Shown here: positions 1 to 64,000 of the stretch, piece by piece
Layout of the letters: each line of letters starts with the position of its first letter
How positions within the stretch are numbered: position 1 is the first letter of the stretch
Notes under the pieces: generated by a model
The model's input: only the letters and a program-made list of their open reading frames with translations
The model's database searches: none
What the model was told of the DNA's origin: nothing
Made by a program: the position numbers and the translations under genes
Source: Comamonadaceae bacterium
Lineage (GTDB): Bacteria; Pseudomonadota; Gammaproteobacteria; Burkholderiales; Burkholderiaceae_C
DNA length: 64,000 nt
Reading direction: 5' to 3'
Assembly: GCA_947448735.1 (NCBI GenBank)
Contig: CANFOS010000021.1
Location: 1 to 64,000 of the forward strand

Positions 1-54
1 TACGACGATCATCAACTCGATCAGGGTAAAACCTTTTTGAATGGAACGCTTCAT
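1..54 (-). CDS. pilA: Type IV major pilin, first copy (5' end only)
   Basis: Only the first 18 codons lie in the window; the gene runs off the left edge. They encode the class III prepilin leader and the start of the N-terminal helix ([18 protein letters not shown]), identical to the start of the second pilin gene at 492-1076. The prepilin peptidase site is G|FTLIE, and the Glu five residues after cleavage is present. The start is the ATG at 54, about 40 bases downstream of a sigma-54 promoter. Together with the next copy it forms a tandem pilin pair. The rest of the protein cannot be judged. Confidence 0.85.
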   Translation of the reverse strand, partial: MKRSIQKGFTLIELMIVV

Positions 55-92
55 AAAAACTCCTTGATTAAAAAAACTGACATAGTCGTACC

Positions 93-108
93 GCAGTTTG
101 CGTGCCAG
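93..108 (-). promoter_or_regulatory. Sigma-54 promoter of first pilin copy
   Basis: On the minus strand the sequence reads TGGCACGCAAACTGC. The GG (-24) and GC (-12) dinucleotides are exactly 10 bases apart, as RpoN promoters require. pilA genes of many Gram-negatives are transcribed by RpoN with the activator PilR, so that control is inferred here. Confidence 0.75.
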
Positions 109-448
109 ACGAGATTTGACCCAAACCAGTGACATATTCCGCATAAACACAGCTGGGCTTGACATTTATCGTTGGGCCTAAGAAACCAACTGACATTTTC
201 GTCACTCGACGCCAACCCACTGACCCGCTTCAGCGCCGTCATGGCGATCAAGTATTTTTCAGACCACCGATCTTCAGCGTGCGCATGTGGCCGACCACAG
301 CCGACTAGAACAATTCTGCAAATCGCGCTCGCTCCTGAATGGGTGTTTTGGCTGCGCTGTCGGCCATCATGAACTCGTGCTTGTGTCTTGGCAGCGGTTA
401 GTCGAGACTGAAAAAGATGAGGCTCATGATGACTTTACGCTGCAAGTA

Positions 449-474
449 AAAAGGCGGCCCGAGCCGCCTTTTTT
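449..474 (-). terminator. Rho-independent terminator after second pilin gene
   Basis: An eight-base-pair stem (AAGGCGGC / GCCGCCTT, 451-470) with a four-base loop is flanked by an A tract on the left and a T tract on the right, so it can work in either direction. It lies about 20 bases after the pilin stop codon at 492. Confidence 0.8.
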
Positions 475-491
475 CAGGTCAAACAAGAATA

Positions 492-1076
492 TCAAGTGGT
501 CTCCGTGGAGCGGCATGAACCGGGCAAAAATTTAGGAAGTGCTGGTCTTGGCGTTCCAACGGTGCCTGTCAGCCCGGTGTTGGCATTCTGAATGCTGTTG
601 GCGAGTGCAGGACCGCAAAGCCAGGAGTTGATAACGCCGCCGGGTGCTGGAGGTATGCACGCCGTGAAACCAACCGCAGCAGTAGCGCATGCAGACAATT
701 GGATGGCGCCGGCTGTAGCGCCTCCCTCGCCGTTGGCAATATTTTGTGTCGAAACCACAATGGTCATTTGACCGGTTGCTGGCGCAGCGGCTAAGCCAGT
801 GGTTGTGACATGCTGCACATATTTTGTTCCTGATGCCTGAATAAGTTGCTCGCAGCCCCAACCATTGACGGCTACGGTGGTGCCGCTTGATGCAGATTGA
901 ATCGTTTCAGTCATGCTCGTGCGGCAGGCGGACGCGGCCAAAATAGCTTCGGACATTTTGGCGCGCACGGTGTAGTCCTGATAAGCAGGCAAAGCCACAG
1001 CAGCCAAAATACCAATGATCGCTACGACGATCATCAACTCGATCAGGGTAAAACCTTTTTGAATGGAACGCTTCAT
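492..1076 (-). CDS. pilA: Type IV major pilin (second copy)
   Basis: A 194-residue prepilin, the subunit of type IV pili. The short leader MKRSIQKG is followed by the conserved [20 protein letters not shown] helix that anchors the subunit and packs the fibre core. Cysteines near residues 48 and 74, with C-terminal ones including the one in the closing 'PGSCRS' segment, fit the disulphide-bonded D-loop of group IVa pilins. I chose the ATG at 1076 because it gives the canonical leader; a longer in-frame reading from 1187 would put 37 non-leader residues in front and cover the promoter. It is preceded by its own sigma-54 promoter and followed by a strong hairpin, so it is probably monocistronic. 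Adhesion, twitching and DNA uptake are the known family roles. Confidence 0.92.
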
Positions 1077-1280
1077 AAAAACTCCTTGATTAAAAAAACT
1101 GACATAGTCGTACCGCAGTTTGCGTGCCAGATGAGATTTGACCCAAACCAGTGACATATTCGGCATAAACACAGCTGGGCTTGACATTTATCGTTGGGCC
1201 TAAGAAACCAACTGACATTTTCGTCACTCGACGCCAACCCGCTGACCCGCTTCAGCGCCGTCATGGCGATCAAGTATTTT
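1023..1280. repeat. Direct repeat, copy 2 (pilin 5' end and upstream region)
   Basis: Second copy of the repeat at 1-258, with about 99% identity. It includes the pilin leader codons, the ribosome-binding region and the sigma-54 promoter. Such high identity outside coding sequence points to recent duplication or gene conversion. Confidence 0.9.
1115..1130 (-). promoter_or_regulatory. Sigma-54 promoter of second pilin copy
   Basis: The same TGGCACG-N4-CTGC element as in the first copy, with GG and GC 10 bases apart. Transcription would start near 1103, giving a leader of about 27 bases before the ATG at 1076. Confidence 0.78.
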
Positions 1281-1442
1281 TTGTGGCGCCAGTAGCCATG
1301 CGCTGCCCGCCCAAAAAATAGCCGCCGCAGGGTACTTGCCCTTGCCCGGAAAAGGCACCTGCATGGCGACTGTGCCGTTACCGGCAATAGCCAAGGCCTT
1401 GTTGCCCTGTTTGGACAAGCGCCTTATCGGTTGCCGGTTGTT
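1281..1442. other. Intergenic stretch between pilin repeat and FHA gene
   Basis: About 160 bases between the end of the pilin upstream repeat and the stop codon of the FHA-protein gene. Short open frames exist on the minus strand, but none has a recognisable domain or ribosome-binding site. I see nothing I can name in it. Confidence 0.4.
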
Positions 1443-2012
1443 TCAGGGTTGCACAAATTGCATTTGGGTGCCTGCCAGTTCGAGCAGGTCGCCATCCTTC
1501 AGGGCAACGGGCTCAGCGCCTAAAGCGATGCCATTCAACGACGGCGGGTTCGCACCCTCGACATGCGTCACGACAAAGCCAAGAGGCCTTTTGGTGATCG
1601 CGGCCACCGCAATGCCGGGCTTGCCAATGGTCGTCACGACCTTGACAAGCGGCACTTCACGACCTGCCGCAGCGCCAGACACAAGCTTGATGACGGCGTT
1701 GAGGTTTGTCACAGGGGCCGGCGCCACTTCGCTGCTGTACTTGATTTTGTATTTGCCGATGTCGATCGTGTCCAGGTTCAGCAGCAGCTTTTTTTTCACG
1801 GCTGTGCCGTTCATGTAGGTCCCGTTGGTACTGTTCAGGTCTTCCAGATGAACCTCGTGGCCCGACATTTGCAAAACGGCGTGTTCGCCGCTTACCGCCA
1901 GGTTATCCAAAACGATGTCGTTGTAAGGACGGCGGCCCAAGGATGTGCGGTCTTTGGTCAACGGAACTTCCTTGATCACGACACCATCAAGGGAGACAGT
2001 CACTTTCGGCAT
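1443..2012 (-). CDS. FHA-domain protein
   Basis: A 189-residue soluble protein with a classical forkhead-associated domain at about residues 20-90. The binding-loop signature is complete: GRR (26-28), SGEH (41-44) and NSTNGTYMNG (60-69), the residues that grip phosphothreonine in this family. The rest of the protein (about 100-189) looks like a second, degenerate FHA-like half. It is transcribed 38 bases after a PP2C-type phosphatase, so the pair probably forms a reader/eraser module for Ser/Thr phosphorylation. FHA-PP2C pairs are common with type VI secretion or pilus regulation, but no such kinase or secretion gene lies in view, so the process is unknown. Confidence 0.85.
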   Translation of the reverse strand: MPKVTVSLDGVVIKEVPLTKDRTSLGRRPYNDIVLDNLAVSGEHAVLQMSGHEVHLEDLNSTNGTYMNGTAVKKKLLLNLDTIDIGKYKIKYSSEVAPAPVTNLNAVIKLVSGAAAGREVPLVKVVTTIGKPGIAVAAITKRPLGFVVTHVEGANPPSLNGIALGAEPVALKDGDLLELAGTQMQFVQP

Positions 2013-2050
2013 GGCCGACTCCGGGGTGTTATGGATAGATCAACCATTTT

Positions 2051-2836
2051 CTACTTTCCCAATATTCTGGACAACAGAGTGCGCTTGGCTGTCGGTTCGA
2101 CAGCGCGCACCAAAACCACAGAGATGTTATCGCGGCCTCCGTTGACATTGGCCGTGCTGATGAGCTCCGTTGACTTCTGCTCGAGCGTAGCATGGCCGAG
2201 CATGATGTCTGCGATGACATGATCGCGAACCATGTCAGACAGGCCGTCCGAGCACATCAGGTAAATATCGCCCGCATCGACGCGATGTTCGGCCACGTCA
2301 AGGAAAACCGTCGCTTGAACGCCCAGCGCCCTGGTCACAAGGTTTTTGTTGGCAGCGGTCAGCGCCTGCTCGGGCGTGATGAGCCCCGCATCCATTTGCG
2401 CCTGAAGCAGGGAATGGTCTTTGGTGATTTGCACGAGCGCGCCAGCTCTGAATCGGTAGCAGCGGCTGTCGCCAATGTGGCCAAGCACCACGCGCCTGGC
2501 CTGGAACACGCCCACCACCAGTGTGGTTCCCATGCCGCTGTACTGGGGGGTGGAATTGGCGGCGTTGAAGATGGAATGGTTCGCGTTCTGGACGCAGATT
2601 TCCATCGCGCGCCTGACTTGCGTCGAATTGGCATTTTTGCCGGCCATCGACAGCCAGTGACTCATTTCGGACTTGATGAATGCGGTTGCCATACCGCTGG
2701 CAATTTCACCGGCGTTGTAGCCACCCATCCCGTCGGCAAGCATGCACAGCCCGGTCAACGGATCGAAAGCGACGGCATCTTCGTTGTTGTCCCGCTCAAG
2801 ACCTTCATCAGTTGCTGTGCAAATCTCGTAAATCAT
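2051..2836 (-). CDS. PP2C-family serine/threonine phosphatase
   Basis: A 261-residue cytoplasmic protein phosphatase of the PPM/PP2C family. The family's metal-binding motifs are all present: NNEDA near residue 18, ADGMGG near 34-39, GDSRCYR in the middle, CSDGLSD in the last third and GGRDN near the C-terminus. These Asp residues coordinate the Mn/Mg pair that hydrolyses phospho-Ser/Thr. The length (about 240-270) is normal for bacterial Stp/PppA enzymes and no membrane segment is attached. It is the first gene of a two-gene unit with the FHA protein, which would bind the phosphorylated partners this enzyme resets. The cognate kinase is not in the window. Confidence 0.9.
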   Translation of the reverse strand: MIYEICTATDEGLERDNNEDAVAFDPLTGLCMLADGMGGYNAGEIASGMATAFIKSEMSHWLSMAGKNANSTQVRRAMEICVQNANHSIFNAANSTPQYSGMGTTLVVGVFQARRVVLGHIGDSRCYRFRAGALVQITKDHSLLQAQMDAGLITPEQALTAANKNLVTRALGVQATVFLDVAEHRVDAGDIYLMCSDGLSDMVRDHVIADIMLGHATLEQKSTELISTANVNGGRDNISVVLVRAVEPTAKRTLLSRILGK

Positions 2837-2989
2837 GTGGATGATCGGTTTGCTGCTTTTGTGGCGCTTATGACTGTGTTTTTAGCTCAAGCTTGACACC
2901 TGACCACACAGCATCTGCAACTGGTGTCGGCAGAGTCTTCATGGGCACTCTTGTCCCTGCCGACCAAACCAGTCGCCGGGCCAGGCCCG

Positions 2990-3688
2990 CTATTCGGCGG
3001 CGTGCTTTTTCTGACGTTTCGTCAGGTAGGTGCCCAGTGCCACAACCAGCACCGCACCCAAAACACCGCCAAACGTCACGGTTTGCTCGCCGATGGCGCC
3101 AAAGCGGGTCGTGACCGCCGGGTCGGTTAGCAGCATTTCACCGGCCAAAAAGCCCAGCAAAGCGGCGCCGATGGTGATGATGATGGGGAACCGCTCCATG
3201 ACTTTGGTCAGCAGCGTTGCGCCAAACACAATCAACGGGATGCTGATCAGCAAGCCGAGCACCAGCAATGGCAAATTGCCTTTGGCAGCCGCAGCAACGG
3301 CCAGCACGTTGTCCAGACTCATGACCAGGTCGGCAATCAAAATCGTGCGGATGGCCGCTGCCATGCCGTTGACCTCCTTGCCTTCGCCGTCGTCTTCGTC
3401 TTCGCCCTTGAGCAAATCGACACCGATATACACCAGCAGCACAGCACCAATGATTTTGAGGTACGGCAAAGTCAGCAGCTGAATGGCGACGATGGTCAGC
3501 ACAATTCGCATCACGATGGCCGCAGCGCTGCCCCAAAAGATGGCTTTGTTGCGTTGCTCGGGCTTGAGCGTGCGTGCTGCCATGGCGATGACCACGGCGT
3601 TATCGCCCGACAGAACGATGTTGGCCAGCAGGATAGAGCCGAACGCGCTCCAAAACAGGGGGGAGGTGAAGTCAAGGCCAAAAATCAT
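2990..3688 (-). CDS. TerC-family integral membrane protein (YjbE type)
   Basis: A 232-residue polytopic membrane protein of the TerC superfamily. The family's paired acidic signatures lie within membrane helices: LSGDNAVVIA near residue 27-36 and MSLDNVLAVAA in the second half, repeated around an acidic cytoplasmic loop (EDEDDGEGKE). About seven hydrophobic segments are visible. Characterised TerC relatives export Mn2+ or deal with tellurite and metal stress during protein export; for the YjbE subgroup the substrate is not settled. It stands alone after the sucCD terminator. No room exists upstream for a manganese riboswitch. Confidence 0.85.
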   Translation of the reverse strand: MIFGLDFTSPLFWSAFGSILLANIVLSGDNAVVIAMAARTLKPEQRNKAIFWGSAAAIVMRIVLTIVAIQLLTLPYLKIIGAVLLVYIGVDLLKGEDEDDGEGKEVNGMAAAIRTILIADLVMSLDNVLAVAAAAKGNLPLLVLGLLISIPLIVFGATLLTKVMERFPIIITIGAALLGFLAGEMLLTDPAVTTRFGAIGEQTVTFGGVLGAVLVVALGTYLTKRQKKHAAE

Positions 3689-3712
3689 AGGTGCTCCGTT
3701 GTTATGAATTAA

Positions 3713-3735
3713 AAAAAGCGCTGGACGGCGCTTTT
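3713..3735 (-). terminator. Terminator after sucCD
   Basis: A GC-rich stem AAAAAGCGC / GCGCTTTTT with a short loop, followed on the minus strand by a run of T. It lies 60-90 bases past the sucD stop codon and just upstream of the TerC-family start. Confidence 0.8.
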
Positions 3736-3798
3736 TGTTTTTGTGATTCTAGCGGGGGCTCGCTTTTCACAACCCCATCGTACTGTCTGTCAGGCAGT

Positions 3799-4692
3799 TT
3801 AGAGAAGCGCCTTGAGCAGTTTCGCCATTTCTGAAGGGTTACGCGTCACGGTAAAGCCGCAGGCTTCCATGATCTCCAGCTTGGCATCGGCCGTGTCTGC
3901 GCCGCCAGAAATCAGCGCGCCCGCATGGCCCATGCGTTTGCCAGCCGGGGCTGTCACGCCAGCGATAAAGCCGACGATGGGTTTTTTCATGTGCAGTTTG
4001 CACCACTCAGCGGCTTCGGCTTCGTCCGGGCCGCCGATTTCGCCAATCATGATGACGGCGTCGGTGTCTGGGTCGTCATTGAAGGCGCGCATCACGTCGA
4101 TGTGCTTCAGGCCATTGATCGGGTCGCCACCAATACCCACAGCGCTGGACTGGCCCAGGCCGATTTCGGTCAGTTGCGCCACGGCTTCATAGGTGAGCGT
4201 TCCGGAGCGGCTGACCACGCCAATGCGGCCCTTGCGGTGAATGTGGCCGGGCATGATGCCGATTTTGATTTCGTCAGGGGTGATGAGGCCTGGGCAATTG
4301 GGCCCGAGCAGCAGCGTTTTTTTGCCGCCAGCGGCTTCTTTGGCCTTCATGCGGTTGCGCACCATCAGCATGTCGCGCACGGGGATGCCTTCGGTGATGC
4401 AGATCGCCAAATCCAGATCGGCCTCCACCGCTTCCCAAATCGCGGCCGCAGCGCCTGCTGGCGGCACGTAGATCACCGATACCGTGGCACCGGTGGCTTT
4501 TGCAGCATCGGTCACGTTGGCGTAAATCGGGATGCCTTCGAAGTCTTCTCCAGCTTTTTTCGGGTTCACGCCGGCCACAAAGGCTGCTTTGCCATTGGCG
4601 TAGTCGCGGCACGTGCGGGTGTGGAACTGGCCGGTTTTACCGGTGATGCCCTGGGTGATGACTTTGGTGTTTTTGTTGATGTAAATCGACAT
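3799..4692 (-). CDS. sucD: Succinyl-CoA synthetase alpha subunit
   Basis: A 297-residue subunit of the TCA-cycle enzyme that converts succinyl-CoA, ADP and phosphate into succinate, CoA and ATP. The CoA-binding Rossmann fold starts at once (TQGITGKTGQFH, residues 13-24), and the phosphohistidine is His256 in RMGHAGALISGG. I chose the ATG at 4692, which gives the standard N-terminus MSIYINKNTK and has an AGGA ribosome-binding site; a longer frame would start inside sucC. It follows sucC by 13 bases, the usual order. Length matches the family (about 290-300). Confidence 0.96.
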   Translation of the reverse strand: MSIYINKNTKVITQGITGKTGQFHTRTCRDYANGKAAFVAGVNPKKAGEDFEGIPIYANVTDAAKATGATVSVIYVPPAGAAAAIWEAVEADLDLAICITEGIPVRDMLMVRNRMKAKEAAGGKKTLLLGPNCPGLITPDEIKIGIMPGHIHRKGRIGVVSRSGTLTYEAVAQLTEIGLGQSSAVGIGGDPINGLKHIDVMRAFNDDPDTDAVIMIGEIGGPDEAEAAEWCKLHMKKPIVGFIAGVTAPAGKRMGHAGALISGGADTADAKLEIMEACGFTVTRNPSEMAKLLKALL

Positions 4693-4705
4693 GTTGAATT
4701 CCTGT

Positions 4706-5866
<1,161 letters not shown>

Positions 5867-6013
5867 GGAAAAACTTTCAAACGACTGTTGTAGGGCGGTA
5901 ACGCTGATGCGGCAGACACGGGTATGTTCTGCTTGCAGAAAGCCCTAAACTGTATCATGTTGCGTTGCACCAAACTGATGCGGTTCTTACGCTGCGACTG
6001 ACGGAGAAGACAG

Positions 6014-6925
6014 ATGCCCAAAATTTTTATCGACGGAGAAGCCGGCACCACGGGCCTGCAGATCTTGGGGCGTTTGCAGGCCATGCCCGCCATTGAGCTG
6101 GTCAGCATTGCCCCCGAGCTCCGCAAAGACGCGGCCGCCAAGCGCGCTCTGATGGCCACCGTTGACCTGGTCATCTTGTGCCTGCACGACGATGCTGCGC
6201 GCGAATCGGTGGCCATGATCGACAGCCTGCCTGGCCGCAAACCCAAAATCATCGATGCCTCTACCGCGCACCGCACCGTGCCCGGCTGGGTTTACGGCTT
6301 TCCAGAACTGACCCCAGGCCAGCGCGCGCTGGTGTCTGGCGCCGACCGCGTGGGCAACCCCGGCTGCTACGCCACCGGTGCTATAGCGCTGATTCGCCCG
6401 CTGGTAGACGCTGGGTTTGTTGCCGCTGATTTGGCTTTGACTTTGCCCGCAGTTAGTGGTTACTCCGGCGGCGGGCGGCAAATGATTGAGGCTTACCATG
6501 CCAACGCTGCGCCCTTGTTTGAGCTCTATGGCCTGGGCCTGGCGCACAAGCATTTGGCTGAAATCATGGCCTACACCGGCTTGACCCGCCGGCCGGTGTT
6601 CGTCCCGTCCGTCGGTAACTTTGAGCAAGGCATGCTGGTGCAATTGCCGCTGCATCTTGATTTGCTGACCGGTAAGCCCACAGCCGCCCAGTTGCACGAT
6701 GCGCTGGCCAGGCATTACGCAGGCAGCGAATGGGTCACGGTAGAAGCTGCGCCTGAAACCGGAAAACTCGATGCGCTGGCCTTGAACGGCACCAACAAGA
6801 TGGAGCTGCGCGTCTTCGGCAACGAGACCTATCGCCACGCTGTGCTGGTGGCCCGGCTGGACAACCTGGGCAAGGGCGCGTCGGGCGCGGCCGTGCAAAA
6901 TTTGAAGTTGATGCTGGGCTTGTAG
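6014..6925 (+). CDS. argC: N-acetyl-gamma-glutamyl-phosphate reductase, type 2
   Basis: A 303-residue NADPH-dependent reductase of arginine biosynthesis that makes N-acetylglutamate semialdehyde. It is the short 'other' form of ArgC, not the 340-residue common form. An N-terminal nucleotide-binding loop ([10 protein letters not shown], residues 8-17) is followed by the catalytic cysteine Cys118 in [14 protein letters not shown]-containing ribosome-binding site precedes the ATG at 6014. It stands alone, divergent from sucC; other arg genes are not in view. Confidence 0.93.
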
Positions 6926-7192
6926 GGGAAGCTGCGCGGCTTTTGTTTCAGCGGCTTTTGGCTAGGGTATTTACCGGGTTGTCGATGCCTTCAACACCCC
7001 TGAAAAGCGCTCAAAATGGTGGGCTAAGCGTGCCCCGGCCTTGCACTGGTGTCTGAACCGAATGGTTCGCCATGGTTGATCATTCGTCATCATTCGCAGC
7101 AATTCTTCGGTACTTGCGAAAGATTCACCGAGCGTGGTTTTAAACTGGCAGCTCAAGGCATGACAACTTTCAATGAAAAAGAAGAGGCAAAT

Positions 7193-8893
7193 GTGAACCC
7201 CCAGATGAGCACGCCCGCCAAACCCCTGCTTTCTGACATCGAGATCGCCCACGAAGCGGCGATGAAGCCCATCGCAGAGATCGGCGCCAAACTGGGCATT
7301 CCCGGCGACGACCTGCTGCAATACGGGCCGACCAAAGCCAAGGTTTCGATGGCGTACATCCAGTCCCTGGAAGGCAGGAAGGACGGCAAGCTGATTCTCG
7401 TCACCGCCATCAGCCCAACGCCGGCCGGTGAAGGCAAGACGACCACGACTGTCGGCCTGGGTGACGGGCTGAACCGCATCGGCAAAAAAGCGATGAGTTG
7501 CCTGCGCGAGCCCTCACTTGGCCCATGCTTTGGGATGAAGGGGGGAGCGGCTGGCGGTGGTTATGCCCAGGTGGTTCCCATGGAGGACATCAACCTGCAC
7601 TTTACGGGCGACTTCCACGCCATCACTTCGGCGCACAACCTCTTGGCGGCCCTGATTGACAACCACATTCATTGGGGCAACGCACTGGGCCTGGACCCCC
7701 GGCGAATCACCTGGCGGCGAGTCATGGACATGAACGACCGCGCGCTGCGTTCCATCACCCACTCCCTGGGCGGCGTTGCCAACGGGTTTCCGCGTGAGGA
7801 CGGCTTTGACATCACGGTGGCATCGGAGGTGATGGCCATCTTCTGCCTGGCGACGGATCTGGACGACCTCAAGCGCCGCATCGGCAATATCGTCATCGGC
7901 TACACCCGCGAGCGCCAACCAGTGACCGCCAGGCAACTGAGCGGGGACGGCGCCATGGCCGTGCTGCTGAAGGACGCGCTGCTGCCAAACCTGGTTCAGA
8001 CGCTTGAAAACAACCCGGTCTTTGTGCACGGCGGTCCGTTTGCCAACATTGCGCACGGCTGTAACTCGGTGCTGGCGACCCAGACTGCTTTGAGACTGTG
8101 CGACTACGTTGTCACCGAAGCTGGTTTTGGTGCAGACCTGGGCGCTGAAAAATTCTTCGACATCAAATGCCGCAAGGCTGGTCTGCAGCCGAGTGCTGCG
8201 GTGATTGTTGCCACAGTGCGCGCGCTGAAGATGCACGGCGGCGTCGCCAAAGACGACCTCAAACGCGAGGACGTGCAGGCCGTGCAACGCGGCTGCGCCA
8301 ACCTGAGGCGCCACATCGACAACGTGCGCAAGTTCGGCGTCCCCCCTATCGTTGCCATCAACCGGTTCATCACCGACACCGACGCCGAGCTGCAGGCCGT
8401 GATTCAGGCAGCGCAGGACGCCGGAACACAAGCCTTTGTTTGCACCCACTGGGCCGAAGGCAGCGCCGGCATTGAAGCGCTGGCCCGCCATGTGGTGGAG
8501 GTGGCCGACAGCGGCCAAGCCGATTTCAAACCGCTGTACCCCGACGCCATGCCGCTGTGGGAAAAAGTCCGCACCATCGCCACAGACATCTACGGCGCGT
8601 CAGACATCACCGCCGACGGTCCGGCCCGAAAACGCTTTGCCGAACTTCAGGCCGACTACGGCCACCTGCCGGTGTGCATGGCCAAAACGCAGTATTCCTT
8701 TTCGACCGATCCCACCCTGCTGGGCGCACCCAGTGGCCACGTGGTGCCGATACGCGAGCTGCGCCTGTCGGCCGGTGCCGAGTTCATCGTCGTCATCACC
8801 GGCGACATCATGACCATGCCCGGCTTGCCCAAGGTGCCGTCGGCCAACAGCATCCGTCTGAACGAGATGGGGCGGATTGAAGGTTTGTTCTGA
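7193..8893 (+). CDS. fhs: Formate-tetrahydrofolate ligase
   Basis: A 566-residue ligase that makes 10-formyl-THF from formate, THF and ATP. The P-loop [11 protein letters not shown] begins near residue 76, and the [10 protein letters not shown] and [11 protein letters not shown] blocks are typical of the family. An open frame extends back to 7049, but I prefer the GTG at 7193 because AGAGG lies five bases upstream and the length then fits the family (about 555-565); the ATG at 7205 is the alternative. It is monocistronic. Together with purU at 35.1 kb, which runs the formyl-THF to formate step, it points to active one-carbon handling. Confidence 0.95.
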
Positions 8894-8918
8894 CTGGGCG
8901 CAAGTTCAGGTGTATCTT

Positions 8919-8970
8919 AGGCCTCTAGCCCAATAAAAGCCTGGTCGAGCAGCTCCTAACTCAATAGCGC
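8919..8970 (-). repeat. Dispersed intergenic repeat, copy a
   Basis: Minus-orientation copy of a roughly 50-base element of form GCTATT..ATAGCTGC..CTTTTATTGG.CTAGAGGCC. Its end supplies the last codons and stop of the UPF0016 gene at 8956. Confidence 0.7.
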
Positions 8971-9513
8971 CCACAAACCCAGCCCCAGGAAAATAGCCGC
9001 GCTGACAAGGTGCACCACGCGCAGCGGCACCAGCCGGGTCATGCGCTCGCCCAGCCACACCACGGGCGCGTTGGCCAGCATCATGCCCAGGGTGGTACCG
9101 GCCACCACCGGGATATAGGCATCAAAGCGGGCGGCCAGCATGACGGTGGCGATTTGGGTTTTATCGCCCATCTCGGCCAGAAAGAACAGCACGACGGTGG
9201 TGCCGAAGACGCCAAAGCGCGGTTTTTTGCTGTCGGCCTCATCGTCCAGCTTGTCGGGCACCAGCATCCACACGGCCATGGCGATGAACGATGCGCCCAG
9301 AATGTAGCGCAGGGTTTGCGGGCTGATTTGTGTGCTGACCCAGGCGCCCAGTGCGCCGGCCATGGCATGGTTGAGCACGGTGGCGACCAGGATGCCCCAG
9401 ACAATCGGCCACGGTTTTTTAAAGCGCGCAGCCAGCACAAGGGCCAGCAACTGGGTTTTGTCGCCCATCTCGGCCAGGGCGACGATGCCGGTGGATATCA
9501 GGAAGGCTTGCAT
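8956..9513 (-). CDS. UPF0016/TMEM165-GDT1 family cation transporter
   Basis: A 185-residue inner-membrane protein with six predicted helices arranged as two inverted-like halves. Each half carries the family signature EMGDKTQ (residues 15-21 and again in the second half), whose acidic residues form the cation path. Characterised relatives export Mn2+ or exchange Ca2+/Mn2+ for protons. The ATG at 9513 has a GAAAGAA ribosome-binding region. It stands alone between two copies of the dispersed repeat, one of which provides its stop codon. The substrate (Mn most likely) is inferred from the family. Confidence 0.87.
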   Translation of the reverse strand: MQAFLISTGIVALAEMGDKTQLLALVLAARFKKPWPIVWGILVATVLNHAMAGALGAWVSTQISPQTLRYILGASFIAMAVWMLVPDKLDDEADSKKPRFGVFGTTVVLFFLAEMGDKTQIATVMLAARFDAYIPVVAGTTLGMMLANAPVVWLGERMTRLVPLRVVHLVSAAIFLGLGLWALLS

Positions 9514-9529
9514 GGTGTTCTTTCCAGTT

Positions 9530-9576
9530 GCTCTTTATTTCATAGCTGTCTGCACAGATTTTTATTGGCTTAGAGC
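9530..9576 (+). repeat. Dispersed intergenic repeat, copy b
   Basis: Plus-orientation copy containing CTCTTTATTTCATAGCTG and TTTTTATTGGCTTAGAGC. It lies between the UPF0016 gene and the AbrB-family gene. Confidence 0.7.
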
Positions 9577-9613
9577 AATGCACCATACCTGAAAACGGCG
9601 CAAAAGCGGTGGC

Positions 9614-10684
9614 TCAGGCCTTTTTGGCCTGGCTGCCATAGATCCAGCGGTACAGCGGCTCGACCAGCAGCAACACCGCAGCCAGCCGCGTGACATGCAA
9701 AGCGGTGACCAGCGGCACACCCAGCTGCAGTACTTTGGCGGTGATCCCCATTTCGGCGATGCCGCCGGGTGCCGTGCCCAGCAGCACGGTGGCCCAGCGA
9801 AGGTCGGTGGCCCACGCCAGCAGCCAGGCGTAGCCGGCGCACAGGACGATCATGGCCAGCGTGCCGAGGGCGACCGACGCCAGCCAGCGTGGGGCGGTGT
9901 GCACAAAATGGCGGGTAAAGCGCACGCCCAGGCTGATGCCAATCACCAGTTGCGCAGCATTGCTCATCCAGGCCGGGATGGCTGACCAGCTGTGGCCAGT
10001 GGCCGTCAGCAGCAGGCTGGCCGCCAGCGGCCCCAAAAACCACGGATTGCTGCGGTCAAGCTTGACCATCACCCAGCAGCCGATACCCGTCAAGGCTCCC
10101 AGCGCTGCCAGGCCGGGCCCACTGACGATGCGTGGGCCTGGCAAGGTGGTGTCTATCCCGTGCAGACCGGCAAACTGAAAGCCAAACGGAATGATCAGCG
10201 TGACCAGCAGCACCCGCAAGCTGTGGCTGGAGGCGACCAGATCGGTTTGCCCGCTGCGGCGCTCGGCCATCAGTGTCATTTCGGATGCGCCGCCAATCGG
10301 TGCCGCAAAATAAGTGGTGCTGCGCGACAGTCCGGCAATGTGAAAACCTCCCGGCCCGTGATGCACCCAGTACAGCCACGCGCCAAAAGCCACGCCGAGC
10401 GCCAGCGCCCACAGCACATTCAGGGCAATCACCCACCACAAACTGAGCACCAGCGCCACCACCTGCGGCGTGAAGTACAGGCCCATGGCCGCGCCAATCA
10501 CCCACTGACCGGCGTTGCGCAAAGGCGTGTGACTGTGGGTCGGTGCGCCCAGCATCGACAGCACCGCCGTAGCCAGCAGCGGCCCGATCATCCACGGCAG
10601 GGGCGTGCCCAGTTGAACGCAAGACGCGGCGGCCAGCAAAGCCATCAAGACGGTGAACGTGGTACGGATGAGTTTTGAAGGCAT
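9614..10684 (-). CDS. AbrB-family membrane protein (often misnamed ammonia monooxygenase)
   Basis: A 356-residue polytopic membrane protein with about ten hydrophobic helices in two homologous halves. Each half contains the AbrB-duplication signature (LPWMIGPLLATAVLSMLG near residue 28-45, and NPWFLGPLAASLLLTATG in the second half). I chose the ATG at 10684; the frame extends to a TTG at 10714 without a better ribosome-binding site. Some relatives were labelled ammonia monooxygenase without catalytic evidence; the family is best described as putative transporters or regulators of unknown substrate. It is divergent from the ChaN-like gene. Confidence 0.8.
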   Translation of the reverse strand: MPSKLIRTTFTVLMALLAAASCVQLGTPLPWMIGPLLATAVLSMLGAPTHSHTPLRNAGQWVIGAAMGLYFTPQVVALVLSLWWVIALNVLWALALGVAFGAWLYWVHHGPGGFHIAGLSRSTTYFAAPIGGASEMTLMAERRSGQTDLVASSHSLRVLLVTLIIPFGFQFAGLHGIDTTLPGPRIVSGPGLAALGALTGIGCWVMVKLDRSNPWFLGPLAASLLLTATGHSWSAIPAWMSNAAQLVIGISLGVRFTRHFVHTAPRWLASVALGTLAMIVLCAGYAWLLAWATDLRWATVLLGTAPGGIAEMGITAKVLQLGVPLVTALHVTRLAAVLLLVEPLYRWIYGSQAKKA

Positions 10685-10732
10685 TGGCAGCAGAGCAATA
10701 CAAGGTGGGCGCAAGCGTATTAGTATCTCCTG

Positions 10733-11572
10733 ATGCTCAGATCACTTTCTTGCCTCGTCGCAAGCGTACTCATCATGGGCTGCGCCAGCCAGCCCGAAGC
10801 CCCGGTGCTCAGCCATCTGACGGGCCAGGCCTTGGCCGTCACCACCAGCAGGCTGGACGCGCTGCTGCCTGCTGACGTGCTGCTGCTGGGTGAGCAGCAC
10901 GACGCCAAAGCGCATCAGCAGATTCACCAACAGGTCATTGCGCTGCTGGCTGAGCGCAGCCTGCTGGCTGCGGTGGCGCTGGAGATGGCCGATGTGGGCG
11001 CAACAACGGCTGGACTGCACCCCAGCTCGACCGAGCAGCAAACCAAGAGCGCCCTGAAGTGGAACAACAAAGGCTGGCCTTGGGAAGCCTATGGCCCGGC
11101 CGTGATGGCAGCGGTGCGGGCCGGTGTGCCAGTGCTGGGGGCCAACTTGCCAAACACACAGATGCGGCCCAGCATGGGCGACAGCGCGCTGGACGGACAG
11201 TTGCCAGGCCCGGCGCTCAAAGCGCAGCAGCAACTGATTCGCATCGGCCACTGCAACCTGCTGCCCGAAAGCCAGATCACACCGATGACGCGCATCCAGA
11301 TTGCCAAGGACATCAGCATGGCCAACACGCTGGCCAAAGCTGCGCTGCCGGGCAAGGTGGTGCTGCTACTGTCAGGCAGCGGCCACACCGACCGCTTGCT
11401 GGGTGTGCCGCAGCACCTGCCAGCCAGCTTGAAGGTCAAGGCGGCCCGCTTGCGTGCTGGGGACGCTGCCGAGGGTGACAAGGCCGAAGCCTTTGATGCC
11501 GTGTGGCAAACACCTGCGCTGCCCGATAAAGACTACTGCGCCGAGTTCAAGGCACAGATGGGCATCAAGTAA
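10733..11572 (+). CDS. ChaN-family lipoprotein
   Basis: A 279-residue lipoprotein. The signal peptide ends in the lipobox LIMGC with Cys17 as the lipidated residue. The ChaN/DUF399 fold is recognised by LLLGEQHDAKAHQ at about residue 45-57 and ALEMADVG in the following strand. Campylobacter ChaR binds haem as a dimer, so an iron or haem role is possible, but no iron-uptake genes lie nearby. It is convergent with the SDR at the end of the catabolic operon, with only one base between the stops. Confidence 0.85.
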   Translation: MLRSLSCLVASVLIMGCASQPEAPVLSHLTGQALAVTTSRLDALLPADVLLLGEQHDAKAHQQIHQQVIALLAERSLLAAVALEMADVGATTAGLHPSSTEQQTKSALKWNNKGWPWEAYGPAVMAAVRAGVPVLGANLPNTQMRPSMGDSALDGQLPGPALKAQQQLIRIGHCNLLPESQITPMTRIQIAKDISMANTLAKAALPGKVVLLLSGSGHTDRLLGVPQHLPASLKVKAARLRAGDAAEGDKAEAFDAVWQTPALPDKDYCAEFKAQMGIK

Positions 11573-11573
11573 G

Positions 11574-12353
11574 TCACCAGGCCCCGCTGAATGACCCACC
11601 GTCCATCAGCAAGTTTTGCCCATTGATGTAGCCCGCATGGGCGCTGCATAAAAAGGCACACGCCGCGCCAAATTCTTCGGGTTGACCGAGTCGTTTGGCC
11701 GGGTGTTTGGCAATGCGGTCTGCGCGTACCTGGGCGGCATCGAGTCCGCTGCGCTGGGCGGCCGCGGCAAAATTGCTGGCCAGGCGCGCGGTCTCAAAGG
11801 TGCCGGGCAGGATGTTGTTGATGGTCACGCCTTTGGCCACGGTGCTGCGGGCCAGCCCGGCCACAAAACCGGTCAGCCCGCTGCGTGCGCCGTTGCTCAG
11901 GCCCAGAGCATCGATCGGTGACTTCACCGCACTGGAGGTGATGTTGATGATGCGGCCAAAGCCGCGCTGCATCATGCCGTCGATCACCTGCTGGATGATC
12001 GCAATCGGGCTGAGCATGTTGGCGTCCAGCGCGCGCAACCAGGCGTCGCGATCCCAGTCGCGAAAGTCACCCGGCGGCGGGCCGCCTGCGTTGGTGATGA
12101 CGATGTCAAAGCTCGGGTGCTGGCTGAAAATGCGGTCGCGGCCTTCCGGCGTTGTGACATCTGCTGCCACATAAGCCACGCTTGCAGTGCCAAGCGCTTC
12201 TAATTGAGTAGCAGCCTGCACAAGTTTTTCGAGGGTTCTGGCCGCAATGACGACATCAACGCCTTCACGCACCAGCGCTTCGGCGCAGGCCAGACCCAGG
12301 CCTGCACTGGCGCCGCAGATCAGGGCTTTTTTACCTGCAATTTTCAAGTCCAT
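11574..12353 (-). CDS. Divergent short-chain dehydrogenase-like protein, last gene of the catabolic operon
   Basis: A 259-residue SDR-fold protein with a good nucleotide loop (GASAGLGLA, 14-22), a NAG motif (88-90) and the serine position intact (ITSSAVKS, Ser140/141). The catalytic Tyr-x3-Lys pair is missing: the aligned segment reads SNGAR (153-157), so Ser and Arg stand in for Tyr and Lys. A known SDR subgroup resembling ketoacyl reductases also lacks the tetrad. It may bind NAD(P) and a substrate without ordinary ketone reduction, or use a different mechanism. It follows the Rieske oxygenase by three bases; a diol-dehydrogenase role would be the obvious guess but the active site argues against it. 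Confidence 0.8.
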   Translation of the reverse strand: MDLKIAGKKALICGASAGLGLACAEALVREGVDVVIAARTLEKLVQAATQLEALGTASVAYVAADVTTPEGRDRIFSQHPSFDIVITNAGGPPPGDFRDWDRDAWLRALDANMLSPIAIIQQVIDGMMQRGFGRIINITSSAVKSPIDALGLSNGARSGLTGFVAGLARSTVAKGVTINNILPGTFETARLASNFAAAAQRSGLDAAQVRADRIAKHPAKRLGQPEEFGAACAFLCSAHAGYINGQNLLMDGGSFSGAW

Positions 12354-12356
12354 GGC

Positions 12357-13394
12357 TCAGCTCGCAGACAACTGTTTTTGGGCCAGGTTCTGCATCACCT
12401 TGCGCAAGCGCGACAGGCCAATGTCGTGCTCGTACAAATGCTCGCGGGCATTCGCATCAGGCTCCATGGTTTCCAGCATCACGCGGTCTTGCTCCAGCAC
12501 CACCCAGTGGCGCGCCTCCAGCCGGTTGCGGTACAAAAAGCGCCACACATCGCGCTGCCAGCCTTGCACCTTGCGGCAACGCCAGAAAAAGACGATGGAC
12601 AGTTGCGGGCTGACCGGTGTGTAGCTGCCGATGATGGTGAAGCTGCCGCCAGGACCGCCCGTTTTGGGGTAGGGGATGGCCAAGCGCATCCAGTGGGTGC
12701 CGGTGTCACCCCACTCGGTCCAGTCAAAGTTCACATCGCGCTGGCCGTCTTTTTCAAACATGAAGCCGTGCTCGGTTTTGCGCAGTTTGAACTTGGCACT
12801 GATGTCGCCCTCGCTCATCGAATGCGACTGCTTGTGCACAAAGCTGCCGTGCATCGGGTCCATCACGTTGTCGGCCACGTAGCGGTAGTCGCCGCGCCAT
12901 TCCACGTAGCACAAAAAGCTGCTCCACTCGGGGTCGCTCATCTGTTCTGGCAAGTCCAGCTGGGGCGGCGTGTCGACATGGTGGCGGCTGTTGTACAGCC
13001 AGATCGCGCCGTTGGCGTCCTGCACATGAAACGACCGCGCCGCGCGTGAGCCTTCCAGCGTGCAGCCGGGGCTGGCTGGCACCTTGGTCACCATGCCGTC
13101 GCAGCGCACCTCAATGCCGTGGTACGGGCAGGCCAGGCGGTCGCCCAAATTGACGCCCATCGACAGTGGTGCGCCCCGGTGCGGGCAGTGGTCTTCCAGC
13201 GCGTGAATCAGCCCGGCGCCGTCGCGCCACAGCGCGATTTTGTAGCCCAGGCGGCGCATCGATACCGGCCGCTCCTTGACAAAATCAGACGGACAAATCG
13301 GATACCACAGGTCGTACAGGCCGCGCTCGAGCAGCTTGTCGACGTCTTGCGGCGTGATGGTTTTGGTTTCTTGGGTGTCTGTGGCGGCAGTCAT
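12357..13394 (-). CDS. Rieske non-haem iron oxygenase, alpha-type subunit
   Basis: A 345-residue ring-hydroxylating or demethylating oxygenase of the phthalate/vanillate type. The Rieske cluster ligands are Cys70, His72, Cys89 and His92 (CPHRGA...CPYHG), and the mononuclear iron site is N176xxD179xxH182x4H187, the full canonical motif. No beta subunit gene follows, as in homotrimeric phthalate-type enzymes. No reductase is encoded nearby, but a Rieske ferredoxin is the first gene of the same operon (25385-25747) and could deliver electrons. The substrate is unknown; hydroxylation, dihydroxylation or O/N-demethylation are all possible for the family. Confidence 0.92.
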   Translation of the reverse strand: MTAATDTQETKTITPQDVDKLLERGLYDLWYPICPSDFVKERPVSMRRLGYKIALWRDGAGLIHALEDHCPHRGAPLSMGVNLGDRLACPYHGIEVRCDGMVTKVPASPGCTLEGSRAARSFHVQDANGAIWLYNSRHHVDTPPQLDLPEQMSDPEWSSFLCYVEWRGDYRYVADNVMDPMHGSFVHKQSHSMSEGDISAKFKLRKTEHGFMFEKDGQRDVNFDWTEWGDTGTHWMRLAIPYPKTGGPGGSFTIIGSYTPVSPQLSIVFFWRCRKVQGWQRDVWRFLYRNRLEARHWVVLEQDRVMLETMEPDANAREHLYEHDIGLSRLRKVMQNLAQKQLSAS

Positions 13395-13395
13395 C

Positions 13396-13656
13396 TCACG
13401 CTCCTAGAGTTTTCATCACGGCCTGAAAAGACTCAGGCGTCCAGGGCTGGCTGTTAGGCGCCAGCGGCCCGCTTTTGTTCAGGTGCGCGACCAGCGCGTC
13501 CAGCTCCCAGTGGCCGGCGCCAAAGCCGCGCTCAATGGCGTCGCCCAGCAAGTCTTCGAACGTGGTCGGCGGGCGTGTGCGCGCCTGATGCGGGTTCAGG
13601 TGGCGCTCTTGCAGCGCGTGCATGGGAATGCCGTTCATGGTGTTCAGTGTGCTCAT
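13396..13656 (-). CDS. Small recombinase-like helix-turn-helix protein
   Basis: An 86-residue protein with a short N-terminal segment and a helical C-terminal half (EDLLGDAIERGFGAGHWEL, then LNKSGPLAPNSQPWT). It resembles small proteins described as recombinase-like HTH-domain proteins that sit next to Rieske oxygenases in Burkholderiales. It ends one base before the oxygenase start, so translation is coupled. Despite the name there is no recombinase active site; a small regulator or an accessory protein of the oxygenase are both possible. Confidence 0.7.
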   Translation of the reverse strand: MSTLNTMNGIPMHALQERHLNPHQARTRPPTTFEDLLGDAIERGFGAGHWELDALVAHLNKSGPLAPNSQPWTPESFQAVMKTLGA

Positions 13657-13671
13657 GCTTGCTCCAGAAAA

Positions 13672-14631
13672 TCAGCGTTTTTCAGTCAGGAATGCACCGG
13701 ACGCAGCCACCTTGGGCTGCCTGCGGGTAAAGCCGTCAATGCCGCCGTCAATCGCCCATTCGGCAAAGGCGGTGGGGCTGGGTGCAAAGTCGCGCGCGAC
13801 CCAGTTGTGGGTGAGGTGGTCTTCGTCGGCGTTGTACTCGATCAGCCCGCCGCAGGGGTTTTCAAAGTACCAGAAAAAGGCTGATGAAATCGGGTGCTTG
13901 CCAGGGCCAAGCTGGGTTTTCCAGCCCTTGCGGCTCATGTTCAGCCCGCCGCCAAACACCTCGTGAATGTCTCGTACGGTGAAGGCGACATGGTTCAGGC
14001 CACTGGCTTTGCCCGGCAACTGAAGCAAGAAAATATCGTGGTGCCCACCCTCGAGCGAGCAACGCATGAAAATACCGCGCCCCGGATAGCGGTCTGAGGT
14101 GGTGAAACCCAGGCCGGCATAAAACGCTTCGGCCGCATCCAGCTTGTCGGTGAACAGCACCACATGGCCAATCTCAATCGGCTGGGCGCTGTCGTAGATC
14201 GGTGACGGCTTGTCAATGCGGCGAGCCTCGTCCCAGGTGTTGGTGGCCACGCCTTGGATGTCAATGCTGCGCTTGGCGCTTTTTTGAAACACGATTTGCA
14301 GGCCGTGCGGGTCCAGCGCCTGCACGGTGCCGAGGGTCGAGCGCTGGTCTTTGAAACCCGGCGCGCCTGCCAACGCGGTGGCCAGCGCATCGAGCTGCGC
14401 ATCGCTGCGCACACCCCACACCACCTCACGCAAGGTGGGGCCCGCTTCTATCGGCGGCGCCAGCGTGGCGTCAGCTGTGCGCCGAACATTCACGCGGGCA
14501 CCGTTGAGCGTTTCCCACTCTTGCAGCGCCGTGCTGTGGCTGATGTTTTTCAGCCCCCAGTCGGCAAAAAATTTGGCCGAGTCGTCCCACGCTTCGGTGG
14601 AATAGGTGATGGCGTCGATACCTTCAATCAT
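13672..14631 (-). CDS. VOC-superfamily extradiol dioxygenase-like protein
   Basis: A 319-residue two-domain vicinal-oxygen-chelate protein. The C-terminal domain has the three metal ligands of type I extradiol dioxygenases: His156 (IGHVVLF), His214 (GLNHVAF) and Glu265 (GLIEYNAD). The N-terminal domain (1-130) is the non-catalytic half. Family members cleave catechol-type rings next to the hydroxyls using Fe(II). In this operon it would act after the Rieske oxygenase, and the alpha/beta hydrolase at 20.4 kb would act on the cleavage product. Glyoxalase or dehydrochlorinase activity is less likely because of the two-domain layout. Confidence 0.85.
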   Translation of the reverse strand: MIEGIDAITYSTEAWDDSAKFFADWGLKNISHSTALQEWETLNGARVNVRRTADATLAPPIEAGPTLREVVWGVRSDAQLDALATALAGAPGFKDQRSTLGTVQALDPHGLQIVFQKSAKRSIDIQGVATNTWDEARRIDKPSPIYDSAQPIEIGHVVLFTDKLDAAEAFYAGLGFTTSDRYPGRGIFMRCSLEGGHHDIFLLQLPGKASGLNHVAFTVRDIHEVFGGGLNMSRKGWKTQLGPGKHPISSAFFWYFENPCGGLIEYNADEDHLTHNWVARDFAPSPTAFAEWAIDGGIDGFTRRQPKVAASGAFLTEKR

Positions 14632-14639
14632 GTGTCACC

Positions 14640-15587
14640 TCATAAAACCAGTTTGTCTTTGCCCACCACGATCTCGCCTTTGAAATGACGAGCCGCGTGT
14701 TCGCGCCAGACCTCATCTGCAATGGGCTCGTCACCGGGCAACAAATGCGTCAGTACCAGTCGGCGTACACCGGCTTGTGCAGCAATGCGTCCGGCATCTT
14801 CAGCGGTCGTGTGGCCGGCCAGTAAAAACTTTTTTAAATTGGGCGGCACATAAGGACGCTTGGCCAGCATGGCGTCTATACCGGAAACCAGCATGGCCTC
14901 ATGCACCAGCGTGTCGGCACCCCGCGCCAGCGCCACGGTGGCCTGCACGGGAGAGGTATCGCCAGAAAACACCACGCTGGTGTCGGCCGTGTCAAAGCGG
15001 TAAGCGAGTGCCACCTCAAAAGGCTCATGGTCTACACGGGCTACCGTCACTTTGACGCGGTCGTCGCTGAACACCACACCAGGCGTGCTGATTTCGCTGA
15101 CCGCAAAACTCTTTTCAATCGGCTGGCGTCCTGTGGCCTTGATGCGAATGTCTATGTCTTCACGCTGCAAGGCGATCGCTGCATCGTGAATACGCAGCAT
15201 GGGCGGTGGGCCCATCACCTTCATCTGCCCTTGAATGCCCAGAATCCAGGACAGGTTGACCAGGCTCGGATAGTCGGCGTTGTGGTCTGAATGGTGGTGC
15301 GTGATGAAGACGTTGGCTATCTCGGGCAAACGCATACCCATCTCTGTCATTCGGGCAATTGCCCCGTAGCCGCAGTCAATCAGGTAGCCGCGCCCGTTCA
15401 CGAACAGCGCCTGGCTCGCCATCATGCGCGATGGATGCAACACCGGCCCGGCCATGGTGCCCAGCAGCACGATGCGCGTGCCGCTGCGCCAGGTTGCAGC
15501 GCCCGCCAAGGGTTGCGCCCAAGCCGCAGCAGCACCAACGGCAGCCGCAGCACCAGCCAGCAGGCAGGCTCTACGGTTGAGGTTCAT
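14640..15587 (-). CDS. Exported metallo-beta-lactamase-fold hydrolase
   Basis: A 315-residue MBL-fold protein with an N-terminal signal of Tat type (NRRACLLAG then an Ala-rich stretch to about residue 27). The zinc motif is HHHSDHNAD near residue 100, followed by further His/Asp ligands (SGDTSP; AGHTTAEDAG). It resembles the arylsulfatase/RNase Z-like branch, so a phosphodiester, sulfate ester or lactone substrate is possible. I chose the ATG at 15587, which overlaps the upstream aldehyde dehydrogenase stop (ATGA) and has GTGGAG six bases upstream. A periplasmic step in an otherwise cytoplasmic pathway suggests pre-processing of the growth substrate. Confidence 0.85.
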   Translation of the reverse strand: MNLNRRACLLAGAAAAVGAAAAWAQPLAGAATWRSGTRIVLLGTMAGPVLHPSRMMASQALFVNGRGYLIDCGYGAIARMTEMGMRLPEIANVFITHHHSDHNADYPSLVNLSWILGIQGQMKVMGPPPMLRIHDAAIALQREDIDIRIKATGRQPIEKSFAVSEISTPGVVFSDDRVKVTVARVDHEPFEVALAYRFDTADTSVVFSGDTSPVQATVALARGADTLVHEAMLVSGIDAMLAKRPYVPPNLKKFLLAGHTTAEDAGRIAAQAGVRRLVLTHLLPGDEPIADEVWREHAARHFKGEIVVGKDKLVL

Positions 15588-17059
15588 GCCGCACTCCACG
15601 GATTAGGCTGCTCATTCATGCCCCAGTAATAGCTTTTCTGGCTGGTGTATTCCAAAATGCCGAGCCGACCTTTTTCGCGGCCTGTGCCGCTCATCTTCAC
15701 GCCGCCAAACGGTGTGCTGACCGAAAACACCTTGTAGGTGTTGACCCAGACGGTGCCGGTTTGCAGCGCGCGGCCCAGTCGCCAGACGGTTTTGTAATCT
15801 TGGCTCCAGATGCCTGCGGCCAGACCGTAGACGTTGTCGTTGCACTGGGCGATCAGGTCAGCCTCGTCATGCCATGGCAACAGCGCCAGTACCGGGCCAA
15901 AAATTTCTTCCTGGCACATGCGGGCGCTGTTCGGCAGGCCTTCCATGATGGTGGGTTGGTAGTAGCTGCCTTTGTCATAGACGGAGCCGTGTGGACGTGC
16001 GCCGCCGAACAACACTTTGGCACCTTCGTCAATGCCAAGTTGCACATATTCTTCCACCGAGGCGCGGTGGCTTTGGCTGACCAGCGGGCCCATGTGGGTG
16101 GCCTCGCTGGCTGGATCACCCACGCGCAAGCTTTTAACGCCGGCCAGCAAGCGCGACTTGAACTCGTCATACACACGGGCATGCACAAACGCGCGTGAAC
16201 CCGCAATGCACGACTCGCCTGAGGAGCTGAAAATACCGTACAACACGCCTGCGACGGCGTGGTCCAGGTCAGCGTCTTGGCAAACAATGGTCGGCGACTT
16301 GCCACCCAGCTCCAGCGATGTAGGCATGAGTTTGTCTGCTGCGATGCGCGCAATGCCCATGCCAACACTCGTGCCGCCGGTAAACGCGATGCGCTTGATG
16401 AGCGGATGCCGCACAAGTGCTTCTCCGACGATGGAGCCCTTGCCGGGCAGCACGCTGATGATGCCGTCGGGCACACCAGCGGCTTGCGCGATGCGGGCCA
16501 ATTCAATGGCCATGCGCGGCGTGATTTCAGCCGGTTTGAAGACCACTGCGCAACCCGCCGCCAGGGCCGGGGCCAGCTTTTGCGCCTCGCTGGCAATCGG
16601 TGAGTTCCATGGCGTGATGGCGCCCACCACGCCGAGCGGCTCGTGCACGCTCAGGGTGATGCTGTCGCCGCGCTGAGGGGTGATGGCATCTTCATGGGTT
16701 TCGCAGGCGGCTGCAAAAAACTGAAAGGTGCCTGCTGCGCTGGCGACCAAGGCGCGGGTTTCTTTGATCGGTTTGCCGTTGTCCAGCCGCTGCAACTGGG
16801 CCAGCTCTTCAGCGCGCGCACGTATCCCAGCGGCGATGTTGTGCAGCAGCCCGGCGCGTTCGTGCGGCTTGAGCTGGGCCCACGCGGGCTGCTGGCGCGC
16901 ACGCTCGGCGGCTTGCACGGCATCGTCGACATCCTGCGCTGTGGCGGCGTTCAATGTGGCGACCTGGCTGCCGTCGTGCGGGTAGTCGGTGGCGTACGCC
17001 GGGCCTGAGGCGTCGCGCCACTGGCCTGTGATGAAGGTTTGCAGATGAGGCGTCGTCAT
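15584..17059 (-). CDS. NAD(P)-dependent aldehyde dehydrogenase
   Basis: A 491-residue enzyme of the ALDH superfamily that oxidises an aldehyde to the acid. Catalytic residues are visible: Asn152 (ITPWNSP), Glu250 (LELGGKSP) and Cys284 (GESCIAGS). Length and motifs fit the betaine-aldehyde/semialdehyde dehydrogenase branch. It overlaps the aspartate-dehydrogenase-like gene before it and the MBL hydrolase after it by four bases each, so all three are translationally coupled. The likely substrate is the aldehyde formed by the ThDP decarboxylase or by ring cleavage in this operon. Confidence 0.93.
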   Translation of the reverse strand: MTTPHLQTFITGQWRDASGPAYATDYPHDGSQVATLNAATAQDVDDAVQAAERARQQPAWAQLKPHERAGLLHNIAAGIRARAEELAQLQRLDNGKPIKETRALVASAAGTFQFFAAACETHEDAITPQRGDSITLSVHEPLGVVGAITPWNSPIASEAQKLAPALAAGCAVVFKPAEITPRMAIELARIAQAAGVPDGIISVLPGKGSIVGEALVRHPLIKRIAFTGGTSVGMGIARIAADKLMPTSLELGGKSPTIVCQDADLDHAVAGVLYGIFSSSGESCIAGSRAFVHARVYDEFKSRLLAGVKSLRVGDPASEATHMGPLVSQSHRASVEEYVQLGIDEGAKVLFGGARPHGSVYDKGSYYQPTIMEGLPNSARMCQEEIFGPVLALLPWHDEADLIAQCNDNVYGLAAGIWSQDYKTVWRLGRALQTGTVWVNTYKVFSVSTPFGGVKMSGTGREKGRLGILEYTSQKSYYWGMNEQPNPWSAA

Positions 17060-17853
17060 AGGGTTAGTCCGCTGGCCCGGTTGTGCAGAAATCGCAGTCC
17101 TGACAGCACGGTAAGTGCCGAGGTTTTGGGGTTCTCGGCCAGAGGCTTGCCGCGCATCGTCACCTGCATCTCGCCAAACTCGCCGCGTGCGTGGATCTCA
17201 TGGATGTTGTCCGTCACAGCCGGGTCAGCCATGAGGCGCACGCGGGTTGCGTCCAGCCCCAGCCCGGCCAGTGACACCGTGGCGGCCACGTTGGCATTTT
17301 TGGGGTAAGTCTGCGCTGCTTCGCGTGCGGTCCCCTCAAAAATAACCGTGGCCTGGGTGAGGGTTGCGAGGTTGACCAGACTTTCAGCGGCGGAGCCCTT
17401 CCAGCCTTGCGGTGGTTTGCGCCCGGTGTAGGTCACCTCCACCAAACCGGCTTGCCGGGCCGCGGCCAGTGCGTCAATGCCGCCAATCGCACCGGCCAGC
17501 AAATGCACCTGCGTGTTGCCAACTTGCGCCGCTTCGGCCAGGCGCTCGGGCAAGCCGCGCTCAGACAACGCACCGACCGACATCACGGCGCATTCGCAAC
17601 CTGCTTGGAGTGCGTCCAAGACATGTGTGGTCAGCGCCTGGTGGCCTGCACATTCGAGCACCAGCCTGGCGCTGGGGGGCACAGCGGCGACCGCCTGCGC
17701 ATTGCTGCCTGCTGCTTTGAGCGCTGCCTGCACGTCGGCCACGCGCGGCTCACGCACCACCACATGGGTCACGGTGACCAAAGGGCTGCCGTTGAGTCTG
17801 CGGCAAAGCGCTTGGCCAATCGCGCCGTAACCGATGAGGGTGACGTCCAGCAT
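17056..17853 (-). CDS. L-aspartate dehydrogenase-like protein
   Basis: A 265-residue protein of the NadX/aspartate dehydrogenase family: a Rossmann domain with GYGAIGQ (8-14) and a C-terminal catalytic domain with NIHEIHARGEFGE, where His218 or His221 is the expected catalytic base. Family enzymes reversibly deaminate L-aspartate through iminoaspartate. In NAD synthesis NadX sits with nadA and nadC; here it lies inside a catabolic operon between a ThDP enzyme and an aldehyde dehydrogenase. A pathway role on an amino or imino intermediate is therefore more likely than NAD synthesis. Confidence 0.85.
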   Translation of the reverse strand: MLDVTLIGYGAIGQALCRRLNGSPLVTVTHVVVREPRVADVQAALKAAGSNAQAVAAVPPSARLVLECAGHQALTTHVLDALQAGCECAVMSVGALSERGLPERLAEAAQVGNTQVHLLAGAIGGIDALAAARQAGLVEVTYTGRKPPQGWKGSAAESLVNLATLTQATVIFEGTAREAAQTYPKNANVAATVSLAGLGLDATRVRLMADPAVTDNIHEIHARGEFGEMQVTMRGKPLAENPKTSALTVLSGLRFLHNRASGLTL

Positions 17854-17854
17854 G

Positions 17855-19519
17855 TCAGTCTTTCTTCAAAATGGGTCCGGCAAACTTGACGGCAAACGGG
17901 CCCCAGCTTTGCATGTCAACCTCCACCACCACCGGGCCGCCGGCCGCAAAGGCTTGGGTCAGCACGTCAGCCGTTTGATCGGGTTCTTGCAGCTTGAAAT
18001 ACGCGACCTGCAGGCTGGCACAAAACGCGGCAAAGTCGGGGGTGTGCAGGTCGACATAGCAGTGACGGCCGCCGTAAATATCGTCCTGGATGTTTTTGAT
18101 CACACCATACCTGGCGTCGTTCATCAAGATCACGACCAGCTGGGCGCGCTCCTGCACGGCGCAGGCCAGTTCGCCCACATTCAGCATGAAGCCGCCGTCG
18201 CCGACCAACGCCACCGTCTTGCGCTTCAGGCCGTGTTCAGCATCGGCAATCGACGTGCCAATCGCCATGGCCAAGCCCTGACCAATGCCGCCGCCCAGCG
18301 CGTGAACGCCCGCAAGCGGGTGGTTCAGCCGCGGTGCGCGGTTGCCCCACATGGTGTTGGACAGCGTGATGTCGCGCACCCACCAGATGTCTGGCCCCGC
18401 TTGTTTTTCAAGTGCATTTTTGAGCGTCAGGTAGGCACCCAAAGTAGCATCGACCGCCTTTGCGGCTTGAGCCCGCGCAGCTTGCACATCAGCATGCAAA
18501 GCCTGGTCGATCTGCATCTGGCCTTCCAGAATGTCGGCCAGTGCGTTCAGCGTGGCGGCCGCATCGCCCTGCACAAAATAGTCGCTGCGGTAACCCCGGT
18601 TATGCGCCATGGCGTTGGCATCAATGCGGTACAGCGCCTTGGGCAGTTTGAGCTTGTAACGCAGCGTCTCGTTGCTGCGCAGGCGCGTGCCCACGGCCAG
18701 CATGGCGTCGCAGCTTTGGTACAGGTCTTCGGCTGGTTTTTGCAGGTTGTACGAACCCAGGCTGGCCGGGTTGTCTTCAGAAATAATGCCGCGCCCCTGC
18801 ACCGACGAGACCACACCCCAGCCCATGTTGACGAAACGCTGGGCGGCAGTCCGCGCGCCCCGTGCACCGCCGCCCAGCCACAGCAAGGGGCGTTTGGCGG
18901 CTTTCAAATAGCCAGCCAGTGCGGCCACCTGCGCGGCATCAGGCTGCACGGGCTGCAGTGCCAGCGGGGCCAAATCGGCAGGCAAGTCCATCAGTCTGGC
19001 TTGGATGTCAATCGGAATCTCAATGCTGACCGGCCCGCAAGGCGCGGCAAATGCCAGGCGGTGCGCTTCACGCAGCGTGGCCAGTGCGGTCTCGGCATTG
19101 CGGATGCGAAACGCGGCTTTGCCCACCGCTTGCAGCATGGCCAACTGCTGGGGTGCTTCGTGGATAAACCCCAAGTCGCGATCCAGATAATCAGACTCGA
19201 TTTGGCCAGTCAGGTGCAGCATGGGCGTGCCGGCGGTCAATGCTTCAATCAGCGCGCCGGCGGCATTGCCTGCGCCCGTGCCAGTGCTGGTCACGCACAC
19301 GCCCAGGCGGCCCGTGACGCGGGCATAGGCGTCGGCCATGTTGCAGGCACCGGCCTCACCCCTGCTAGAGACAAAGCGGATTTTTTGCCTGGTGTTGAAG
19401 GCGTCCAGGATCGGCATGTTGTGAATCGAGATCACGCCGAACGCCGCCTTCACGCCGCAAAGCTCCAGGAAGCGGGCGGCGAGTTCACCGACCGTGATGT
19501 GTGCTGGTTGGTTTGTCAT
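17855..19519 (-). CDS. Thiamine diphosphate-dependent enzyme (acetolactate synthase/benzoylformate decarboxylase-like)
   Basis: A 554-residue three-domain ThDP enzyme. The activating Glu is Glu55 in SSRGEAGACNMADAYAR, and the Mg/ThDP motif GDGGFMLNVGEL...MNDARYG is in the C-terminal domain. The FAD-binding features of acetolactate synthase are not obvious, and the context argues for a 2-oxo-acid decarboxylase or a C-C lyase. I used the ATG at 19519, two bases after the IclR stop; a TTG at 19525 is in frame. It is followed with a one-base gap by the aspartate-dehydrogenase-like gene. A decarboxylase making an aldehyde for the ALDH in the same operon is a coherent model. Confidence 0.87.
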   Translation of the reverse strand: MTNQPAHITVGELAARFLELCGVKAAFGVISIHNMPILDAFNTRQKIRFVSSRGEAGACNMADAYARVTGRLGVCVTSTGTGAGNAAGALIEALTAGTPMLHLTGQIESDYLDRDLGFIHEAPQQLAMLQAVGKAAFRIRNAETALATLREAHRLAFAAPCGPVSIEIPIDIQARLMDLPADLAPLALQPVQPDAAQVAALAGYLKAAKRPLLWLGGGARGARTAAQRFVNMGWGVVSSVQGRGIISEDNPASLGSYNLQKPAEDLYQSCDAMLAVGTRLRSNETLRYKLKLPKALYRIDANAMAHNRGYRSDYFVQGDAAATLNALADILEGQMQIDQALHADVQAARAQAAKAVDATLGAYLTLKNALEKQAGPDIWWVRDITLSNTMWGNRAPRLNHPLAGVHALGGGIGQGLAMAIGTSIADAEHGLKRKTVALVGDGGFMLNVGELACAVQERAQLVVILMNDARYGVIKNIQDDIYGGRHCYVDLHTPDFAAFCASLQVAYFKLQEPDQTADVLTQAFAAGGPVVVEVDMQSWGPFAVKFAGPILKKD

Positions 19520-19521
19520 GC

Positions 19522-20358
19522 TCAAGCGGCGATCTTGTGTTGAAGGGTAGGCAAGCTGCGCAACGCGTTGCGCGGTGGGGGTAAGTGGCTCAGGCGCTCG
19601 GTCAAGGCTTGAGCGGCCTGCTGCACTTGGGGCACCAGCGTGTCGGTCATCTGTTTGTCCAGGTGCTGTGCCGGCACAGCAATGCTGACGGCAGCGATCA
19701 CTTCGAGTCGGTCATTCAGCACGGGGGACGCAATGGTGGAAATTCCGGTTTCAAACCCGCCCTGGCTGATGCCGTAGCCATTGTGTCTATCGGTGTCCAG
19801 CTGGGCTTTGAGCTCAGCGACGGTCTTGGGCGTTTTAGGGGTGTAACTTTGCAAGGTCGCTTCGGGGTAAAGCGCGCTCAGCTCGGCCAGCGTCATGCAG
19901 CACAGCAACTGGCGGCCCAGCACGGTGGCATGAGCCGGCAAGCGTGCGCCCACCTGTATGGCATGAAAGGGCGTGCTCTTGCCGGTGGCTTTGGCCACAA
20001 ACACCACCTCGCGCTGGTCACGCACCACGATGTGGGCCGAGTAGCCTGAGGTGTCGCGCAGCGCCTCAATGATGGGGCGGCCATGCTCGGTCAGCTCCAT
20101 GGAGGCGAGGTATTCAAAGCCCAGCCGCAGCACGCCCAGGCTGAGCTTGTATTGGGCGCCGTCGCCAACGCGCTCGACAAAACCCGATTTTTCAAGCGTG
20201 TGCAACATGCGAAACACCGACGCACGCGGCAGCCCCAGCTGGCGCGACAAATCTGCGCCGCTGAGCTGGGGCGTCTGGCGGCTGAATTTACCCAGCAACT
20301 CCAGCCCACGTTGAAGCGCTGGGACGATGTAACGGTCGTCTGGCGGGGCGTCGTTCAT
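19522..20358 (-). CDS. IclR-family transcriptional regulator
   Basis: A 278-residue regulator with an N-terminal winged helix (about 10-75: ADLSRQLGLPRASVFRMLHT) and a C-terminal GAF-like effector-binding domain (about 90-260: AHATVLGRQLLCCM and GGFETGISTIASPVL). IclR proteins often control aromatic degradation genes. It lies inside the operon rather than at its edge, between the hydrolase and the ThDP enzyme, so it would be co-transcribed and could set up feedback. Its site may be the repeated TGATTC region upstream of 25747. Confidence 0.9.
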   Translation of the reverse strand: MNDAPPDDRYIVPALQRGLELLGKFSRQTPQLSGADLSRQLGLPRASVFRMLHTLEKSGFVERVGDGAQYKLSLGVLRLGFEYLASMELTEHGRPIIEALRDTSGYSAHIVVRDQREVVFVAKATGKSTPFHAIQVGARLPAHATVLGRQLLCCMTLAELSALYPEATLQSYTPKTPKTVAELKAQLDTDRHNGYGISQGGFETGISTIASPVLNDRLEVIAAVSIAVPAQHLDKQMTDTLVPQVQQAAQALTERLSHLPPPRNALRSLPTLQHKIAA

Positions 20359-20371
20359 GGTGTCGAATGTT

Positions 20372-21244
20372 TCAGTGGGTGAATTGCAAAAGTGCGTTGA
20401 CCTGGTCTGACGCCTCCAGCGCGCAAGCGTGGCCGACCGGACCTAAGTCAAGCCAGTCGGTGTTGGCAGCCAGCGCCACCGCCTGGCAGGCGGCGGGCGG
20501 GGTGGCGTTGTCCAGCTGACCACTGGCGACGCTGATCGGGCACTGCACTTTGGCAACGTCAGTGATCAAGTCACCGCCAGCGAGCAAGTGCGCCGCCTGT
20601 GTGTAACCACTGACATGGATTTGAGACATCATGCGTTGCGCGTAGGCCTTCATGTCAGGCGGCGCGTTAGGCGACACCATGCCTGCGCCGCGCTGCTGGC
20701 CCCAGCCCTCAGGGCCAAGCGCGGCCAGCTGGTTCAGCCGGTCATCGCGTTTTTTGTCCCGGTCTTCGGCCGTGGCCCGCGCGTAGCCCTGGGCTGGGGC
20801 GAGCAGCACCAGTCTGGCCACTTGGGCCGGGCGCTGCACGGCTGCACGGGCGGCCATCAAGGCGCCCAGAGAATGCCCGACCAGCGTGACCGGGTGGGTG
20901 ATGCACAGCGCGTCCAGCCAGGCCCACAGCTGGCGGGCGTAGTCGCCCGCATCGGGTCGGCCAGGGGCCACCGGACTGCTGGCGGCGTAGCCTGGCGCGT
21001 CCCAGGCAAGCAAGCCGCGGCCACCACCTTGGGCGGCTTCAAGCTGCATCAGCCAGCTGCCCGAGGCCGAACCAATGCCATGCAGCAACACATGGCTGAC
21101 ACGCTGTGCGCCAGCCTGCCGATACGTGACCTGCCCGCCGGGCACCGCCATCACTTGCGGCGTGAAGCGCTGCAAGCGTTCAGCCAACGGGCCGGGTTGG
21201 GTGCTCATGGAGGGGGTGGCGTGAAGGTCGGCATTTGAGGGCAT
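20372..21244 (-). CDS. Alpha/beta hydrolase, meta-cleavage-product hydrolase-like
   Basis: A 290-residue alpha/beta-fold hydrolase. The oxyanion loop is HGIGSASGSW (55-64), the nucleophile is Ser125 in GHSLGA, and Asp245 and His272 (VGHAC) complete the triad. Length and the HGxGxxxxSW loop resemble BphD/MhpC-type C-C hydrolases that act after extradiol cleavage; esterase or lactonase activity is also possible. The start is not certain (ATG 21244 or 21208) because neither has a clear ribosome-binding site. Confidence 0.85.
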   Translation of the reverse strand: MPSNADLHATPSMSTQPGPLAERLQRFTPQVMAVPGGQVTYRQAGAQRVSHVLLHGIGSASGSWLMQLEAAQGGGRGLLAWDAPGYAASSPVAPGRPDAGDYARQLWAWLDALCITHPVTLVGHSLGALMAARAAVQRPAQVARLVLLAPAQGYARATAEDRDKKRDDRLNQLAALGPEGWGQQRGAGMVSPNAPPDMKAYAQRMMSQIHVSGYTQAAHLLAGGDLITDVAKVQCPISVASGQLDNATPPAACQAVALAANTDWLDLGPVGHACALEASDQVNALLQFTH

Positions 21245-21268
21245 TTTGGATATAAAAACAGGGTTTTA

Positions 21269-21309
21269 CCCAATAAAAATCAGGGCCAATAGCTCTTAAT
21301 TTAATAGCG
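21269..21309 (-). repeat. Dispersed intergenic repeat, copy c
   Basis: Minus-orientation copy (CCAATAAAAAT ... CAATAGCTCTTAATTTAATAGC) lying between two genes of the catabolic operon, ending just at the cupin stop codon. Confidence 0.65.
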
Positions 21310-21310
21310 G

Positions 21311-21916
21311 TTATTTTGCCGCGGCCGCCAGCATGTCGCGCTTGATTTTGGCCAGCGGGCTGTCGGGCGGGTAGGTCGGTGTGATCGGCTTGGGTGTGCC
21401 CAGCATCACGCACATCAGGGCGTCTTCGTCGCCGATGTTGGTTTCTTCGCGGTACACGCCGGGTGGCACCGAGATCAAGTCGCGCTCGTTGAGCACAGCC
21501 TCCCAGCGCTCGCCGTCTTTTTCGCAGACGATTTTCATCTTGCCGCGCATCACAAAAAACACCTCTTCCACGTCATAGTGGATATGCGATGGGCCGACAT
21601 TACCGGCGGGTATCACCATGGTGGAGAAGGTGAAGTGCGCCGACGGCACGGTGTTCATGTCGGTGGCCACGCCAGTGCCGCCGGTGCCCACGTAGCGCAT
21701 TTGGGCGCGGCGGTAGGTCGGGTCGTAATCAGCCTGAAACTTCAAGGCGTCCCAGTCGTATTTGCGGGTAGAAAAGCGGGCCACGCGGCTTTCCATCCAG
21801 GCCGCCATGCTTTGGCCAGGCGCGGCCATCATGCCGCGCTGAATCTCGGCTTCAGCAGGAATCGCCGCGTCCATCAGGCCGCGTTCATTGAAGAGGGGTT
21901 GATTGGCTGCGTTCAT
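21311..21916 (-). CDS. Cupin-domain protein, possible dioxygenase
   Basis: A 201-residue protein with a single cupin barrel at about residues 90-180. Metal ligands His111, His113 and Glu117/118 are in HIHYDVEEVFFVMRG, and PPGVYREE marks the second cupin motif, although the usual final histidine is not obvious there. Single-cupin enzymes in aromatic pathways include ring-cleaving dioxygenases and isomerases. A second possible ring-cleavage enzyme beside the VOC protein makes the pathway unusual. The function is not assignable from sequence alone. Confidence 0.8.
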   Translation of the reverse strand: MNAANQPLFNERGLMDAAIPAEAEIQRGMMAAPGQSMAAWMESRVARFSTRKYDWDALKFQADYDPTYRRAQMRYVGTGGTGVATDMNTVPSAHFTFSTMVIPAGNVGPSHIHYDVEEVFFVMRGKMKIVCEKDGERWEAVLNERDLISVPPGVYREETNIGDEDALMCVMLGTPKPITPTYPPDSPLAKIKRDMLAAAAK

Positions 21917-21941
21917 GGGGTTTCCTTGTTTTGGTGATGTC

Positions 21942-22721
21942 TCAATTCATGACAAAGCCACCGTTGACGGGCAGCACTTGTCCGGTAATAAAACCGCTGC
22001 CGCGCGACAGCAAAAACAGCACGGCATCGGTCACGTCTTCGGGCGTTTGGGCACGTTCGACGGCGCGGCCATTGCGGTAGTGGTCGTGGCGGGCCTGGGG
22101 CACGTATTCAGTGGCCTCGACCAAGGTCAAGCCGGGTGCGATGGCATTGACAGTGATGCCCTGCGGCCCCAACTCGCGCGCCATCGAGCGGGTCATGGCC
22201 ATCACGGCGCCCTTGCTGGCCACATAGGCCATCAGGTTGGGCGCGCCCCACAACGCGGTGTCAGAGGCCAGATTGACCACGCGCCCGCTGCCGCCAGCGG
22301 CCAGGTGCGGCTGTGCAGCCACGGTGGCCAGCCAGGTGCCGCGCACGTTGACGCTCATCACGCGGTCCCACATGTCCGTGGCAATGTCACCCATGACTTT
22401 GCCACCTGAATTGGTAATCGCACCGTTGTTGACAAGACCGTCTAGCCCACCCATGTGTGCAGCGGCGGCGTTGACCCCGGCCTGGATGGCGGCCGGGTCG
22501 CTCAAGTCCATCGGCAGGTAATGCGCCTCTGGCCCAAGCGCTTTGGCCAGCGCCTGGCCGCGCTCATGCAGCACGTCGCTGATCACCACTTGCGCGCCCG
22601 CAGCCCGCAGCGCACGTGCAAACGCCTCGCCCAGCCCCCGCGCACCGCCGGTGACCAGTACCTTGCGGCCTGTGAGCGAGATTTCTGAGGGTTTGGATGT
22701 GGTCATGCGTGTTAAGTCCAT
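21942..22721 (-). CDS. Short-chain dehydrogenase/reductase
   Basis: A 259-residue classical SDR with TGGARGLGEA for the cofactor, NNGA in place of NNAG, a catalytic Ser in NLASDTALWG and an intact YVASK dyad. The C-terminus (GFITGQVLPVNGGFVMN) is typical of 3-oxoacyl-reductase-like or diol dehydrogenases. It starts four bases after the ABC permease stop. In the operon it is the natural candidate for a cis-diol or alcohol dehydrogenase, since the other SDR lacks its Tyr-Lys pair. Confidence 0.9.
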   Translation of the reverse strand: MDLTRMTTSKPSEISLTGRKVLVTGGARGLGEAFARALRAAGAQVVISDVLHERGQALAKALGPEAHYLPMDLSDPAAIQAGVNAAAAHMGGLDGLVNNGAITNSGGKVMGDIATDMWDRVMSVNVRGTWLATVAAQPHLAAGGSGRVVNLASDTALWGAPNLMAYVASKGAVMAMTRSMARELGPQGITVNAIAPGLTLVEATEYVPQARHDHYRNGRAVERAQTPEDVTDAVLFLLSRGSGFITGQVLPVNGGFVMN

Positions 22722-22725
22722 TTGG

Positions 22726-23511
22726 TCAGGCAGAGCGTCGCTCGGAAGAAGGCAGGTAATGCAGCACGCGCCGCTCGACCATCACCACCGCGTAGTAAGC
22801 CGCGATGCCAATCACCGTCAACGCGGCGATGACGACAAACACCGCAGCGGTATTGCCCTGGCCTTCAAAAAACACCAGCAAATAGCCCAGGCCCATGTTG
22901 CCGCCGACCAGCTCGCCCACCACCACCCCAATCACCGCCAGTGTGCTGGCGATGCGCAGGCCAGAGAACAGGGCAGGCATGGTGGTCGGGTATTCCACAT
23001 TCCTGAAGACTTGAAAGCGGGTTGCTGAAAAAGAGCGCGCCAGATTGATCATGTCAACGTCCATGGTGCGCATGGCCGACAGCACATTGATGAGTACCGG
23101 AAAGAAAACAATCAGCACCGCCACCAAAATTTTGGGATACATGGTGTAACCCATCCACATCACAAACAGGGGCGCAAAAGCCACTTTGGGTGCGATTTGC
23201 AGGGCCAGCAGATACGGGGACAGTACCGCCTCCACACGCGGCGACAGGCCCAAGGCGTAACCCATCAAGGCGCCCAGTACAGAACCCAAAATAAAACCAA
23301 TCAGGACCTCGGCCGCGGTGATGCCCGCATGCCACAACAGGCGCTCGCTGCCCCAGATGCGGACGGCCTCAAGACACACTTTGCTGAGGTTGGGCAGCAC
23401 ATAGTCGGGCGCGCCAACCAGCGCAGGGCCCCACTGCCAGACCGCCAAAAAAAGCACCAGCACCGCCAGGCTCCATAGCAGGGTGCTGAGGCGGTCATGG
23501 TTGGCGTTCAT
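22726..23511 (-). CDS. ABC transporter permease, NitT/TauT type
   Basis: A 261-residue inner-membrane permease of the BPD_transp_1 family with about six helices. The EAA-like coupling loop lies in the segment RSFSATRFQVFRNVEYPTTM. It follows the substrate-binding protein and precedes the SDR by four bases. Family members import nitrate, taurine, sulfonates, thiamine precursors or aromatic acids such as phthalate. ATG 23511 is used; a GTG at 23520 is in frame. Confidence 0.9.
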   Translation of the reverse strand: MNANHDRLSTLLWSLAVLVLFLAVWQWGPALVGAPDYVLPNLSKVCLEAVRIWGSERLLWHAGITAAEVLIGFILGSVLGALMGYALGLSPRVEAVLSPYLLALQIAPKVAFAPLFVMWMGYTMYPKILVAVLIVFFPVLINVLSAMRTMDVDMINLARSFSATRFQVFRNVEYPTTMPALFSGLRIASTLAVIGVVVGELVGGNMGLGYLLVFFEGQGNTAAVFVVIAALTVIGIAAYYAVVMVERRVLHYLPSSERRSA

Positions 23512-23538
23512 GGACGTCACTTGTGTGCTGGTAAGCTT

Positions 23539-24546
23539 TTATTTGCCCAACACGAACTGGTTCGTGTACAGGTCTTTGAGCGGCGCTTCTTTGGCCACCA
23601 CACCATTGCCAACATAAAATTTTTGCAGCTCACCCAAGCGGGCTTCGTCCATCTGGCCGGGTACTTTCTGGCCTGCGTAAACATATTTGTTGTACATCTC
23701 GAAGGCTTTCAGAATGGAGGCTTCTTTGCCGGTGTGAACTGGCACATGCTTGACGTACGCCGCTGTGGCGGCCTTGGGGTCGGCCATGATGTCCTTCATG
23801 CCCTTGAGGGTAGCGCGCACCAGCTTTTGCACCAGTTGCGGGTTCTTTTGAATCGTCTCGTCGGAGGCGAGGATAGACTGCGCCATGCTCTTGAAGTAAA
23901 TGTCGGCCGGCAAGATGTCGACCTGCGCGCCCGCGTCCAGGGCGCTGACCGTCCAGTCGGGAACAGCGGCCATGGCGGTGGCTTTTTTGCCTGCAAATTG
24001 TTGCCACACACCAGCCGGGCCAGCGGCCTGAATGTTGACATCGTTTTTGGTCAGCCCGACTTTGCTGAGCATGCCCAGCAGCGCGTAGTAGGTGGTGTCG
24101 GTGTAGGAAATGACCGTGACGGTCTTGCCTCTGAGCTCACGCGGGCTTTCAATCCTCTCGTCTTTGTGGCTGACCAGTTGCATCAGGGAGCCGCTGCCCA
24201 GCACGGCCACCGCCTTGACCGGAATGCCCTGCGCCCGCGCGATGATGGGGGTGTCGCCGATCGCGCCGCCAATGACGGCATTGCCTGCGCCAACCTGCTT
24301 GGCCACATCAACGCCGCCGCGCCCGGCGACAAACTCAACCTCCAGGCCTTCAGCCGCGTAATAGCCTTTGGCTTGGGCCAGCATCCACGGTCCAAAAGCT
24401 GGCAGCGTCCCCGGCGCGGGCAGCAAATAGGTTATTTTTTGCAGTTGCGCCTGGGCCGCCAGGGGCAGCATGAATGCGCTGGTGGCCAACAGGGCCAGGG
24501 CAGTGCGGCGCAATGTGCCGGTGTGGATGAGGGCTTTGACAGTCAT
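23539..24546 (-). CDS. ABC transporter substrate-binding protein (NMT1/THI5-like)
   Basis: A 335-residue periplasmic binding protein with a Sec signal peptide ending near AAQA-QL (residue 34). The mature part has the NMT1/SsuA fold, with typical LRGKTVTVISYTDTTYYALL in domain 1. GGAG lies a short distance before the ATG. It is the specificity determinant of the importer encoded here. The ligand is probably the growth substrate of the operon and cannot be told from sequence. Confidence 0.92.
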   Translation of the reverse strand: MTVKALIHTGTLRRTALALLATSAFMLPLAAQAQLQKITYLLPAPGTLPAFGPWMLAQAKGYYAAEGLEVEFVAGRGGVDVAKQVGAGNAVIGGAIGDTPIIARAQGIPVKAVAVLGSGSLMQLVSHKDERIESPRELRGKTVTVISYTDTTYYALLGMLSKVGLTKNDVNIQAAGPAGVWQQFAGKKATAMAAVPDWTVSALDAGAQVDILPADIYFKSMAQSILASDETIQKNPQLVQKLVRATLKGMKDIMADPKAATAAYVKHVPVHTGKEASILKAFEMYNKYVYAGQKVPGQMDEARLGELQKFYVGNGVVAKEAPLKDLYTNQFVLGK

Positions 24547-24593
24547 GATGTTTCTCCGGTGGGGTGTTGAAAGGGCAGCGCTGGTTGAAGGGG

Positions 24594-25388
24594 TCAGTGC
24601 ACGTCAGTGTGCGCATCAAGCTTGAGCAGATCCATCAGGCGCGCCACGTAGGGGCCAACCTCGGGGCGTTTGCGTCTGGCCATGGGGTTGTCGCGGTCGG
24701 GTAGGTCAACCTTGATTTGCTCAACGATGGTGCCGGGGCGTTCGCTCATGACCAGGATACGGTCTGACAGCGCCACGGCTTCAAACAAGTCATGCGTGAT
24801 GAAGAGCACCGTCTTTTGATGCTGCGCCACGGTTTGCGCCAGGTCCTGCTGCAGGATCATTTTGGTTTGCGCATCAAGGGCCGAGAACGGCTCGTCCATC
24901 AGCAGTACGAGCGGGTCAACCGCCAGCGTTCTGGCCAGTGCCGCACGCTGGCGCATACCGCCCGACAGCTGGTGCGGGTAATTGGCACCAAAGCCAGTCA
25001 GGTGGCACTGCTTGAGCAGCCGCTGCGACACGTCGGCGCGCCCGGCGGCGGGCACACCCCGCAGCTCCAGCCCAAATTCGATGTTTTGGGCAATCGTGCG
25101 CCACGGCATCAACAGGTCTTTTTGCAGCATGAAGGACACGTGTTTGTTGGGTCCCTCAACGACTTGCCCCGCCACCTTGACCACGCCTGCGCTTGGCTTG
25201 GCCAGGCCCGAACCCATGTTCAGCAAGGTGCTTTTGCCGCAGCCTGATGGCCCAATGATGGACACGACTTCACCCGGCGCAATCGCAAAGTTCACGTCTG
25301 TGGCGGCCAGCACTTCTTTGGACTGCCCACGCGCGGGGAAACGCTTTTGCACGCCAATGAATTCGATCGCAGGCGCGGCGCTTGTCAC
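24594..25388 (-). CDS. ABC transporter ATP-binding protein, NitT/TauT type
   Basis: A 264-residue ATPase subunit with Walker A GPSGCGKSTLL, signature LSGGMRQR and Walker B VLLMDEPFSALD. It starts with a GTG that overlaps the stop of the ferredoxin gene (GTGA), which shows tight translational coupling. It energises the importer made with the next two genes. Confidence 0.94.
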   Translation of the reverse strand: MTSAAPAIEFIGVQKRFPARGQSKEVLAATDVNFAIAPGEVVSIIGPSGCGKSTLLNMGSGLAKPSAGVVKVAGQVVEGPNKHVSFMLQKDLLMPWRTIAQNIEFGLELRGVPAAGRADVSQRLLKQCHLTGFGANYPHQLSGGMRQRAALARTLAVDPLVLLMDEPFSALDAQTKMILQQDLAQTVAQHQKTVLFITHDLFEAVALSDRILVMSERPGTIVEQIKVDLPDRDNPMARRKRPEVGPYVARLMDLLKLDAHTDVH

Positions 25389-25747
25389 ACAGCGGCTTTC
25401 ACGATGGGGATTTGCACCTGCACCCTGCCATCGGAGATGCGTACCGGGAAGCGCTGTAAATCACGCTGACCGACTTCCACCAGGCATTTGCCAGTGGCAA
25501 TGTCAAACCGTGCTGCGTGCAAGGGACATTCGATCACGCCGCCTTCCTGAAAGCCTTGCGACAGCAGCGCGTAGGCATGCGGGCAAATATCTTCAAGCGC
25601 GTGCACCTCGCCGTCGAGCAAGAACAGCCCGAGCTTGTGCCCATGGATGTCGACACCGACCGGAAAGTCAGGGTCGAGCTGGCCTTGCGCAGCGGCGTCA
25701 TGCCAAGTCAGGTCTTGGGTGGGAGTTGCGGGGCTGGAATCGCTCAT
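25385..25747 (-). CDS. Rieske [2Fe-2S] ferredoxin, first gene of the catabolic operon
   Basis: A 120-residue soluble Rieske protein with cluster ligands Cys55, His57, Cys74 and His77 (CPHAYALL...CPLHAARF). It resembles the ferredoxin components of three-component dioxygenases. I chose the ATG at 25747 (MSDSSPAT); the frame runs on upstream through what looks like promoter DNA. It would pass electrons to the Rieske oxygenase at the far end of the operon. No ferredoxin reductase gene is present in the window, so one must be supplied from elsewhere. Confidence 0.9.
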   Translation of the reverse strand: MSDSSPATPTQDLTWHDAAAQGQLDPDFPVGVDIHGHKLGLFLLDGEVHALEDICPHAYALLSQGFQEGGVIECPLHAARFDIATGKCLVEVGQRDLQRFPVRISDGRVQVQIPIVKAAV

Positions 25748-25770
25748 AACTACGCCTTGGCATCCGATTA

Positions 25771-25824
25771 TTGATTCATCAATAAAACATTGATTCTCTA
25801 ATGATTCATTATTGGGCTGATGAA
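25771..25824 (-). promoter_or_regulatory. Candidate operator/promoter region of the catabolic operon
   Basis: An AT-rich stretch just upstream of the first gene with three TGATTC half-sites (25772, 25791, 25803), a near-perfect inverted repeat TTGATTCATCAA (25771-25782), and an inverted GATGAA at 25819. Such spaced half-sites are what a dimeric regulator binds. The IclR protein of the operon is the natural candidate, but this is inference. Confidence 0.45.
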
Positions 25825-26015
25825 TGCCGCCGTCAATCAATAGTTGAGCGATTTCATGGGGATTGGGCCGCTTCGCAGGATGATGCGGTGTCGCACAGAG
25901 CTAGAGGCAACGTTCAGCGCTCTCGTTTGACGTATGTGGCGCAAGCCATGGATGTGCGCGATAGAAGCTGATCGTGATCGCGCGGGAGCGCATTCATTTC
26001 AGACAGAAATACCCA

Positions 26016-26816
26016 TCAACAGGACAGATGCTTTTTGACTTGTGCAACAAACCCGTGAGCATCAAAGCTGCGTTCTGTGACATCGGCGCCATGGGGCCCG
26101 ATGCTCACCACACTGCATGCCCGCGTGCCGTAGTCTGCCGTGCGAACAAAAACGGCCGACAGCGCACGCTCTGTGCCCGATGCCACGCCTGTTTGCGGCA
26201 ATTCGGCATCAGGGGCGATGGCGTCGTTTGACAGCAATTCGAGCAGCTCGTTGTCAAGATCTGGCGCGTTGGTGCCGTGCTGCGTGGCCAGCGTCTTTTC
26301 AAAATCTTGTTGCAGCCGCACCAGCTTGGGCCAGGGCGTGTTGAAGTCAGCGTTGGACACCGAGCTGATGCCGCTGGGCAATTCAAAGGCGCGTGCATGA
26401 CGGCTTTCAAAGCCCATCAGTTGCTGGCCATCAAACAAAATGAGGTTGAACGGGTTGTAGACGTGAGCCGTGCTGGAGAGTTTTTGCAAGTAAGCGGCAG
26501 CGCTCATGGAGCCCTGCAAAAAAGTGGTGGTGATATGCCCGCGCGACGGCGCATTGGCGTTGTGGCGACTTGGGTCCCGGTAGTTGGTCAAGGCGGCAAG
26601 CCGCACGCACCCAGTGCCCGGCGCCAGGCCCGTGCTGTCGGTCTTTGCAACGCCCAGCCAGGCTCCTCCCGCCCGCATGTCTTTGCCTGCCAAAATGCGC
26701 TGGCCGGGCCAATGCTGCAGTTGCTGTGCCGGACGGGCATAGAACTCGTCGCGGTTGGCCGCGATGATCAGAGGCGTTTTGTGCGCCGGCTGCCAACTCA
26801 GGGTGATCAAGCACAT
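26016..26816 (-). CDS. NRDE-family (TANGO2-like) protein
   Basis: A 266-residue cytosolic protein of the NRDE/TANGO2 family, marked by its N-terminal MCLITLSWQP and the ANRDEFYARP motif at about residue 19-28. An Ntn-hydrolase-like fold beginning with Cys2 has been suggested for the family; bacterial function is not established, and haem handling has been proposed for eukaryotic relatives. It stands alone, with 268 bases of non-coding DNA separating it from the catabolic operon. Confidence 0.85.
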   Translation of the reverse strand: MCLITLSWQPAHKTPLIIAANRDEFYARPAQQLQHWPGQRILAGKDMRAGGAWLGVAKTDSTGLAPGTGCVRLAALTNYRDPSRHNANAPSRGHITTTFLQGSMSAAAYLQKLSSTAHVYNPFNLILFDGQQLMGFESRHARAFELPSGISSVSNADFNTPWPKLVRLQQDFEKTLATQHGTNAPDLDNELLELLSNDAIAPDAELPQTGVASGTERALSAVFVRTADYGTRACSVVSIGPHGADVTERSFDAHGFVAQVKKHLSC

Positions 26817-27234
26817 GCTGTGGCTGCTTTAGCGCTTTACCCGCCTGTCAACCGACCAGCTGCCCAGGCCTTGGCTGACCGGGCCGGGCGGTCCGGCGGG
26901 GCCGGGTGAAATGGTTGGCATCTTTTGGTCATTGGTTTTTTTAAATGGCGCAGCGAAATGGCTGCAAATGATACGTTCAGGCACTAAAACCCCGCCAACT
27001 GCCGTGTTTTGACGCTGTTTCTAAGTACTAACGCTAATTGCGTTTGCTCAGGCTTGCTACCACATAATGGGGGCGTATAAATTTTGAGCCATTTTGATGG
27101 TTTTGAAGGCTTACACGGGTTTGGTGATCGGTCAGTTTCGCGCGCCACAGCGGTATGTTAAAGATTTGTTGTGCTAACGGGGCCCCATCGCTTTTGTTAA
27201 TCGTTTTTGATATGTGTTTTAGAGGAGTCCCTTG
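26817..27234 (+). promoter_or_regulatory. Long upstream region of the RNA-binding protein gene, with a candidate promoter
   Basis: About 400 bases without a gene. TTGCTA (27054-27059), a 16-base spacer and TATAAA (27076-27081) make a plausible sigma-70 promoter, which would give a leader of roughly 145 bases. Long structured leaders are usual for cold-shock genes. AGAGGAG at 27221-27227 is a strong ribosome-binding site seven bases before the ATG at 27235. Confidence 0.45.
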
Positions 27235-27729
27235 ATGGGCAACAAACTTTACGTCGGCAACCTGCCGTACTCGGTCCGCGACGAAGACCTGCAACAATCT
27301 TTTGGCCAGTTTGGCGCTGTGACCAGCGCTAAAGTCATGATGGAACGTGACACCGGCCGCTCCAAAGGCTTCGGCTTTGTGGAAATGGGCAGCGACGCTG
27401 AAGCGCAAGCTGCCATCGCTGGCATGAACGGTCAGCCACTGGGCGGCCGCAGCGTTGTTGTCAATGAAGCTCGTCCGATGGAAGCACGTCCTCCACGTTC
27501 AGGTGGTGGCTTTGGCGGCGGCGGTGGCGGCTACGGCGGCGGTGACCGTTCGGGCGGTGGTGGCTACGGTGGCGGCGGTGACCGTTCAGGCGGCGGTGGC
27601 TATGGTGGCGGCGGTGGCCGTTCTGGCGGCGGCGGTGGCGACGGCGGGTTCCGTAGTCCCTATGGCGGCGGCGGCTCCGGCGGCGGCCGCTCAGGTGGCG
27701 GTGGTGGTGGTGGACGCGGCGGCTACTAA
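27235..27729 (+). CDS. Glycine-rich RRM RNA-binding protein
   Basis: A 164-residue protein with one RNA-recognition motif (residues 1-80). RNP2 is KLYVGNLPYS and RNP1 is SKGFGFVEM. The tail (about 90-164) is almost entirely Gly with regularly spaced Tyr, Asp, Arg and Ser, in repeats of the GYGGGDRSGGG kind ending in GRGGY. Such proteins are induced by cold in bacteria and plants and act as RNA chaperones. The long leader and strong terminator fit a highly expressed single gene. The tail is intrinsically disordered and could support condensate formation. Confidence 0.92.
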   Translation: MGNKLYVGNLPYSVRDEDLQQSFGQFGAVTSAKVMMERDTGRSKGFGFVEMGSDAEAQAAIAGMNGQPLGGRSVVVNEARPMEARPPRSGGGFGGGGGGYGGGDRSGGGGYGGGGDRSGGGGYGGGGGRSGGGGGDGGFRSPYGGGGSGGGRSGGGGGGGRGGY

Positions 27730-27772
27730 GCCCTTGCAAGCCCCATCAATCTGAAGAAGTTCAGGTTGGTAC

Positions 27773-27817
27773 AAAAAGCTTCAAAACATCGGTCAATCCG
27801 GTTTTTGAGGCTTTTTT
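27773..27817 (+). terminator. Terminator after the RNA-binding protein gene
   Basis: A long stem pairs AAAAAGCTTCAAAAC with GTTTTTGAGGCTTTTTT and is followed by T residues. The A-rich left arm lets it also act on the opposite strand for the convergent SDR operon. Confidence 0.8.
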
Positions 27818-27833
27818 AACGTCCAAAACTGGC

Positions 27834-27880
27834 GTAGCCCCAATCAAGGCGGATACAAGCCGCTCCTGATTTCATAGCTG
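27834..27880 (-). repeat. Dispersed intergenic repeat, copy d (diverged)
   Basis: A weaker minus-orientation copy (GTAGCCCCAATCAAGGC ... GATTTCATAGCTG), lying between the terminator and the SDR stop codon. Confidence 0.5.
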
Positions 27881-27892
27881 GCCGTTTTTATG

Positions 27893-28681
27893 TCAGTCGG
27901 TCGGGCCTTGCCGCGGTTTGCGAGCCCGTCCCGCCAGCGCTTTGTCAAACAGGCGATTGGGCAGCAAGCGCAACAGCTTGGCCACAACGCCCATTTGCCA
28001 AGGAATCACCCTGTAGCTGGCACCGGCCACGATGGCTGCATAAGCTTGGTCCGCAAACGCGGCAGGCGGCATCAAAAACGGCATGCTGTAGCTGTTTTTT
28101 TGCGTCAGCGGCGTGTCGATGTAGCCAGGACAGATCGTCACCACTTTCACACGCTGCGGCTTTAGTTCGCCACGCAGGCTTTCGCAATAAGCAATCAACG
28201 CGGCCTTGCTCGCGCAATAGGCAGCGTGACCTGGCAGCCCACGTATGCCGGCAACGCTGCCAATCCCCACCAGCGTACCAAAGCCGCGCTGCACCATCGC
28301 GTCAATGAACGGGTGAAAAGTCGCTGCCACGCCAATGCTGTTGGTGGCAAAGGTCTTGGCCATCACGTCCAGGTCTTGCCTGATGGCGCTGTCCATGCCG
28401 ATGCTGATGCCCGCATTGGCAATCACCACATCGGGCAAGCCCTGCCTAGCCAGGCAGTCCTGGCCTGCGGCCACGATGCTGTCAAGGTCCGAGACATCGG
28501 CTTTATAAATCTCGAAGCGACCTGGCCAAATGCTGTTGGATTGAGCCCAGGCTTGAACCTCTTGCACCCGGCGCGCCATCAAAGCCAGTCGGTAACCAGA
28601 CTGGTAAAACCTCAGCGCCAGCGCCTGGCCGATGCCGCTGGACGCGCCCGTGATCACGACCAGTGGTGCCTGCGCCGTCAT
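27893..28681 (-). CDS. Short-chain dehydrogenase/reductase downstream of lptC
   Basis: A 262-residue classical SDR with TGASSGIGQA for the cofactor, ANAGIS, a catalytic Ser in GIGSVAGI and the dyad YCASK. The C-terminal third is hydrophobic and basic, suggesting membrane association. Its start overlaps the lptC stop by four bases, so it belongs to the kdsD-kdsC-lptC unit, where lptA and lptB would be expected. Its substrate is unknown; a lipid or envelope-sugar role is suggested only by position. Confidence 0.87.
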   Translation of the reverse strand: MTAQAPLVVITGASSGIGQALALRFYQSGYRLALMARRVQEVQAWAQSNSIWPGRFEIYKADVSDLDSIVAAGQDCLARQGLPDVVIANAGISIGMDSAIRQDLDVMAKTFATNSIGVAATFHPFIDAMVQRGFGTLVGIGSVAGIRGLPGHAAYCASKAALIAYCESLRGELKPQRVKVVTICPGYIDTPLTQKNSYSMPFLMPPAAFADQAYAAIVAGASYRVIPWQMGVVAKLLRLLPNRLFDKALAGRARKPRQGPTD

Positions 28682-29334
28682 GGCTTGGCAACGCTGGCCT
28701 TGGGAACCATCACGCCTTTGACCCGGCCTTTGAGTTCGGCAATGCCCGTCACGTTGTTGTAGGTGAGGGTGTCGCCAGAGAACTGGTCCAGACCGCGGGT
28801 CAGCACCACAGGCAAATGCGATTTGACCCGTTCTTCGTTGACAAAGGCATGCAAAAACTCTCCGCTGAACTCCATGCGCGGCACGAGCTCGCCGTCAACA
28901 CCCACCACCGGTTCCCGCACCACACGGGCATCGCCAAAAAGCTGCACTTCCGAGCCGTCTCCGTTGCTGAGCCCCCGCCTGCTGGTCGAGGTGACACGCC
29001 GCCCGGTGTCGCTGATGCTCAGGATACGCGGCTGGTCAATCTCCAGCGTGTCGGTGTCCGCATAATGAAGCCCTTCCAGACCTTTGATTTCACTTCGCAG
29101 GGTGCCCGCTTCGTCAAACGATTTGATGGTGAACTTGCGCATGAAGTAATCCACCTCATGGCGGGCAGCTTTGGGGACTTCGGGTGGGGCAAAAACGGGG
29201 GAATTGCGCACCAGCCAGTAGGTGCTCAGAGCCAGTGCGCCCATCAACACGATGGGCAGATAAATCGACACCTGGTCCCAGGCCCGCAAAGCGCTGCGCC
29301 AGGGCCGGTAAAGCAGAGCGAGCGCAGCCTTCAT
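28678..29334 (-). CDS. lptC: LPS export protein LptC
   Basis: A 218-residue bitopic inner-membrane protein with one N-terminal helix (about residues 22-42) and a periplasmic OstA-like beta-jellyroll. It receives LPS from LptB2FG and passes it to LptA. Family hallmarks include the conserved YFMRKFTIKSFD and the D-x-P strand (EIDQPRIL). It overlaps kdsC by four bases (ATGA). lptA and lptB, normally next, are not in this window. Confidence 0.88.
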   Translation of the reverse strand: MKAALALLYRPWRSALRAWDQVSIYLPIVLMGALALSTYWLVRNSPVFAPPEVPKAARHEVDYFMRKFTIKSFDEAGTLRSEIKGLEGLHYADTDTLEIDQPRILSISDTGRRVTSTSRRGLSNGDGSEVQLFGDARVVREPVVGVDGELVPRMEFSGEFLHAFVNEERVKSHLPVVLTRGLDQFSGDTLTYNNVTGIAELKGRVKGVMVPKASVAKP

Positions 29335-29930
29335 GCGGTATCGCCTTGCAGCAATCCTGCGTAGCGCCCGCTGGCGATCAGCAGCACATCACAGAACTCG
29401 CGCGCGGCGCCATGACCGCCATGGAGCGCCGTGACGTGATGCGCCAGCGCCCGTGCTTCTGCATGCGCATTGGCAGGCGCGCAACTGAAGGCGGCGCGGC
29501 GCATCACCGGCAAGTCCGGCCAGTCGTCGCCCATGGCGGCGGCTTGCTGCCAACTCAAACCCAACGCCTTCAAGGTGATTTCTGCGGCAGGCCATTTGTC
29601 TTCTGTGCCGTAATGCGCGTGCGTGATTCCAAGGGCGGTGAGCCGGGTGCGCAGCGCGGGGCTGTCACGCCCGGTGATCACCGCAGGCGTGATGCCTGCT
29701 TTTTGCAGCAATTTGAGGCCGTGGCCATCCAGCGTGTTAAAGCGTTTGAGGGTTTCACCGTGCTCGGACATGTACAGGCCGCCATCGGTCAGCACGCCAT
29801 CCACATCAAAAAATGCAACCTTGATGCCCTGGGCTTTGAGCAACAGCTCTGGTGGGAAATTCAAGCTTGGCGAGTGGCCGCCCGCAGGCTGCAGCGCAGT
29901 ACCCGAAGCGACAAGCGGGGGGGTCGTCAC
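29331..29930 (-). CDS. kdsC: KDO-8-phosphate phosphatase
   Basis: A 199-residue HAD-superfamily phosphatase (C0 type, no cap) that makes KDO from KDO-8-phosphate for LPS. The catalytic aspartates are Asp42 and Asp44 in FFDVDGVLTDG, and GDDWPDLPVM is the third HAD motif. I chose the GTG at 29930 because it overlaps the kdsD stop (TAGTG); the frame continues upstream inside kdsD without an ATG. It forms one unit with kdsD and lptC. Confidence 0.92.
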   Translation of the reverse strand: MTTPPLVASGTALQPAGGHSPSLNFPPELLLKAQGIKVAFFDVDGVLTDGGLYMSEHGETLKRFNTLDGHGLKLLQKAGITPAVITGRDSPALRTRLTALGITHAHYGTEDKWPAAEITLKALGLSWQQAAAMGDDWPDLPVMRRAAFSCAPANAHAEARALAHHVTALHGGHGAAREFCDVLLIASGRYAGLLQGDTA

Positions 29931-30922
29931 TAGATGACTTTCGCCCGCAACAAGTCGTTGCTGTTGAGTGCGCCGCAAAGCTTGCCTCTAGAGTCCACCA
30001 CCAGCACGCTGGTGATGCTGTGCTGCTCCATCAGCGCCACCGCCTCTACCGCTAGCGCATCGGCTCGCACGGTACGCGGCCCGGCATGCATCACCTCACG
30101 TGCCTGCAGGCTGCGCAGGTCAACGCCCGTTTCAACCAGACGGCGCAGGTCGCCATCGGTGAAGATGCCCAGAACCTGACCTTGCGAATCAACAACGGCC
30201 GATGCGCCCAGGCCCTTGACGCTCATCTCTCGCATCAGATCACTGAAGCTGGCATCCAGCGCCACAGACGGAACATCGGGGTCACTTCTCATCACGTCGC
30301 GCACCAGCGTCAGCAATTTGCGGCCCAGTGCACCACCCGGGTGAGAACGTGCAAAGTCATCCTGTTTGAAGCCGCGCGCATCGAGCAGCGCCACCGCCAG
30401 CGCATCGCCCATGGCCAGCTGGGCCGTGGTGCTGGCAGTGGGGGCCAAATTAAGCGGGCAGGCCTCTTGCGCCACACTGCTGTCCAGCGTGACGTGCGCA
30501 TGCCGGGCCAGCGTTGACTGCGCGCCACCGGTGATGGCCACCAAAGGCACCCCCTGACGGCTGAGCACCGGCAGGATCACTGAAAACTCGGCGCTCTCGC
30601 CACTGTTGGACACCGCCAGCACCACGTCCACGCCGGTAATCATGCCCAGGTCGCCGTGGCTGGCTTCGCCGGGGTGCACAAACATGGCGGCTGTTCCGGT
30701 AGAGGCCAGCGTGGCGGCAATCTTTCGGCCGATGTGGCCGCTTTTACCCATGCCCATCACCACCACCCGGCCCTGACACGCCAGCATGATGCGCACGGCT
30801 TGCGCAAATTCTGGCCCCACACGTCCGGCCAGGGTGGTGACCGCCGCCGCTTCAATTTCAAAAGTTTTGCGCGCCAGCGATTGCGCCTGTGCAGCATCAA
30901 AAAGGGTCATGTCAAAACTCAT
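29930..30922 (-). CDS. kdsD: Arabinose-5-phosphate isomerase
   Basis: A 330-residue enzyme that makes arabinose 5-phosphate from ribulose 5-phosphate, the first step to KDO. An N-terminal SIS domain (MGMGKSGHIGRKIAATL; SNSGES) is followed by two CBS domains (about 210-330) ending DLLRAKVI. Order and coupling with kdsC and lptC confirm the LPS role. The ATG at 30922 is used; a GTG at 30925 is in frame. It is divergent from the Kef-type antiporter. Confidence 0.94.
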   Translation of the reverse strand: MSFDMTLFDAAQAQSLARKTFEIEAAAVTTLAGRVGPEFAQAVRIMLACQGRVVVMGMGKSGHIGRKIAATLASTGTAAMFVHPGEASHGDLGMITGVDVVLAVSNSGESAEFSVILPVLSRQGVPLVAITGGAQSTLARHAHVTLDSSVAQEACPLNLAPTASTTAQLAMGDALAVALLDARGFKQDDFARSHPGGALGRKLLTLVRDVMRSDPDVPSVALDASFSDLMREMSVKGLGASAVVDSQGQVLGIFTDGDLRRLVETGVDLRSLQAREVMHAGPRTVRADALAVEAVALMEQHSITSVLVVDSRGKLCGALNSNDLLRAKVI

Positions 30923-30990
30923 CACCGCATTCTATAGAGGCTATCCACACCAGCTCATGGGTTAACACAGCCAGCGATTAACATCCAACC

Positions 30991-33000
30991 ATGAGCGCAC
31001 TTGAACTGACACTGCTTTACCTGCTGGCCGCGGTGGTGGGCGTGACGCTTTTTCGCTGGCTCAAGTTGCCGCCCATGCTGGGCTACCTGGCTGTCGGCGT
31101 GGCGATTGGTCCGCATGCGCTGGCGCTGTCCAAAAACGCGGATGGTGTGCGCCATCTGGGCGAGTTTGGCGTGGTGTTTTTGATGTTCGTGATTGGGCTT
31201 GAATTTAACCTGCCCAAGCTCAGGTCCATGCGCCGCCATGTGTTTGGTCTGGGGCTGCTTCAGGTGGTGCTGACGGTCATGCTGGCCACGCTGGGCTCGC
31301 TGTTTTTGACCGTCCTGGCACCCACACTGTGGAAGATGCCCTGGCAAACGGCTTTGGCCTTGTCCGGCGCCATGGCCATGAGCAGCACCGCGATTGTGGT
31401 CAAGCTGCTGGCTGACCGAATCGAGATGGAATCCGAACATGGCAAGCGCATCATGGGTGTGCTGCTGTTTCAGGACCTGGCCGTGGTGCCACTGCTGGTG
31501 CTGATACCCGCACTCAGTTCATCGCCCGACAAATTGTTGACGGCGCTGGCCGTGGCAGGCCTGAAAGCTGCCGTGCTGGTGGGGCTGCTGATGGCCGGTG
31601 GCCAGCGGGTCATGCGCTGGTGGCTGACGATTGTGGCCAGGCGCAAAAGCGAAGAGCTGTTTGTCTTGAACCTGCTGCTGGTCACGCTGGCACTGTCCTG
31701 GCTAACGGAGCTGGCCGGCCTGAGCCTGGCGCTCGGCGCTTTTATTGCGGGCATGCTGATTTCGGAAACCGAGTTCAAGCACCAGGTGGAGACCGACATC
31801 CGGCCGTTCCACGACGTGCTGCTGGGCTTGTTTTTCATCAGCATCGGCATGATGCTGGATTGGCATATCGTGCTGGAGCGCTGGCCTCTCGTGCTGATGT
31901 TGGCCACCTTGCCAGTGCTGTTCAAGCTGCTGCTGGTCACCGGGCTGGCGCAGGCACTGGGCGCCACCACCGGCGTGGCGCTGCGCACCGGCCTGTACCT
32001 GGCCCAAGCCGGTGAGTTTGGCTTTGTGCTGCTGACCCTGAGCACTGAAAACCGTCTGGTGCCGCCCGATTTGCTCAACCCCATTTTGGCCAGCATGGTG
32101 CTGTCCATGCTGGCCACGCCTTTTATTATTTTGTACAGCAACCGCATCGTGATGAAGCTGGTGGCCAGTGAATGGCTGCAGCAGTCCCTGCAAATGACCA
32201 GCATTGCCCGCAAGTCCATCAACATCAGCAAGCACGTCATCATTTGTGGCTATGGCCGCTGCGGCCAAAACCTGGGCCACATGCTGGCGCAAGAAGGCAT
32301 CCAGTACATGGCGCTTGACCTTGACCCGGATCGCGTGCGCCAGGCGGCCGCCGCCGGTGATTCGGTGGTATTTGGCGATGCGGTGCGCCTGCAGTCGCTG
32401 GTGGCCGCAGGCCTGGCACGCGCCAGCGCCGTGGTGGTGACTTACCTGGACACCGCCAGCGCACTGAAGGTGCTGGCCAATGTGCGTGCCCACGCCCCCA
32501 CCGTGCCCATGATTGTGCGCACGGTCGATGACCACGACCTGGAGAAATTGCAAGCCGCAGGCGCTACCGAAGTCGTGCCCGAAGCGATTGAAGGCAGCCT
32601 GATGCTGGCCAGCCACGCGCTGGCCCTGGTGGGTGTGCCCATGCGCCGGGTGATACGGGTGGTACAAGACCAGCGCGACAAGCGTTACAACCTGCTGCGC
32701 GGCTACTTTCGCGGGGCCGACGACGACACGGTCGACGAACATGACGAGGAACGCCTGTCCACCGTGACGCTGCCACTGGGCAACACGTCAGCGGGCATCC
32801 CGCTTGAATCGCTGGTGCTGCACCACACCGGGGTGCGCGTGGTCAGCCTGCGCCGCAGCGACGGCAAGACGCTGGAGCCTGACGGCAACACAGTGCTTGA
32901 AGGCGGTGACACGCTGGTGCTGTCTGGCAAGCCCGAGGCGTTGGCGCTGGCTGAAGAAAGGCTGCTGAGCGCACGCAGCACCAAGGCCGGCAGGATTTGA
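30991..33000 (+). CDS. Monovalent cation:proton antiporter-2 family protein (KefB/KefC-like)
   Basis: A 669-residue antiporter of the CPA2 family. An N-terminal Na+/H+ exchanger domain with about 12 helices (1-400) is followed by an RCK/TrkA-N nucleotide-binding domain (HVIICGYGRCGQNLG near residue 413) and a C-terminal TrkA-C domain (about 590-669). Such proteins expel K+ in exchange for protons under electrophile or osmotic stress and are gated by glutathione adducts or nucleotides. The gene sits next to kdsD, an arrangement common in this family of bacteria. Confidence 0.92.
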   Translation: MSALELTLLYLLAAVVGVTLFRWLKLPPMLGYLAVGVAIGPHALALSKNADGVRHLGEFGVVFLMFVIGLEFNLPKLRSMRRHVFGLGLLQVVLTVMLATLGSLFLTVLAPTLWKMPWQTALALSGAMAMSSTAIVVKLLADRIEMESEHGKRIMGVLLFQDLAVVPLLVLIPALSSSPDKLLTALAVAGLKAAVLVGLLMAGGQRVMRWWLTIVARRKSEELFVLNLLLVTLALSWLTELAGLSLALGAFIAGMLISETEFKHQVETDIRPFHDVLLGLFFISIGMMLDWHIVLERWPLVLMLATLPVLFKLLLVTGLAQALGATTGVALRTGLYLAQAGEFGFVLLTLSTENRLVPPDLLNPILASMVLSMLATPFIILYSNRIVMKLVASEWLQQSLQMTSIARKSINISKHVIICGYGRCGQNLGHMLAQEGIQYMALDLDPDRVRQAAAAGDSVVFGDAVRLQSLVAAGLARASAVVVTYLDTASALKVLANVRAHAPTVPMIVRTVDDHDLEKLQAAGATEVVPEAIEGSLMLASHALALVGVPMRRVIRVVQDQRDKRYNLLRGYFRGADDDTVDEHDEERLSTVTLPLGNTSAGIPLESLVLHHTGVRVVSLRRSDGKTLEPDGNTVLEGGDTLVLSGKPEALALAEERLLSARSTKAGRI

Positions 33001-33014
33001 AAGGCCCCTTCGTG

Positions 33015-33578
33015 ATGAATCGACGACAAACTTTGCAAATGATGGCGATGGTCAGTGGCTATAACGCCCTGCCCCTGCGGGCGGCCACGCCTGCCCTGGC
33101 CGCGCTGCTCCGCGCGGGAGGCTGCGCGCTGGTGATGCGCCATGCACAGACAACAGCGGGAATAGGCGATCCGCCCAACTTCAAACTGGACCAGTGCAGC
33201 ACCCAGCGTAATTTAAGCGACGAAGGGCGCGCCCAGGCTGTGCGCATCGGCCAGTGGTTCAAGGCCAACCAGCTGCAGCCACGAAGCGTGCAAACCAGCG
33301 CCTGGTGCCGCTGCAAAGACACCGCCGAGCTGGCTTTTGGCAGATACACCGAACTCGGCGCACTGGCTTCGACCTTTGACGACAACCGGGTCCATCAGGA
33401 CACCCAAACCCAGGCCCTGCGCACGCGCCTTGATGTCATCCCTGCGGGCCAGTTTGATGTCTGGGTCACGCACCAGGTCAATATCAGCGCCCTAACGGGC
33501 GAGGCCACCAGCATGGGCGAAGCCCTGATCGTCAACAACCAGGTCAGGGTACTGGGACGAATGGCGTTTGCGGCTTGA
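33015..33578 (+). CDS. Exported histidine-phosphatase-like protein
   Basis: A 187-residue protein with a signal-peptide-like N-terminus that has a twin arginine (MNRRQTLQ; about residues 1-25) and a histidine phosphatase fold. RHAQT replaces the common RHGxT motif, and VTHQVNISALTG holds the second catalytic histidine. Periplasmic members of this branch are small and poorly characterised. I chose the ATG at 33015; an in-frame TTG at 32997 overlaps the antiporter stop. Likely co-transcribed with the antiporter. Confidence 0.8.
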   Translation: MNRRQTLQMMAMVSGYNALPLRAATPALAALLRAGGCALVMRHAQTTAGIGDPPNFKLDQCSTQRNLSDEGRAQAVRIGQWFKANQLQPRSVQTSAWCRCKDTAELAFGRYTELGALASTFDDNRVHQDTQTQALRTRLDVIPAGQFDVWVTHQVNISALTGEATSMGEALIVNNQVRVLGRMAFAA

Positions 33579-33597
33579 TCGGGGGGGCGGGCGACCG

Positions 33598-33646
33598 CTA
33601 TTGAATAAATAGCTGCCAGCCTAAGTTTTTATTGGCCTGAAGGCAC
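33598..33646 (+). repeat. Dispersed intergenic repeat, copy e
   Basis: Plus-orientation copy (GCTATTGAATAAATAGCTGCC ... TTTTTATTGGCCTGAAGGC) between two convergent genes. Confidence 0.7.
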
Positions 33647-33691
33647 TTTTATCAGCTACGCATTGGCTTTCCAGCCTGCAGGCACTCGACT

Positions 33692-35032
33692 TCAGGCGTG
33701 TTGCCCAATGGCGTCTGCCAGCACATTGACGATGCGGTCGATGTGCTCCTTTTCGACAATATAGGGCGGGCACACCACCAGGTTTTCACCGGCTGGCCGC
33801 ACCAGCACGCCGTGGTGATAGCAGGTCATGAAGATATCAAAAGCGCGTTTGCCGGGTGTGCCGACAATCGGCGACAGCTCAACCGCACCCGCCAGGCCCA
33901 GGGTTCGGATGCCGATGACGTTCGGCAAACCCATCAAGGCGCTGTGCATGGCATCGCCCAGCACTTTGCCCATCTGGCCTGCGCGCTCAAACAGCTTGTC
34001 TTGCTTGAACAGCTCAAGCGTGGCGATCGCCGCTGCGCAGGCCACCGGGTGACCGGAGTAGGTGTAACCGTGAAAAAACTCGATCGCATGCTCCGGCGCG
34101 TTTGAATGGGCGCCCATCATGGTGTCGTAAATGCGGTCAGAGCAAATCACGCCGCCCAACGGAATCACGCCGTTGGTCACGCACTTGGCAAAGTTCAGCA
34201 TGTCGGGCACCACGCCGTAAAAGTCCGCCCCAAAGTTGCAGCCCAGCCGGCCAAAGCCGGTGATCACCTCGTCAAAAATCAGCAAAATGCCGTGCTTGTC
34301 GCAAATCTCGCGCAGACGCTTCACATAACCCTGCGGCGGCAAATACCAGCCTGCGCTGCCAGATATCGGCTCAATGATGATGGCGGCAATGTTGCTGGGG
34401 TCATGCAGCGGCAAGATGCGGTTTTCAAGTTCGGCCAGCAGGTCTTCTGTCCATACGGGCTCTTCGCCATGGATATAGGCATGGTTCACAGGGTCATGGA
34501 TAAACCGCATGTGGTCCACCCTTGGCAGCAAGGCCGTACCGTAAGCCTTGCGGTTGGCCGGTATGCCGCCCACACTCATGCCGCCAAAGCCCACGCCGTG
34601 ATAGCCGCGCTCGCGACCAATGAATACATTGCGGTGGCCCTCGCCGCGTGCCCGGTGGTAGGCCAGCGCCACCTTGAGCGATGTGTCGGCCGCCTCGCTA
34701 CCTGAATTGCAGAACAGCACCTTGTTCAAGTCGCCCGGCGCCATGGCGGCAATCATGTCAGCGGCCACAAAGGCCTGGTCGTTGCTGGCCTGAAAGGCGG
34801 TGGCGTAGTCGAGCGTGTCGAGCTGCTTTTTGATGGCTTCGTTGATGGGCTTTCGGTTGTGCCCTGCGGCCACACACCACAGGCTGGAAATTCCATCGAT
34901 CACCTGCTTGCCTTCGTGGGTGGTGAACATCATGCCGTCGGCAGCGACAAACACGCGCGGGTCTTTGGCAAAGTTGCGGTTGGGGGTAAACGGCAACCAC
35001 TGATGGTCCATGTTGAAGGTTTGGTAAGCCAT
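33692..35032 (-). CDS. Class III aminotransferase (omega-amino acid:pyruvate type)
   Basis: A 446-residue PLP enzyme of fold type I, class III. Landmarks are FCNSGSEAADT, the cofactor Asp in IFDEVITGFGRLG, and the PLP lysine in FAKCVTNGVIPLGG. The closest characterised type is beta-alanine/omega-amino acid:pyruvate transaminase. ATG 35032 has AGGAG seven bases upstream. It is divergent from purU with a 74-base gap that must hold both promoters. Substrate assignment beyond the class is uncertain. Confidence 0.92.
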   Translation of the reverse strand: MAYQTFNMDHQWLPFTPNRNFAKDPRVFVAADGMMFTTHEGKQVIDGISSLWCVAAGHNRKPINEAIKKQLDTLDYATAFQASNDQAFVAADMIAAMAPGDLNKVLFCNSGSEAADTSLKVALAYHRARGEGHRNVFIGRERGYHGVGFGGMSVGGIPANRKAYGTALLPRVDHMRFIHDPVNHAYIHGEEPVWTEDLLAELENRILPLHDPSNIAAIIIEPISGSAGWYLPPQGYVKRLREICDKHGILLIFDEVITGFGRLGCNFGADFYGVVPDMLNFAKCVTNGVIPLGGVICSDRIYDTMMGAHSNAPEHAIEFFHGYTYSGHPVACAAAIATLELFKQDKLFERAGQMGKVLGDAMHSALMGLPNVIGIRTLGLAGAVELSPIVGTPGKRAFDIFMTCYHHGVLVRPAGENLVVCPPYIVEKEHIDRIVNVLADAIGQHA

Positions 35033-35106
35033 GCGGATCTCCTGTGGGAATAAATCTATTTTGGCACTGCACAACGCGCGCTTTGACCTGCGACAATTCC
35101 AGCACT

Positions 35107-35955
35107 ATGAACCACGCTTTTATTCTTACCCTGTCTTGCCCTGACCGCATGGGCATCGTTCACGCTGTTTCGGGCTTTTTGATGGAACGCAACGGCAACA
35201 TTGAAGAGGCCGCGCAGTACAGCGACCCAGCCACCGGCCTGTTTTTCATGCGGGTGCAGTTTGCGTGTGACCAGTTGACCCATGACGAACTCAAAACCCA
35301 ACTTGCCGCGTTTGCCGAACCGTTTGCCATGGACTGGAAGTTGCATTCCACCCAGGACGCGATGCGTACCGTCATCATGGTCAGCCGCGACGGGCATTGC
35401 CTGAACGACATTTTGTTCCGCTGGAAGTCTGGCCTGCTGCCGATTGACGTTCGCGCCATCATCAGCAACCACCGCGACTTCTACCAAATGGCGGCCAGCT
35501 ACAACGTGCCGTTTCACCACATCACCGTCAGCGCTGACACCAAGGCGCAAGCCGAAGCCAGGGAACTCGAGATCATTGACAGCGAAGGCGCGGAACTCGT
35601 CGTGCTGGCGCGCTACATGCAGGTGCTGAGCAACAACCTGTGCAAAAAGCTCTCTGGACGGGCGATCAACATTCACCACAGCATGTTGCCCAGCTTCAAG
35701 GGTGCCAAACCGTATTACCAGGCGCATGAGCGCGGCGTGAAAGTGATTGGCGCCACCGCGCATTACGTGACGGCCGACCTCGACGAAGGCCCGATCATCG
35801 AACAGGACGTGACCCGGGTAGACCACAAGGAAACCGTAGAAAACCTGACCGCGCGCGGCAAAGACACCGAGAGCCGCGTACTGGCGCAGGCGGTGAAGTG
35901 GCACAGTGAACATCGGGTGTTGCTCAACGGGCACAAAACCGTCGTGTTCAAGTGA
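35107..35955 (+). CDS. purU: Formyltetrahydrofolate deformylase
   Basis: A 282-residue hydrolase that releases formate from 10-formyl-THF. An N-terminal ACT domain (residues 4-80, LTLSCPDRMGIVHAVSGFL) precedes a formyltransferase-like domain with INIHHSMLPSFKGAKPY, and the catalytic Asp in DLDEGPIIEQD. ATG 35107 gives the usual length of about 280. With fhs in the same window it could balance formate and one-carbon units. Confidence 0.95.
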   Translation: MNHAFILTLSCPDRMGIVHAVSGFLMERNGNIEEAAQYSDPATGLFFMRVQFACDQLTHDELKTQLAAFAEPFAMDWKLHSTQDAMRTVIMVSRDGHCLNDILFRWKSGLLPIDVRAIISNHRDFYQMAASYNVPFHHITVSADTKAQAEARELEIIDSEGAELVVLARYMQVLSNNLCKKLSGRAINIHHSMLPSFKGAKPYYQAHERGVKVIGATAHYVTADLDEGPIIEQDVTRVDHKETVENLTARGKDTESRVLAQAVKWHSEHRVLLNGHKTVVFK

Positions 35956-35956
35956 C

Positions 35957-36032
35957 CCCCCGAAACGCCTGCGGCGTCTCCCCCCAGGGGGCGGCCACCA
36001 GCGGCCCGGCAAAGCCGGTTCCGCGGCGGCCA
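35957..36032. repeat. REP-like GC-rich intergenic element
   Basis: A GC-rich non-coding stretch with nested hairpins (CGCCTGCGGCG; CCCCCAGGGGG; GCGGCCCGGCAAAGCCGG). From memory it resembles a repetitive element common between genes in Comamonadaceae. Only one copy is visible here. Confidence 0.55.
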
Positions 36033-36051
36033 CTTGATAAGAAGCACTTTC

Positions 36052-36948
36052 GTGACCTCACGCATCCCGCCCATCCAGTGCCTGCTGACGTTTGAAACCC
36101 TCGCGCGGCTGCGCAGCGTGACGCAGGCGGCTGAAGAGTTGTGCGTCACTCCCAGCGCGGTGAGCCACCGCGTCAAGCAGCTGGAACAAATCATTGGCAC
36201 CAAGCTGTTTGGGCGTGCCGATTTTTCATTGACCACCGAGGGCAGCGAGTACCTGGCGCATGTGCGCGACGGGCTGGCCACGCTGCAAAAATTTCCGGGT
36301 CCGGCAGGGCAAAGCGCCAACCCTGGCAAACGCAAGCTGCGACTGGCCGTGACGCCCACTTTTGCCCGATCAATTCTGATACCGCGCCTGCGCCAGTTCA
36401 CCGAAGCCTATCCCGAGATCGACCTGACACTGCAGGTGTCCATCCCCCTGCTGGATGTGGTGGCAGAAGACGCCGACCTGACGATCCGTTTTGGTACCGG
36501 GCGCTACGCTGACGTCGAGCATATTTGCCTGATGAAGGACGAGGTGACACTGCTCGCATCGCCGGCCTTTGTGCGCGACCATGGCCCGTTTGAAACAGCG
36601 CAAGACATTGAAGGCGAAAACCTGCTGCGCTCGCCGCTGGAGCCTTGGCGGACCTGGTTTGCCGCCCAGCACCTGGACTGGCCTGAGCCAATGGAAGGCT
36701 CGCAATTCAACGACATTGGCCTGATGTGCGATGCCGCCGCTGCGGGCATGGGCATTGCGCTGATTCGCCTGAAGCTGGGCGCGCCCTGGTTAGAAGATGG
36801 CTCGCTGGTCAGGCTAGGTCACAACGGGGTTTATTCAAGCAATGTACCGAGCCCCCACGCCCACTACCTGTGCTGGCGCACCGGCGCTATGGACCGATGG
36901 GAATGCGCCGCATTTGTGGAATGGCTGCGTAAAAGTCTGGGCTCTTGA
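36052..36948 (+). CDS. LysR-family transcriptional regulator (GcvA-like)
   Basis: A 298-residue LTTR with an N-terminal winged helix (about 5-65: SVTQAAEELCVTPSAVSHRVKQLEQ) and a type 2 periplasmic-fold effector domain (about 90-295). I chose the GTG at 36052, since the longer frame starts at a TTG inside the preceding repeat. It precedes the glcD-lrgAB operon in the same direction with an 85-base gap, so it may control glycolate use; this rests on position only. Confidence 0.88.
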   Translation: MTSRIPPIQCLLTFETLARLRSVTQAAEELCVTPSAVSHRVKQLEQIIGTKLFGRADFSLTTEGSEYLAHVRDGLATLQKFPGPAGQSANPGKRKLRLAVTPTFARSILIPRLRQFTEAYPEIDLTLQVSIPLLDVVAEDADLTIRFGTGRYADVEHICLMKDEVTLLASPAFVRDHGPFETAQDIEGENLLRSPLEPWRTWFAAQHLDWPEPMEGSQFNDIGLMCDAAAAGMGIALIRLKLGAPWLEDGSLVRLGHNGVYSSNVPSPHAHYLCWRTGAMDRWECAAFVEWLRKSLGS

Positions 36949-36949
36949 G

Positions 36950-36968
36950 GCCGGGTTTCATGCCCGGC
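36950..36968 (+). terminator. Weak hairpin after the LysR gene
   Basis: GCCGGG pairs with CCCGGC around a seven-base loop two bases after the stop codon. The following T-tract is poor, so termination would be partial. Confidence 0.4.
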
Positions 36969-37033
36969 GTTAAATTTCTTCAACTCTACAAGTCAGCGAT
37001 GCACTAAAGTCAGGGTTCAACAGGAATCTGACC

Positions 37034-38536
37034 ATGAATGCACCCCTTTCAGCAGAGCAGCAATTTTCAATGGAACGCGCCGAACGGCAAGCACGGGTGG
37101 TGCGCGAGCTGCAAGCCATTGTGCCGACCCATGCGCTGCTGTGGAACGCTGAGGACACCACCCCTTACGAATGTGATGGCCTGACGGCCTACCGTCAGCG
37201 CCCGCTGGTGGTGGTGTTGCCAGAGACCTATGCGCAAATCCAGGCTGTCCTCAAAACCTGCCACGCGCTGGATGTGCCTGTGGTGGCGCGCGGTGCAGGC
37301 ACCGGCCTGTCAGGTGGGGCGATGCCGCACAAGCTGGGCGTGACGCTGTCGCTGGCCAAATTCAACAAAATTTTGAAGCTGGACCCCTTGAGCCGTACCG
37401 CCGTGGTGCAAGGCGGTGTGCGTAACCTGGCCATCTCTGAAGCCGCCGCGCCTTATGGCTTGTATTACGCCCCCGACCCATCAAGCCAGATTGCCTGCAC
37501 CATTGGCGGCAATGTGGCCGAGAACTCAGGCGGGGTGCATTGCCTGAAATATGGTTTGACGGTGCACAACGTCATCAAGGTCAAGGGCTTCACGATCGAG
37601 GGGGAAAGCGTTGAATTTGGCAGCGATGCGCTGGACGCGCCGGGTTATGACCTGCTCAGCGTTGTCATTGGCAGCGAAGGCATGCTGGCCATCACGACGG
37701 AGGTCACCGTCAAGCTGATCCCCAAGCCACAACTGGCACGCTGCATCATGGCCAGCTTTGACGACTTGCGCAAAGCCGGCGATGCAGTGGCGGCGGTGAT
37801 TGCGGCGGGCATCATTCCGGCTGGGCTGGAGATGATGGACAAACCCATGACAGCGGCGGTTGAAGACTTTGTACACGCCGGCTACGACCTGACAGCCGAA
37901 GCGATTTTGCTGTGCGAAAGCGACGGCACAGCCGAAGAAGTAGAAGAAGAAATTGGCCGCATGAGCCAGGTGCTCACGCGTTGTGGCGCAACCGCGATTG
38001 CCGTCAGCCAAAATGAAGCCGAGCGCCTGAAGTTCTGGTCAGGCCGCAAAAATGCTTTTCCGGCCAGCGGCCGCATGAGCCCCGACTACATGTGCATGGA
38101 CTCGACCATTCCGCGCAAGCGCCTGGCCGATATTTTGCTGGCCATTGCCGAGATGGAAAAAAAGTACCAGCTGCGCTGCGCCAATGTGTTTCATGCAGGT
38201 GATGGCAACCTGCATCCGCTGATCCTTTTTGATGCCAACGATGCCGACCAATTGCACCGGTGCGAGCTGTTTGGCGCAGAGATTCTGGAAACCAGCGTGG
38301 CCATGGGCGGCACGGTGACGGGCGAGCATGGTGTGGGCGTGGAAAAGCTCAACTCCATGTGCGTGCAGTTTTCAAATGAAGAAAACGAGCAGATGTTTGG
38401 CGTCAAGCGCGCGTTTGACAGCAAGGGCTTGCTCAACCCCGGCAAGGTGATTCCCACGCTGAACCGCTGTGCTGAATACGGAAAAATGCTGGTGCGTGGC
38501 GGCAAGATGTCTCATCCTGATCTGCCGCGATTCTGA
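37034..38536 (+). CDS. glcD: Glycolate oxidase subunit GlcD (FAD-linked 2-hydroxy-acid dehydrogenase)
   Basis: A 500-residue flavoprotein with an N-terminal PCMH/FAD-binding domain (about 55-235: ARGAGTGLSGGA; GGNVAENSGG) and a C-terminal FAD-oxidase domain (FHAGDGNLHPLILFD; GEHGVGVEK). It oxidises glycolate or D-lactate. In E. coli GlcD needs GlcE and GlcF; those genes do not follow here. Instead two LrgA/LrgB-type membrane genes begin two bases after the stop. The protein could be GlcD or a related D-lactate dehydrogenase; the length (about 499) and motifs favour GlcD. Confidence 0.9.
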   Translation: MNAPLSAEQQFSMERAERQARVVRELQAIVPTHALLWNAEDTTPYECDGLTAYRQRPLVVVLPETYAQIQAVLKTCHALDVPVVARGAGTGLSGGAMPHKLGVTLSLAKFNKILKLDPLSRTAVVQGGVRNLAISEAAAPYGLYYAPDPSSQIACTIGGNVAENSGGVHCLKYGLTVHNVIKVKGFTIEGESVEFGSDALDAPGYDLLSVVIGSEGMLAITTEVTVKLIPKPQLARCIMASFDDLRKAGDAVAAVIAAGIIPAGLEMMDKPMTAAVEDFVHAGYDLTAEAILLCESDGTAEEVEEEIGRMSQVLTRCGATAIAVSQNEAERLKFWSGRKNAFPASGRMSPDYMCMDSTIPRKRLADILLAIAEMEKKYQLRCANVFHAGDGNLHPLILFDANDADQLHRCELFGAEILETSVAMGGTVTGEHGVGVEKLNSMCVQFSNEENEQMFGVKRAFDSKGLLNPGKVIPTLNRCAEYGKMLVRGGKMSHPDLPRF

Positions 38537-38538
38537 GC

Positions 38539-38907
38539 ATGAACGCCCTGCGCGGCCTGGCGTTCTTGCTGGTTTGCCAATCAGCCGGTGAGCTGCTGGC
38601 ACGCGGCTTGAAACTGCCTTTTCCCGGGCCGGTGGTGGGCATGCTTTTGCTCTTGCTGGCATTGCGTTGGCCCGTGGTTCGTGCGTCCGTCGGCCCGTGT
38701 GCAGACTTTTTACTGTCACACCTGTCTTTGCTCTTTGTACCGGTGGGCGTGGGGGTGATGACCCATTTGTCGCTCGTTACCCAGTATGGCTTTCGCATGC
38801 TGCTGGTGATTGTGCTGTCGACACTGGTGGGTTTGGCGGTCACGGTGCTGAGCTTGTATGGCATCAATAGAGCCAAAGACAACCAAAAAGGGCTAAGGGA
38901 TGCCTAA
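38539..38907 (+). CDS. lrgA: CidA/LrgA-family membrane protein
   Basis: A 122-residue protein with four predicted helices and the family motif FPGPVVGMLLL near residue 28-38. Staphylococcal CidA/LrgA were described as holin-like. In plants the fused LrgA-LrgB homologue PLGG1 carries glycolate and glycerate, and bacterial LrgAB homologues transport pyruvate. Placed two bases after glcD and overlapping lrgB by eight bases, it fits a carboxylate carrier for the GlcD substrate. Confidence 0.88.
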   Translation: MNALRGLAFLLVCQSAGELLARGLKLPFPGPVVGMLLLLLALRWPVVRASVGPCADFLLSHLSLLFVPVGVGVMTHLSLVTQYGFRMLLVIVLSTLVGLAVTVLSLYGINRAKDNQKGLRDA

Positions 38908-39637
38908 GTTTGTCGAGCTTTGGGTCTACCTGTCCGCTACACCCCTGTTTGGCTTGACGGCAACACTGCTCGTTTATGTGCTGGCCCAAACCGTGTACAC
39001 GCGCCTTCATCAGGCGCCGTGGGCCAACCCGGTGCTGTGGACGGTGCTGGTGCTGGCCGCAGGCTTGTTGCTGTCTGGCGTGCCCTATCCCACCTACTTT
39101 GCGGGTGCGCAGTTCATTCACTTTTTGCTCGGCCCCGCCGTGGTGGCACTGGCCTGGCCGCTGTGGCAACGCCGCGCCGAATTGCGTCAGCGCTGGCCTG
39201 GCCTGCTCACAGCCGCCGTGGCAGGAGGCTTGGCCGCGAGTGCTTCTGCATGGCTGCTGGCGTGGGCTGTTGGCCTGCCGCCTGATGTGATGCTGTCGCT
39301 GGTGCCCAAGTCTGTCACCGCGCCTGTGGCCATGGGCATTGCTGAAAAAATCGGCGGCATTCCCGCACTGGCGGCAGTGTTTGCTGTCATCACCGGACTG
39401 GTCGGTGCGCTGGCAGGCAAATATCTGTTTGATGCCCTGCGCATCCCCATGACCCCCGCTGGCTGGGCTGCGCGTGGTTTTGCGCTGGGCACTGCGGCCC
39501 ACGGCATCGGAGCTGCCCGCGCCCTGCAGGTCAATGCCGATGCCGGGGCTTACGCAGCGCTGGCGCTTGGCCTTCAGGTGCTGCTGGCATCGCTGTTGAT
39601 GCCGTTTTTGGTGCCGCTTCTTTTGAAGCTGTTTTAA
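38900..39637 (+). CDS. lrgB: LrgB-family membrane protein
   Basis: A 245-residue polytopic protein with about seven helices and the LrgB signatures SLVPKSVTAPVAMGIAEK and ALGTAAHGIGAARA. It overlaps lrgA, so the pair is made together. With glcD it forms a three-gene unit matching the logic of the plant PLGG1 glycolate/glycerate transporter. Direct evidence for its substrate is absent. Confidence 0.9.
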   Translation: MPKFVELWVYLSATPLFGLTATLLVYVLAQTVYTRLHQAPWANPVLWTVLVLAAGLLLSGVPYPTYFAGAQFIHFLLGPAVVALAWPLWQRRAELRQRWPGLLTAAVAGGLAASASAWLLAWAVGLPPDVMLSLVPKSVTAPVAMGIAEKIGGIPALAAVFAVITGLVGALAGKYLFDALRIPMTPAGWAARGFALGTAAHGIGAARALQVNADAGAYAALALGLQVLLASLLMPFLVPLLLKLF

Positions 39638-39690
39638 GACGGGCATCGACTTGAACCCGCGCCAGAAGATTGCCAACAGCACCGAACACC

Positions 39691-39735
39691 CTATCACCTG
39701 CCGATCTATCACCTGCCGATTTATCACCTGTCGAT
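39691..39735. repeat. 15-base tandem repeat, three units
   Basis: Three direct copies of CTATCACCTGCCGAT; the first two are identical and the third has two changes. The repeat lies in the 166-base gap after lrgB. Confidence 0.85.
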
Positions 39736-39803
39736 TGCCCGCCCTGTTCAATCACGGGCTCGCCGATTGACGTACAAAATGCCGCTGACCCAACCCCGAA
39801 AAT

Positions 39804-40112
39804 ATGACTTACCTGCTCAAGATTTTTTCTGCTGACGACGTGACCGAGACCGAACGCGCGCTTGCCATACAGCGGTTCAGATCGGCGCTGGAGGAAACGC
39901 TAGGCGACGCTTCGCTGGTAATGCCCTGTTACCACGCGTATCAAAAGCTTTTCCAGCAGTATGGCGAGCAACCACGCCCCTGGCCGATCTCGGCGTCAGA
40001 GCAACTGCTGGCCGAGCAATGGGAAGCTGCGGAACTGGCAGCAACACATGCTGCTTTTGGTGTAAATCGCTACCTGGGTGATGCCGATTTTGAAATTCAG
40101 CCCGCACCTTGA
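39804..40112 (+). CDS. Hypothetical protein
   Basis: A 102-residue acidic, mostly helical protein with no signal peptide or membrane segment and no domain I recognise. The ATG at 39804 follows an A-rich stretch. The composition (many Ala, Glu, Leu; few Lys) looks like a real globular protein, and codon use matches neighbours. It is convergent with the polysaccharide operon. Function unknown. Confidence 0.6.
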   Translation: MTYLLKIFSADDVTETERALAIQRFRSALEETLGDASLVMPCYHAYQKLFQQYGEQPRPWPISASEQLLAEQWEAAELAATHAAFGVNRYLGDADFEIQPAP

Positions 40113-40199
40113 CGATTGAGACCGCACGCGTTGCTGGATCAGGCCTCATGTTCTACAGCTGACTGCCGTTTGCAACGCCCACTTTTGAGATAAACCTTG

Positions 40200-41039
40200 C
40201 TATGTCGTTGCGTTGGCAGGCGCATTACTTGCCGCCCACGAATACAAAGCGACAAAAACCAGCGCATCAAAAACCGCACCGAAACAGATATACAAAACTG
40301 GCATGAACAGCACCGACAGGTGCTGCATGATGAAGGTTTGGGCGAGTACCTGGTGCGGCACCATGATGGTGAAAAAGCCCAGAATAAGCGCTGTGTTGAA
40401 CAGTTTGATGATCAGGCTCTGATTCAGGATGTAGTACCCCATGGCCAGCATGACAGGTGTGCCCAACATCACCACATAACCGATCGTCATCAGTTCTTCG
40501 CTGTGGCGTGCCACGCTGTACGGAAACCCCTGAGGCGACCACCAGAAATAAAGCACCGCTACCAACTGCACCACGCAAACGATGCGCAGCGGGTACTTCA
40601 GCGGAAGCGCTGCACCCTTCATCTTGAGCGACAGCGCAAGACCCGCAAGCATCACAAGGGTCGTGATGCCCAGCGTGAGCCCGGTCGGCATTGGGGTGCC
40701 GACACCGCCGGTAGAAAGACGCGAGACGTCAAGACCCGCCTCGTTGAGCTCAGTGGCTCGGGCAAAGGGAAGGCCCAGACCACTTGACCAAAAAACAATG
40801 CAGTCGCGCCAAAACTCCAGTAAAAAAGGTTTTCCCCAGTACAAAAGGCTACACAAAATCAACGGCAACACAATTGCCTGCGCCAACAGATAAGGTGTGA
40901 CCTTCAACGGCGTGATGGCCCGGTGCGGCCGGACTTTAACGTGCAAGCGCCTGGCCTGTTTAACGGCCAGAAACGCGGCGTGAAAGCTGCGATCATGCTT
41001 TTTGGCTTCGGCCGAGACGGATATTTTCTTGGTCGACAT
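40200..41039 (-). CDS. Six-helix membrane protein, last gene of the polysaccharide operon
   Basis: A 279-residue protein with a basic N-terminal cytoplasmic tail (1-45) and six clear hydrophobic helices (about 48-70, 118-140, 150-168, 185-208, 215-240, 245-270). The central loop holds a periplasmic stretch with GGVGTPMPTG. I do not recognise the family. It starts seven bases after the YaiO-type barrel gene, so it should be part of the same envelope machinery, perhaps a polymer-modifying or export partner. Confidence 0.75.
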   Translation of the reverse strand: MSTKKISVSAEAKKHDRSFHAAFLAVKQARRLHVKVRPHRAITPLKVTPYLLAQAIVLPLILCSLLYWGKPFLLEFWRDCIVFWSSGLGLPFARATELNEAGLDVSRLSTGGVGTPMPTGLTLGITTLVMLAGLALSLKMKGAALPLKYPLRIVCVVQLVAVLYFWWSPQGFPYSVARHSEELMTIGYVVMLGTPVMLAMGYYILNQSLIIKLFNTALILGFFTIMVPHQVLAQTFIMQHLSVLFMPVLYICFGAVFDALVFVALYSWAASNAPANATT

Positions 41040-41046
41040 GTCGTGA

Positions 41047-41916
41047 TCAAAAGTCGTGAAAGATGCCGATGTTCAAACCAGACCGGTTGTAGGACGGATT
41101 GGTGTACTGATTGACGCCAATCAAGAAGCCCGTGCGCGGAGCGAACCAGTGCCGCCACGACAAACTGGCTTCCCGGCTTTTGAAGTTCACCAGTTGGGCG
41201 TTGGCCGCAATGGTTTGATAACCCTCACCGCCCGACGCATAGCGCACGGTGACGAGGTCTTGTTTGAAACGACCATAGGTCAGCGCAGCGAATTGCTGCT
41301 GCGTTCTGATGGCGCCTGGGTTGCTGCTGTTAAAGCGCACGCCGCCTTCAGCGATCCAGGGAGACGAAAAATAGTACGCCAGGCCCAAAGACACAGAGCT
41401 GTCAGTATGGCCATCTGTTGCCTTGTAGTAACCCAGGCCGACCGAGCTGACCAAACTGCGGTCGGTCAGCAGTTTTCTGTACAGCGTGGCATCAACCCGG
41501 TAGCGCGGCAGGTAAAAAGCGCCGTCACCGGCACCCACAGCAAGACTGGAATACCAATCTTCGTTAAACGTATAGGTGTCACTCAGGCCAAGAAATGAGC
41601 CATCTTGGTTGAATCTGCGCGTTGCTGACAGCTCTGCCTGCAGCAGATGCGATGGCAAACCATAGGCGCCGCGCAGGGTCACGTCGCGCCAGCTTCCGAA
41701 TCCGCCGCTGAGATTCTGAAAGCCCGAGCTGAGCTCAAGACTGCGCTGCATCTCAGCACCAGAAAGCGCAGGCGTCTGCTGCACGGATGCAGGCGTGGTT
41801 GAAATCAGCCCTTGGTTGGATGTTTGGGCAACTGCCGCACCGCCGCAAAGCAGACTCAAAGCCGCCGAATAAAGTAACGCTCGCCCGAAAAAAATACGCT
41901 TGAACATCTGGCTCAT
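41047..41916 (-). CDS. YaiO-family outer-membrane beta-barrel protein
   Basis: A 289-residue exported protein: signal peptide to about residue 30 (AAVAQ), then alternating amphipathic strands ending in Phe (NIGIFHDF), as expected of an outer-membrane barrel. The strand pattern and the segment WRHWFAPRTGFLIGVNQYTN match the YaiO family. In E. coli yaiO lies with a GT2 gene (yaiP), the same pairing as here. A polymer-export pore or a polymer-binding barrel is the natural inference. Confidence 0.82.
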   Translation of the reverse strand: MSQMFKRIFFGRALLYSAALSLLCGGAAVAQTSNQGLISTTPASVQQTPALSGAEMQRSLELSSGFQNLSGGFGSWRDVTLRGAYGLPSHLLQAELSATRRFNQDGSFLGLSDTYTFNEDWYSSLAVGAGDGAFYLPRYRVDATLYRKLLTDRSLVSSVGLGYYKATDGHTDSSVSLGLAYYFSSPWIAEGGVRFNSSNPGAIRTQQQFAALTYGRFKQDLVTVRYASGGEGYQTIAANAQLVNFKSREASLSWRHWFAPRTGFLIGVNQYTNPSYNRSGLNIGIFHDF

Positions 41917-41943
41917 CCTCGTTGTTGTTGTAAAAATCGATTC

Positions 41944-42924
41944 TTATTTGCAGCTTGCGTTTTTATCTGCTGCTTGAAGGCGTCTGCTGGTCAATATCAG
42001 GAACGAAGCTTCATCGGTCACTGCCCACCGATTCGAGCGGCGCATGGTGGCGGTTTCACGCAGCCAGCAACGCGCGCTTGACTCATCGCCTTGTCTTAAC
42101 GCGAGCACGGCCAGAACACCCCAGGGGTAGTCGGTTTCGCCGTGGGCGAGCCACTCAGCGCGGTGCAAGCGCATCCAGTTGCGGTAGTAGACCTTTGCGG
42201 TCTGGGGAACCAACGGAAAATCGACCAGCAGCGGAAATATCTGGGCCACATGATCGGGATAAAACTGCGGCTTCTGGGTTTGCTGCTCGAGCTGGGTAGA
42301 CACCAAAAATCGTTGATTGGCCGCTTGCCAAAAGGTCGCATAAATGTCTTTTGCCAGCTTGTCCAGCTCCGCAGGTTTGGCATCCTTTGAATGGGCCTTG
42401 AGCGACCAGACCTCCAAGTTGTCCATGAACAAGCCATGCAGATAAACCGGCGACACCATATAAACGCCTCGGGATGGCTGATACAGGTGGTCCAGTGATT
42501 TTTTGCTGGTGATGTAACTCTTGAGCCACACTGGATTGGCGCTGAGCTGTTTCGGCATGGTTTCCAGCAGGCGCATCCACAGCGCCAGCAAAGAGTCATC
42601 GGCGTCGGCCGTCTTGCACGACACCCAGGTTTTACTGGCACCTTGGCAGAATCGGTCAAAGGTACCGTCTGGCTTTTGATGGCCCACCAGCCAGTTGGCA
42701 AATTTCTCAGCGGTCGCAGATATATCAAGCCCGTTGTCATGCGCCAGCAGCAATGCCTGCAGGGCAAAGTAGGGGTCGCTGGTGTCGCCCTTGTGCAAAA
42801 TCGTGATGGCACCGCTGTCACTCATGAAGCCCTCCAGCTCAAGCGCTGGTCGAGCGGCCACCAGGGTGCCTTGCAACATCAGCCCAAGCATCAGCAGGCT
42901 GCGCAAAAAATATTTGTAGCTCAT
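41944..42924 (-). CDS. Exported alpha-helical protein of unknown function, polysaccharide operon
   Basis: A 326-residue protein with a signal peptide (1-24, cleavage near VAA-RP) and a repeating helical pattern with conserved segments such as FANWLVGHQKPDGTFDRF and SRGVYMVSPVYLHG. The pattern suggests an alpha/alpha toroid, the fold of several polysaccharide lyases and glycoside hydrolases, but no catalytic motif can be named. The four-base overlap with the bactofilin-like gene ties it to the operon. A periplasmic hydrolase or polymer-trimming enzyme, as found in cellulose and PNAG loci, is a reasonable guess. Confidence 0.72.
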   Translation of the reverse strand: MSYKYFLRSLLMLGLMLQGTLVAARPALELEGFMSDSGAITILHKGDTSDPYFALQALLLAHDNGLDISATAEKFANWLVGHQKPDGTFDRFCQGASKTWVSCKTADADDSLLALWMRLLETMPKQLSANPVWLKSYITSKKSLDHLYQPSRGVYMVSPVYLHGLFMDNLEVWSLKAHSKDAKPAELDKLAKDIYATFWQAANQRFLVSTQLEQQTQKPQFYPDHVAQIFPLLVDFPLVPQTAKVYYRNWMRLHRAEWLAHGETDYPWGVLAVLALRQGDESSARCWLRETATMRRSNRWAVTDEASFLILTSRRLQAADKNASCK

Positions 42925-43964
42925 TCGGACTTCACCATGCCAATCTCGTGAGCCCAGACTTCACCGTGTACAGTCGCGCCTTCTTCAACAATGATGTTGC
43001 TTGCCGTCACGGTGGTCAAAGCATCAGGCAACCCGAGCACGGCACGGGCGCCCAGCAGGATGTCGCTTTCCGAGACCACCGGACCAAAAGCAGTGGCGTC
43101 CTTAAAAATATAGATTCGCTTTTCGCAGGTGATGGCTCCCTCGACACGGCCTCGCCGACTGATGCTGACACCTTCGCGCGCCTTGATATCGCCGACCACA
43201 GTGGTGTCTTTGCCAATGATCAGAAATCCGGTCACCACCAAAGAGCCGACGTAGCGACAACCATCGGGCAAGATGCAGTCACCGCGAATCAAAAAAAGCA
43301 AGGGCGTTTGTTCAATCGCGTGAGGCAGCTGAGCGTAACTGGCGGCGGTTTGAGCGATCTCAATGGGCGTACTCAGATGGTTTGACGTCAAGCCAAAACT
43401 GACCGTCGGTGCCTGCAGGCGTTCAAACCAGACTTCATGGCCCAGCTCGATGGCCTTGCCCGCTGAAACGCGGCGCAAGGCAACGCCGTTGTCGCCCAGG
43501 CGAAGCGTGCCGTCTGCATGGGCCCAGTCATGAATCTGGCTGCTGCGGCCCAGATCAATGTTGCCGCTGGCGTAAAGCGAAGAAAACGAGGAATCAGCGC
43601 CGGTGCGGATGTCGCCTTGAACGTAAAGCTGGCGCTTGCTTTGGATGCCCGTCTCGGCATCAATGGACCGCCTGGCAATCAGCCGGGTGCTGGCATCGTC
43701 CCAGTGCATCGCCGCCACAGGTTCGGTCACAAAATCAAACTGTTCAAAACCGGTGGACGGTCCCCAACCCAACTTGGCCATCGCGTCGGCCTGAAAGCGT
43801 CTTGCAAAGTGGTCAATGTCGTTGCTGTAGTTGGCTGACACAGGCAGCGCGTCAACGTCACTCGGGTACTGCCACTCCCGGTAGGCCGGGAGAAATGGCA
43901 AGGTCAGCAGCAACAGACAGACAAACGCAAAGCAAGCAAGGGTCAGTGCAGTATCAGCCATCAT
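42921..43964 (-). CDS. Membrane-anchored bactofilin-like (polymer-forming) protein
   Basis: A 347-residue protein with one N-terminal helix (about 6-26) and a long run of short beta repeats. In the C-terminal half hydrophobic residues recur every few positions (LVVTGFLIIGKDTTVVGDIKA; GAITCEKRIYIFKD; VTASNIIVEEGATVHGEV), the pattern of a right-handed beta-helix as in bactofilins. Cytoskeletal bactofilins lack the membrane anchor and are shorter. It overlaps both neighbours by four bases. It may scaffold the synthase or bind the polymer. Confidence 0.75.
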   Translation of the reverse strand: MMADTALTLACFAFVCLLLLTLPFLPAYREWQYPSDVDALPVSANYSNDIDHFARRFQADAMAKLGWGPSTGFEQFDFVTEPVAAMHWDDASTRLIARRSIDAETGIQSKRQLYVQGDIRTGADSSFSSLYASGNIDLGRSSQIHDWAHADGTLRLGDNGVALRRVSAGKAIELGHEVWFERLQAPTVSFGLTSNHLSTPIEIAQTAASYAQLPHAIEQTPLLFLIRGDCILPDGCRYVGSLVVTGFLIIGKDTTVVGDIKAREGVSISRRGRVEGAITCEKRIYIFKDATAFGPVVSESDILLGARAVLGLPDALTTVTASNIIVEEGATVHGEVWAHEIGMVKSE

Positions 43965-45283
43965 TCGGCAGCCTTTTGTGTCGTTGCGGCAAGTTCCGGT
44001 GCGCGGTAACGAATGGTTTTGTCCCAGACCATTTCACGTTTGAAAATACGGTCCAGCAAGCCGCTCCAAACGGCGCCAGAAATGGCAAACAGGCTGACCA
44101 GAAAGCCCAGCATATTCAACGGCAGCAAGCGCAGTCGCCGGCGATTGCCGTCCAACAATACAGCCACCACAATTTCAAAAAAAGCCGCAAAGTTGCCCAG
44201 GGTTCCATACACCATCAGTGCAAAGACCGGAATCAGTTGGGACAGCAGCGAACCGGCATTGAGGAAATACAAGCCCAGCGCCAGCCCCCAGCCCACAAGC
44301 ATCAGGAGCGGGATGACAAACACAAAAAGAAGCAGCAAACCGTCCACACGCTGGCCCGCGGTCAGATAAGCGCTGGTCGCAAACTCCCACCAGTAACGGG
44401 CCATCACCTGGTTGTGTCCTTTGGCCCAGCGCCTGACCTGCTTGATGCGCACCTTCCAGTCCTCGGGCACTTCTTCATAGCACTCTGACCGGTTGGTATA
44501 GACGGTTTTCCAGCCATTGAACATCAGCCGGAAAGTGATGTCGGTGTCCTCGGCCAGCGTGTCGTCATGCCAGCCGCCCACCGCTTGCACAGCAGACAGG
44601 CGCACGCCGCCCACAGTGCCACCATATTGCGGCAACAAGTTCATGTTCATTCGGGCTTGCTGGTCTACCTGGTAGCCGGCCGAGCGCTCCAGGTCGAGCA
44701 GGCGCGTCAAGAGATTGGCACCGCTGTTCATGGGCACCACCCGGCCCATCACGGCGCCCACCTCGGGGTCAAAAAACGGCGCCACCAGCTGCTTGAGCAA
44801 ACCGCGGCCGGGGACATAGTCCGCATCAAAAATGATGGCGATGTCGCCGACTGCAAATTGCAGCGCGTCCTTCAGCGCGGCTGACTTGCCCGCTTTGCCT
44901 TCACTGCGGTGAAACGGGTAAATTCGGGTTGGATACCGAAGCATGAAGTCATCAATGATGGAATGGGTTGCGTCACTTGAGCGGTCGTTGACCGGAATGA
45001 TCTTCAGGCGGTCTGCGGGGTAGTCTGTATTGAGCAGTGCCGCCATACAGCCAGCAACGACTTTTTCTTCGTTGTGGGCCGCAATGAACACCGTGATCAT
45101 GGGCCAGCGCGCGACTGAAATATCAATATACGGATGGCGCTGTACGCCCGTCAGGCGGTTGATGGTGAACAGGAAATGCCTCACACCATAAAGCATCATG
45201 ACCAGTACGATCAAAAACAGCAGCCACGCCATGACTGAGGCAACTGGATAGGCGCTGAATGAGGCTGGCATGGCTATGTCCAT
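43961..45283 (-). CDS. Processive family 2 glycosyltransferase, polysaccharide synthase
   Basis: A 440-residue inner-membrane glycosyltransferase with one N-terminal helix (about 15-40) and four C-terminal helices (about 310-425). The processive GT2 motif set is complete: Asp100 (VNDRSSD), DAD at 153-155 (FDADY), Asp246 (AEDTDIT) and QVRRW at 282-286. Such enzymes build and extrude homopolymers, as in cellulose, chitin and PNAG synthesis. WecB next to it suggests an N-acetylmannosamine or N-acetylglucosamine donor. No PilZ domain is present. Confidence 0.9.
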   Translation of the reverse strand: MDIAMPASFSAYPVASVMAWLLFLIVLVMMLYGVRHFLFTINRLTGVQRHPYIDISVARWPMITVFIAAHNEEKVVAGCMAALLNTDYPADRLKIIPVNDRSSDATHSIIDDFMLRYPTRIYPFHRSEGKAGKSAALKDALQFAVGDIAIIFDADYVPGRGLLKQLVAPFFDPEVGAVMGRVVPMNSGANLLTRLLDLERSAGYQVDQQARMNMNLLPQYGGTVGGVRLSAVQAVGGWHDDTLAEDTDITFRLMFNGWKTVYTNRSECYEEVPEDWKVRIKQVRRWAKGHNQVMARYWWEFATSAYLTAGQRVDGLLLLFVFVIPLLMLVGWGLALGLYFLNAGSLLSQLIPVFALMVYGTLGNFAAFFEIVVAVLLDGNRRRLRLLPLNMLGFLVSLFAISGAVWSGLLDRIFKREMVWDKTIRYRAPELAATTQKAAE

Positions 45284-45303
45284 CTGGTGTTATTCGTCGA
45301 AAA

Positions 45304-46419
45304 TCAGGCCGCCTCGGCCAGCATGTCTGGCTGGGTTTTGAAATGACTGGCCAAAGCCACCACTGTTTGGGCAGAGGCCGTCCCATCGCCAAAGGGATTG
45401 CCGGCTTGGGACATGCGCGCGTACGCCATCTCGTCGCTGGACAGGCGCATGACCTGATTGACGATGGTGTTTCGCTCGGCCCCTATCAGCAGCGCACAAC
45501 CGGCTTCTACGGCTTCCGGGCGTTCGGTTTCATCGCGCAATACCAGTACCGGCACGCCAAATGTGGGCGCTTCTTCCTGCAGGCCGCCAGAGTCGGTCAG
45601 CACCAGCCAGGCATCGGCCAGGGCCTGCTGCATCTGGGTGTAATCCAGCGGCTCCGTCAGTTTGACATTGGCGATGCCCTTGAGGATGCTGTTGACGGGG
45701 CCCTGAACAACCGGGTTCAGGTGAACCGGAAACAGTATTTGCAAATCGGGTTGCAGGGCAGCAATGCCGGCGATGGCATGGCAAATTTCGGCCAGATCAT
45801 GGCCCCAGTTTTCGCGGCGGTGTACCGTCACCAGCAAATGCCCCTTGCCGCTGACGCTGCGTTTGACACCGCGATGCGCGCAGGTCCATTGCTGCGCGTC
45901 GATGACCGTGTTACCGGTCATGTGGATGAATTCATCAGCGATGCCTTCGCTTTGCAGGGCGGCACGCGCACGCTCGGTGGGGGCAAAGTGAAAGCGGGTC
46001 AGCCTGCTGATCATTTGGCGCAAACCTTCCTCAGGAAACGGCCGGTTTAAGTTGTAAGTTCTCAGGCCGGCTTCAATGTGGGCCAAGGGAACGCGGTTGT
46101 AAAACGCAGCCAGCGCGCCCTGAAAAGCGCTTTCGGTGTCCCCTTGCACAATCACCAGTGCCCATTGCTTTTGGATCATCTCCCGCTCAAGTTGCTGCCG
46201 GCAGCCGGTGCTGAACTCCAGCAGGCTGCTGCCCGAGCGTGTCAGCACGATGTCCGGCACCACGTCAAAGCAGGCCAATATGCTGGTTGCCATGTCGGCA
46301 TGTTGGCCGGTGTGCAGCCATTGCACATTGGCCCACGGGGCATTACGCAGCGCGTGATAAAGCGGTGCGAGTTTGATGATTTCTGGGCGGGTACCAGAGA
46401 CACAAAGAATGTTGAGCAT
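45304..46419 (-). CDS. wecB: UDP-N-acetylglucosamine 2-epimerase
   Basis: A 371-residue non-hydrolysing epimerase interconverting UDP-GlcNAc and UDP-ManNAc. The N-terminus GTRPEIIKLAPL, the acidic HIEAGLRTYN segment, HRREN and TDSGGLQEEAP are all family landmarks. It is first in the polysaccharide operon, 20 bases before the GT2 gene, so it probably supplies the donor sugar. No UDP-ManNAc dehydrogenase follows, so a neutral ManNAc polymer is possible. The long gap to the divergent GGDEF-EAL gene should hold the promoter. Confidence 0.93.
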   Translation of the reverse strand: MLNILCVSGTRPEIIKLAPLYHALRNAPWANVQWLHTGQHADMATSILACFDVVPDIVLTRSGSSLLEFSTGCRQQLEREMIQKQWALVIVQGDTESAFQGALAAFYNRVPLAHIEAGLRTYNLNRPFPEEGLRQMISRLTRFHFAPTERARAALQSEGIADEFIHMTGNTVIDAQQWTCAHRGVKRSVSGKGHLLVTVHRRENWGHDLAEICHAIAGIAALQPDLQILFPVHLNPVVQGPVNSILKGIANVKLTEPLDYTQMQQALADAWLVLTDSGGLQEEAPTFGVPVLVLRDETERPEAVEAGCALLIGAERNTIVNQVMRLSSDEMAYARMSQAGNPFGDGTASAQTVVALASHFKTQPDMLAEAA

Positions 46420-46578
46420 GTTGTGAATGTGTGTGAATTTGTGAAGTGACTTGATTTGAAACGGTGCTCGTTTCGACTTGCATCAGGCAAAGACCCTGCT
46501 CGATGTAGGACGTGACCTACAGAAACTTGCGCAAATACCTTGGTAACCCCCGCTTTTAGCGACGGTAAAGTGATAAAA

Positions 46579-48381
46579 ATGCAAATATCACTTTTTGGTC
46601 GTCATTTTTTTTGTTCTTGGTCGCCCCCCATTGATACAGGCAATCAACCACTCCAGGTTTTCCAAGCGGGGTTGGACAAGCTCCATGACTTGGTCGTGAT
46701 CACTGAGGTTGTCACGGCAGACACGCCTAAACACAGGATCGTTTACGTCAATGAAGCTTTTGAAAAGCACACGGGTTACAGCCGGCGCGACGTCATCGGT
46801 CGCTCGCCTGGCTTGTTGCAGGGGCAGGGCAGTCAACGCACTGAATTGAGCCGTATCAGCACCGCGCTGCGCGAGTCCAAACCCGTCCATGCCGAGCTGA
46901 TCAATTACAAAAAAGACGGCACGCTGTTCTGGATAGAGCTGGACATCACGCCGATCAAAGACGCGCAGGATGTTGCAACTCACTGGGTGTCGGTCGCACG
47001 GGACATTACCCTGCGCAAGAGTACCGAAGACAAAATTGTGCACCTTGCTTTTCACGACCCCTTGACCCAACTGCCCAATCGCCAGACCTTGATGGATCGG
47101 CTGGAGCGCGCATTGACGCAAAGCAAAGCCCGGACTGGACGCGAACCCGCCAGCATCTATGGCGCGCTGATGTTCATTGATCTGGACAATTTCAAAGCCC
47201 TTAACGACACGCTCGGTCACGCAACGGGGGACCTTTTGCTCCGCAAGGTGGCTTTACGCCTTGGCACTTGCGTCAGGTCGAGCGACACGGTAGCGCGGCT
47301 GGGGGGTGACGAGTTTGTGGTGATGCTGGAGAGCCTGCCCAATGACGTACTCGAAGCGTCGGACTACAGCCGAGACGTGGCCCAAAGAATTTTGCTCGCA
47401 TTGAGCGTACCGTACGACCTTGCAGGGGTTGAGCACGAAAGTACGAGCAGCATCGGTGTGACGATGTTCAGCAAGCGCAAACAGAACCTGGGTGATTTGC
47501 TCAAGCAGGCGGACTTGGCGATGTACCAGGCTAAAGCGTCAGGACGCAACGCTGTATGTGTTTTTCATCCGTCCATGCAGGCTGTGGCTATGGCCAATGC
47601 GGCTTTGAACCTGGAGTTGCGCCAAAGCCTTCGCCAAGGCGACTTTGTGCTGTATTACCAGCCGCAGGTCGGGCGCGAAGGCCGCATGCTTGGTGCAGAG
47701 GCTCTCATTCGCTGGGAGCACCCGACGCGAGGGCTGGTGTATCCCGACGAATTCATCGCACAAGCAGAAGAAAGCGGTTTGATTTTGCAGCTCGGTCAAT
47801 GGGTGCTGGAGACCGCCTGCGCGCAACTGGCGCTCTGGGCGCTGCGGGCGGAGACCCGTCACCTTCGTGTTGCCGTTAACGTTAGCGTGCGCCAGTTCAA
47901 GCACCCTGAATTTGTTGAGCTCGTGTTGTTGACCATCAAAAATGCAGGCGTTGATGCCAATCTGCTCGGACTGGAGCTGACCGAAAGCCTTTTGGCCAAG
48001 GGGATGGAAGTCACCATCGCCAAAATGGGCATGCTCCACGATGCCGGTGTGACCCTGTCGATTGACGATTTCGGTATTGGTTATTCGGCCTTGTCGAACC
48101 TGAAGTATCTGCCGCTCAACCAGCTCAAGATCGACCGAGCTTTCGTCAAGGACATTCTGTCAGACCCCAACGATGCAGCCATTGCCCGCACCATCATTGG
48201 TTTGGCGCAAAGCCTGGGTTTAGGTGTGGTGGCTGAAGGCGTGGAAACGGTTGCCCAGCGTGACATGCTCAGCCGCTTTGGCTGCCATTCCTATCAAGGC
48301 CACCTGTTCTGTCGGGCACTGCCGATCGACGAGCTGGAAGTTTTCATGAAGCAGCTTGCACCGGCCGCTTTGGCGGCCTGA
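46579..48381 (+). CDS. PAS-GGDEF-EAL c-di-GMP signalling protein
   Basis: A 600-residue soluble dual-domain protein. A PAS domain (about 30-145, LOV-like but with GRSPGLLQGQ where LOV has its flavin Cys, so not a photoreceptor) is followed by GGDEF (242-246) with an intact inhibitory I-site RSSD (233-236), then EAL (374-376, EALIRW) with the EGVET segment near the end. Both cyclase and phosphodiesterase sites look competent. It is divergent from the polysaccharide operon, so it may set local c-di-GMP for polymer synthesis. ATG 46579 is used; GTG 46570 is close. Confidence 0.92.
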   Translation: MQISLFGRHFFCSWSPPIDTGNQPLQVFQAGLDKLHDLVVITEVVTADTPKHRIVYVNEAFEKHTGYSRRDVIGRSPGLLQGQGSQRTELSRISTALRESKPVHAELINYKKDGTLFWIELDITPIKDAQDVATHWVSVARDITLRKSTEDKIVHLAFHDPLTQLPNRQTLMDRLERALTQSKARTGREPASIYGALMFIDLDNFKALNDTLGHATGDLLLRKVALRLGTCVRSSDTVARLGGDEFVVMLESLPNDVLEASDYSRDVAQRILLALSVPYDLAGVEHESTSSIGVTMFSKRKQNLGDLLKQADLAMYQAKASGRNAVCVFHPSMQAVAMANAALNLELRQSLRQGDFVLYYQPQVGREGRMLGAEALIRWEHPTRGLVYPDEFIAQAEESGLILQLGQWVLETACAQLALWALRAETRHLRVAVNVSVRQFKHPEFVELVLLTIKNAGVDANLLGLELTESLLAKGMEVTIAKMGMLHDAGVTLSIDDFGIGYSALSNLKYLPLNQLKIDRAFVKDILSDPNDAAIARTIIGLAQSLGLGVVAEGVETVAQRDMLSRFGCHSYQGHLFCRALPIDELEVFMKQLAPAALAA

Positions 48382-48457
48382 GGCTCGTGGCGGCGCATCT
48401 TTAGCGCGGTATCCTAGCGCTTTGACCTTGCAGGTCAACCCTCTTTTGAAAGCGCTC

Positions 48458-49351
48458 ATGACCCAGCTTCCCCAGCCTATGCAGCAACTGATGGCTCGTC
48501 TTGGCCCCATATGGGGCACCGACATCCGTGGCCACACCCAGACGGTGATGGGCGCCTATGCGCCGCTGCTGGCTGCCGCCGACAACAGTGGCATCAGCGT
48601 GAAGCGGGACCTGCCTTACGGCCCTCACCCGCGGCAGGTGCTGGATATTTTTCAGCCATCTTCTGCCCACCATGCGGGCGTGGTCGTGTTTGTGCATGGC
48701 GGCGCTTTTGTGCGCGGTGACAAGCGGGCCAGCCCGGAGATTTACGACAACCTGATGTTCTGGTTTGCCAAACAGGGCTATGTGGGCATCAATGTCGAAT
48801 ACCGGCTGGCGCCGGAATCGACCTTCCCTGGCGGGGCTGACGATGTTGCCTTGGCGATGGCCTGGCTGACGCAGAACGTGGCAAGGCATGGCGGCAACCC
48901 AGCCAGGCTTTTTTTGATCGGGCACTCGGCAGGCGGCACGCATGTGGCCAGTTATGTGTTTGACCCGGGTCTTGCGTATCACGGTCAATACACAGCAGGC
49001 GTGGTGCTGATATCGGCCCGGCTGCGCGCCGACGTGTCCCTAGATAACCCCAACGCCGACGCGGTGCGGGCTTATTTTGGCGAAGACGCCGCGCTGTACG
49101 AGCAGCGCTCGCCGGTCAGCCACGCGGCCTCTAGCCGCCTGCCAGTTTTCATCGTCACCGCAGAGTTTGAAAACCCGCTGCTCGATGTGTATGGCCTGGA
49201 GATGGCCCACCAGATCAGTCTGGCACGCAGGCAAGCCCCGCGTTATCGCCAGATGCGCGGCCACAACCACATGTCAGTGGTGGCGCATTTCAACAGCGGC
49301 GAAGACGCACTCGGCCGCGAGATTCTGGATTTTTTTGAGACGGGCTGCTGA
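48458..49351 (+). CDS. Alpha/beta hydrolase, HSL/esterase type
   Basis: A 297-residue alpha/beta hydrolase of the hormone-sensitive lipase branch, with oxyanion motif VHGGAFVRG, nucleophile elbow IGHSAGG and a C-terminal GHNHM with the catalytic His. No signal peptide is seen. ATG 48458 is chosen because upstream codons overlap the preceding gap without a ribosome-binding site. It is alone between the c-di-GMP gene and a copy of the dispersed repeat; substrate unknown. Confidence 0.87.
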   Translation: MTQLPQPMQQLMARLGPIWGTDIRGHTQTVMGAYAPLLAAADNSGISVKRDLPYGPHPRQVLDIFQPSSAHHAGVVVFVHGGAFVRGDKRASPEIYDNLMFWFAKQGYVGINVEYRLAPESTFPGGADDVALAMAWLTQNVARHGGNPARLFLIGHSAGGTHVASYVFDPGLAYHGQYTAGVVLISARLRADVSLDNPNADAVRAYFGEDAALYEQRSPVSHAASSRLPVFIVTAEFENPLLDVYGLEMAHQISLARRQAPRYRQMRGHNHMSVVAHFNSGEDALGREILDFFETGC

Positions 49352-49376
49352 TTGGCAGGCTGCTTAACAGTCTAAG

Positions 49377-49426
49377 CGCTATTTAATTTGTAGCAGCCTG
49401 CCCAAACTTTTATTGGCTCTCAGGCT
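49377..49426 (+). repeat. Dispersed intergenic repeat, copy f
   Basis: Plus-orientation copy (GCTATTTAATTTGTAGCAGC ... ACTTTTATTGGCTCTCAGGC). It is one of the clearest copies in the window. Confidence 0.75.
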
Positions 49427-49470
49427 TTTGTGTAAAAAGAGCCCGGTGAGAAGGTTGGCTTCAACGCCGC

Positions 49471-52400
49471 TCAACTCAAATGCTTGCCCACAATCCCCGC
49501 CAGCTCAAACATCGTCACCTGCGGTTTGCCAAACACGGCCAACAGCTTGGCGTCGGCATTGATGTTGCGCTTGTTACTGGCATCTTGCAGGTTTTCGGCC
49601 TTGATGTAGTCCCACAGTTTTTTGATCACCTGGGTCCGCACAACGGGTTCGGCACCGATAACGGCGGCCAGTGCGTCGCTGGGCGTCAATCCGGAGCCTG
49701 GTTTGGCGACTCGGGCCACCTTCGGCTTGGCGACTTTTACAGCGGGCGCTTTTTTCGCCGCGACTTTTTTGGCCGCAGCTTTTTTGGCGGCCGGACTGGC
49801 TGCCGATTTCACCGCCACGGTTTTGCCGAACGGTGTTTTGATGGTGGCCGTACCGGTCTTTGCCGCAGCCGGTTTGCGTGGCGGGAACTTTGAAGGTGCA
49901 AACTCAAAATTGACTTTGCCCGCGGCGGCGTCCCATGCCAGCATGGCCTTGAAGGCGCGGCGGGTGCGCATCGACACGAACTTGTCGAGCAAATCCGTTT
50001 TGCCGGTGTCCAGCAATTTGACCATCTGCTCACGCTCAATCGGCTGCTGCAAGATGACCTGGCCGGTTTTGAAGTCGCAGCTCGGGGTGGGCTGCTCAAG
50101 TGTTGGCACCGACTTGTCGCAGACGTAGTTCTTGCCATGTTCAAACACCATGCCGCCATGCTCAGTTCCGCACTTGGGGCATTTGCCGAGTGGTTGCTGG
50201 GCGCTGAAGTCCACAATCTCGCCGGTCTCGGCATTCTTGTCATCACCAAAATCAAACTCGAGCTTGTAGTTTTTCGTTTCTTCGTCAAACTTGATGACCA
50301 TTTCTGCCGTGAAAGGCCAGCCCGCTTTAGACCTGAAGCCGTCGAGCGGACCAATCTTTTTGTCGCGCAAAAACTGTTCGACTTCGGCGTTTTCAAAGGT
50401 GCGGCCAGCCGGCGTTTTACCGAATGAAAAGCCGCAGCCAGAAGATTCGGCCCCCTCAGCTCCAGCAAGACCGTTGCAGGTGTAGCGGCGGTAGTTTTCT
50501 TTGACCACACCGCCGCAGTTCGGGCAAGGCGTGGTCAGTGTGGCGTAGTCGCCGGGGATGCTGTCTTTGTCGTAGCCTTTGGCTTTGGCCACCATGCGCT
50601 CGGTCATGGCGGTAATCTCGGCCATGAAGGTTTCGCGGCTCAGTTTGCCGTGCTCCATCTGCGCGAGCTTGAACTCCCACTCACCGGTCAGCTCGGCTTT
50701 GGACAATTCCTGCACATCCAGCCCGCGCAGCAGCGTCATCAATTGAAACGCCTTGGCGGTTGGGATCAGTTCGCGGCCTTCGCGCAGCATGTACTTTTCA
50801 GCGATCAAGCCTTCAATCGTGGCGGCGCGGGTGGCGGGGGTGCCCAGGCCTTTTTCCTGCATGGCTTCGCGCAGTTCGTCGTCGTCGATGGTTTTACCCG
50901 CGCCTTCCATCGCGCCCAGCAGCGTGGCCTCGCTGTAGCGGGCCGGGGGCCGGGTTTTCAGGCCTTTGGCGTCGACACTTTCGGCGCGCACCATTTCGCC
51001 CGGCTTGACCGGCACCAGCGTTTTGCTGTCTTTCTCGTCGGTGTTTTCGTCCTCGGCTTCCTTGCCGTAAATGGCCAGCCAGCCCGGCTTGACGAGCACC
51101 TTGCCCTCGGTTTTAAAGCTGTGGCTGACGGCTGCCGCAGCGGCGAGCGTGGGGGTCACAGTACTGATGCGCGTGGTCACCAGGTATTCAGCCGACGGAT
51201 AAAACACCGCCATGAAGCGCTTGACCACCAGGTCGTACAGCTTTTGCTCGGCCTCGCTCAAACCACTCGGCGCTTCCAGCGTAGGGATGATGGCGAAGTG
51301 ATCGCTAACTTTTGCGTTGTCAAAGATGCGTTTGTTGGGCTTGATGTAGTTGCCGTTCAGCGCCACCAGGGCATGTGGCGCCAGGTGCTTCATGCTAGAG
51401 TCGGCCAGCATTTCAAAGGTCTTTTTAACGACCGGCAAGTAGTCTTCCGGCAGCGCGCGCGAGTCGGTACGCGGGTAGGTCAGCGCCTTGTGGCGCTCGT
51501 ACAGGCTTTGCGCAATTTGCAGCGTGGTTTTGGCTGAAAAGCCAAACTTGCCATTGGCCTCGCGCTGCAGCGATGTCAGGTCAAACAACTGTCCCGCGGC
51601 TTGGGTGGTGGGCCTGCTTTCTTCTGTCACGGTGGCGGACTTGCCGCGCACGGCCTCGGCAATCGCCAGAGCCTCGCGCTGCGACCAGACGCGGTCGGCT
51701 TTCAGCTCGGCATCGGGCTCGGCGTTGTCAGCGTTGGCCACCGCCTTCTTCCACTTCGGGTCAAACCACTTGGCTGGGTATTGCCCTGCTTCGGCCAAAA
51801 ATGAGGCGTGAATTTCCCAGTAATCCCGGGACACAAACTTGCGGATTTTTTCTTCCCGCTCCACCACCACGCTCAGCGTGGGCGTTTGCACGCGGCCCAC
51901 GGTGGTTAAAAAGAAACCGCCGTCGCGCGAGTTGAAGGCCGTCATGGCGCGCGTGCCATTGATGCCAACCATCCAGTCAGCCTCAGACCGTGAGCGTGCC
52001 GCATCGGCCAGGCCCTGCATCTGCTTTTCGGTGCGCAAACTGTCAAAACCATCGCGAATCGCGGCCGGCGTCATCGACTGCAGCCACAGGCGTTTGACCG
52101 GGTGTTTGGATTTGGCGTACTGCTGGATGAGCCTGAAAATCAGCTCGCCCTCGCGGCCCGCGTCGCAGGCATTGACGATGTTGCCCACGTCCTTGCGCTT
52201 GGTCAGCTTGACGATGGCATTGAGCCGCGTCTTGGTTTTGTCCATCGGCTTTAAGTCAAAGTAGGGCGGCAACACCGGCAGATTGGCAAAGCTCCACTTG
52301 CCGCGCTTGACGTCAAACTCTTCCGGCGCCTGAATCTCGACCAGGTGGCCAACCGCAGACGTGACCAGCCATTCGTCACTTTCAAAATACTCGTCGTGCT

Positions 52401-52491
52401 TTTCAAACTTGCCGGCGGTAGGCGTGATGGCGCGCACGATGTCTTGCGCGACGGATGGCTTTTCTGCGATGACGAGAGTTTTCATATTCAT
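49471..52491 (-). CDS. topB: DNA topoisomerase III with C-terminal SWIB domain
   Basis: A 1006-residue type IA topoisomerase that decatenates and relaxes DNA by single-strand passage. It has a Toprim domain (residues 1-150, DAGREGE), the catalytic Tyr at about 339 (LTYPRTDSRALP), and a zinc-ribbon-like region with CPNCGG and CPKCGTEHGG. E. coli TopB has 653 residues; the extension here is a Lys/Ala-rich linker (about 885-925, KKAAAKKVAAKKAP) and a SWIB/MDM2-like domain (about 930-1003, GLTPSDALAAVIG to the end). SWIB fused to topoisomerase I is known in Chlamydia. Its ATG overlaps the thioredoxin stop. Confidence 0.93.
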   Translation of the reverse strand: MNMKTLVIAEKPSVAQDIVRAITPTAGKFEKHDEYFESDEWLVTSAVGHLVEIQAPEEFDVKRGKWSFANLPVLPPYFDLKPMDKTKTRLNAIVKLTKRKDVGNIVNACDAGREGELIFRLIQQYAKSKHPVKRLWLQSMTPAAIRDGFDSLRTEKQMQGLADAARSRSEADWMVGINGTRAMTAFNSRDGGFFLTTVGRVQTPTLSVVVEREEKIRKFVSRDYWEIHASFLAEAGQYPAKWFDPKWKKAVANADNAEPDAELKADRVWSQREALAIAEAVRGKSATVTEESRPTTQAAGQLFDLTSLQREANGKFGFSAKTTLQIAQSLYERHKALTYPRTDSRALPEDYLPVVKKTFEMLADSSMKHLAPHALVALNGNYIKPNKRIFDNAKVSDHFAIIPTLEAPSGLSEAEQKLYDLVVKRFMAVFYPSAEYLVTTRISTVTPTLAAAAAVSHSFKTEGKVLVKPGWLAIYGKEAEDENTDEKDSKTLVPVKPGEMVRAESVDAKGLKTRPPARYSEATLLGAMEGAGKTIDDDELREAMQEKGLGTPATRAATIEGLIAEKYMLREGRELIPTAKAFQLMTLLRGLDVQELSKAELTGEWEFKLAQMEHGKLSRETFMAEITAMTERMVAKAKGYDKDSIPGDYATLTTPCPNCGGVVKENYRRYTCNGLAGAEGAESSGCGFSFGKTPAGRTFENAEVEQFLRDKKIGPLDGFRSKAGWPFTAEMVIKFDEETKNYKLEFDFGDDKNAETGEIVDFSAQQPLGKCPKCGTEHGGMVFEHGKNYVCDKSVPTLEQPTPSCDFKTGQVILQQPIEREQMVKLLDTGKTDLLDKFVSMRTRRAFKAMLAWDAAAGKVNFEFAPSKFPPRKPAAAKTGTATIKTPFGKTVAVKSAASPAAKKAAAKKVAAKKAPAVKVAKPKVARVAKPGSGLTPSDALAAVIGAEPVVRTQVIKKLWDYIKAENLQDASNKRNINADAKLLAVFGKPQVTMFELAGIVGKHLS

Positions 52492-53015
52492 ATGTACTTC
52501 TTCAAACCTTCAATATCCTCGGGGAACAACTCCCCGCCTTCGGCAAAAACGACTTTGCCTTCGCGGCCCTTGGCCTTGTCCATCTTCAGCACCACCACCA
52601 CCGGCAGGCCCTTGGGTTTTGGCAGCATCTTAGCGACATCGCCGACCAGCATGGCCGCCGGGAAGCTGTAGCCTTTGCTTTTCATATAGCCGCTGGCGGC
52701 GCTTTCCTGCTTGTCAATCGATAGCGCCAGCACGCCCAGGCCGTTGGCTTTGTGGGCGCGCCACAGTGCTTCGATGTTGGGCGATTGCACCGCACAAAAA
52801 GGGCACCAGCTGGCCCACCAGTACACCACAAGCGTGCTAACCGACTGATTTTGCGGCGTCCAGACATCACCACCGAGCAGCGTCACATCAGGCAGGCTCA
52901 CGACGCTGCCCAGCTTGGGCAAGGGGGTCTCCGGGGTCTTGGCCCAGGCCGGTGTCACCCAGGCCAGGGCACTGATCTTGAGCAGGTTTCTGCGGCTAGC
53001 TAGGGCAATGCTCAC
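52488..53015 (-). CDS. Tat-exported TlpA-family thioredoxin-like protein
   Basis: A 175-residue periplasmic thiol-disulphide protein. The signal has the Tat motif SRRNLLK (7-13), followed by a thioredoxin fold with WCPFC (Cys71, Cys74) and the cis-Pro segment PKPKGLPVV. I chose the GTG at 53015 because AAGGAG lies six bases upstream and the length then fits; upstream ATGs at 53039 and 53117 lack such a site. The stop overlaps topB (ATGA), an odd pairing of a periplasmic protein with a topoisomerase. Confidence 0.85.
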   Translation of the reverse strand: MSIALASRRNLLKISALAWVTPAWAKTPETPLPKLGSVVSLPDVTLLGGDVWTPQNQSVSTLVVYWWASWCPFCAVQSPNIEALWRAHKANGLGVLALSIDKQESAASGYMKSKGYSFPAAMLVGDVAKMLPKPKGLPVVVVLKMDKAKGREGKVVFAEGGELFPEDIEGLKKYI

Positions 53016-53057
53016 GGCTGACTCCTTGAAAAATCGCATCACTACAATACGGGCTTG

Positions 53058-53110
53058 TCGCGCACGCACACACGTGCGGGCGCGGACAGGCGCATGCGCA
53101 CACGCGCGCA
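53058..53110. other. Alternating purine-pyrimidine tract
   Basis: A stretch dominated by CG, CA and GT steps (for example CGCGCACGCACACACGTG and GCGCATGCGCACACGCGCG) in the gap between the divergent tlpA-like and SET genes. Such tracts can adopt Z-DNA under negative supercoiling. It gives open frames on both strands but no recognisable protein. Confidence 0.55.
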
Positions 53111-53157
53111 CCTGCATGAATTAACCATACCTCAAAAATTTTCGGAAGTGTTTTGCC

Positions 53158-53703
53158 GTGCTAAAAAGTCAAGTCGCCAGCGCCTCCACCACTTCAGATA
53201 AAAGCTCTTCACCCGACGCCCGCCGCATTCAAACCCGCCGCTCGGGTGTGCACGGCAAGGGCGTGTTTGCCCTGACAGATCTGGCCGAGGGCGAGACCAT
53301 CATTGAGTATGTGGGCGAGGTCATCAGCTGGAAAGAAGCGCTGCGCCGCCACCCGCACGACCCGAAAGACCCCAACCACACGTTTTACTTTCACATGGAC
53401 GAAAAGCATGTGATTGACGCCAAACATGGCGGCAACTCGTCGCGCTGGATCAACCACGCCTGCAAGCCCAACTGCGAAGCCGACGAGGATGGCGGCCGCG
53501 TGTTCATCAAGGCGCTGCGCAACATCAAGGCCGGTGAAGAGCTGTTTTATGACTACGGCCTGATCATTGACGCCAAGTACACCAAAAAGCTGCTGGCCGA
53601 ATACCCGTGCTGGTGCGGGGCCAAGAAGTGCCGCGGGACGCTGCTCGCACCCAAAGACAAAGACGACAAGAAGAAGAAAAAGAAAGACAAGAAAAAAGAC
53701 TAA
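53158..53703 (+). CDS. SET-domain protein (predicted lysine methyltransferase)
   Basis: A 181-residue SET protein with GVHGKGVFA (30-38), the cofactor motif RWINHACKPNC (96-106), catalytic YDY (131-133) and a post-SET cysteine set (Cys151, 153, 158 with Cys106) that would bind zinc. The C-terminus is almost only Lys and Asp, a likely nucleic-acid-binding tail. GTG 53158 has GGAAG nine bases upstream. Bacterial SET proteins methylate histone-like or ribosomal proteins. It sits next to the SWIB-bearing topoisomerase, whose Lys-rich linker could be a substrate; this is speculation. Confidence 0.9.
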   Translation: MLKSQVASASTTSDKSSSPDARRIQTRRSGVHGKGVFALTDLAEGETIIEYVGEVISWKEALRRHPHDPKDPNHTFYFHMDEKHVIDAKHGGNSSRWINHACKPNCEADEDGGRVFIKALRNIKAGEELFYDYGLIIDAKYTKKLLAEYPCWCGAKKCRGTLLAPKDKDDKKKKKKDKKKD

Positions 53704-53714
53704 AGAGGCTGCCC

Positions 53715-54566
53715 GTGCTGAGCGTTGCCCCCATCCGCTGGCCTTTGGAGGCCATCTGGCAGGCTGTAGAGCCTCATCTACCGGGCTTTACCTGCGAGGC
53801 ATTGCCGACGATCGACTCCACCAACACCGAGCTGATGCGGCGCTTCAAGGCGGGGCAGCCCGAGCCCACGCTGCTGGTGGCCGAGCAGCAAAGCGCCGGG
53901 CGTGGCAGGCTGGGCCGCCAGTGGCATAGCCAGCGTGGTGACAGCCTGATGTTTTCATTGGGGATGCCGCTGGCCCCCGCCGACTGGTCGGGCCTGTCGC
54001 TGGCAGTCGGCGTCAGTTTGGCGGAAAGCCTGGACGCCGCCAATGCACCGGCACACCACATCGGCCTGAAATGGCCCAACGACTTGTGGCTGGTGACAAA
54101 ACACCCTCATGCCATGGACGAGCACAAGCTGGGTGGCATTTTGGTGGAGACCGCCACCTTTGAAGGCGCGCGCTACCTGGTCATTGGGGTGGGCATCAAT
54201 GTGCGTGCGTTTGATGTGACGCTGCAAGAGTCAACCGCCGTTGCCGCCAACTGCCTGCAACATTTGCAGCCCGATGCCGACCTGGCCAGCACGCTGCTGA
54301 GTGTGCTGCCGCCCTTGGTGCAAACCGTGCAGGCCTTTGAGCGGTGCGGATTTGCGCCTTATCAAGCCCGCTTTGCCCGGCGCGACGTGCTGGCAGGACG
54401 CGAGGTTCAACTGTCAGATGGCACCCAGGGCCAGGCCCACGGCGTCACAGAGTCTGGCGCGCTGCTGGTGCATACTGCTGGCGGTATGAAAGAAATCACC
54501 AGCTCTGAAGTCTCTGTGAGGCCAGTGGCTGGCCGCGCGCCCGGCGCAGACTTGCGGCCATGCTGA
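53715..54566 (+). CDS. birA: Biotin-[acetyl-CoA carboxylase] ligase
   Basis: A 283-residue biotin protein ligase without the HTH repressor domain (class I). The biotinyl-AMP loop is GRGRLGRQW, with the second motif KWPNDLWL and the third GGILVETATFEG. I chose the GTG at 53715, six bases after an AGAGG, since the longer frame lies inside the SET gene. It overlaps the SPOR-like gene by seven bases. It biotinylates acetyl-CoA carboxylase and related carriers. Confidence 0.93.
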   Translation: MLSVAPIRWPLEAIWQAVEPHLPGFTCEALPTIDSTNTELMRRFKAGQPEPTLLVAEQQSAGRGRLGRQWHSQRGDSLMFSLGMPLAPADWSGLSLAVGVSLAESLDAANAPAHHIGLKWPNDLWLVTKHPHAMDEHKLGGILVETATFEGARYLVIGVGINVRAFDVTLQESTAVAANCLQHLQPDADLASTLLSVLPPLVQTVQAFERCGFAPYQARFARRDVLAGREVQLSDGTQGQAHGVTESGALLVHTAGGMKEITSSEVSVRPVAGRAPGADLRPC

Positions 54567-55234
54567 GACTGATCGTGTTGCTGCTGGTGCTGGCCAACGC
54601 CGGCTACTATGCCTGGTCGCACGGCCTGCTGGCAGCCTACGGCTTGGCCCCCACCAGCCAGACCGAGCCGCAGCGCCTGGCCCAGCAGATCAATCCGGAG
54701 GCCATGCGCATCCTGAGCCCGACAGAGGCGCGTCAGTTTGAAAACCCGCAGGCGCCTGCATCCGCCGCCCTGGCATCAAACGCTGCCGGATGCTTGCAAG
54801 TAGGCCTGTTTAACGAAGAACAAAGCTTGGTGCTTCGCGAGCGCCTGGTCAGCGCGCTGCCTGCTGGCAGCTGGGTGCTGGAAAGCGTCGCAAGCCCCGC
54901 CCGCTGGCTGGTTTACATGGGCAAGTTCAGTTCGGCTGATGCGGTAGAAAAAAAGAAGGCCGAGCTGCGCGGCTTGGGGGTGACGTTTGACGCCCCGAAC
55001 AACACCGCGCTGGAGCCCGGCCTGTCGCTGGGCAGCTTCAAGACGCAGCCAGAGGCCGACACCGAACTGGCCCGCATCGCCAAAAAAGGCGTCAAAACCG
55101 CCAGAGTGATTCAGGAGCGGGCCGAGCAGCGCGGCCAAAAGCTCAAGCTGCCAACGGTCAATGCCGCCCTGCGCACCCAGCTCGACGCCATCAAGCCGCA
55201 ACTGGCTGGCAAGGCGCTTCAACCCTGTTCATAG
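54560..55234 (+). CDS. SPOR-like single-pass membrane protein
   Basis: A 224-residue protein with one N-terminal helix (about 4-20) and a periplasmic part containing two SPOR-like segments (YMGKFSSADAVEKKKAEL and LSLGSFKTQPEADTELARI). SPOR domains bind denuded peptidoglycan at division sites. The C-terminal tail is basic. It is coupled to birA by a seven-base overlap, an arrangement seen in related bacteria. Confidence 0.8.
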   Translation: MLRLIVLLLVLANAGYYAWSHGLLAAYGLAPTSQTEPQRLAQQINPEAMRILSPTEARQFENPQAPASAALASNAAGCLQVGLFNEEQSLVLRERLVSALPAGSWVLESVASPARWLVYMGKFSSADAVEKKKAELRGLGVTFDAPNNTALEPGLSLGSFKTQPEADTELARIAKKGVKTARVIQERAEQRGQKLKLPTVNAALRTQLDAIKPQLAGKALQPCS

Positions 55235-55254
55235 CAGGCGCCTGAGCTCTAGAA

Positions 55255-55309
55255 CGCTATTAAATCCAGAGCGCTTTGTGCATACTTTCATTGGTCTACA
55301 GCCCAATTT
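55255..55309 (+). repeat. Dispersed intergenic repeat, copy g
   Basis: Plus-orientation copy (CGCTATTAAATCC ... ACTTTCATTGGTCTACAGCCC) just upstream of slyD. Confidence 0.65.
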
Positions 55310-55344
55310 CATACTCTAAACTATCCTTTTTTGAGCCCCACACC

Positions 55345-55821
55345 ATGAAAATCGACAAAGACACCGCCGTGACCCTGCAATTCAAGGTCACCGACCTGCA
55401 AGGCAAGCTGATCGAAGACGGCAAAGAACCCAGCGTGTACCTGCATGGTGGCTACGGCAACACCCTGCCGAAAATTGAAGAGGCCCTGAGCGGCCAGGAG
55501 CCGGGCTACCAGGTCACGCTCGACTTACAGCCGCAGGACGCCTTTGGCGTGCGCGACGAAAGCCTGCTGCGCACGCTGCCAAAAAAACAGTTCCCGCCCG
55601 GCGTGAAGGTCGGTGGCCAGCTCGAAGGGCGCGGCGAAGACGGGCAGATGACCATCTTCAACGTCATGAAGATCAAAGGCGACACCGTGCTGCTGGACGG
55701 CAACCACCCGCTGGCAGGCAAGGCGCTGCGCTTTGCCATCAAGGTGCTGGACGTGCGACAGGCCAGCGAAGAAGAAATTGCGCATCAGCATGTGCATGGC
55801 GCGCACGGGCATCAGCATTAA
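55345..55821 (+). CDS. slyD: SlyD-type FKBP peptidyl-prolyl isomerase
   Basis: A 158-residue FKBP-fold isomerase and chaperone. The core contains the inserted IF domain (about 65-120, where FGVRDESLL lies), and the tail is His-rich (HQHVHGAHGHQH), matching nickel-binding SlyD proteins. ATG 55345 is preferred over an upstream frame that would cross a repeat. It assists folding and, in some species, nickel delivery to hydrogenase or urease. Confidence 0.9.
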   Translation: MKIDKDTAVTLQFKVTDLQGKLIEDGKEPSVYLHGGYGNTLPKIEEALSGQEPGYQVTLDLQPQDAFGVRDESLLRTLPKKQFPPGVKVGGQLEGRGEDGQMTIFNVMKIKGDTVLLDGNHPLAGKALRFAIKVLDVRQASEEEIAHQHVHGAHGHQH

Positions 55822-55842
55822 GGCTGCAAGTCTGGACGGGCG

Positions 55843-56571
55843 ATGAACTGCAAGCGATGGGTCATCTCGGCCTTGTTGCCATTGGCAAGCCTGGTGTGCG
55901 CCTCTGACATGCAGCGGATCGGCCTGTTCGAACTGGACCGCACGGAAGTCAGCATCGGCCAGTACCGAAGTTTTGTTGAGGCCACCAACACCATCACAGC
56001 CGCAGAACGTGCGGGCGGCGGCAGTACCTTTGAGGCCGGCTGGGAGCAACGCAAAGGCTGGAACTGGCGCGCGCCATTTGGCCGCCCCGGCATGCCCAGC
56101 GAGCCAGCGGTTCACATCAACTACGCTGAAGCGCAGGCTTTTTGCAGATGGGCCGGCAAGCGCTTGCCTACCGATGCCGAGTGGGGGGAGGCCGCCTATA
56201 CCGAGCGGCGCGCCCATCCGCCAGCAGGGCTCACAACCGGCCAGACCTACGCTTACCCGACCGGGGACAGCCCGTTGGGCGCAAACTGCCTGGGTGATTG
56301 CGGCAGCGTGGCCACAGTGGCCCATGCGGTCACCAGCCGGGGCCGGGGCCATGCGCCGGTCGGCACCACGCGGGCCGGTGTCAATGGCCTGTATGACATG
56401 GGCGGCAATGCCTGGGAATGGGTAGACAGCGGGCCAGCGCCCGACAAGCGCACCCGGGGCGGCAGCTGGTGGTACGGCGCTGGCCCCATGCGCGACAGCC
56501 ATGTCCAGAGCAAGCCTGCCAACACCTCGGTGGTTTACATCGGCTTTCGCTGCGCCCGGGATGCGTCCTGA
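55843..56571 (+). CDS. Exported formylglycine-generating-enzyme-like (SUMF1) protein
   Basis: A 242-residue protein with a signal peptide (1-20) and a SUMF1/FGE fold: GLFELDRTEVSIGQYRSFV near the start, RLPTDAEWGEAAY and GNAWEWVDSG in the middle, and RGGSWWYG near the end. Copper-binding Cys pairs of true FGE are not obvious, so it may be a binding or structural member of the family. No sulfatase is adjacent. Confidence 0.87.
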   Translation: MNCKRWVISALLPLASLVCASDMQRIGLFELDRTEVSIGQYRSFVEATNTITAAERAGGGSTFEAGWEQRKGWNWRAPFGRPGMPSEPAVHINYAEAQAFCRWAGKRLPTDAEWGEAAYTERRAHPPAGLTTGQTYAYPTGDSPLGANCLGDCGSVATVAHAVTSRGRGHAPVGTTRAGVNGLYDMGGNAWEWVDSGPAPDKRTRGGSWWYGAGPMRDSHVQSKPANTSVVYIGFRCARDAS

Positions 56572-56588
56572 CTCTGGCTGCTGGTCAG

Positions 56589-56647
56589 TTGCTCTGTATT
56601 TAGTAGCTGCTGGCGCTTACATTGATTGGTCTAGCGGCCGATTTGAT
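56589..56647 (+). repeat. Dispersed intergenic repeat, copy h
   Basis: Plus-orientation copy (TATTTAGTAGCTGCTGGCGC ... ATTGATTGGTCTAGCGGCC) after the SUMF1-like gene. Confidence 0.72.
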
Positions 56648-56691
56648 GCCCTAAAACCGACCAAAAGGGCTTACATGCCGGCTCCAGCTCT

Positions 56692-57537
56692 CTACAGCCC
56701 CATCAGCCCACAACTGGCCCTGAACAGCGCGCTTTGCGGGTTTGCCCATTCGAGCACCGCGTCAAAGTGATGCCGGCCCGGCAATTCAAACAACTCGCAT
56801 TCGTTGCCTTGGGCGCGCCAGTGGTCGGCCACGTCGCGGCTTTGGCGGCGGTAGTCTTCGGTTTCCATTTGGCCCACCGCCACCAGCAGCGGGCAGACGC
56901 GGCCGGGCTGGTGTTTGAGCAGGGACACCTGCGCGGCAACGCCTGGGGACAGGTTCAGTTTTTCATTGCGAAACGACAGGCGCACCGGCTCCAGGTCGCC
57001 CAGGCCGCTGATGAACACCGCGCTTTTGATCAGGCCTGCCGGTGCATTCATCAACAGCTGGCCAACCAAGTTGGCCCCCGACGAATGCCCGGCGATGTGG
57101 ATGCGCTGCGGGTCGCCGCCGTGGGCTGCAACATGGGTTTGCAGCCACAGCAGCGCACGCAGCACCTGCGCGCCCATGGCTGGCAGCGTGGTGTGCGGCA
57201 CCAGGCTGAAGTCGAGCACGACAAACATCGCACCCTTGGCCACAAAGGCGGGCGCTGCAAAGCCGCTGTCTTCTTTGTTCAGCGCGCGCCAGTCGCCGCC
57301 GTGCAGGTAAACCATGACCGGCGCGCTGGGCTGGGTGGCGGGGTAAATGTCCAGCAACTCGTTCGCCCCATCGCCGTAGCGCAGGTTTTCAAGGCAGCGC
57401 AGTTGCGCCTTGGCTTGGCGGGTGCGGGCGGCGTAGTCGGCCAGGTACACCGACACATCGGGCACAGTGCCGCGGCTGTTGTATTGAATGTCTAATGCAG
57501 CCTGGGTGTAGCCGCGCCAGATCAGGGCATCGCTCAA
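56692..57537 (-). CDS. Alpha/beta hydrolase, arylformamidase-like
   Basis: A 281-residue alpha/beta hydrolase with YLHGGDWRALNKEDSGF and nucleophile GHSSGANLV, the pattern of the kynurenine formamidase/esterase group. Catalytic His is likely in GRHHFD. It precedes a Bug-type receptor gene in the reverse order (receptor first by transcription), with only 12 bases between, so the two form a small operon for uptake and processing of some carboxylate or amide. Confidence 0.85.
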   Translation of the reverse strand: MSDALIWRGYTQAALDIQYNSRGTVPDVSVYLADYAARTRQAKAQLRCLENLRYGDGANELLDIYPATQPSAPVMVYLHGGDWRALNKEDSGFAAPAFVAKGAMFVVLDFSLVPHTTLPAMGAQVLRALLWLQTHVAAHGGDPQRIHIAGHSSGANLVGQLLMNAPAGLIKSAVFISGLGDLEPVRLSFRNEKLNLSPGVAAQVSLLKHQPGRVCPLLVAVGQMETEDYRRQSRDVADHWRAQGNECELFELPGRHHFDAVLEWANPQSALFRASCGLMGL

Positions 57538-57549
57538 AACTGTTCGACC

Positions 57550-58548
57550 TTATTCAGCTTTAGCGCCAGAGATTTTCACGGCGCGTGCATTGCGCACGCT
57601 GTCGGCCGCTAAAAACGTGGCGAACTCTTCAGGCGTGCTGGCCACCAGCTCGTAGCCTTTGGCGGTGATTTCTTTTTGCAGGAACTCCGGGTCTTTCAAA
57701 ATGCGGGTGACTTCGGCATGCAGCTTCAGCACGATGTCACGCGGCGTGGCGGCGGGCACAAACAGGCCAAACCAGGCGTTTGACGGCACATCGGGAAAGC
57801 CTGATTCGGTGAAGGTAGGTACGTCAGGCAACAGGGCCAGACGGGTTTTGCCGCCCACGGCCAGCGCTTTGAGCTTGCCGGCCTTCAGGAAGGCCTGTGA
57901 CGAGGCCACGCCAGAAAACGTCAGCTGCACCTCGCCTGCCAATGCGGCTGGCACGGCTTGCGGAATGCCTTTGTAGGGCACATGCACGATGTCGATCCCG
58001 GACTGGCTTTTGAGCATTTCCATCGCCAGGTGCGGCTGGCTGCCGCTGCCGTAAGACGCGTAGTTCAGCTTGCCGGGGTTGGCCTTGGCATACGTCACCA
58101 GTTCTTTCAGGTTGTTGGCGGGCAGGGCAGGGTTGGCCAGCAGCAACTGGTTGAGCAGCACCAGCTGCGTGACCGGCGCAAAGTCTTTGACCGGGTCATA
58201 CGGCAGCTTGGCATACAGGTGCTGGTTGATGGTGACGGTCGAGTCGGTGGTCACCATCAGCGTGTAGCCATCAGCCGGGGCCTTGGCCACGATTTCTGCC
58301 GCCAACACCGTGCCCGCGCCGGGCCGGTTGTCAATCACCACCGCTTGGCCCAGGCGCTGGCTGAGCTGCTGGCCAATCAGGCGCGACATCACGTCAACGC
58401 CGCCGCCCGCCGGGTAAGGCACCACGATGCGCAGCGGTTTGCTGGGCCAGGTTTGGGCTTGGGCCGTCAGCATGCCGCAAGTGGCCAGCAGACCGGCTGC
58501 TACAGCCAAGGCCAGGTGATGACGACGACCGATAAAAACAAATGACAT
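57550..58548 (-). CDS. Bug-family (TctC) periplasmic solute-binding protein
   Basis: A 332-residue receptor with a signal peptide (to about residue 31, AQAQ) and the Bug/TctC motifs PSKPLRIVVPYPAGGGVD and DNRPGAG near residue 75. Bug proteins bind carboxylates for tripartite tricarboxylate transporters and are greatly expanded in Burkholderiales; most are orphans without TctAB neighbours, as here. It is coupled to the arylformamidase-like hydrolase. Confidence 0.92.
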   Translation of the reverse strand: MSFVFIGRRHHLALAVAAGLLATCGMLTAQAQTWPSKPLRIVVPYPAGGGVDVMSRLIGQQLSQRLGQAVVIDNRPGAGTVLAAEIVAKAPADGYTLMVTTDSTVTINQHLYAKLPYDPVKDFAPVTQLVLLNQLLLANPALPANNLKELVTYAKANPGKLNYASYGSGSQPHLAMEMLKSQSGIDIVHVPYKGIPQAVPAALAGEVQLTFSGVASSQAFLKAGKLKALAVGGKTRLALLPDVPTFTESGFPDVPSNAWFGLFVPAATPRDIVLKLHAEVTRILKDPEFLQKEITAKGYELVASTPEEFATFLAADSVRNARAVKISGAKAE

Positions 58549-58724
58549 GGGCTGTTCCTTGATGCGAAGTCTGAAAAAGTAGTTTAAGTATGGAGCAAAG
58601 GTTCTATAAGCGCGGCGCGGCCCTTTGTTGCGCTCGCCTGAAAGCGCTCATTTAAGCGATAAACTCAGTCAATATACCAACAAATATTTGGGCGTGCAGC
58701 TATGTTTTTTGTAGCTTAGTCGCT

Positions 58725-59519
58725 TTGCACTTCTGCCCTGACACCCCAGACCCTGCCTTGACCGCCCGCATTTACACCGACCAGCAGCTCGTACCCGGCA
58801 TCCGCATCAGCCTGCCGCCCGTGGCTGCCCGGCATGTGCAGGTGCTGCGCTTTCAACCCGGCCAGTCCGTGATCTTGTTCAATGGCTTGGGGCCTGATGA
58901 AGGCGAATTTACCGCCACGATTGACAGCATGGGCCGCAGCGATGTGCAGGTCACGCTAGGCGCGTTTAGCCCCACCCAGCGCGAAGCCGCGCACGCCGTG
59001 CACCTGGCCATCGGCATGCCGGCCAACGAGCGCATGGACTGGCTGGTTGAAAAAGCCACCGAACTTGGCGTGGCCAGCATCCAGCCGCTGATGACCGAAC
59101 GCAGCGTGCTGCGCCTGAGCGGTGAGCGGGCCGACAAAAAGCGCGCGCACTGGCAAGGCATAGCGGTAGCGGCCTGCGAGCAATGTGGCCGCAACCGCGT
59201 GCCGCTGATCCACCCGCCCGCCGCCTTGAGCGACTGGCTCAAAACACGGGCCCAAGCTGAAGACATGCGCTTGCTGCTGTCGCTGCAAGACGGCTCGCAG
59301 CCGCTGGCTAACGTCGTGGGTAAAGCCACGGTTAAGGCCACGGGCACAGCCGTCGCCATGACCTTTTTAAGCGGCCCAGAAGGCGGCTTGAGCGCTGCCG
59401 AAGAAGCGTTGGTCACCGCCAAGGGCTTTGCGTCTGTCACACTCGGCCCACGGGTGTTACGGTCTGAAACCGCACCGTTGGCCTGCCTGGCCTTGGTCGC
59501 ATTAACTGGACATTCATGA
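58725..59519 (+). CDS. rsmE: 16S rRNA m3U1498 methyltransferase
   Basis: A 264-residue SPOUT methyltransferase that methylates U1498 of 16S rRNA. A PUA-like N-terminal domain is followed by the knotted domain with KATELGVASIQPLMTERSV, then GPEGGLS and LGPRVLRSETA, all diagnostic. The start is uncertain: the first possible codons are TTG at 58725 and 58758, neither with a good ribosome-binding site. It overlaps the MFS gene by four bases. Confidence 0.93.
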   Translation: MHFCPDTPDPALTARIYTDQQLVPGIRISLPPVAARHVQVLRFQPGQSVILFNGLGPDEGEFTATIDSMGRSDVQVTLGAFSPTQREAAHAVHLAIGMPANERMDWLVEKATELGVASIQPLMTERSVLRLSGERADKKRAHWQGIAVAACEQCGRNRVPLIHPPAALSDWLKTRAQAEDMRLLLSLQDGSQPLANVVGKATVKATGTAVAMTFLSGPEGGLSAAEEALVTAKGFASVTLGPRVLRSETAPLACLALVALTGHS

Positions 59520-60697
59520 ACCGAAATCTGTGGCTCCTCACGATCTGCCAAGGTCTTTTCTTGACCAACAACGTGACCTTCATGGCCATCAATGGGCTGG
59601 TCGGCCTGAACCTGGCGCCCTTTGGCTGGATGGCCACGCTGCCGCTGATGGCCTATGTGGTGGGCGGGGCCATGTCTACCGCGCTGGTCACACAAACCCA
59701 AAGCCGCTACGGCCGCAAGGTGTCGTTTCAATTGGGACTGCTGGTGGCGGTACTGTCGGCGCTGCTGTGCTGCTATGCCGCTTATAGCAAGAACTTTTGG
59801 CTGCTGGTGGCGGCAACGGTGGTGGCGGGCTATTACAACGCCAACGCGCAGCTTTATCGGTTTGCGGCGGCTGAACTGGCCGCGCCCGGCTTTAAAGAAA
59901 AAGCCATTTCACTGGTGATGGCCGGCGGCTTGCTCGGCGCGGCGCTGGGGCCCAACCTTGCGTCGAAAACCCGCAGCTTGACCGATGTACCGTTTGCCGG
60001 GGCTTACCTGGCGCTGGCCGGGGTGGCGCTGCTGGCGATGGCCTTGCTGGCTGGCATCAAGTTTGCGCCCGCGCCGGCTAAAAGCACCGCTAAAAACGGC
60101 AGCGACAGTGGCAGGCCCTTGGGCGAGATCATGCGCCAGCCGGTCTTTATCGTGGCCGCGGCTGCTGGCGCGCTGGGTTACGGCGTGATGAACCTGCTGA
60201 TGGCCGCCACGCCAATTGCCATGCAGATCTGCGGGCTGTCATTTGCTGACACCGCTTGGGTGCTGGAATGGCATGTGATTGGCATGTTTGCACCAGGCTT
60301 TTTTACCGGGCATCTGATCAAGCGCTTTGGCACGCTGCCCATCATGGCGACAGGCCTGGCATTGAGCATCGCCTGCGTCATCATTGCGCTGTCGGGCATT
60401 GCGTTCAGCCAATTTTTGGCGGCGCTGTTTTTACTGGGCCTGGGCTGGAACTTTTTATTCACCGGCGCCACCACCCTGGCATTGACCGCCTACAAACCGG
60501 AAGAAAAAGACAAAGCCCAAGGCGCTTTGAACTTTTGCGTGTTTTCGGTGCTGGCGCTGTCGTCGCTCACGTCGGGCGTGCTGGTCACCACCCAAGGCTG
60601 GACGCTGCTGAACATGGGCTCATTGCTGCCGCTGGGCCTGACCGGGCTGCTGTTGGGCTGGCTTGCATTGCAGCAGCGCAAACAACCTGTTCATTAA
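59516..60697 (+). CDS. Major facilitator superfamily transporter
   Basis: A 393-residue membrane protein with about 12 helices. The loop between helices 2 and 3 has RYGRK, the usual MFS A-motif remnant, and the long central loop follows helix 6. It overlaps rsmE (ATGA). The gene is convergent with the PIN toxin gene, two bases apart. Substrate unknown. Confidence 0.88.
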   Translation: MNRNLWLLTICQGLFLTNNVTFMAINGLVGLNLAPFGWMATLPLMAYVVGGAMSTALVTQTQSRYGRKVSFQLGLLVAVLSALLCCYAAYSKNFWLLVAATVVAGYYNANAQLYRFAAAELAAPGFKEKAISLVMAGGLLGAALGPNLASKTRSLTDVPFAGAYLALAGVALLAMALLAGIKFAPAPAKSTAKNGSDSGRPLGEIMRQPVFIVAAAAGALGYGVMNLLMAATPIAMQICGLSFADTAWVLEWHVIGMFAPGFFTGHLIKRFGTLPIMATGLALSIACVIIALSGIAFSQFLAALFLLGLGWNFLFTGATTLALTAYKPEEKDKAQGALNFCVFSVLALSSLTSGVLVTTQGWTLLNMGSLLPLGLTGLLLGWLALQQRKQPVH

Positions 60698-60699
60698 GG

Positions 60700-61188
60700 T
60701 CAGCTCGTCACGTCTAAAAACGGGTTAACGATGCGCAAGGTGCCGCGTACCAATTGCCCGTGCTGCCAGTTCTGAATGCTTTCGGTGTACAGCGTGCCAG
60801 CACCTGACTGCAACGCGGCGGCAAGCATCAGGCAGTCATAAAAGCTGTAACGCAGCTCGTCTTGTAAATCTAGCGCAGTGTGCACAATGCCGGCGCTGCT
60901 GGCAACCCGGTTCAAAGGCTGCATAGCGGCGTCAATGAAAGCCTTGCAGTCGCTGGCGCTCAAGGTGGTGGCAAATTTCTTGCGCGCCACATTGGCAAAC
61001 TCTTGCACCACCTGGTAGCTGACGCAGCCCCGCCCCGTGCCCAGGCAGGCCTCAATCAGCTCAATGGCTATGGCACGTTTGCGCGGCTCGCTGGCCAGGA
61101 AGGCGCAGACAAAAATGTTGGTATCTAAAAACACCGTGCCGTCAGTTGTCAGGCTGAACCGCTGACTTGGCGTTGATGTATCGGCCAT
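60700..61188 (-). CDS. PIN-domain toxin, VapC-like
   Basis: A 162-residue PIN ribonuclease-like protein. Acidic residues Asp22 (FLDTNIF), Glu63 (VVQEF) and Asp118 (FYDCLML) are in place. The fourth position, usually Asp in S-E-D, reads TES (135-137), so its activity may be altered. It is translated right after the antitoxin (stop and start overlap, TAATG). Toxin-antitoxin pairs of this type cleave RNA and stabilise mobile or accessory DNA. Confidence 0.87.
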   Translation of the reverse strand: MADTSTPSQRFSLTTDGTVFLDTNIFVCAFLASEPRKRAIAIELIEACLGTGRGCVSYQVVQEFANVARKKFATTLSASDCKAFIDAAMQPLNRVASSAGIVHTALDLQDELRYSFYDCLMLAAALQSGAGTLYTESIQNWQHGQLVRGTLRIVNPFLDVTS

Positions 61189-61415
61189 TAGCGCTCATTC
61201 ATCTCGTCGCGGCTAAAGCTGCGGCCCGCGTCTGCATGAGGCAGCGCCTGCATCACGCCGCGAAAGCGGTTGACAGCGGTTTGCCCATCGGCCGCCTGCA
61301 CATAGCTGGCCAGCCATTTACGAAACTCGTCATTCAGCGTCACGCCCTGCGCGCGAGCCTTGTCACGGGCTTGGTCGATGAGCTCGTCAGCGGCTGATAA
61401 GGTGATGTTTCGCAT
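61188..61415 (-). CDS. Ribbon-helix-helix-like antitoxin
   Basis: A 75-residue protein that begins MRNITLSAADELID, a typical RHH/VapB-type N-terminus, followed by a helix (DEFRKWLASYV) and an acidic C-terminal tail that would bind the toxin. ATG 61415 is used because the frame upstream of it crosses the operator. It is first in the pair. Confidence 0.84.
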   Translation of the reverse strand: MRNITLSAADELIDQARDKARAQGVTLNDEFRKWLASYVQAADGQTAVNRFRGVMQALPHADAGRSFSRDEMNER

Positions 61416-61422
61416 ACAAGTA

Positions 61423-61441
61423 GTGTACACGCAGTGTGCAC
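61423..61441 (-). promoter_or_regulatory. Operator of the toxin-antitoxin pair
   Basis: Two half-sites, GTGTACAC (61423-61430, a perfect palindrome) and GTGTGCAC (61434-61441), are 11 bases apart, one helical turn, just upstream of the antitoxin start. This is the usual layout for autorepression by an RHH antitoxin. Confidence 0.65.
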
Positions 61442-61514
61442 GAAGTGGTCATTTGCCTGCTGCTTGAGTCAAGCTCGAAGCTTAGGCGGCGAGTACCGGC
61501 CTGCGACTCGAGTA

Positions 61515-61572
61515 TCGCTATTTAATTGATAGCTGGTTGTGCTGATTTCTGAGAGGCTAGAGGCCAATTTAG
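61515..61572 (+). repeat. Dispersed intergenic repeat, copy i
   Basis: Plus-orientation copy (CGCTATTTAATTGATAGCTGG ... GAGAGGCTAGAGGCCAATTT), in the 340-base gene-free stretch (61416-61756) between the antitoxin and the YhcG-like fragment. The rest of that stretch shows nothing I recognise apart from the operator. Confidence 0.72.
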
Positions 61573-61756
61573 CACCCAAAATTGCCGTTTTGAGCATTCC
61601 TGCCTCCAAGGCAGGCCGACACAGCCGCGATGGCCGCGACCAGGGCCACACCCCGCCAGCGCCAGCAATCTGAATATTTCTGTAGACCCGGCTATGGTTT
61701 CACGGCATGATGCGAGCACAAATTTTTACATTTACCGGGTTACAAGTAGCGACTAC

Positions 61757-62212
61757 ATGAACGAGACAACACACCAGCTATTACCCGCACCTGCCGATAC
61801 CCTGCACACCGAACTGCGGGCGCTGATTGCCAGCAGCCGCCAACGGCTGGCGGGTGCGGTGAATGCAGGGCTGACGCGCTTGTATTGGGCCGTAGAGCAA
61901 AGGTTGCGAACCGAAGTGCTGGGCGGCGCTGACCGTGCCAAGTTTGGCGACCAGTTGATCAAGCGCGTGGGCGACCAGTTGGCGCATGGGTTTGGCCGAG
62001 GCTTTGAAGCCAAAAACCTGCGCCGTACGGCTGATGAGAAAACCGAGGTGGTCGCAAATTGCGACCACCTCCAAAATCTGAAATTTTCCAAGGCCTTGCC
62101 TTTGCGTTTACCGAGCACGGAGCCGCCCAAGCGGCCCATTGGGTTTGTGACGCATGAGGATAAAAAGACACCCAAGGCAAGCACCTTGACCAAAGGACGG
62201 AAGACACTGTGA
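61757..62212 (+). pseudogene. YhcG/DUF1016 N-terminal fragment joined to an ORF6N fragment
   Basis: The open frame encodes 151 residues. Residues 1-90 match the N-terminal YhcG (DUF1016) region (AVNAGLTRLYWAVEQRLRTE; GRGFEAKNLRR). From about residue 92 the sequence changes to the ORF6N-type segment EKTEVVANCDHLQNLKFSKALP. It then leaves frame: one base appears to be missing near 62102, and the correct ORF6N continuation (FAFTEHGAAQAA) is read in another frame. The result is a chimeric, frameshifted relic of a PDDEXK-nuclease gene and a prophage-type DNA-binding gene. Confidence 0.78.
62045..62071. repeat. Perfect 27-base palindrome
   Basis: GAGGTGGTCGCAA is followed by a one-base spacer and TTGCGACCACCTC. 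It lies in the ORF6N-like part of the pseudogene (codons for EVVANCDHL), so it may be a coding coincidence kept by that family, or a binding site. Confidence 0.8.
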
Positions 62213-62613
62213 GCGTCCAACCAAAGACATTCAAACGCCCGCCAGTCATGCCAATGGCAACCAACATGCGTTACGTGGTGCAGCTTGTCCTGCCGCTTAC
62301 CCAGTTTGTCGCGACGCTGTCACGACCATTGAGCTGGAGCGACTTTGTCAACTTAATGCCCCTCAACAGCCTGGACAAACACGAGCGCCAGCCGGGCGTG
62401 GAAGCGCCCATTGGCCTGATCTTGTGCGCCGAGTCCAGCCGCGAACAGGTGGAGCTGCTACAAATGCACAAAGACGGCATCACCGTGGCCGAGTACTGGA
62501 CCGAACTACCACCTAAAGCGGAGCTGGAGCAAAAGCTGCATGCGGCTTTGCTTGAGGCGCGTGAACGGCTGGCGCGGCGTGGGGTGTTGTTGGGGGAGTT
62601 GGGTGATGAGTGA
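62209..62613 (+). pseudogene. YhcG/DUF1016 C-terminal fragment with internal deletion
   Basis: The open frame encodes 134 residues. An inner YhcG segment (VATLSRPLSWSDFVNLMPL) is joined directly to the C-terminal part of the family (LDKHERQPG then PIGLILCAESSREQVELLQ and VAEYWTELPPKAELEQKLH). About 150-200 residues of a full YhcG, including most of the nuclease core, are missing between them. It overlaps the previous fragment by four bases but in another frame. A short peptide could be made, but nuclease activity is not expected. Confidence 0.78.
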
Positions 62614-62789
62614 TGACCATCAAGGCCAGCGAAGGCCAAGAGTTTCTCGTGATGGCGCTGGTTGGCATGGGGTACGTGCCTGCGAAGGACGAAGACGAGT
62701 AGGAAGCCGCTTGGGCGTTTTATGTGGCGGCGAGACGGGTGACGAAGAGCTTGTTGGTTGGTGGTCTTGGGGTGATGCTGGGGAAATGA
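62613..62789 (+). pseudogene. Short amber-interrupted open frame
   Basis: An ATG overlapping the preceding stop (TGATG) opens a 29-codon frame ending in TAG at 62700. The same frame then continues for 28 codons (EAAWAFYVAARR...) to TGA at 62787. The amino-acid composition on both sides looks protein-like, so this may be one small gene broken by a stop codon. I do not recognise it. Confidence 0.35.
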
Positions 62790-62892
62790 CGAATGAGACA
62801 TTCAATCGCGCAAATCAGCAAAGATAAAAGTCAAACCGAAGCCACGCTTGGGGCAAATACAGTTAAACACAAAATTGGGATTTGAGACAAAC

Positions 62893-64000
62893 ATGACGAG
62901 CATTAAAGTTATTTCATTGGAGTTTGGCGTTTATAAATTCAGAAAGCTCAGCAACTTGGCGATACCAATCGCGCCGCGAATAACTGTGATCGCGGGACAC
63001 AATGGCGTTGGAAAGTCCACCATCCTGGCTTTGCTTGCGCACCCATCTGGGTTAACAAACAGACCTGCTGGTTCATTGGACTTGACGTACACCTCAGAAA
63101 ACAACACGTCATACTTTGACAAGACGTTCCAAGCAAACTTCAATGAGATTGTTCACATTGATCATCTTCGAGACTATCAACAAAAACTAGGCCCACCAAA
63201 AATTCTCTGCGAACCCGCTGTCTCTTACCTAGTCAATTTAAAAGAAACCGCGGTAAAGGCTTGCAGACTTGGGCCGCGCCCCGGGCCATCGTCTACCGAT
63301 GCGCGCATGGTTGCACGCAGCATCAAGCCAACTACTAAAACTTTCACGAGTGACGATGGCACGGTCTCAATCGGCTCTTCGGGAAAGGTTCCCTTACCAA
63401 CCATCTATCTTGGGATGACTCGGGTGCTACCCGTCGGGGAAGCCGAACCGGGCACGGCAAGTAGCCTTGCCAAGGCCATGCATCCTGATGATGCCCTGTT
63501 AGTGGCCAATTTCGTTAACAGCGTTATCTCCGGGAACAATGCTAGTGCAACCACTATCACTGCTCAAAAAATAAAAAACACTGGCAAGATGTCGGGCCAA
63601 CCAGCACATGGCTTCGACGCTAGGTGCGTCTCGCTTGGGCAAGATAGTTTGGGCAGTATCGCGTTGGCGCTAGCCTCGTTCCAGAAGCTAAAGCGCGAAT
63701 GGCTCCAGTACCCTGGGGGGTTACTCATCATTGATGAGCTGGATGCCGGGCTGCATCCACATGCAATTGGTGCTTTGATGAAGTCGCTCAAATCGCTTGC
63801 CCAGACTCTGCAGCTACAAATCATCGCTACCACCCACTCCCCTAAACTGATTGAGGCGGTGCATCCAGAATCGGAGCCCCTAAACACTACTCCGCTTGAT
63901 GGCATTGTTTACCTTAGGGACACCACTAATCCGACGCTGCTTGAGGCGGCCACATTACAGAAGATCATGAACGATATGGCGCTGGTACCACCAAGCCCAG
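62893..64000 (+). CDS. AAA/ABC-type ATPase, 5' part (runs off the window)
   Basis: The frame stays open from the ATG at 62893 to the end of the window (369 complete codons). Walker A is GHNGVGKST (35-43), an ABC-like region SLGQDSLGSIALALAS precedes Walker B LLIIDELDAGLHP (277-289), and the ATTHSP switch has His at about 315. This is the layout of OLD/AAA15-like ATPases found in anti-phage and overcoming-lysogeny systems. Codon use is more AT-rich than the neighbouring genes. A partner gene (nuclease, TOPRIM or other effector) would be expected just outside the window. Confidence 0.87.
   Translation, partial: MTSIKVISLEFGVYKFRKLSNLAIPIAPRITVIAGHNGVGKSTILALLAHPSGLTNRPAGSLDLTYTSENNTSYFDKTFQANFNEIVHIDHLRDYQQKLGPPKILCEPAVSYLVNLKETAVKACRLGPRPGPSSTDARMVARSIKPTTKTFTSDDGTVSIGSSGKVPLPTIYLGMTRVLPVGEAEPGTASSLAKAMHPDDALLVANFVNSVISGNNASATTITAQKIKNTGKMSGQPAHGFDARCVSLGQDSLGSIALALASFQKLKREWLQYPGGLLIIDELDAGLHPHAIGALMKSLKSLAQTLQLQIIATTHSPKLIEAVHPESEPLNTTPLDGIVYLRDTTNPTLLEAATLQKIMNDMALVPPSP

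Follow-up and report, generated by a model that had tools for sequence, protein, structure and literature searches.

A Comamonadaceae operon that probably encodes the uptake and catabolism of kynurenate

Introduction

Which compound is broken down by an operon that brings together an importer, a Rieske oxygenase, an extradiol dioxygenase, a decarboxylase, and an aspartate dehydrogenase? The question is raised by 16 minus-strand genes at positions 11574–25747 of a 64,000-nt stretch of DNA from a Comamonadaceae bacterium (GCA_947448735.1, contig CANFOS010000021.1, positions 1–64,000; hereafter, the window). An initial annotation described these genes as tightly packed, which their coordinates confirm, and regarded them as a self-sufficient (hetero)aromatic catabolic set that matches no nameable pathway. 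We find instead that the enzyme logic and genome-wide gene associations fit the branch of tryptophan catabolism that runs through kynurenate (the quinoline branch). We propose that the operon probably serves the uptake and catabolism of kynurenate (4-hydroxyquinoline-2-carboxylate), a substrate that, like all the reactions assigned below, we infer.

The biochemistry of this branch has been known since the 1960s, with Delftia acidovorans as the classical organism, and comprises EC 1.14.99.2, 1.3.1.18, 1.13.11.10, and the steps that follow them (KEGG map00380). We know of no genes for it, and a search of the open-licence literature, for several queries covering the best 15–30 of 35–540 hits, returned no gene-level description of kynurenate breakdown or of the cluster.

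Results

Operon layout and accessory functions

The 16 genes and the region upstream of them lie on the minus strand. From the ferredoxin gene onward, in transcription order, the genes are spaced by -4, 47, 18, 4, 25, 66, 13, -4, 1, -4, -16, 8, 15, 1, and 3 bases; the largest gap of 66 bases and the four-base overlaps, of which there are three, are as initially annotated, but an overlap of 16 bases had gone unmentioned. Spacing and synteny suggest that the genes form a single transcript. The upstream region (25748–26015) contains a sigma-70-like promoter (25836–25808) that matches the consensus at 10/12 positions; shuffles give an expectation of 0.3 such sites, and the match is not evidence of function. 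Near the 3′ end of the operon, two terminator-like sites (0.5 expected) lie inside coding sequence or at its edge.

Pfam and NCBIfam profile matches uphold the family calls made earlier for the operon's proteins. The first gene encodes a Rieske ferredoxin (25385–25747; PF00355, 9.4e-18; CxH-Cx2H motif), the proposed electron donor to the oxygenase, and is followed by a NitT/TauT-type ABC importer consisting of an ATPase (24594–25388; PF00005, 5e-29), a periplasmic receptor of the NMT1/THI5 family (23539–24546; PF09084, 9.6e-38), and a permease (22726–23520; PF00528, 2.4e-26). We propose that the receptor binds kynurenate, so that the importer would take up this compound. An IclR-family regulator (19522–20358; PF01614, 6.4e-36) has as its best NCBIfam match the PcaR/PcaU subfamily (2e-54, under that family's cut-off). 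The earlier reading of the genes as a (hetero)aromatic catabolic set, equipped with an importer, a ferredoxin, and a regulator, is supported, and the set is near-complete; 'self-sufficient' is too strong, because profile matches reveal no reductase for the ferredoxin among the 16 genes. The Acinetobacter version of the cluster includes an HcaD-like ferredoxin reductase.

Proposed ring attack and first ring cleavage

The Rieske oxygenase (12357–13394; PF00355, 5.2e-20; PF19112, 6.9e-11) is of the VanA_C type and is a putative kynurenate 7,8-dioxygenase, which together with the ferredoxin would convert kynurenate to its 7,8-dihydrodiol. It contains the Rieske CxH-Cx2H motif, an NxxDxxHxxxxH motif that includes the iron-binding D-xx-H-x4-H, and the VanA_C domain. 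Like the VanA/DdmC-type oxygenases, it combines a Rieske with a VanA_C domain in a single polypeptide of about 345 residues; unlike them, it has a VanA_C match of only 43 bits, and its matches to SxtDIOX, SxtT, and the dicamba O-demethylase DdmC, its nearest solved relatives by sequence, are weak. Demethylation and monooxygenation, not cis-dihydroxylation, are the reactions for which VanA_C-type oxygenases are best known, and this counts against the kynurenate reading; the neighboring genes imply dihydroxylation of a bicyclic N-heterocycle. The oxygenase's partner gene, which brings the count of the set to 16, encodes a small protein (13396–13656; PF20552, 9.6e-29; Pfam HTH_62, 'recombinase-like helix-turn-helix') that is present in 33 of the 44 loci of at least 18 kb.

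The dihydrodiol would be rearomatized to 7,8-dihydroxykynurenate by a short-chain dehydrogenase, SDR2 (21942–22721; PF13561, 1.9e-58), the proposed kynurenate-7,8-dihydrodiol dehydrogenase. Of ten annotated plasmid loci, nine list an oxygenase; in seven of these nine an SDR gene directly follows it with a 1–8 base overlap, and all seven SDRs match SDR2 best (56–62%). The next enzyme, a VOC extradiol dioxygenase (13672–14631; PF00903, 1.7e-11), is the proposed 7,8-dihydroxykynurenate 8,8a-dioxygenase and would cut between C8 and C8a to give 5-(3-carboxy-3-oxopropenyl)-4,6-dihydroxypicolinate. Alignment to homoprotocatechuate 2,3-dioxygenase reveals a fully kept extradiol site, in which H156, H214, and E265, which we take to be the His-His-Glu metal site, and H198, H246, and Y255, presumably the second-sphere His, His, and Tyr of a type I extradiol enzyme, are invariant in 13/13 sequences. 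The complete extradiol site and the placing of SDR2 after the oxygenase both support kynurenate as the substrate.

Proposed side-chain steps and lower pathway

The double bond of the oxopropenyl side chain would be reduced by SDR1 (11574–12353; PF13561, 1.5e-41). In 8 of the 10 annotated plasmid loci the SDR that lies directly before the ThDP or AspDH gene is another one; it matches SDR1 best at 26–30%, or in one locus (L161) SDR2 at 29%, and would do the job of SDR1. The resulting 2-oxo acid, with its 3-carboxy-3-oxopropyl side chain, would be decarboxylated by a ThDP-dependent enzyme (17855–19525; NF005470, 813.1 bits against a cut-off of 495; GDG...N motif), and the aldehyde oxidized to 5-(2-carboxyethyl)-4,6-dihydroxypicolinate by an aldehyde dehydrogenase (ALDH; 15584–17059; PF00171, 5.3e-163). 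The intermediates up to this carboxyethyl compound are those of the classical pathway, and the fit of the enzyme set to it, including the decarboxylase-plus-ALDH side-chain step, supports our assignment, as does the lack of a hydratase or aldolase gene among the 16.

The last steps are our own deduction. A cupin (21311–21916; PF07883, 2.9e-9) and an alpha/beta hydrolase (ABH; 20372–21244; PF12697, 2.1e-16), the latter a putative lactam or C-C hydrolase, would open the pyridine ring and then cleave the chain; a cut between C4 and C5 would yield glutarate and iminosuccinate. Such a ring opening would explain the presence of an L-aspartate dehydrogenase (AspDH; 17056–17853; NF009827, 338.7 bits against a cut-off of 226), which would take the iminosuccinate. 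This NadX-type protein has the NIHEI motif in common with the L-aspartate dehydrogenase 2dc1, and we take its N-x-H region to be the active site. The HxH..E metal motif of the cupin and residues S125, D245, and H272 of the ABH are each invariant in 14/14 sequences. Quercetinase matches to the cupin are weak, its predicted model is poor (pLDDT 64.9), and a fold search with it gave generic cupins; the ABH model (pLDDT 92.6) matched generic esterases and C-C hydrolases. A metallo-beta-lactamase-fold hydrolase (MBL; 14640–15599; PF12706, 1.8e-18; twin-arginine-like N-terminus by eye) is accessory, because its gene is present in 1 of the 44 loci of at least 18 kb.

The same enzymes could be read as a pathway for a monocyclic aromatic with a methoxy or other substituent, in which the VanA-type oxygenase would form a catechol by O-demethylation or hydroxylation, the VOC enzyme would cleave it, the ABH would act as a C-C hydrolase, and the ThDP enzyme and ALDH would complete the breakdown of the chain. 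The VanA_C domain and the nearest solved relatives are in keeping with this, and sulfatase or GH3 genes by some clusters would suit phenolic conjugates. We nonetheless consider such a substrate quite improbable: it leaves unexplained the widely kept AspDH, the dihydrodiol-dehydrogenase-like placing of SDR2, and the associations with tryptophan-degrading genes described below (TDO, KynU, and aminotransferase), and no tautomerase, hydratase, or aldolase is encoded among the 16 genes.

Distribution of the cluster

The oxygenase is found in 15 of 150 family genomes, including the window's own, and the order SDR2-cupin-ABH-IclR-ThDP-AspDH is kept in 63 of the best 80 named loci (a count that ignores unmapped intervening genes, and many of the remaining loci end at contig ends); together these argue that the arrangement is beyond chance. 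The enzyme core, MBL excepted and the importer not always included, recurs in Acinetobacter, Klebsiella, Paracoccus, and Nitratireductor as well as in Comamonadaceae. Among the matched stretches listed, with one genome per GTDB species, a ThDP relative is encoded in 565/595; cluster membership was mapped for the best 80 of at least 595 stretches. As to synteny with a described pathway, the check proposed with the initial annotation, synteny is wide, but our search of the open-licence literature turned up no assignment of the cluster.

In the 44 loci of at least 18 kb, the oxygenase occurs in 37, SDR2 in 41, VOC in 34, ThDP in 44 (by selection), and ALDH in 39. Counting against our reading, in the stretches examined for the best 80 named loci the oxygenase occurs in 47 and oxygenase plus VOC in 41, and the importer, ALDH, or SDR1 is absent from other loci, so the modules are separable. 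Sulfatase or GH3 genes lie near some clusters and an FAD monooxygenase gene adjoins some; the sulfatase, GH3, and xanthine-dehydrogenase-type neighbors indicate that the accessory substrates of clusters may differ.

No AspDH gene was detected in eight of the best 80 loci, two of which are cut by a contig end. In three of the others, all from Pigmentiphaga (L105, L110, and L117), a RidA-family (imine hydrolase) gene lies just downstream of the oxygenase gene, which supports the kynurenate reading. The idea that RidA replaces AspDH is weak, because RidA is found in 3 of the 6 uncut AspDH-less loci and the other three (L055, L065, and L109) have neither gene; 14 further loci carry both.

Association with tryptophan catabolism

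Among 399 family genomes, the oxygenase is present in 9 of the 14 that have tryptophan dioxygenase (TDO) and no detected kynureninase (KynU), an unfiltered count, versus 30 of the 385 others (p = 4.6e-7); within TDO-positive genomes only, the comparison is 9/14 without KynU versus 24/246 (p = 3.8e-6). A within-genus permutation over five genera, picked for holding TDO-positive, KynU-negative genomes and two of which give no information, yields p = 0.017, or p = 0.025 when G275 is kept in. The five misses comprise two genomes in which part of a kynureninase gene lies at a contig end (G275 and G343), one with TDO at a contig end (G334), and two with weak TDO matches (G101 and G211; E 3e-26 and 9e-26), that of G101 being 39% identical. 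Because kynureninase was scored at E 1e-50 or better in this survey (0.001 in another search), a divergent one is possible in G177, G183, G194, G320, and G396. The 39 oxygenase-bearing genomes comprise 9 with TDO and no KynU, 24 with both, and 6 without TDO; that 30 of the 39 fall outside the first class counts against our reading.

An aromatic aminotransferase gene, encoding a candidate kynurenine-to-kynurenate enzyme, adjoins TDO in 7 of 17 inspected oxygenase-bearing genomes (of 33 with TDO) versus 0 of 17 without the oxygenase (of 227), the contexts being hand-chosen rather than random and G194 not among them; without G101, G275, G334, and G343, whose contexts are cut short or divergent, the latter count is 0/13. 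In 11 of the 13 complete-context controls the order is KynB-KynU-TDO (exceptions, G018 and G314). A second set comprised 22 named genomes that carry the ThDP block; five have no TDO, and two (L049 and L068) show no oxygenase in the stretch examined. In this set the aminotransferase lies beside TDO in 3 of the 17 TDO-positive genomes (Hydrogenophaga NFH-34 and two Pigmentiphaga). With the sets combined, and an Azohydromonas present in both (G405, the same as G059 by TDO position) counted once, 10 of the 33 distinct genomes examined that bear the cluster have the aminotransferase next to TDO. The TDO association and this linkage support kynurenate; counting against it, no aminotransferase lies beside TDO in the KynU-negative carriers G078, G183, G396, and G400 (a short stretch). 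Also counting against it, TDO has no match in the window's own genome and kynU is unlinked there; an endogenous supply of kynurenate is therefore not evident in this strain, which would have to take the compound up.

The tie to tryptophan would also accommodate another product, such as indole-3-acetate or its aspartate conjugate, from which AspDH would remove aspartate. This is very improbable: TDO yields kynurenine rather than indole-3-acetate, no amidohydrolase-family protein is encoded among the 16 genes, and the Variovorax iad genes are said to form a different, MarR-controlled set.

Closer to kynurenate, the main duty of the operon could be the same chemistry on xanthurenate or quinaldate, with kynurenate at most a side substrate or intermediate. 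Quinaldate 4-oxidoreductase is a xanthine-dehydrogenase-type molybdenum hydroxylase, and Caballeronia plasmid pNK84 combines oxygenase, ThDP, and VOC genes with such a hydroxylase set; the FAD monooxygenase adjoining some clusters could likewise be accommodated. We judge this unlikely, since the molybdenum hydroxylase is found in just 1 of the 10 annotated plasmid loci and the TDO and aminotransferase associations indicate kynurenate itself. pNK84 also carries an aromatic aminotransferase match, split across two frames, and its joining of this match and the hydroxylase to the oxygenase, ThDP, and VOC genes is in turn consistent with kynurenate as the substrate.

Discussion

Kynurenate is the probable substrate; the enzyme chemistry itself has been known for decades, and what we add is a proposed assignment of genes to it. 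A fuller version is tentative and we would not bet on it: the lower half would depart from the textbook, with the cupin/hydrolase pair opening the dihydroxypicolinate ring to glutarate and iminosuccinate for AspDH, or for RidA in Pigmentiphaga, and kynureninase-less strains with an aminotransferase in the TDO operon would route all tryptophan catabolism through the cluster.

If the assignment is true, it supplies genes for enzyme activities that, to our knowledge and in our searches, have none, makes a widespread 'unknown aromatic' cluster testable as a pathway, and gives AspDH a role in N-heterocycle breakdown. Bacteria that may destroy kynurenic acid, Klebsiella and Acinetobacter included, would then be relevant to host-microbe tryptophan metabolism; the compound is neuroactive and is found in gut and food (PMC11354734).

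Several known systems invite comparison. The anthranilate operon kynB-kynU-TDO has TDO and formamidase as its start, as does the kynurenate route; in contrast, part of the cluster-bearing genomes have an aromatic aminotransferase, often with RidA, at kynureninase's usual place. The Variovorax auxin locus iad reportedly has a MarR regulator and a two-subunit Rieske oxygenase, and we rejected it as the identity of this operon, whose regulator is of the IclR family and whose one oxygenase is of the VanA_C type. A P. aeruginosa locus considered similar, PA3504-PA3510, was likewise set aside; no paper naming two of these genes was found in the open-licence literature. The Acinetobacter cluster of PMC9162365 is a kynureninase cluster and not the present one.

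The lum operon for lumichrome/riboflavin in Nocardioides simplex likewise places a Rieske oxygenase, an extradiol dioxygenase, and a ThDP decarboxylase in one N-heteroaromatic operon, but its ThDP enzyme consists of two proteins and its Rieske oxygenase of alpha/beta subunits, it also has a P450, amidases, and xanthine oxidase, and the paper that describes it makes no mention of 'aspartate dehydrogenase' (PMC12746152). With P450, amidases, xanthine oxidase, and an alpha/beta Rieske enzyme absent from the 16 genes, lum was rejected as the identity.

Compared with the quinoline branch itself, AspDH suggests an exit through iminosuccinate and aspartate, whereas the classical ending is glutamate, alanine, and organic acids (tracer work of Horibata 1961, as cited in PMC11354673), which counts against glutarate and aspartate as products. 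Up to that point the proposed route and the classical one run through the same reaction types in the same sequence: a dioxygenation is followed by dihydrodiol dehydrogenation, extradiol cleavage at 8,8a, reduction of the side chain, decarboxylation of the 2-oxo acid, and oxidation of the aldehyde. The Rieske oxygenase, dihydrodiol dehydrogenase, extradiol dioxygenase, decarboxylase, and ALDH families are all present together in the operon.

Operon organization and flanking genes

The initial annotation proposed a run of sixteen minus-strand genes at 11574–25747, and this run was borne out, with inter-gene spacings of −16 to 66 bases. It includes a small gene (13396–13656, minus strand) that was missed by an ORF listing with a 90-aa minimum and whose product matches HTH_62. 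The HTH_62 protein is tied to the Rieske oxygenase (RO) in alpha-, beta- and gammaproteobacterial loci and may serve as an accessory to the oxygenase instead of as a regulator. A plus-strand ChaN-family gene past the operon’s 3′ end and a TANGO2-family gene upstream look unrelated to it. Upstream of the operon lies a promoter-like site (25836–25808, minus strand), adjoined by AT-rich imperfect palindromes (ATCAAT..ATTGAT) spotted by eye at 25748–25840, a possible IclR operator. The window also contains, at 56719–57522, a stretch with 36% identity to an alpha/beta hydrolase adjoining the tryptophan dioxygenase (TDO) gene in another genome.

Conservation of the cluster

RO was found in 15/150 and 39/399 family genomes (two samples, the window’s own genome counted). 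A search for syntenic clusters, which the initial annotation proposed for other Comamonadaceae, was made by mapping fetched loci with the operon proteins (tblastn), and it revealed a recurring block of SDR2 (one of two SDR genes), cupin, alpha/beta hydrolase (ABH), IclR, ThDP-dependent decarboxylase (ThDP) and L-aspartate dehydrogenase (AspDH), with the mapped genes in this order in 63 of 80 named loci. ALDH mostly comes next, and the extradiol dioxygenase (VOC), HTH_62 and RO genes either adjoin the main block or form a second, often divergent, unit. Among the 44 named loci of at least 18 kb, which were picked by ThDP and so contain it by construction (44/44), we found IclR in 43, cupin in 42, SDR2 and ABH in 41 each, AspDH in 40, ALDH in 39, RO in 37, VOC in 34, HTH_62 in 33, each importer gene in 30, SDR1 in 27, the Rieske ferredoxin (Fdx) in 5 and the metallo-beta-lactamase-fold hydrolase in 1.

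The cluster also occurs on Acinetobacter, Klebsiella, Pseudosulfitobacter, Novosphingobium, Caballeronia, Paracoccus, Vibrio and Nitratireductor replicons, in some versions with genes absent or swapped (for example, MFS transporters for the ABC importer). In seven of the nine replicon loci listing RO (10 fetched), an SDR gene directly follows RO with an overlap of 1–8 bases, and in all seven it is the best SDR2 match (56–62%). The Caballeronia pNK84 version (L123:8149–19000) is a compact Fdx-HTH_62-RO-ThDP-VOC arrangement, accompanied by three genes of xanthine-dehydrogenase type and by an aromatic aminotransferase match split across two frames; in Novosphingobium (L125:9711–13936), a TonB receptor and a GH3 glycoside hydrolase lie ahead of the cluster. 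A sulfatase-family gene (a family call based on one member, L056:19025–20680) and a TctC-like gene adjoin the cluster in L056, L061, L074, L075, L079, L087 and L098, hinting at a sulfated form of the substrate. The accessible portions of the literature searched, including PMC12746152, PMC11354673, PMC11354734 and PMC9162365, contain no pathway assignment of the cluster.

Catalytic residues and the AspDH position

VOC residues H156, H214 and E265, along with H198, H246 and Y255, are kept in 13/13 sequences and align with homoprotocatechuate 2,3-dioxygenase; we take the first three to be the iron ligands, as in relatives, and the others to be second-sphere residues. RO has both metal motifs, and the ABH residues S125, D245 and H272 and the cupin HxH..E motif are each invariant in 14/14 sequences. 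The Acinetobacter cluster includes an HcaD-like ferredoxin reductase scoring below that model’s cut-off. AspDH scores above its curated family cut-off and shares NIHEI with 2dc1, an L-aspartate dehydrogenase of solved structure.

Eight of the 80 named loci gave no AspDH match: two end at ThDP, in three from Pigmentiphaga (L105, L110, L117) RO is immediately followed by a RidA gene, and L055, L065 and L109 have neither gene. RidA-family matches occur together with AspDH in 14 other named loci. At most, RidA may take the place of AspDH in Pigmentiphaga; the L110 RidA shares just 37% identity over 78 residues with that of the L127 TDO operon.

TDO without kynureninase

If the cluster degrades kynurenate, it would be expected preferentially in genomes that can form kynurenine through TDO yet, lacking kynureninase (KynU), have no means of cleaving it. 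Among the 399 family genomes, 260 have TDO, 254 have KynU and 14 have TDO without KynU; RO is in 9 of these 14 versus 30/385 others (Fisher p 4.6e-7) and, within TDO-containing genomes alone, versus 24/246 with KynU (p 3.8e-6). Permuting RO within five genera gave p 0.017 (0.025 if a truncated-KynU genome stays KynU-negative), so kinship lies behind part of the Fisher signal, but not all of it. Counting against the kynurenate reading, 30 of the 39 RO-containing genomes do not have the TDO-without-KynU pattern, six of them having no TDO at all, and the window’s genome has no TDO match and a kynU gene that is present but unlinked (G000:C33:16326–17567; L166:7327–8565). In that genome, the substrate must therefore come through the importer.

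A kynurenine aminotransferase should also be required by genomes with TDO and without KynU. Next to TDO, an aromatic aminotransferase gene stands in 7/17 RO-containing contexts (genomes G105, G082, G044, G177 and G320, plus G219 and G289, where it adjoins a second TDO copy) and in 0/17 contexts lacking RO, four of which are cut short or divergent; 11 of the 13 complete controls have the order KynB (formamidase)-KynU-TDO. The two members scanned match NF006719 (1e-171 and 9e-169), and the other five were matched by tblastn (68–75% identity). RidA and KynB lie near the TDO-linked aminotransferase in most contexts, the strand not always being shared. Of the 22 named ThDP-block carriers, TDO is present in 17, and in three of these the aminotransferase adjoins it (Hydrogenophaga NFH-34, Pigmentiphaga litoralis and Pigmentiphaga NML030171); as one genome is common to both sets (G405 = G059), this gives 10/33 distinct genomes. 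We infer that the TDO-linked aminotransferase acts on kynurenine. Four carriers with TDO and without KynU (G078, G183, G396, G400) have no linked aminotransferase, which counts against the kynurenate reading. An aromatic aminotransferase, accompanied by RidA and KynB, occupies the usual kynureninase position near TDO in L127:6922–10172, L129:8960–12118, L134:3509–6895, L136:3745–7109 and L176, with RidA on the opposite strand in L134 and L136.

Proposed kynurenate chemistry

By deduction, the lactam of the 4,6-dihydroxypicolinate left by the side-chain steps would be opened to a 2-imino-4-oxo diacid, whose hydrolysis at C4–C5 would yield glutarate and iminosuccinate, the latter being the compound on which AspDH acts. 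Counting against this ending, 1961 tracer work, as cited in PMC11354673, reported glutamate, alanine and organic acids as products. The operon pairs its extradiol dioxygenase with a ThDP decarboxylase and ALDH, not with a hydratase-aldolase, as the classical kynurenate route would require. In that route (KEGG map00380), cleavage yields a pyridine bearing an oxopropenyl side chain, which is reduced, then decarboxylated and then oxidised.
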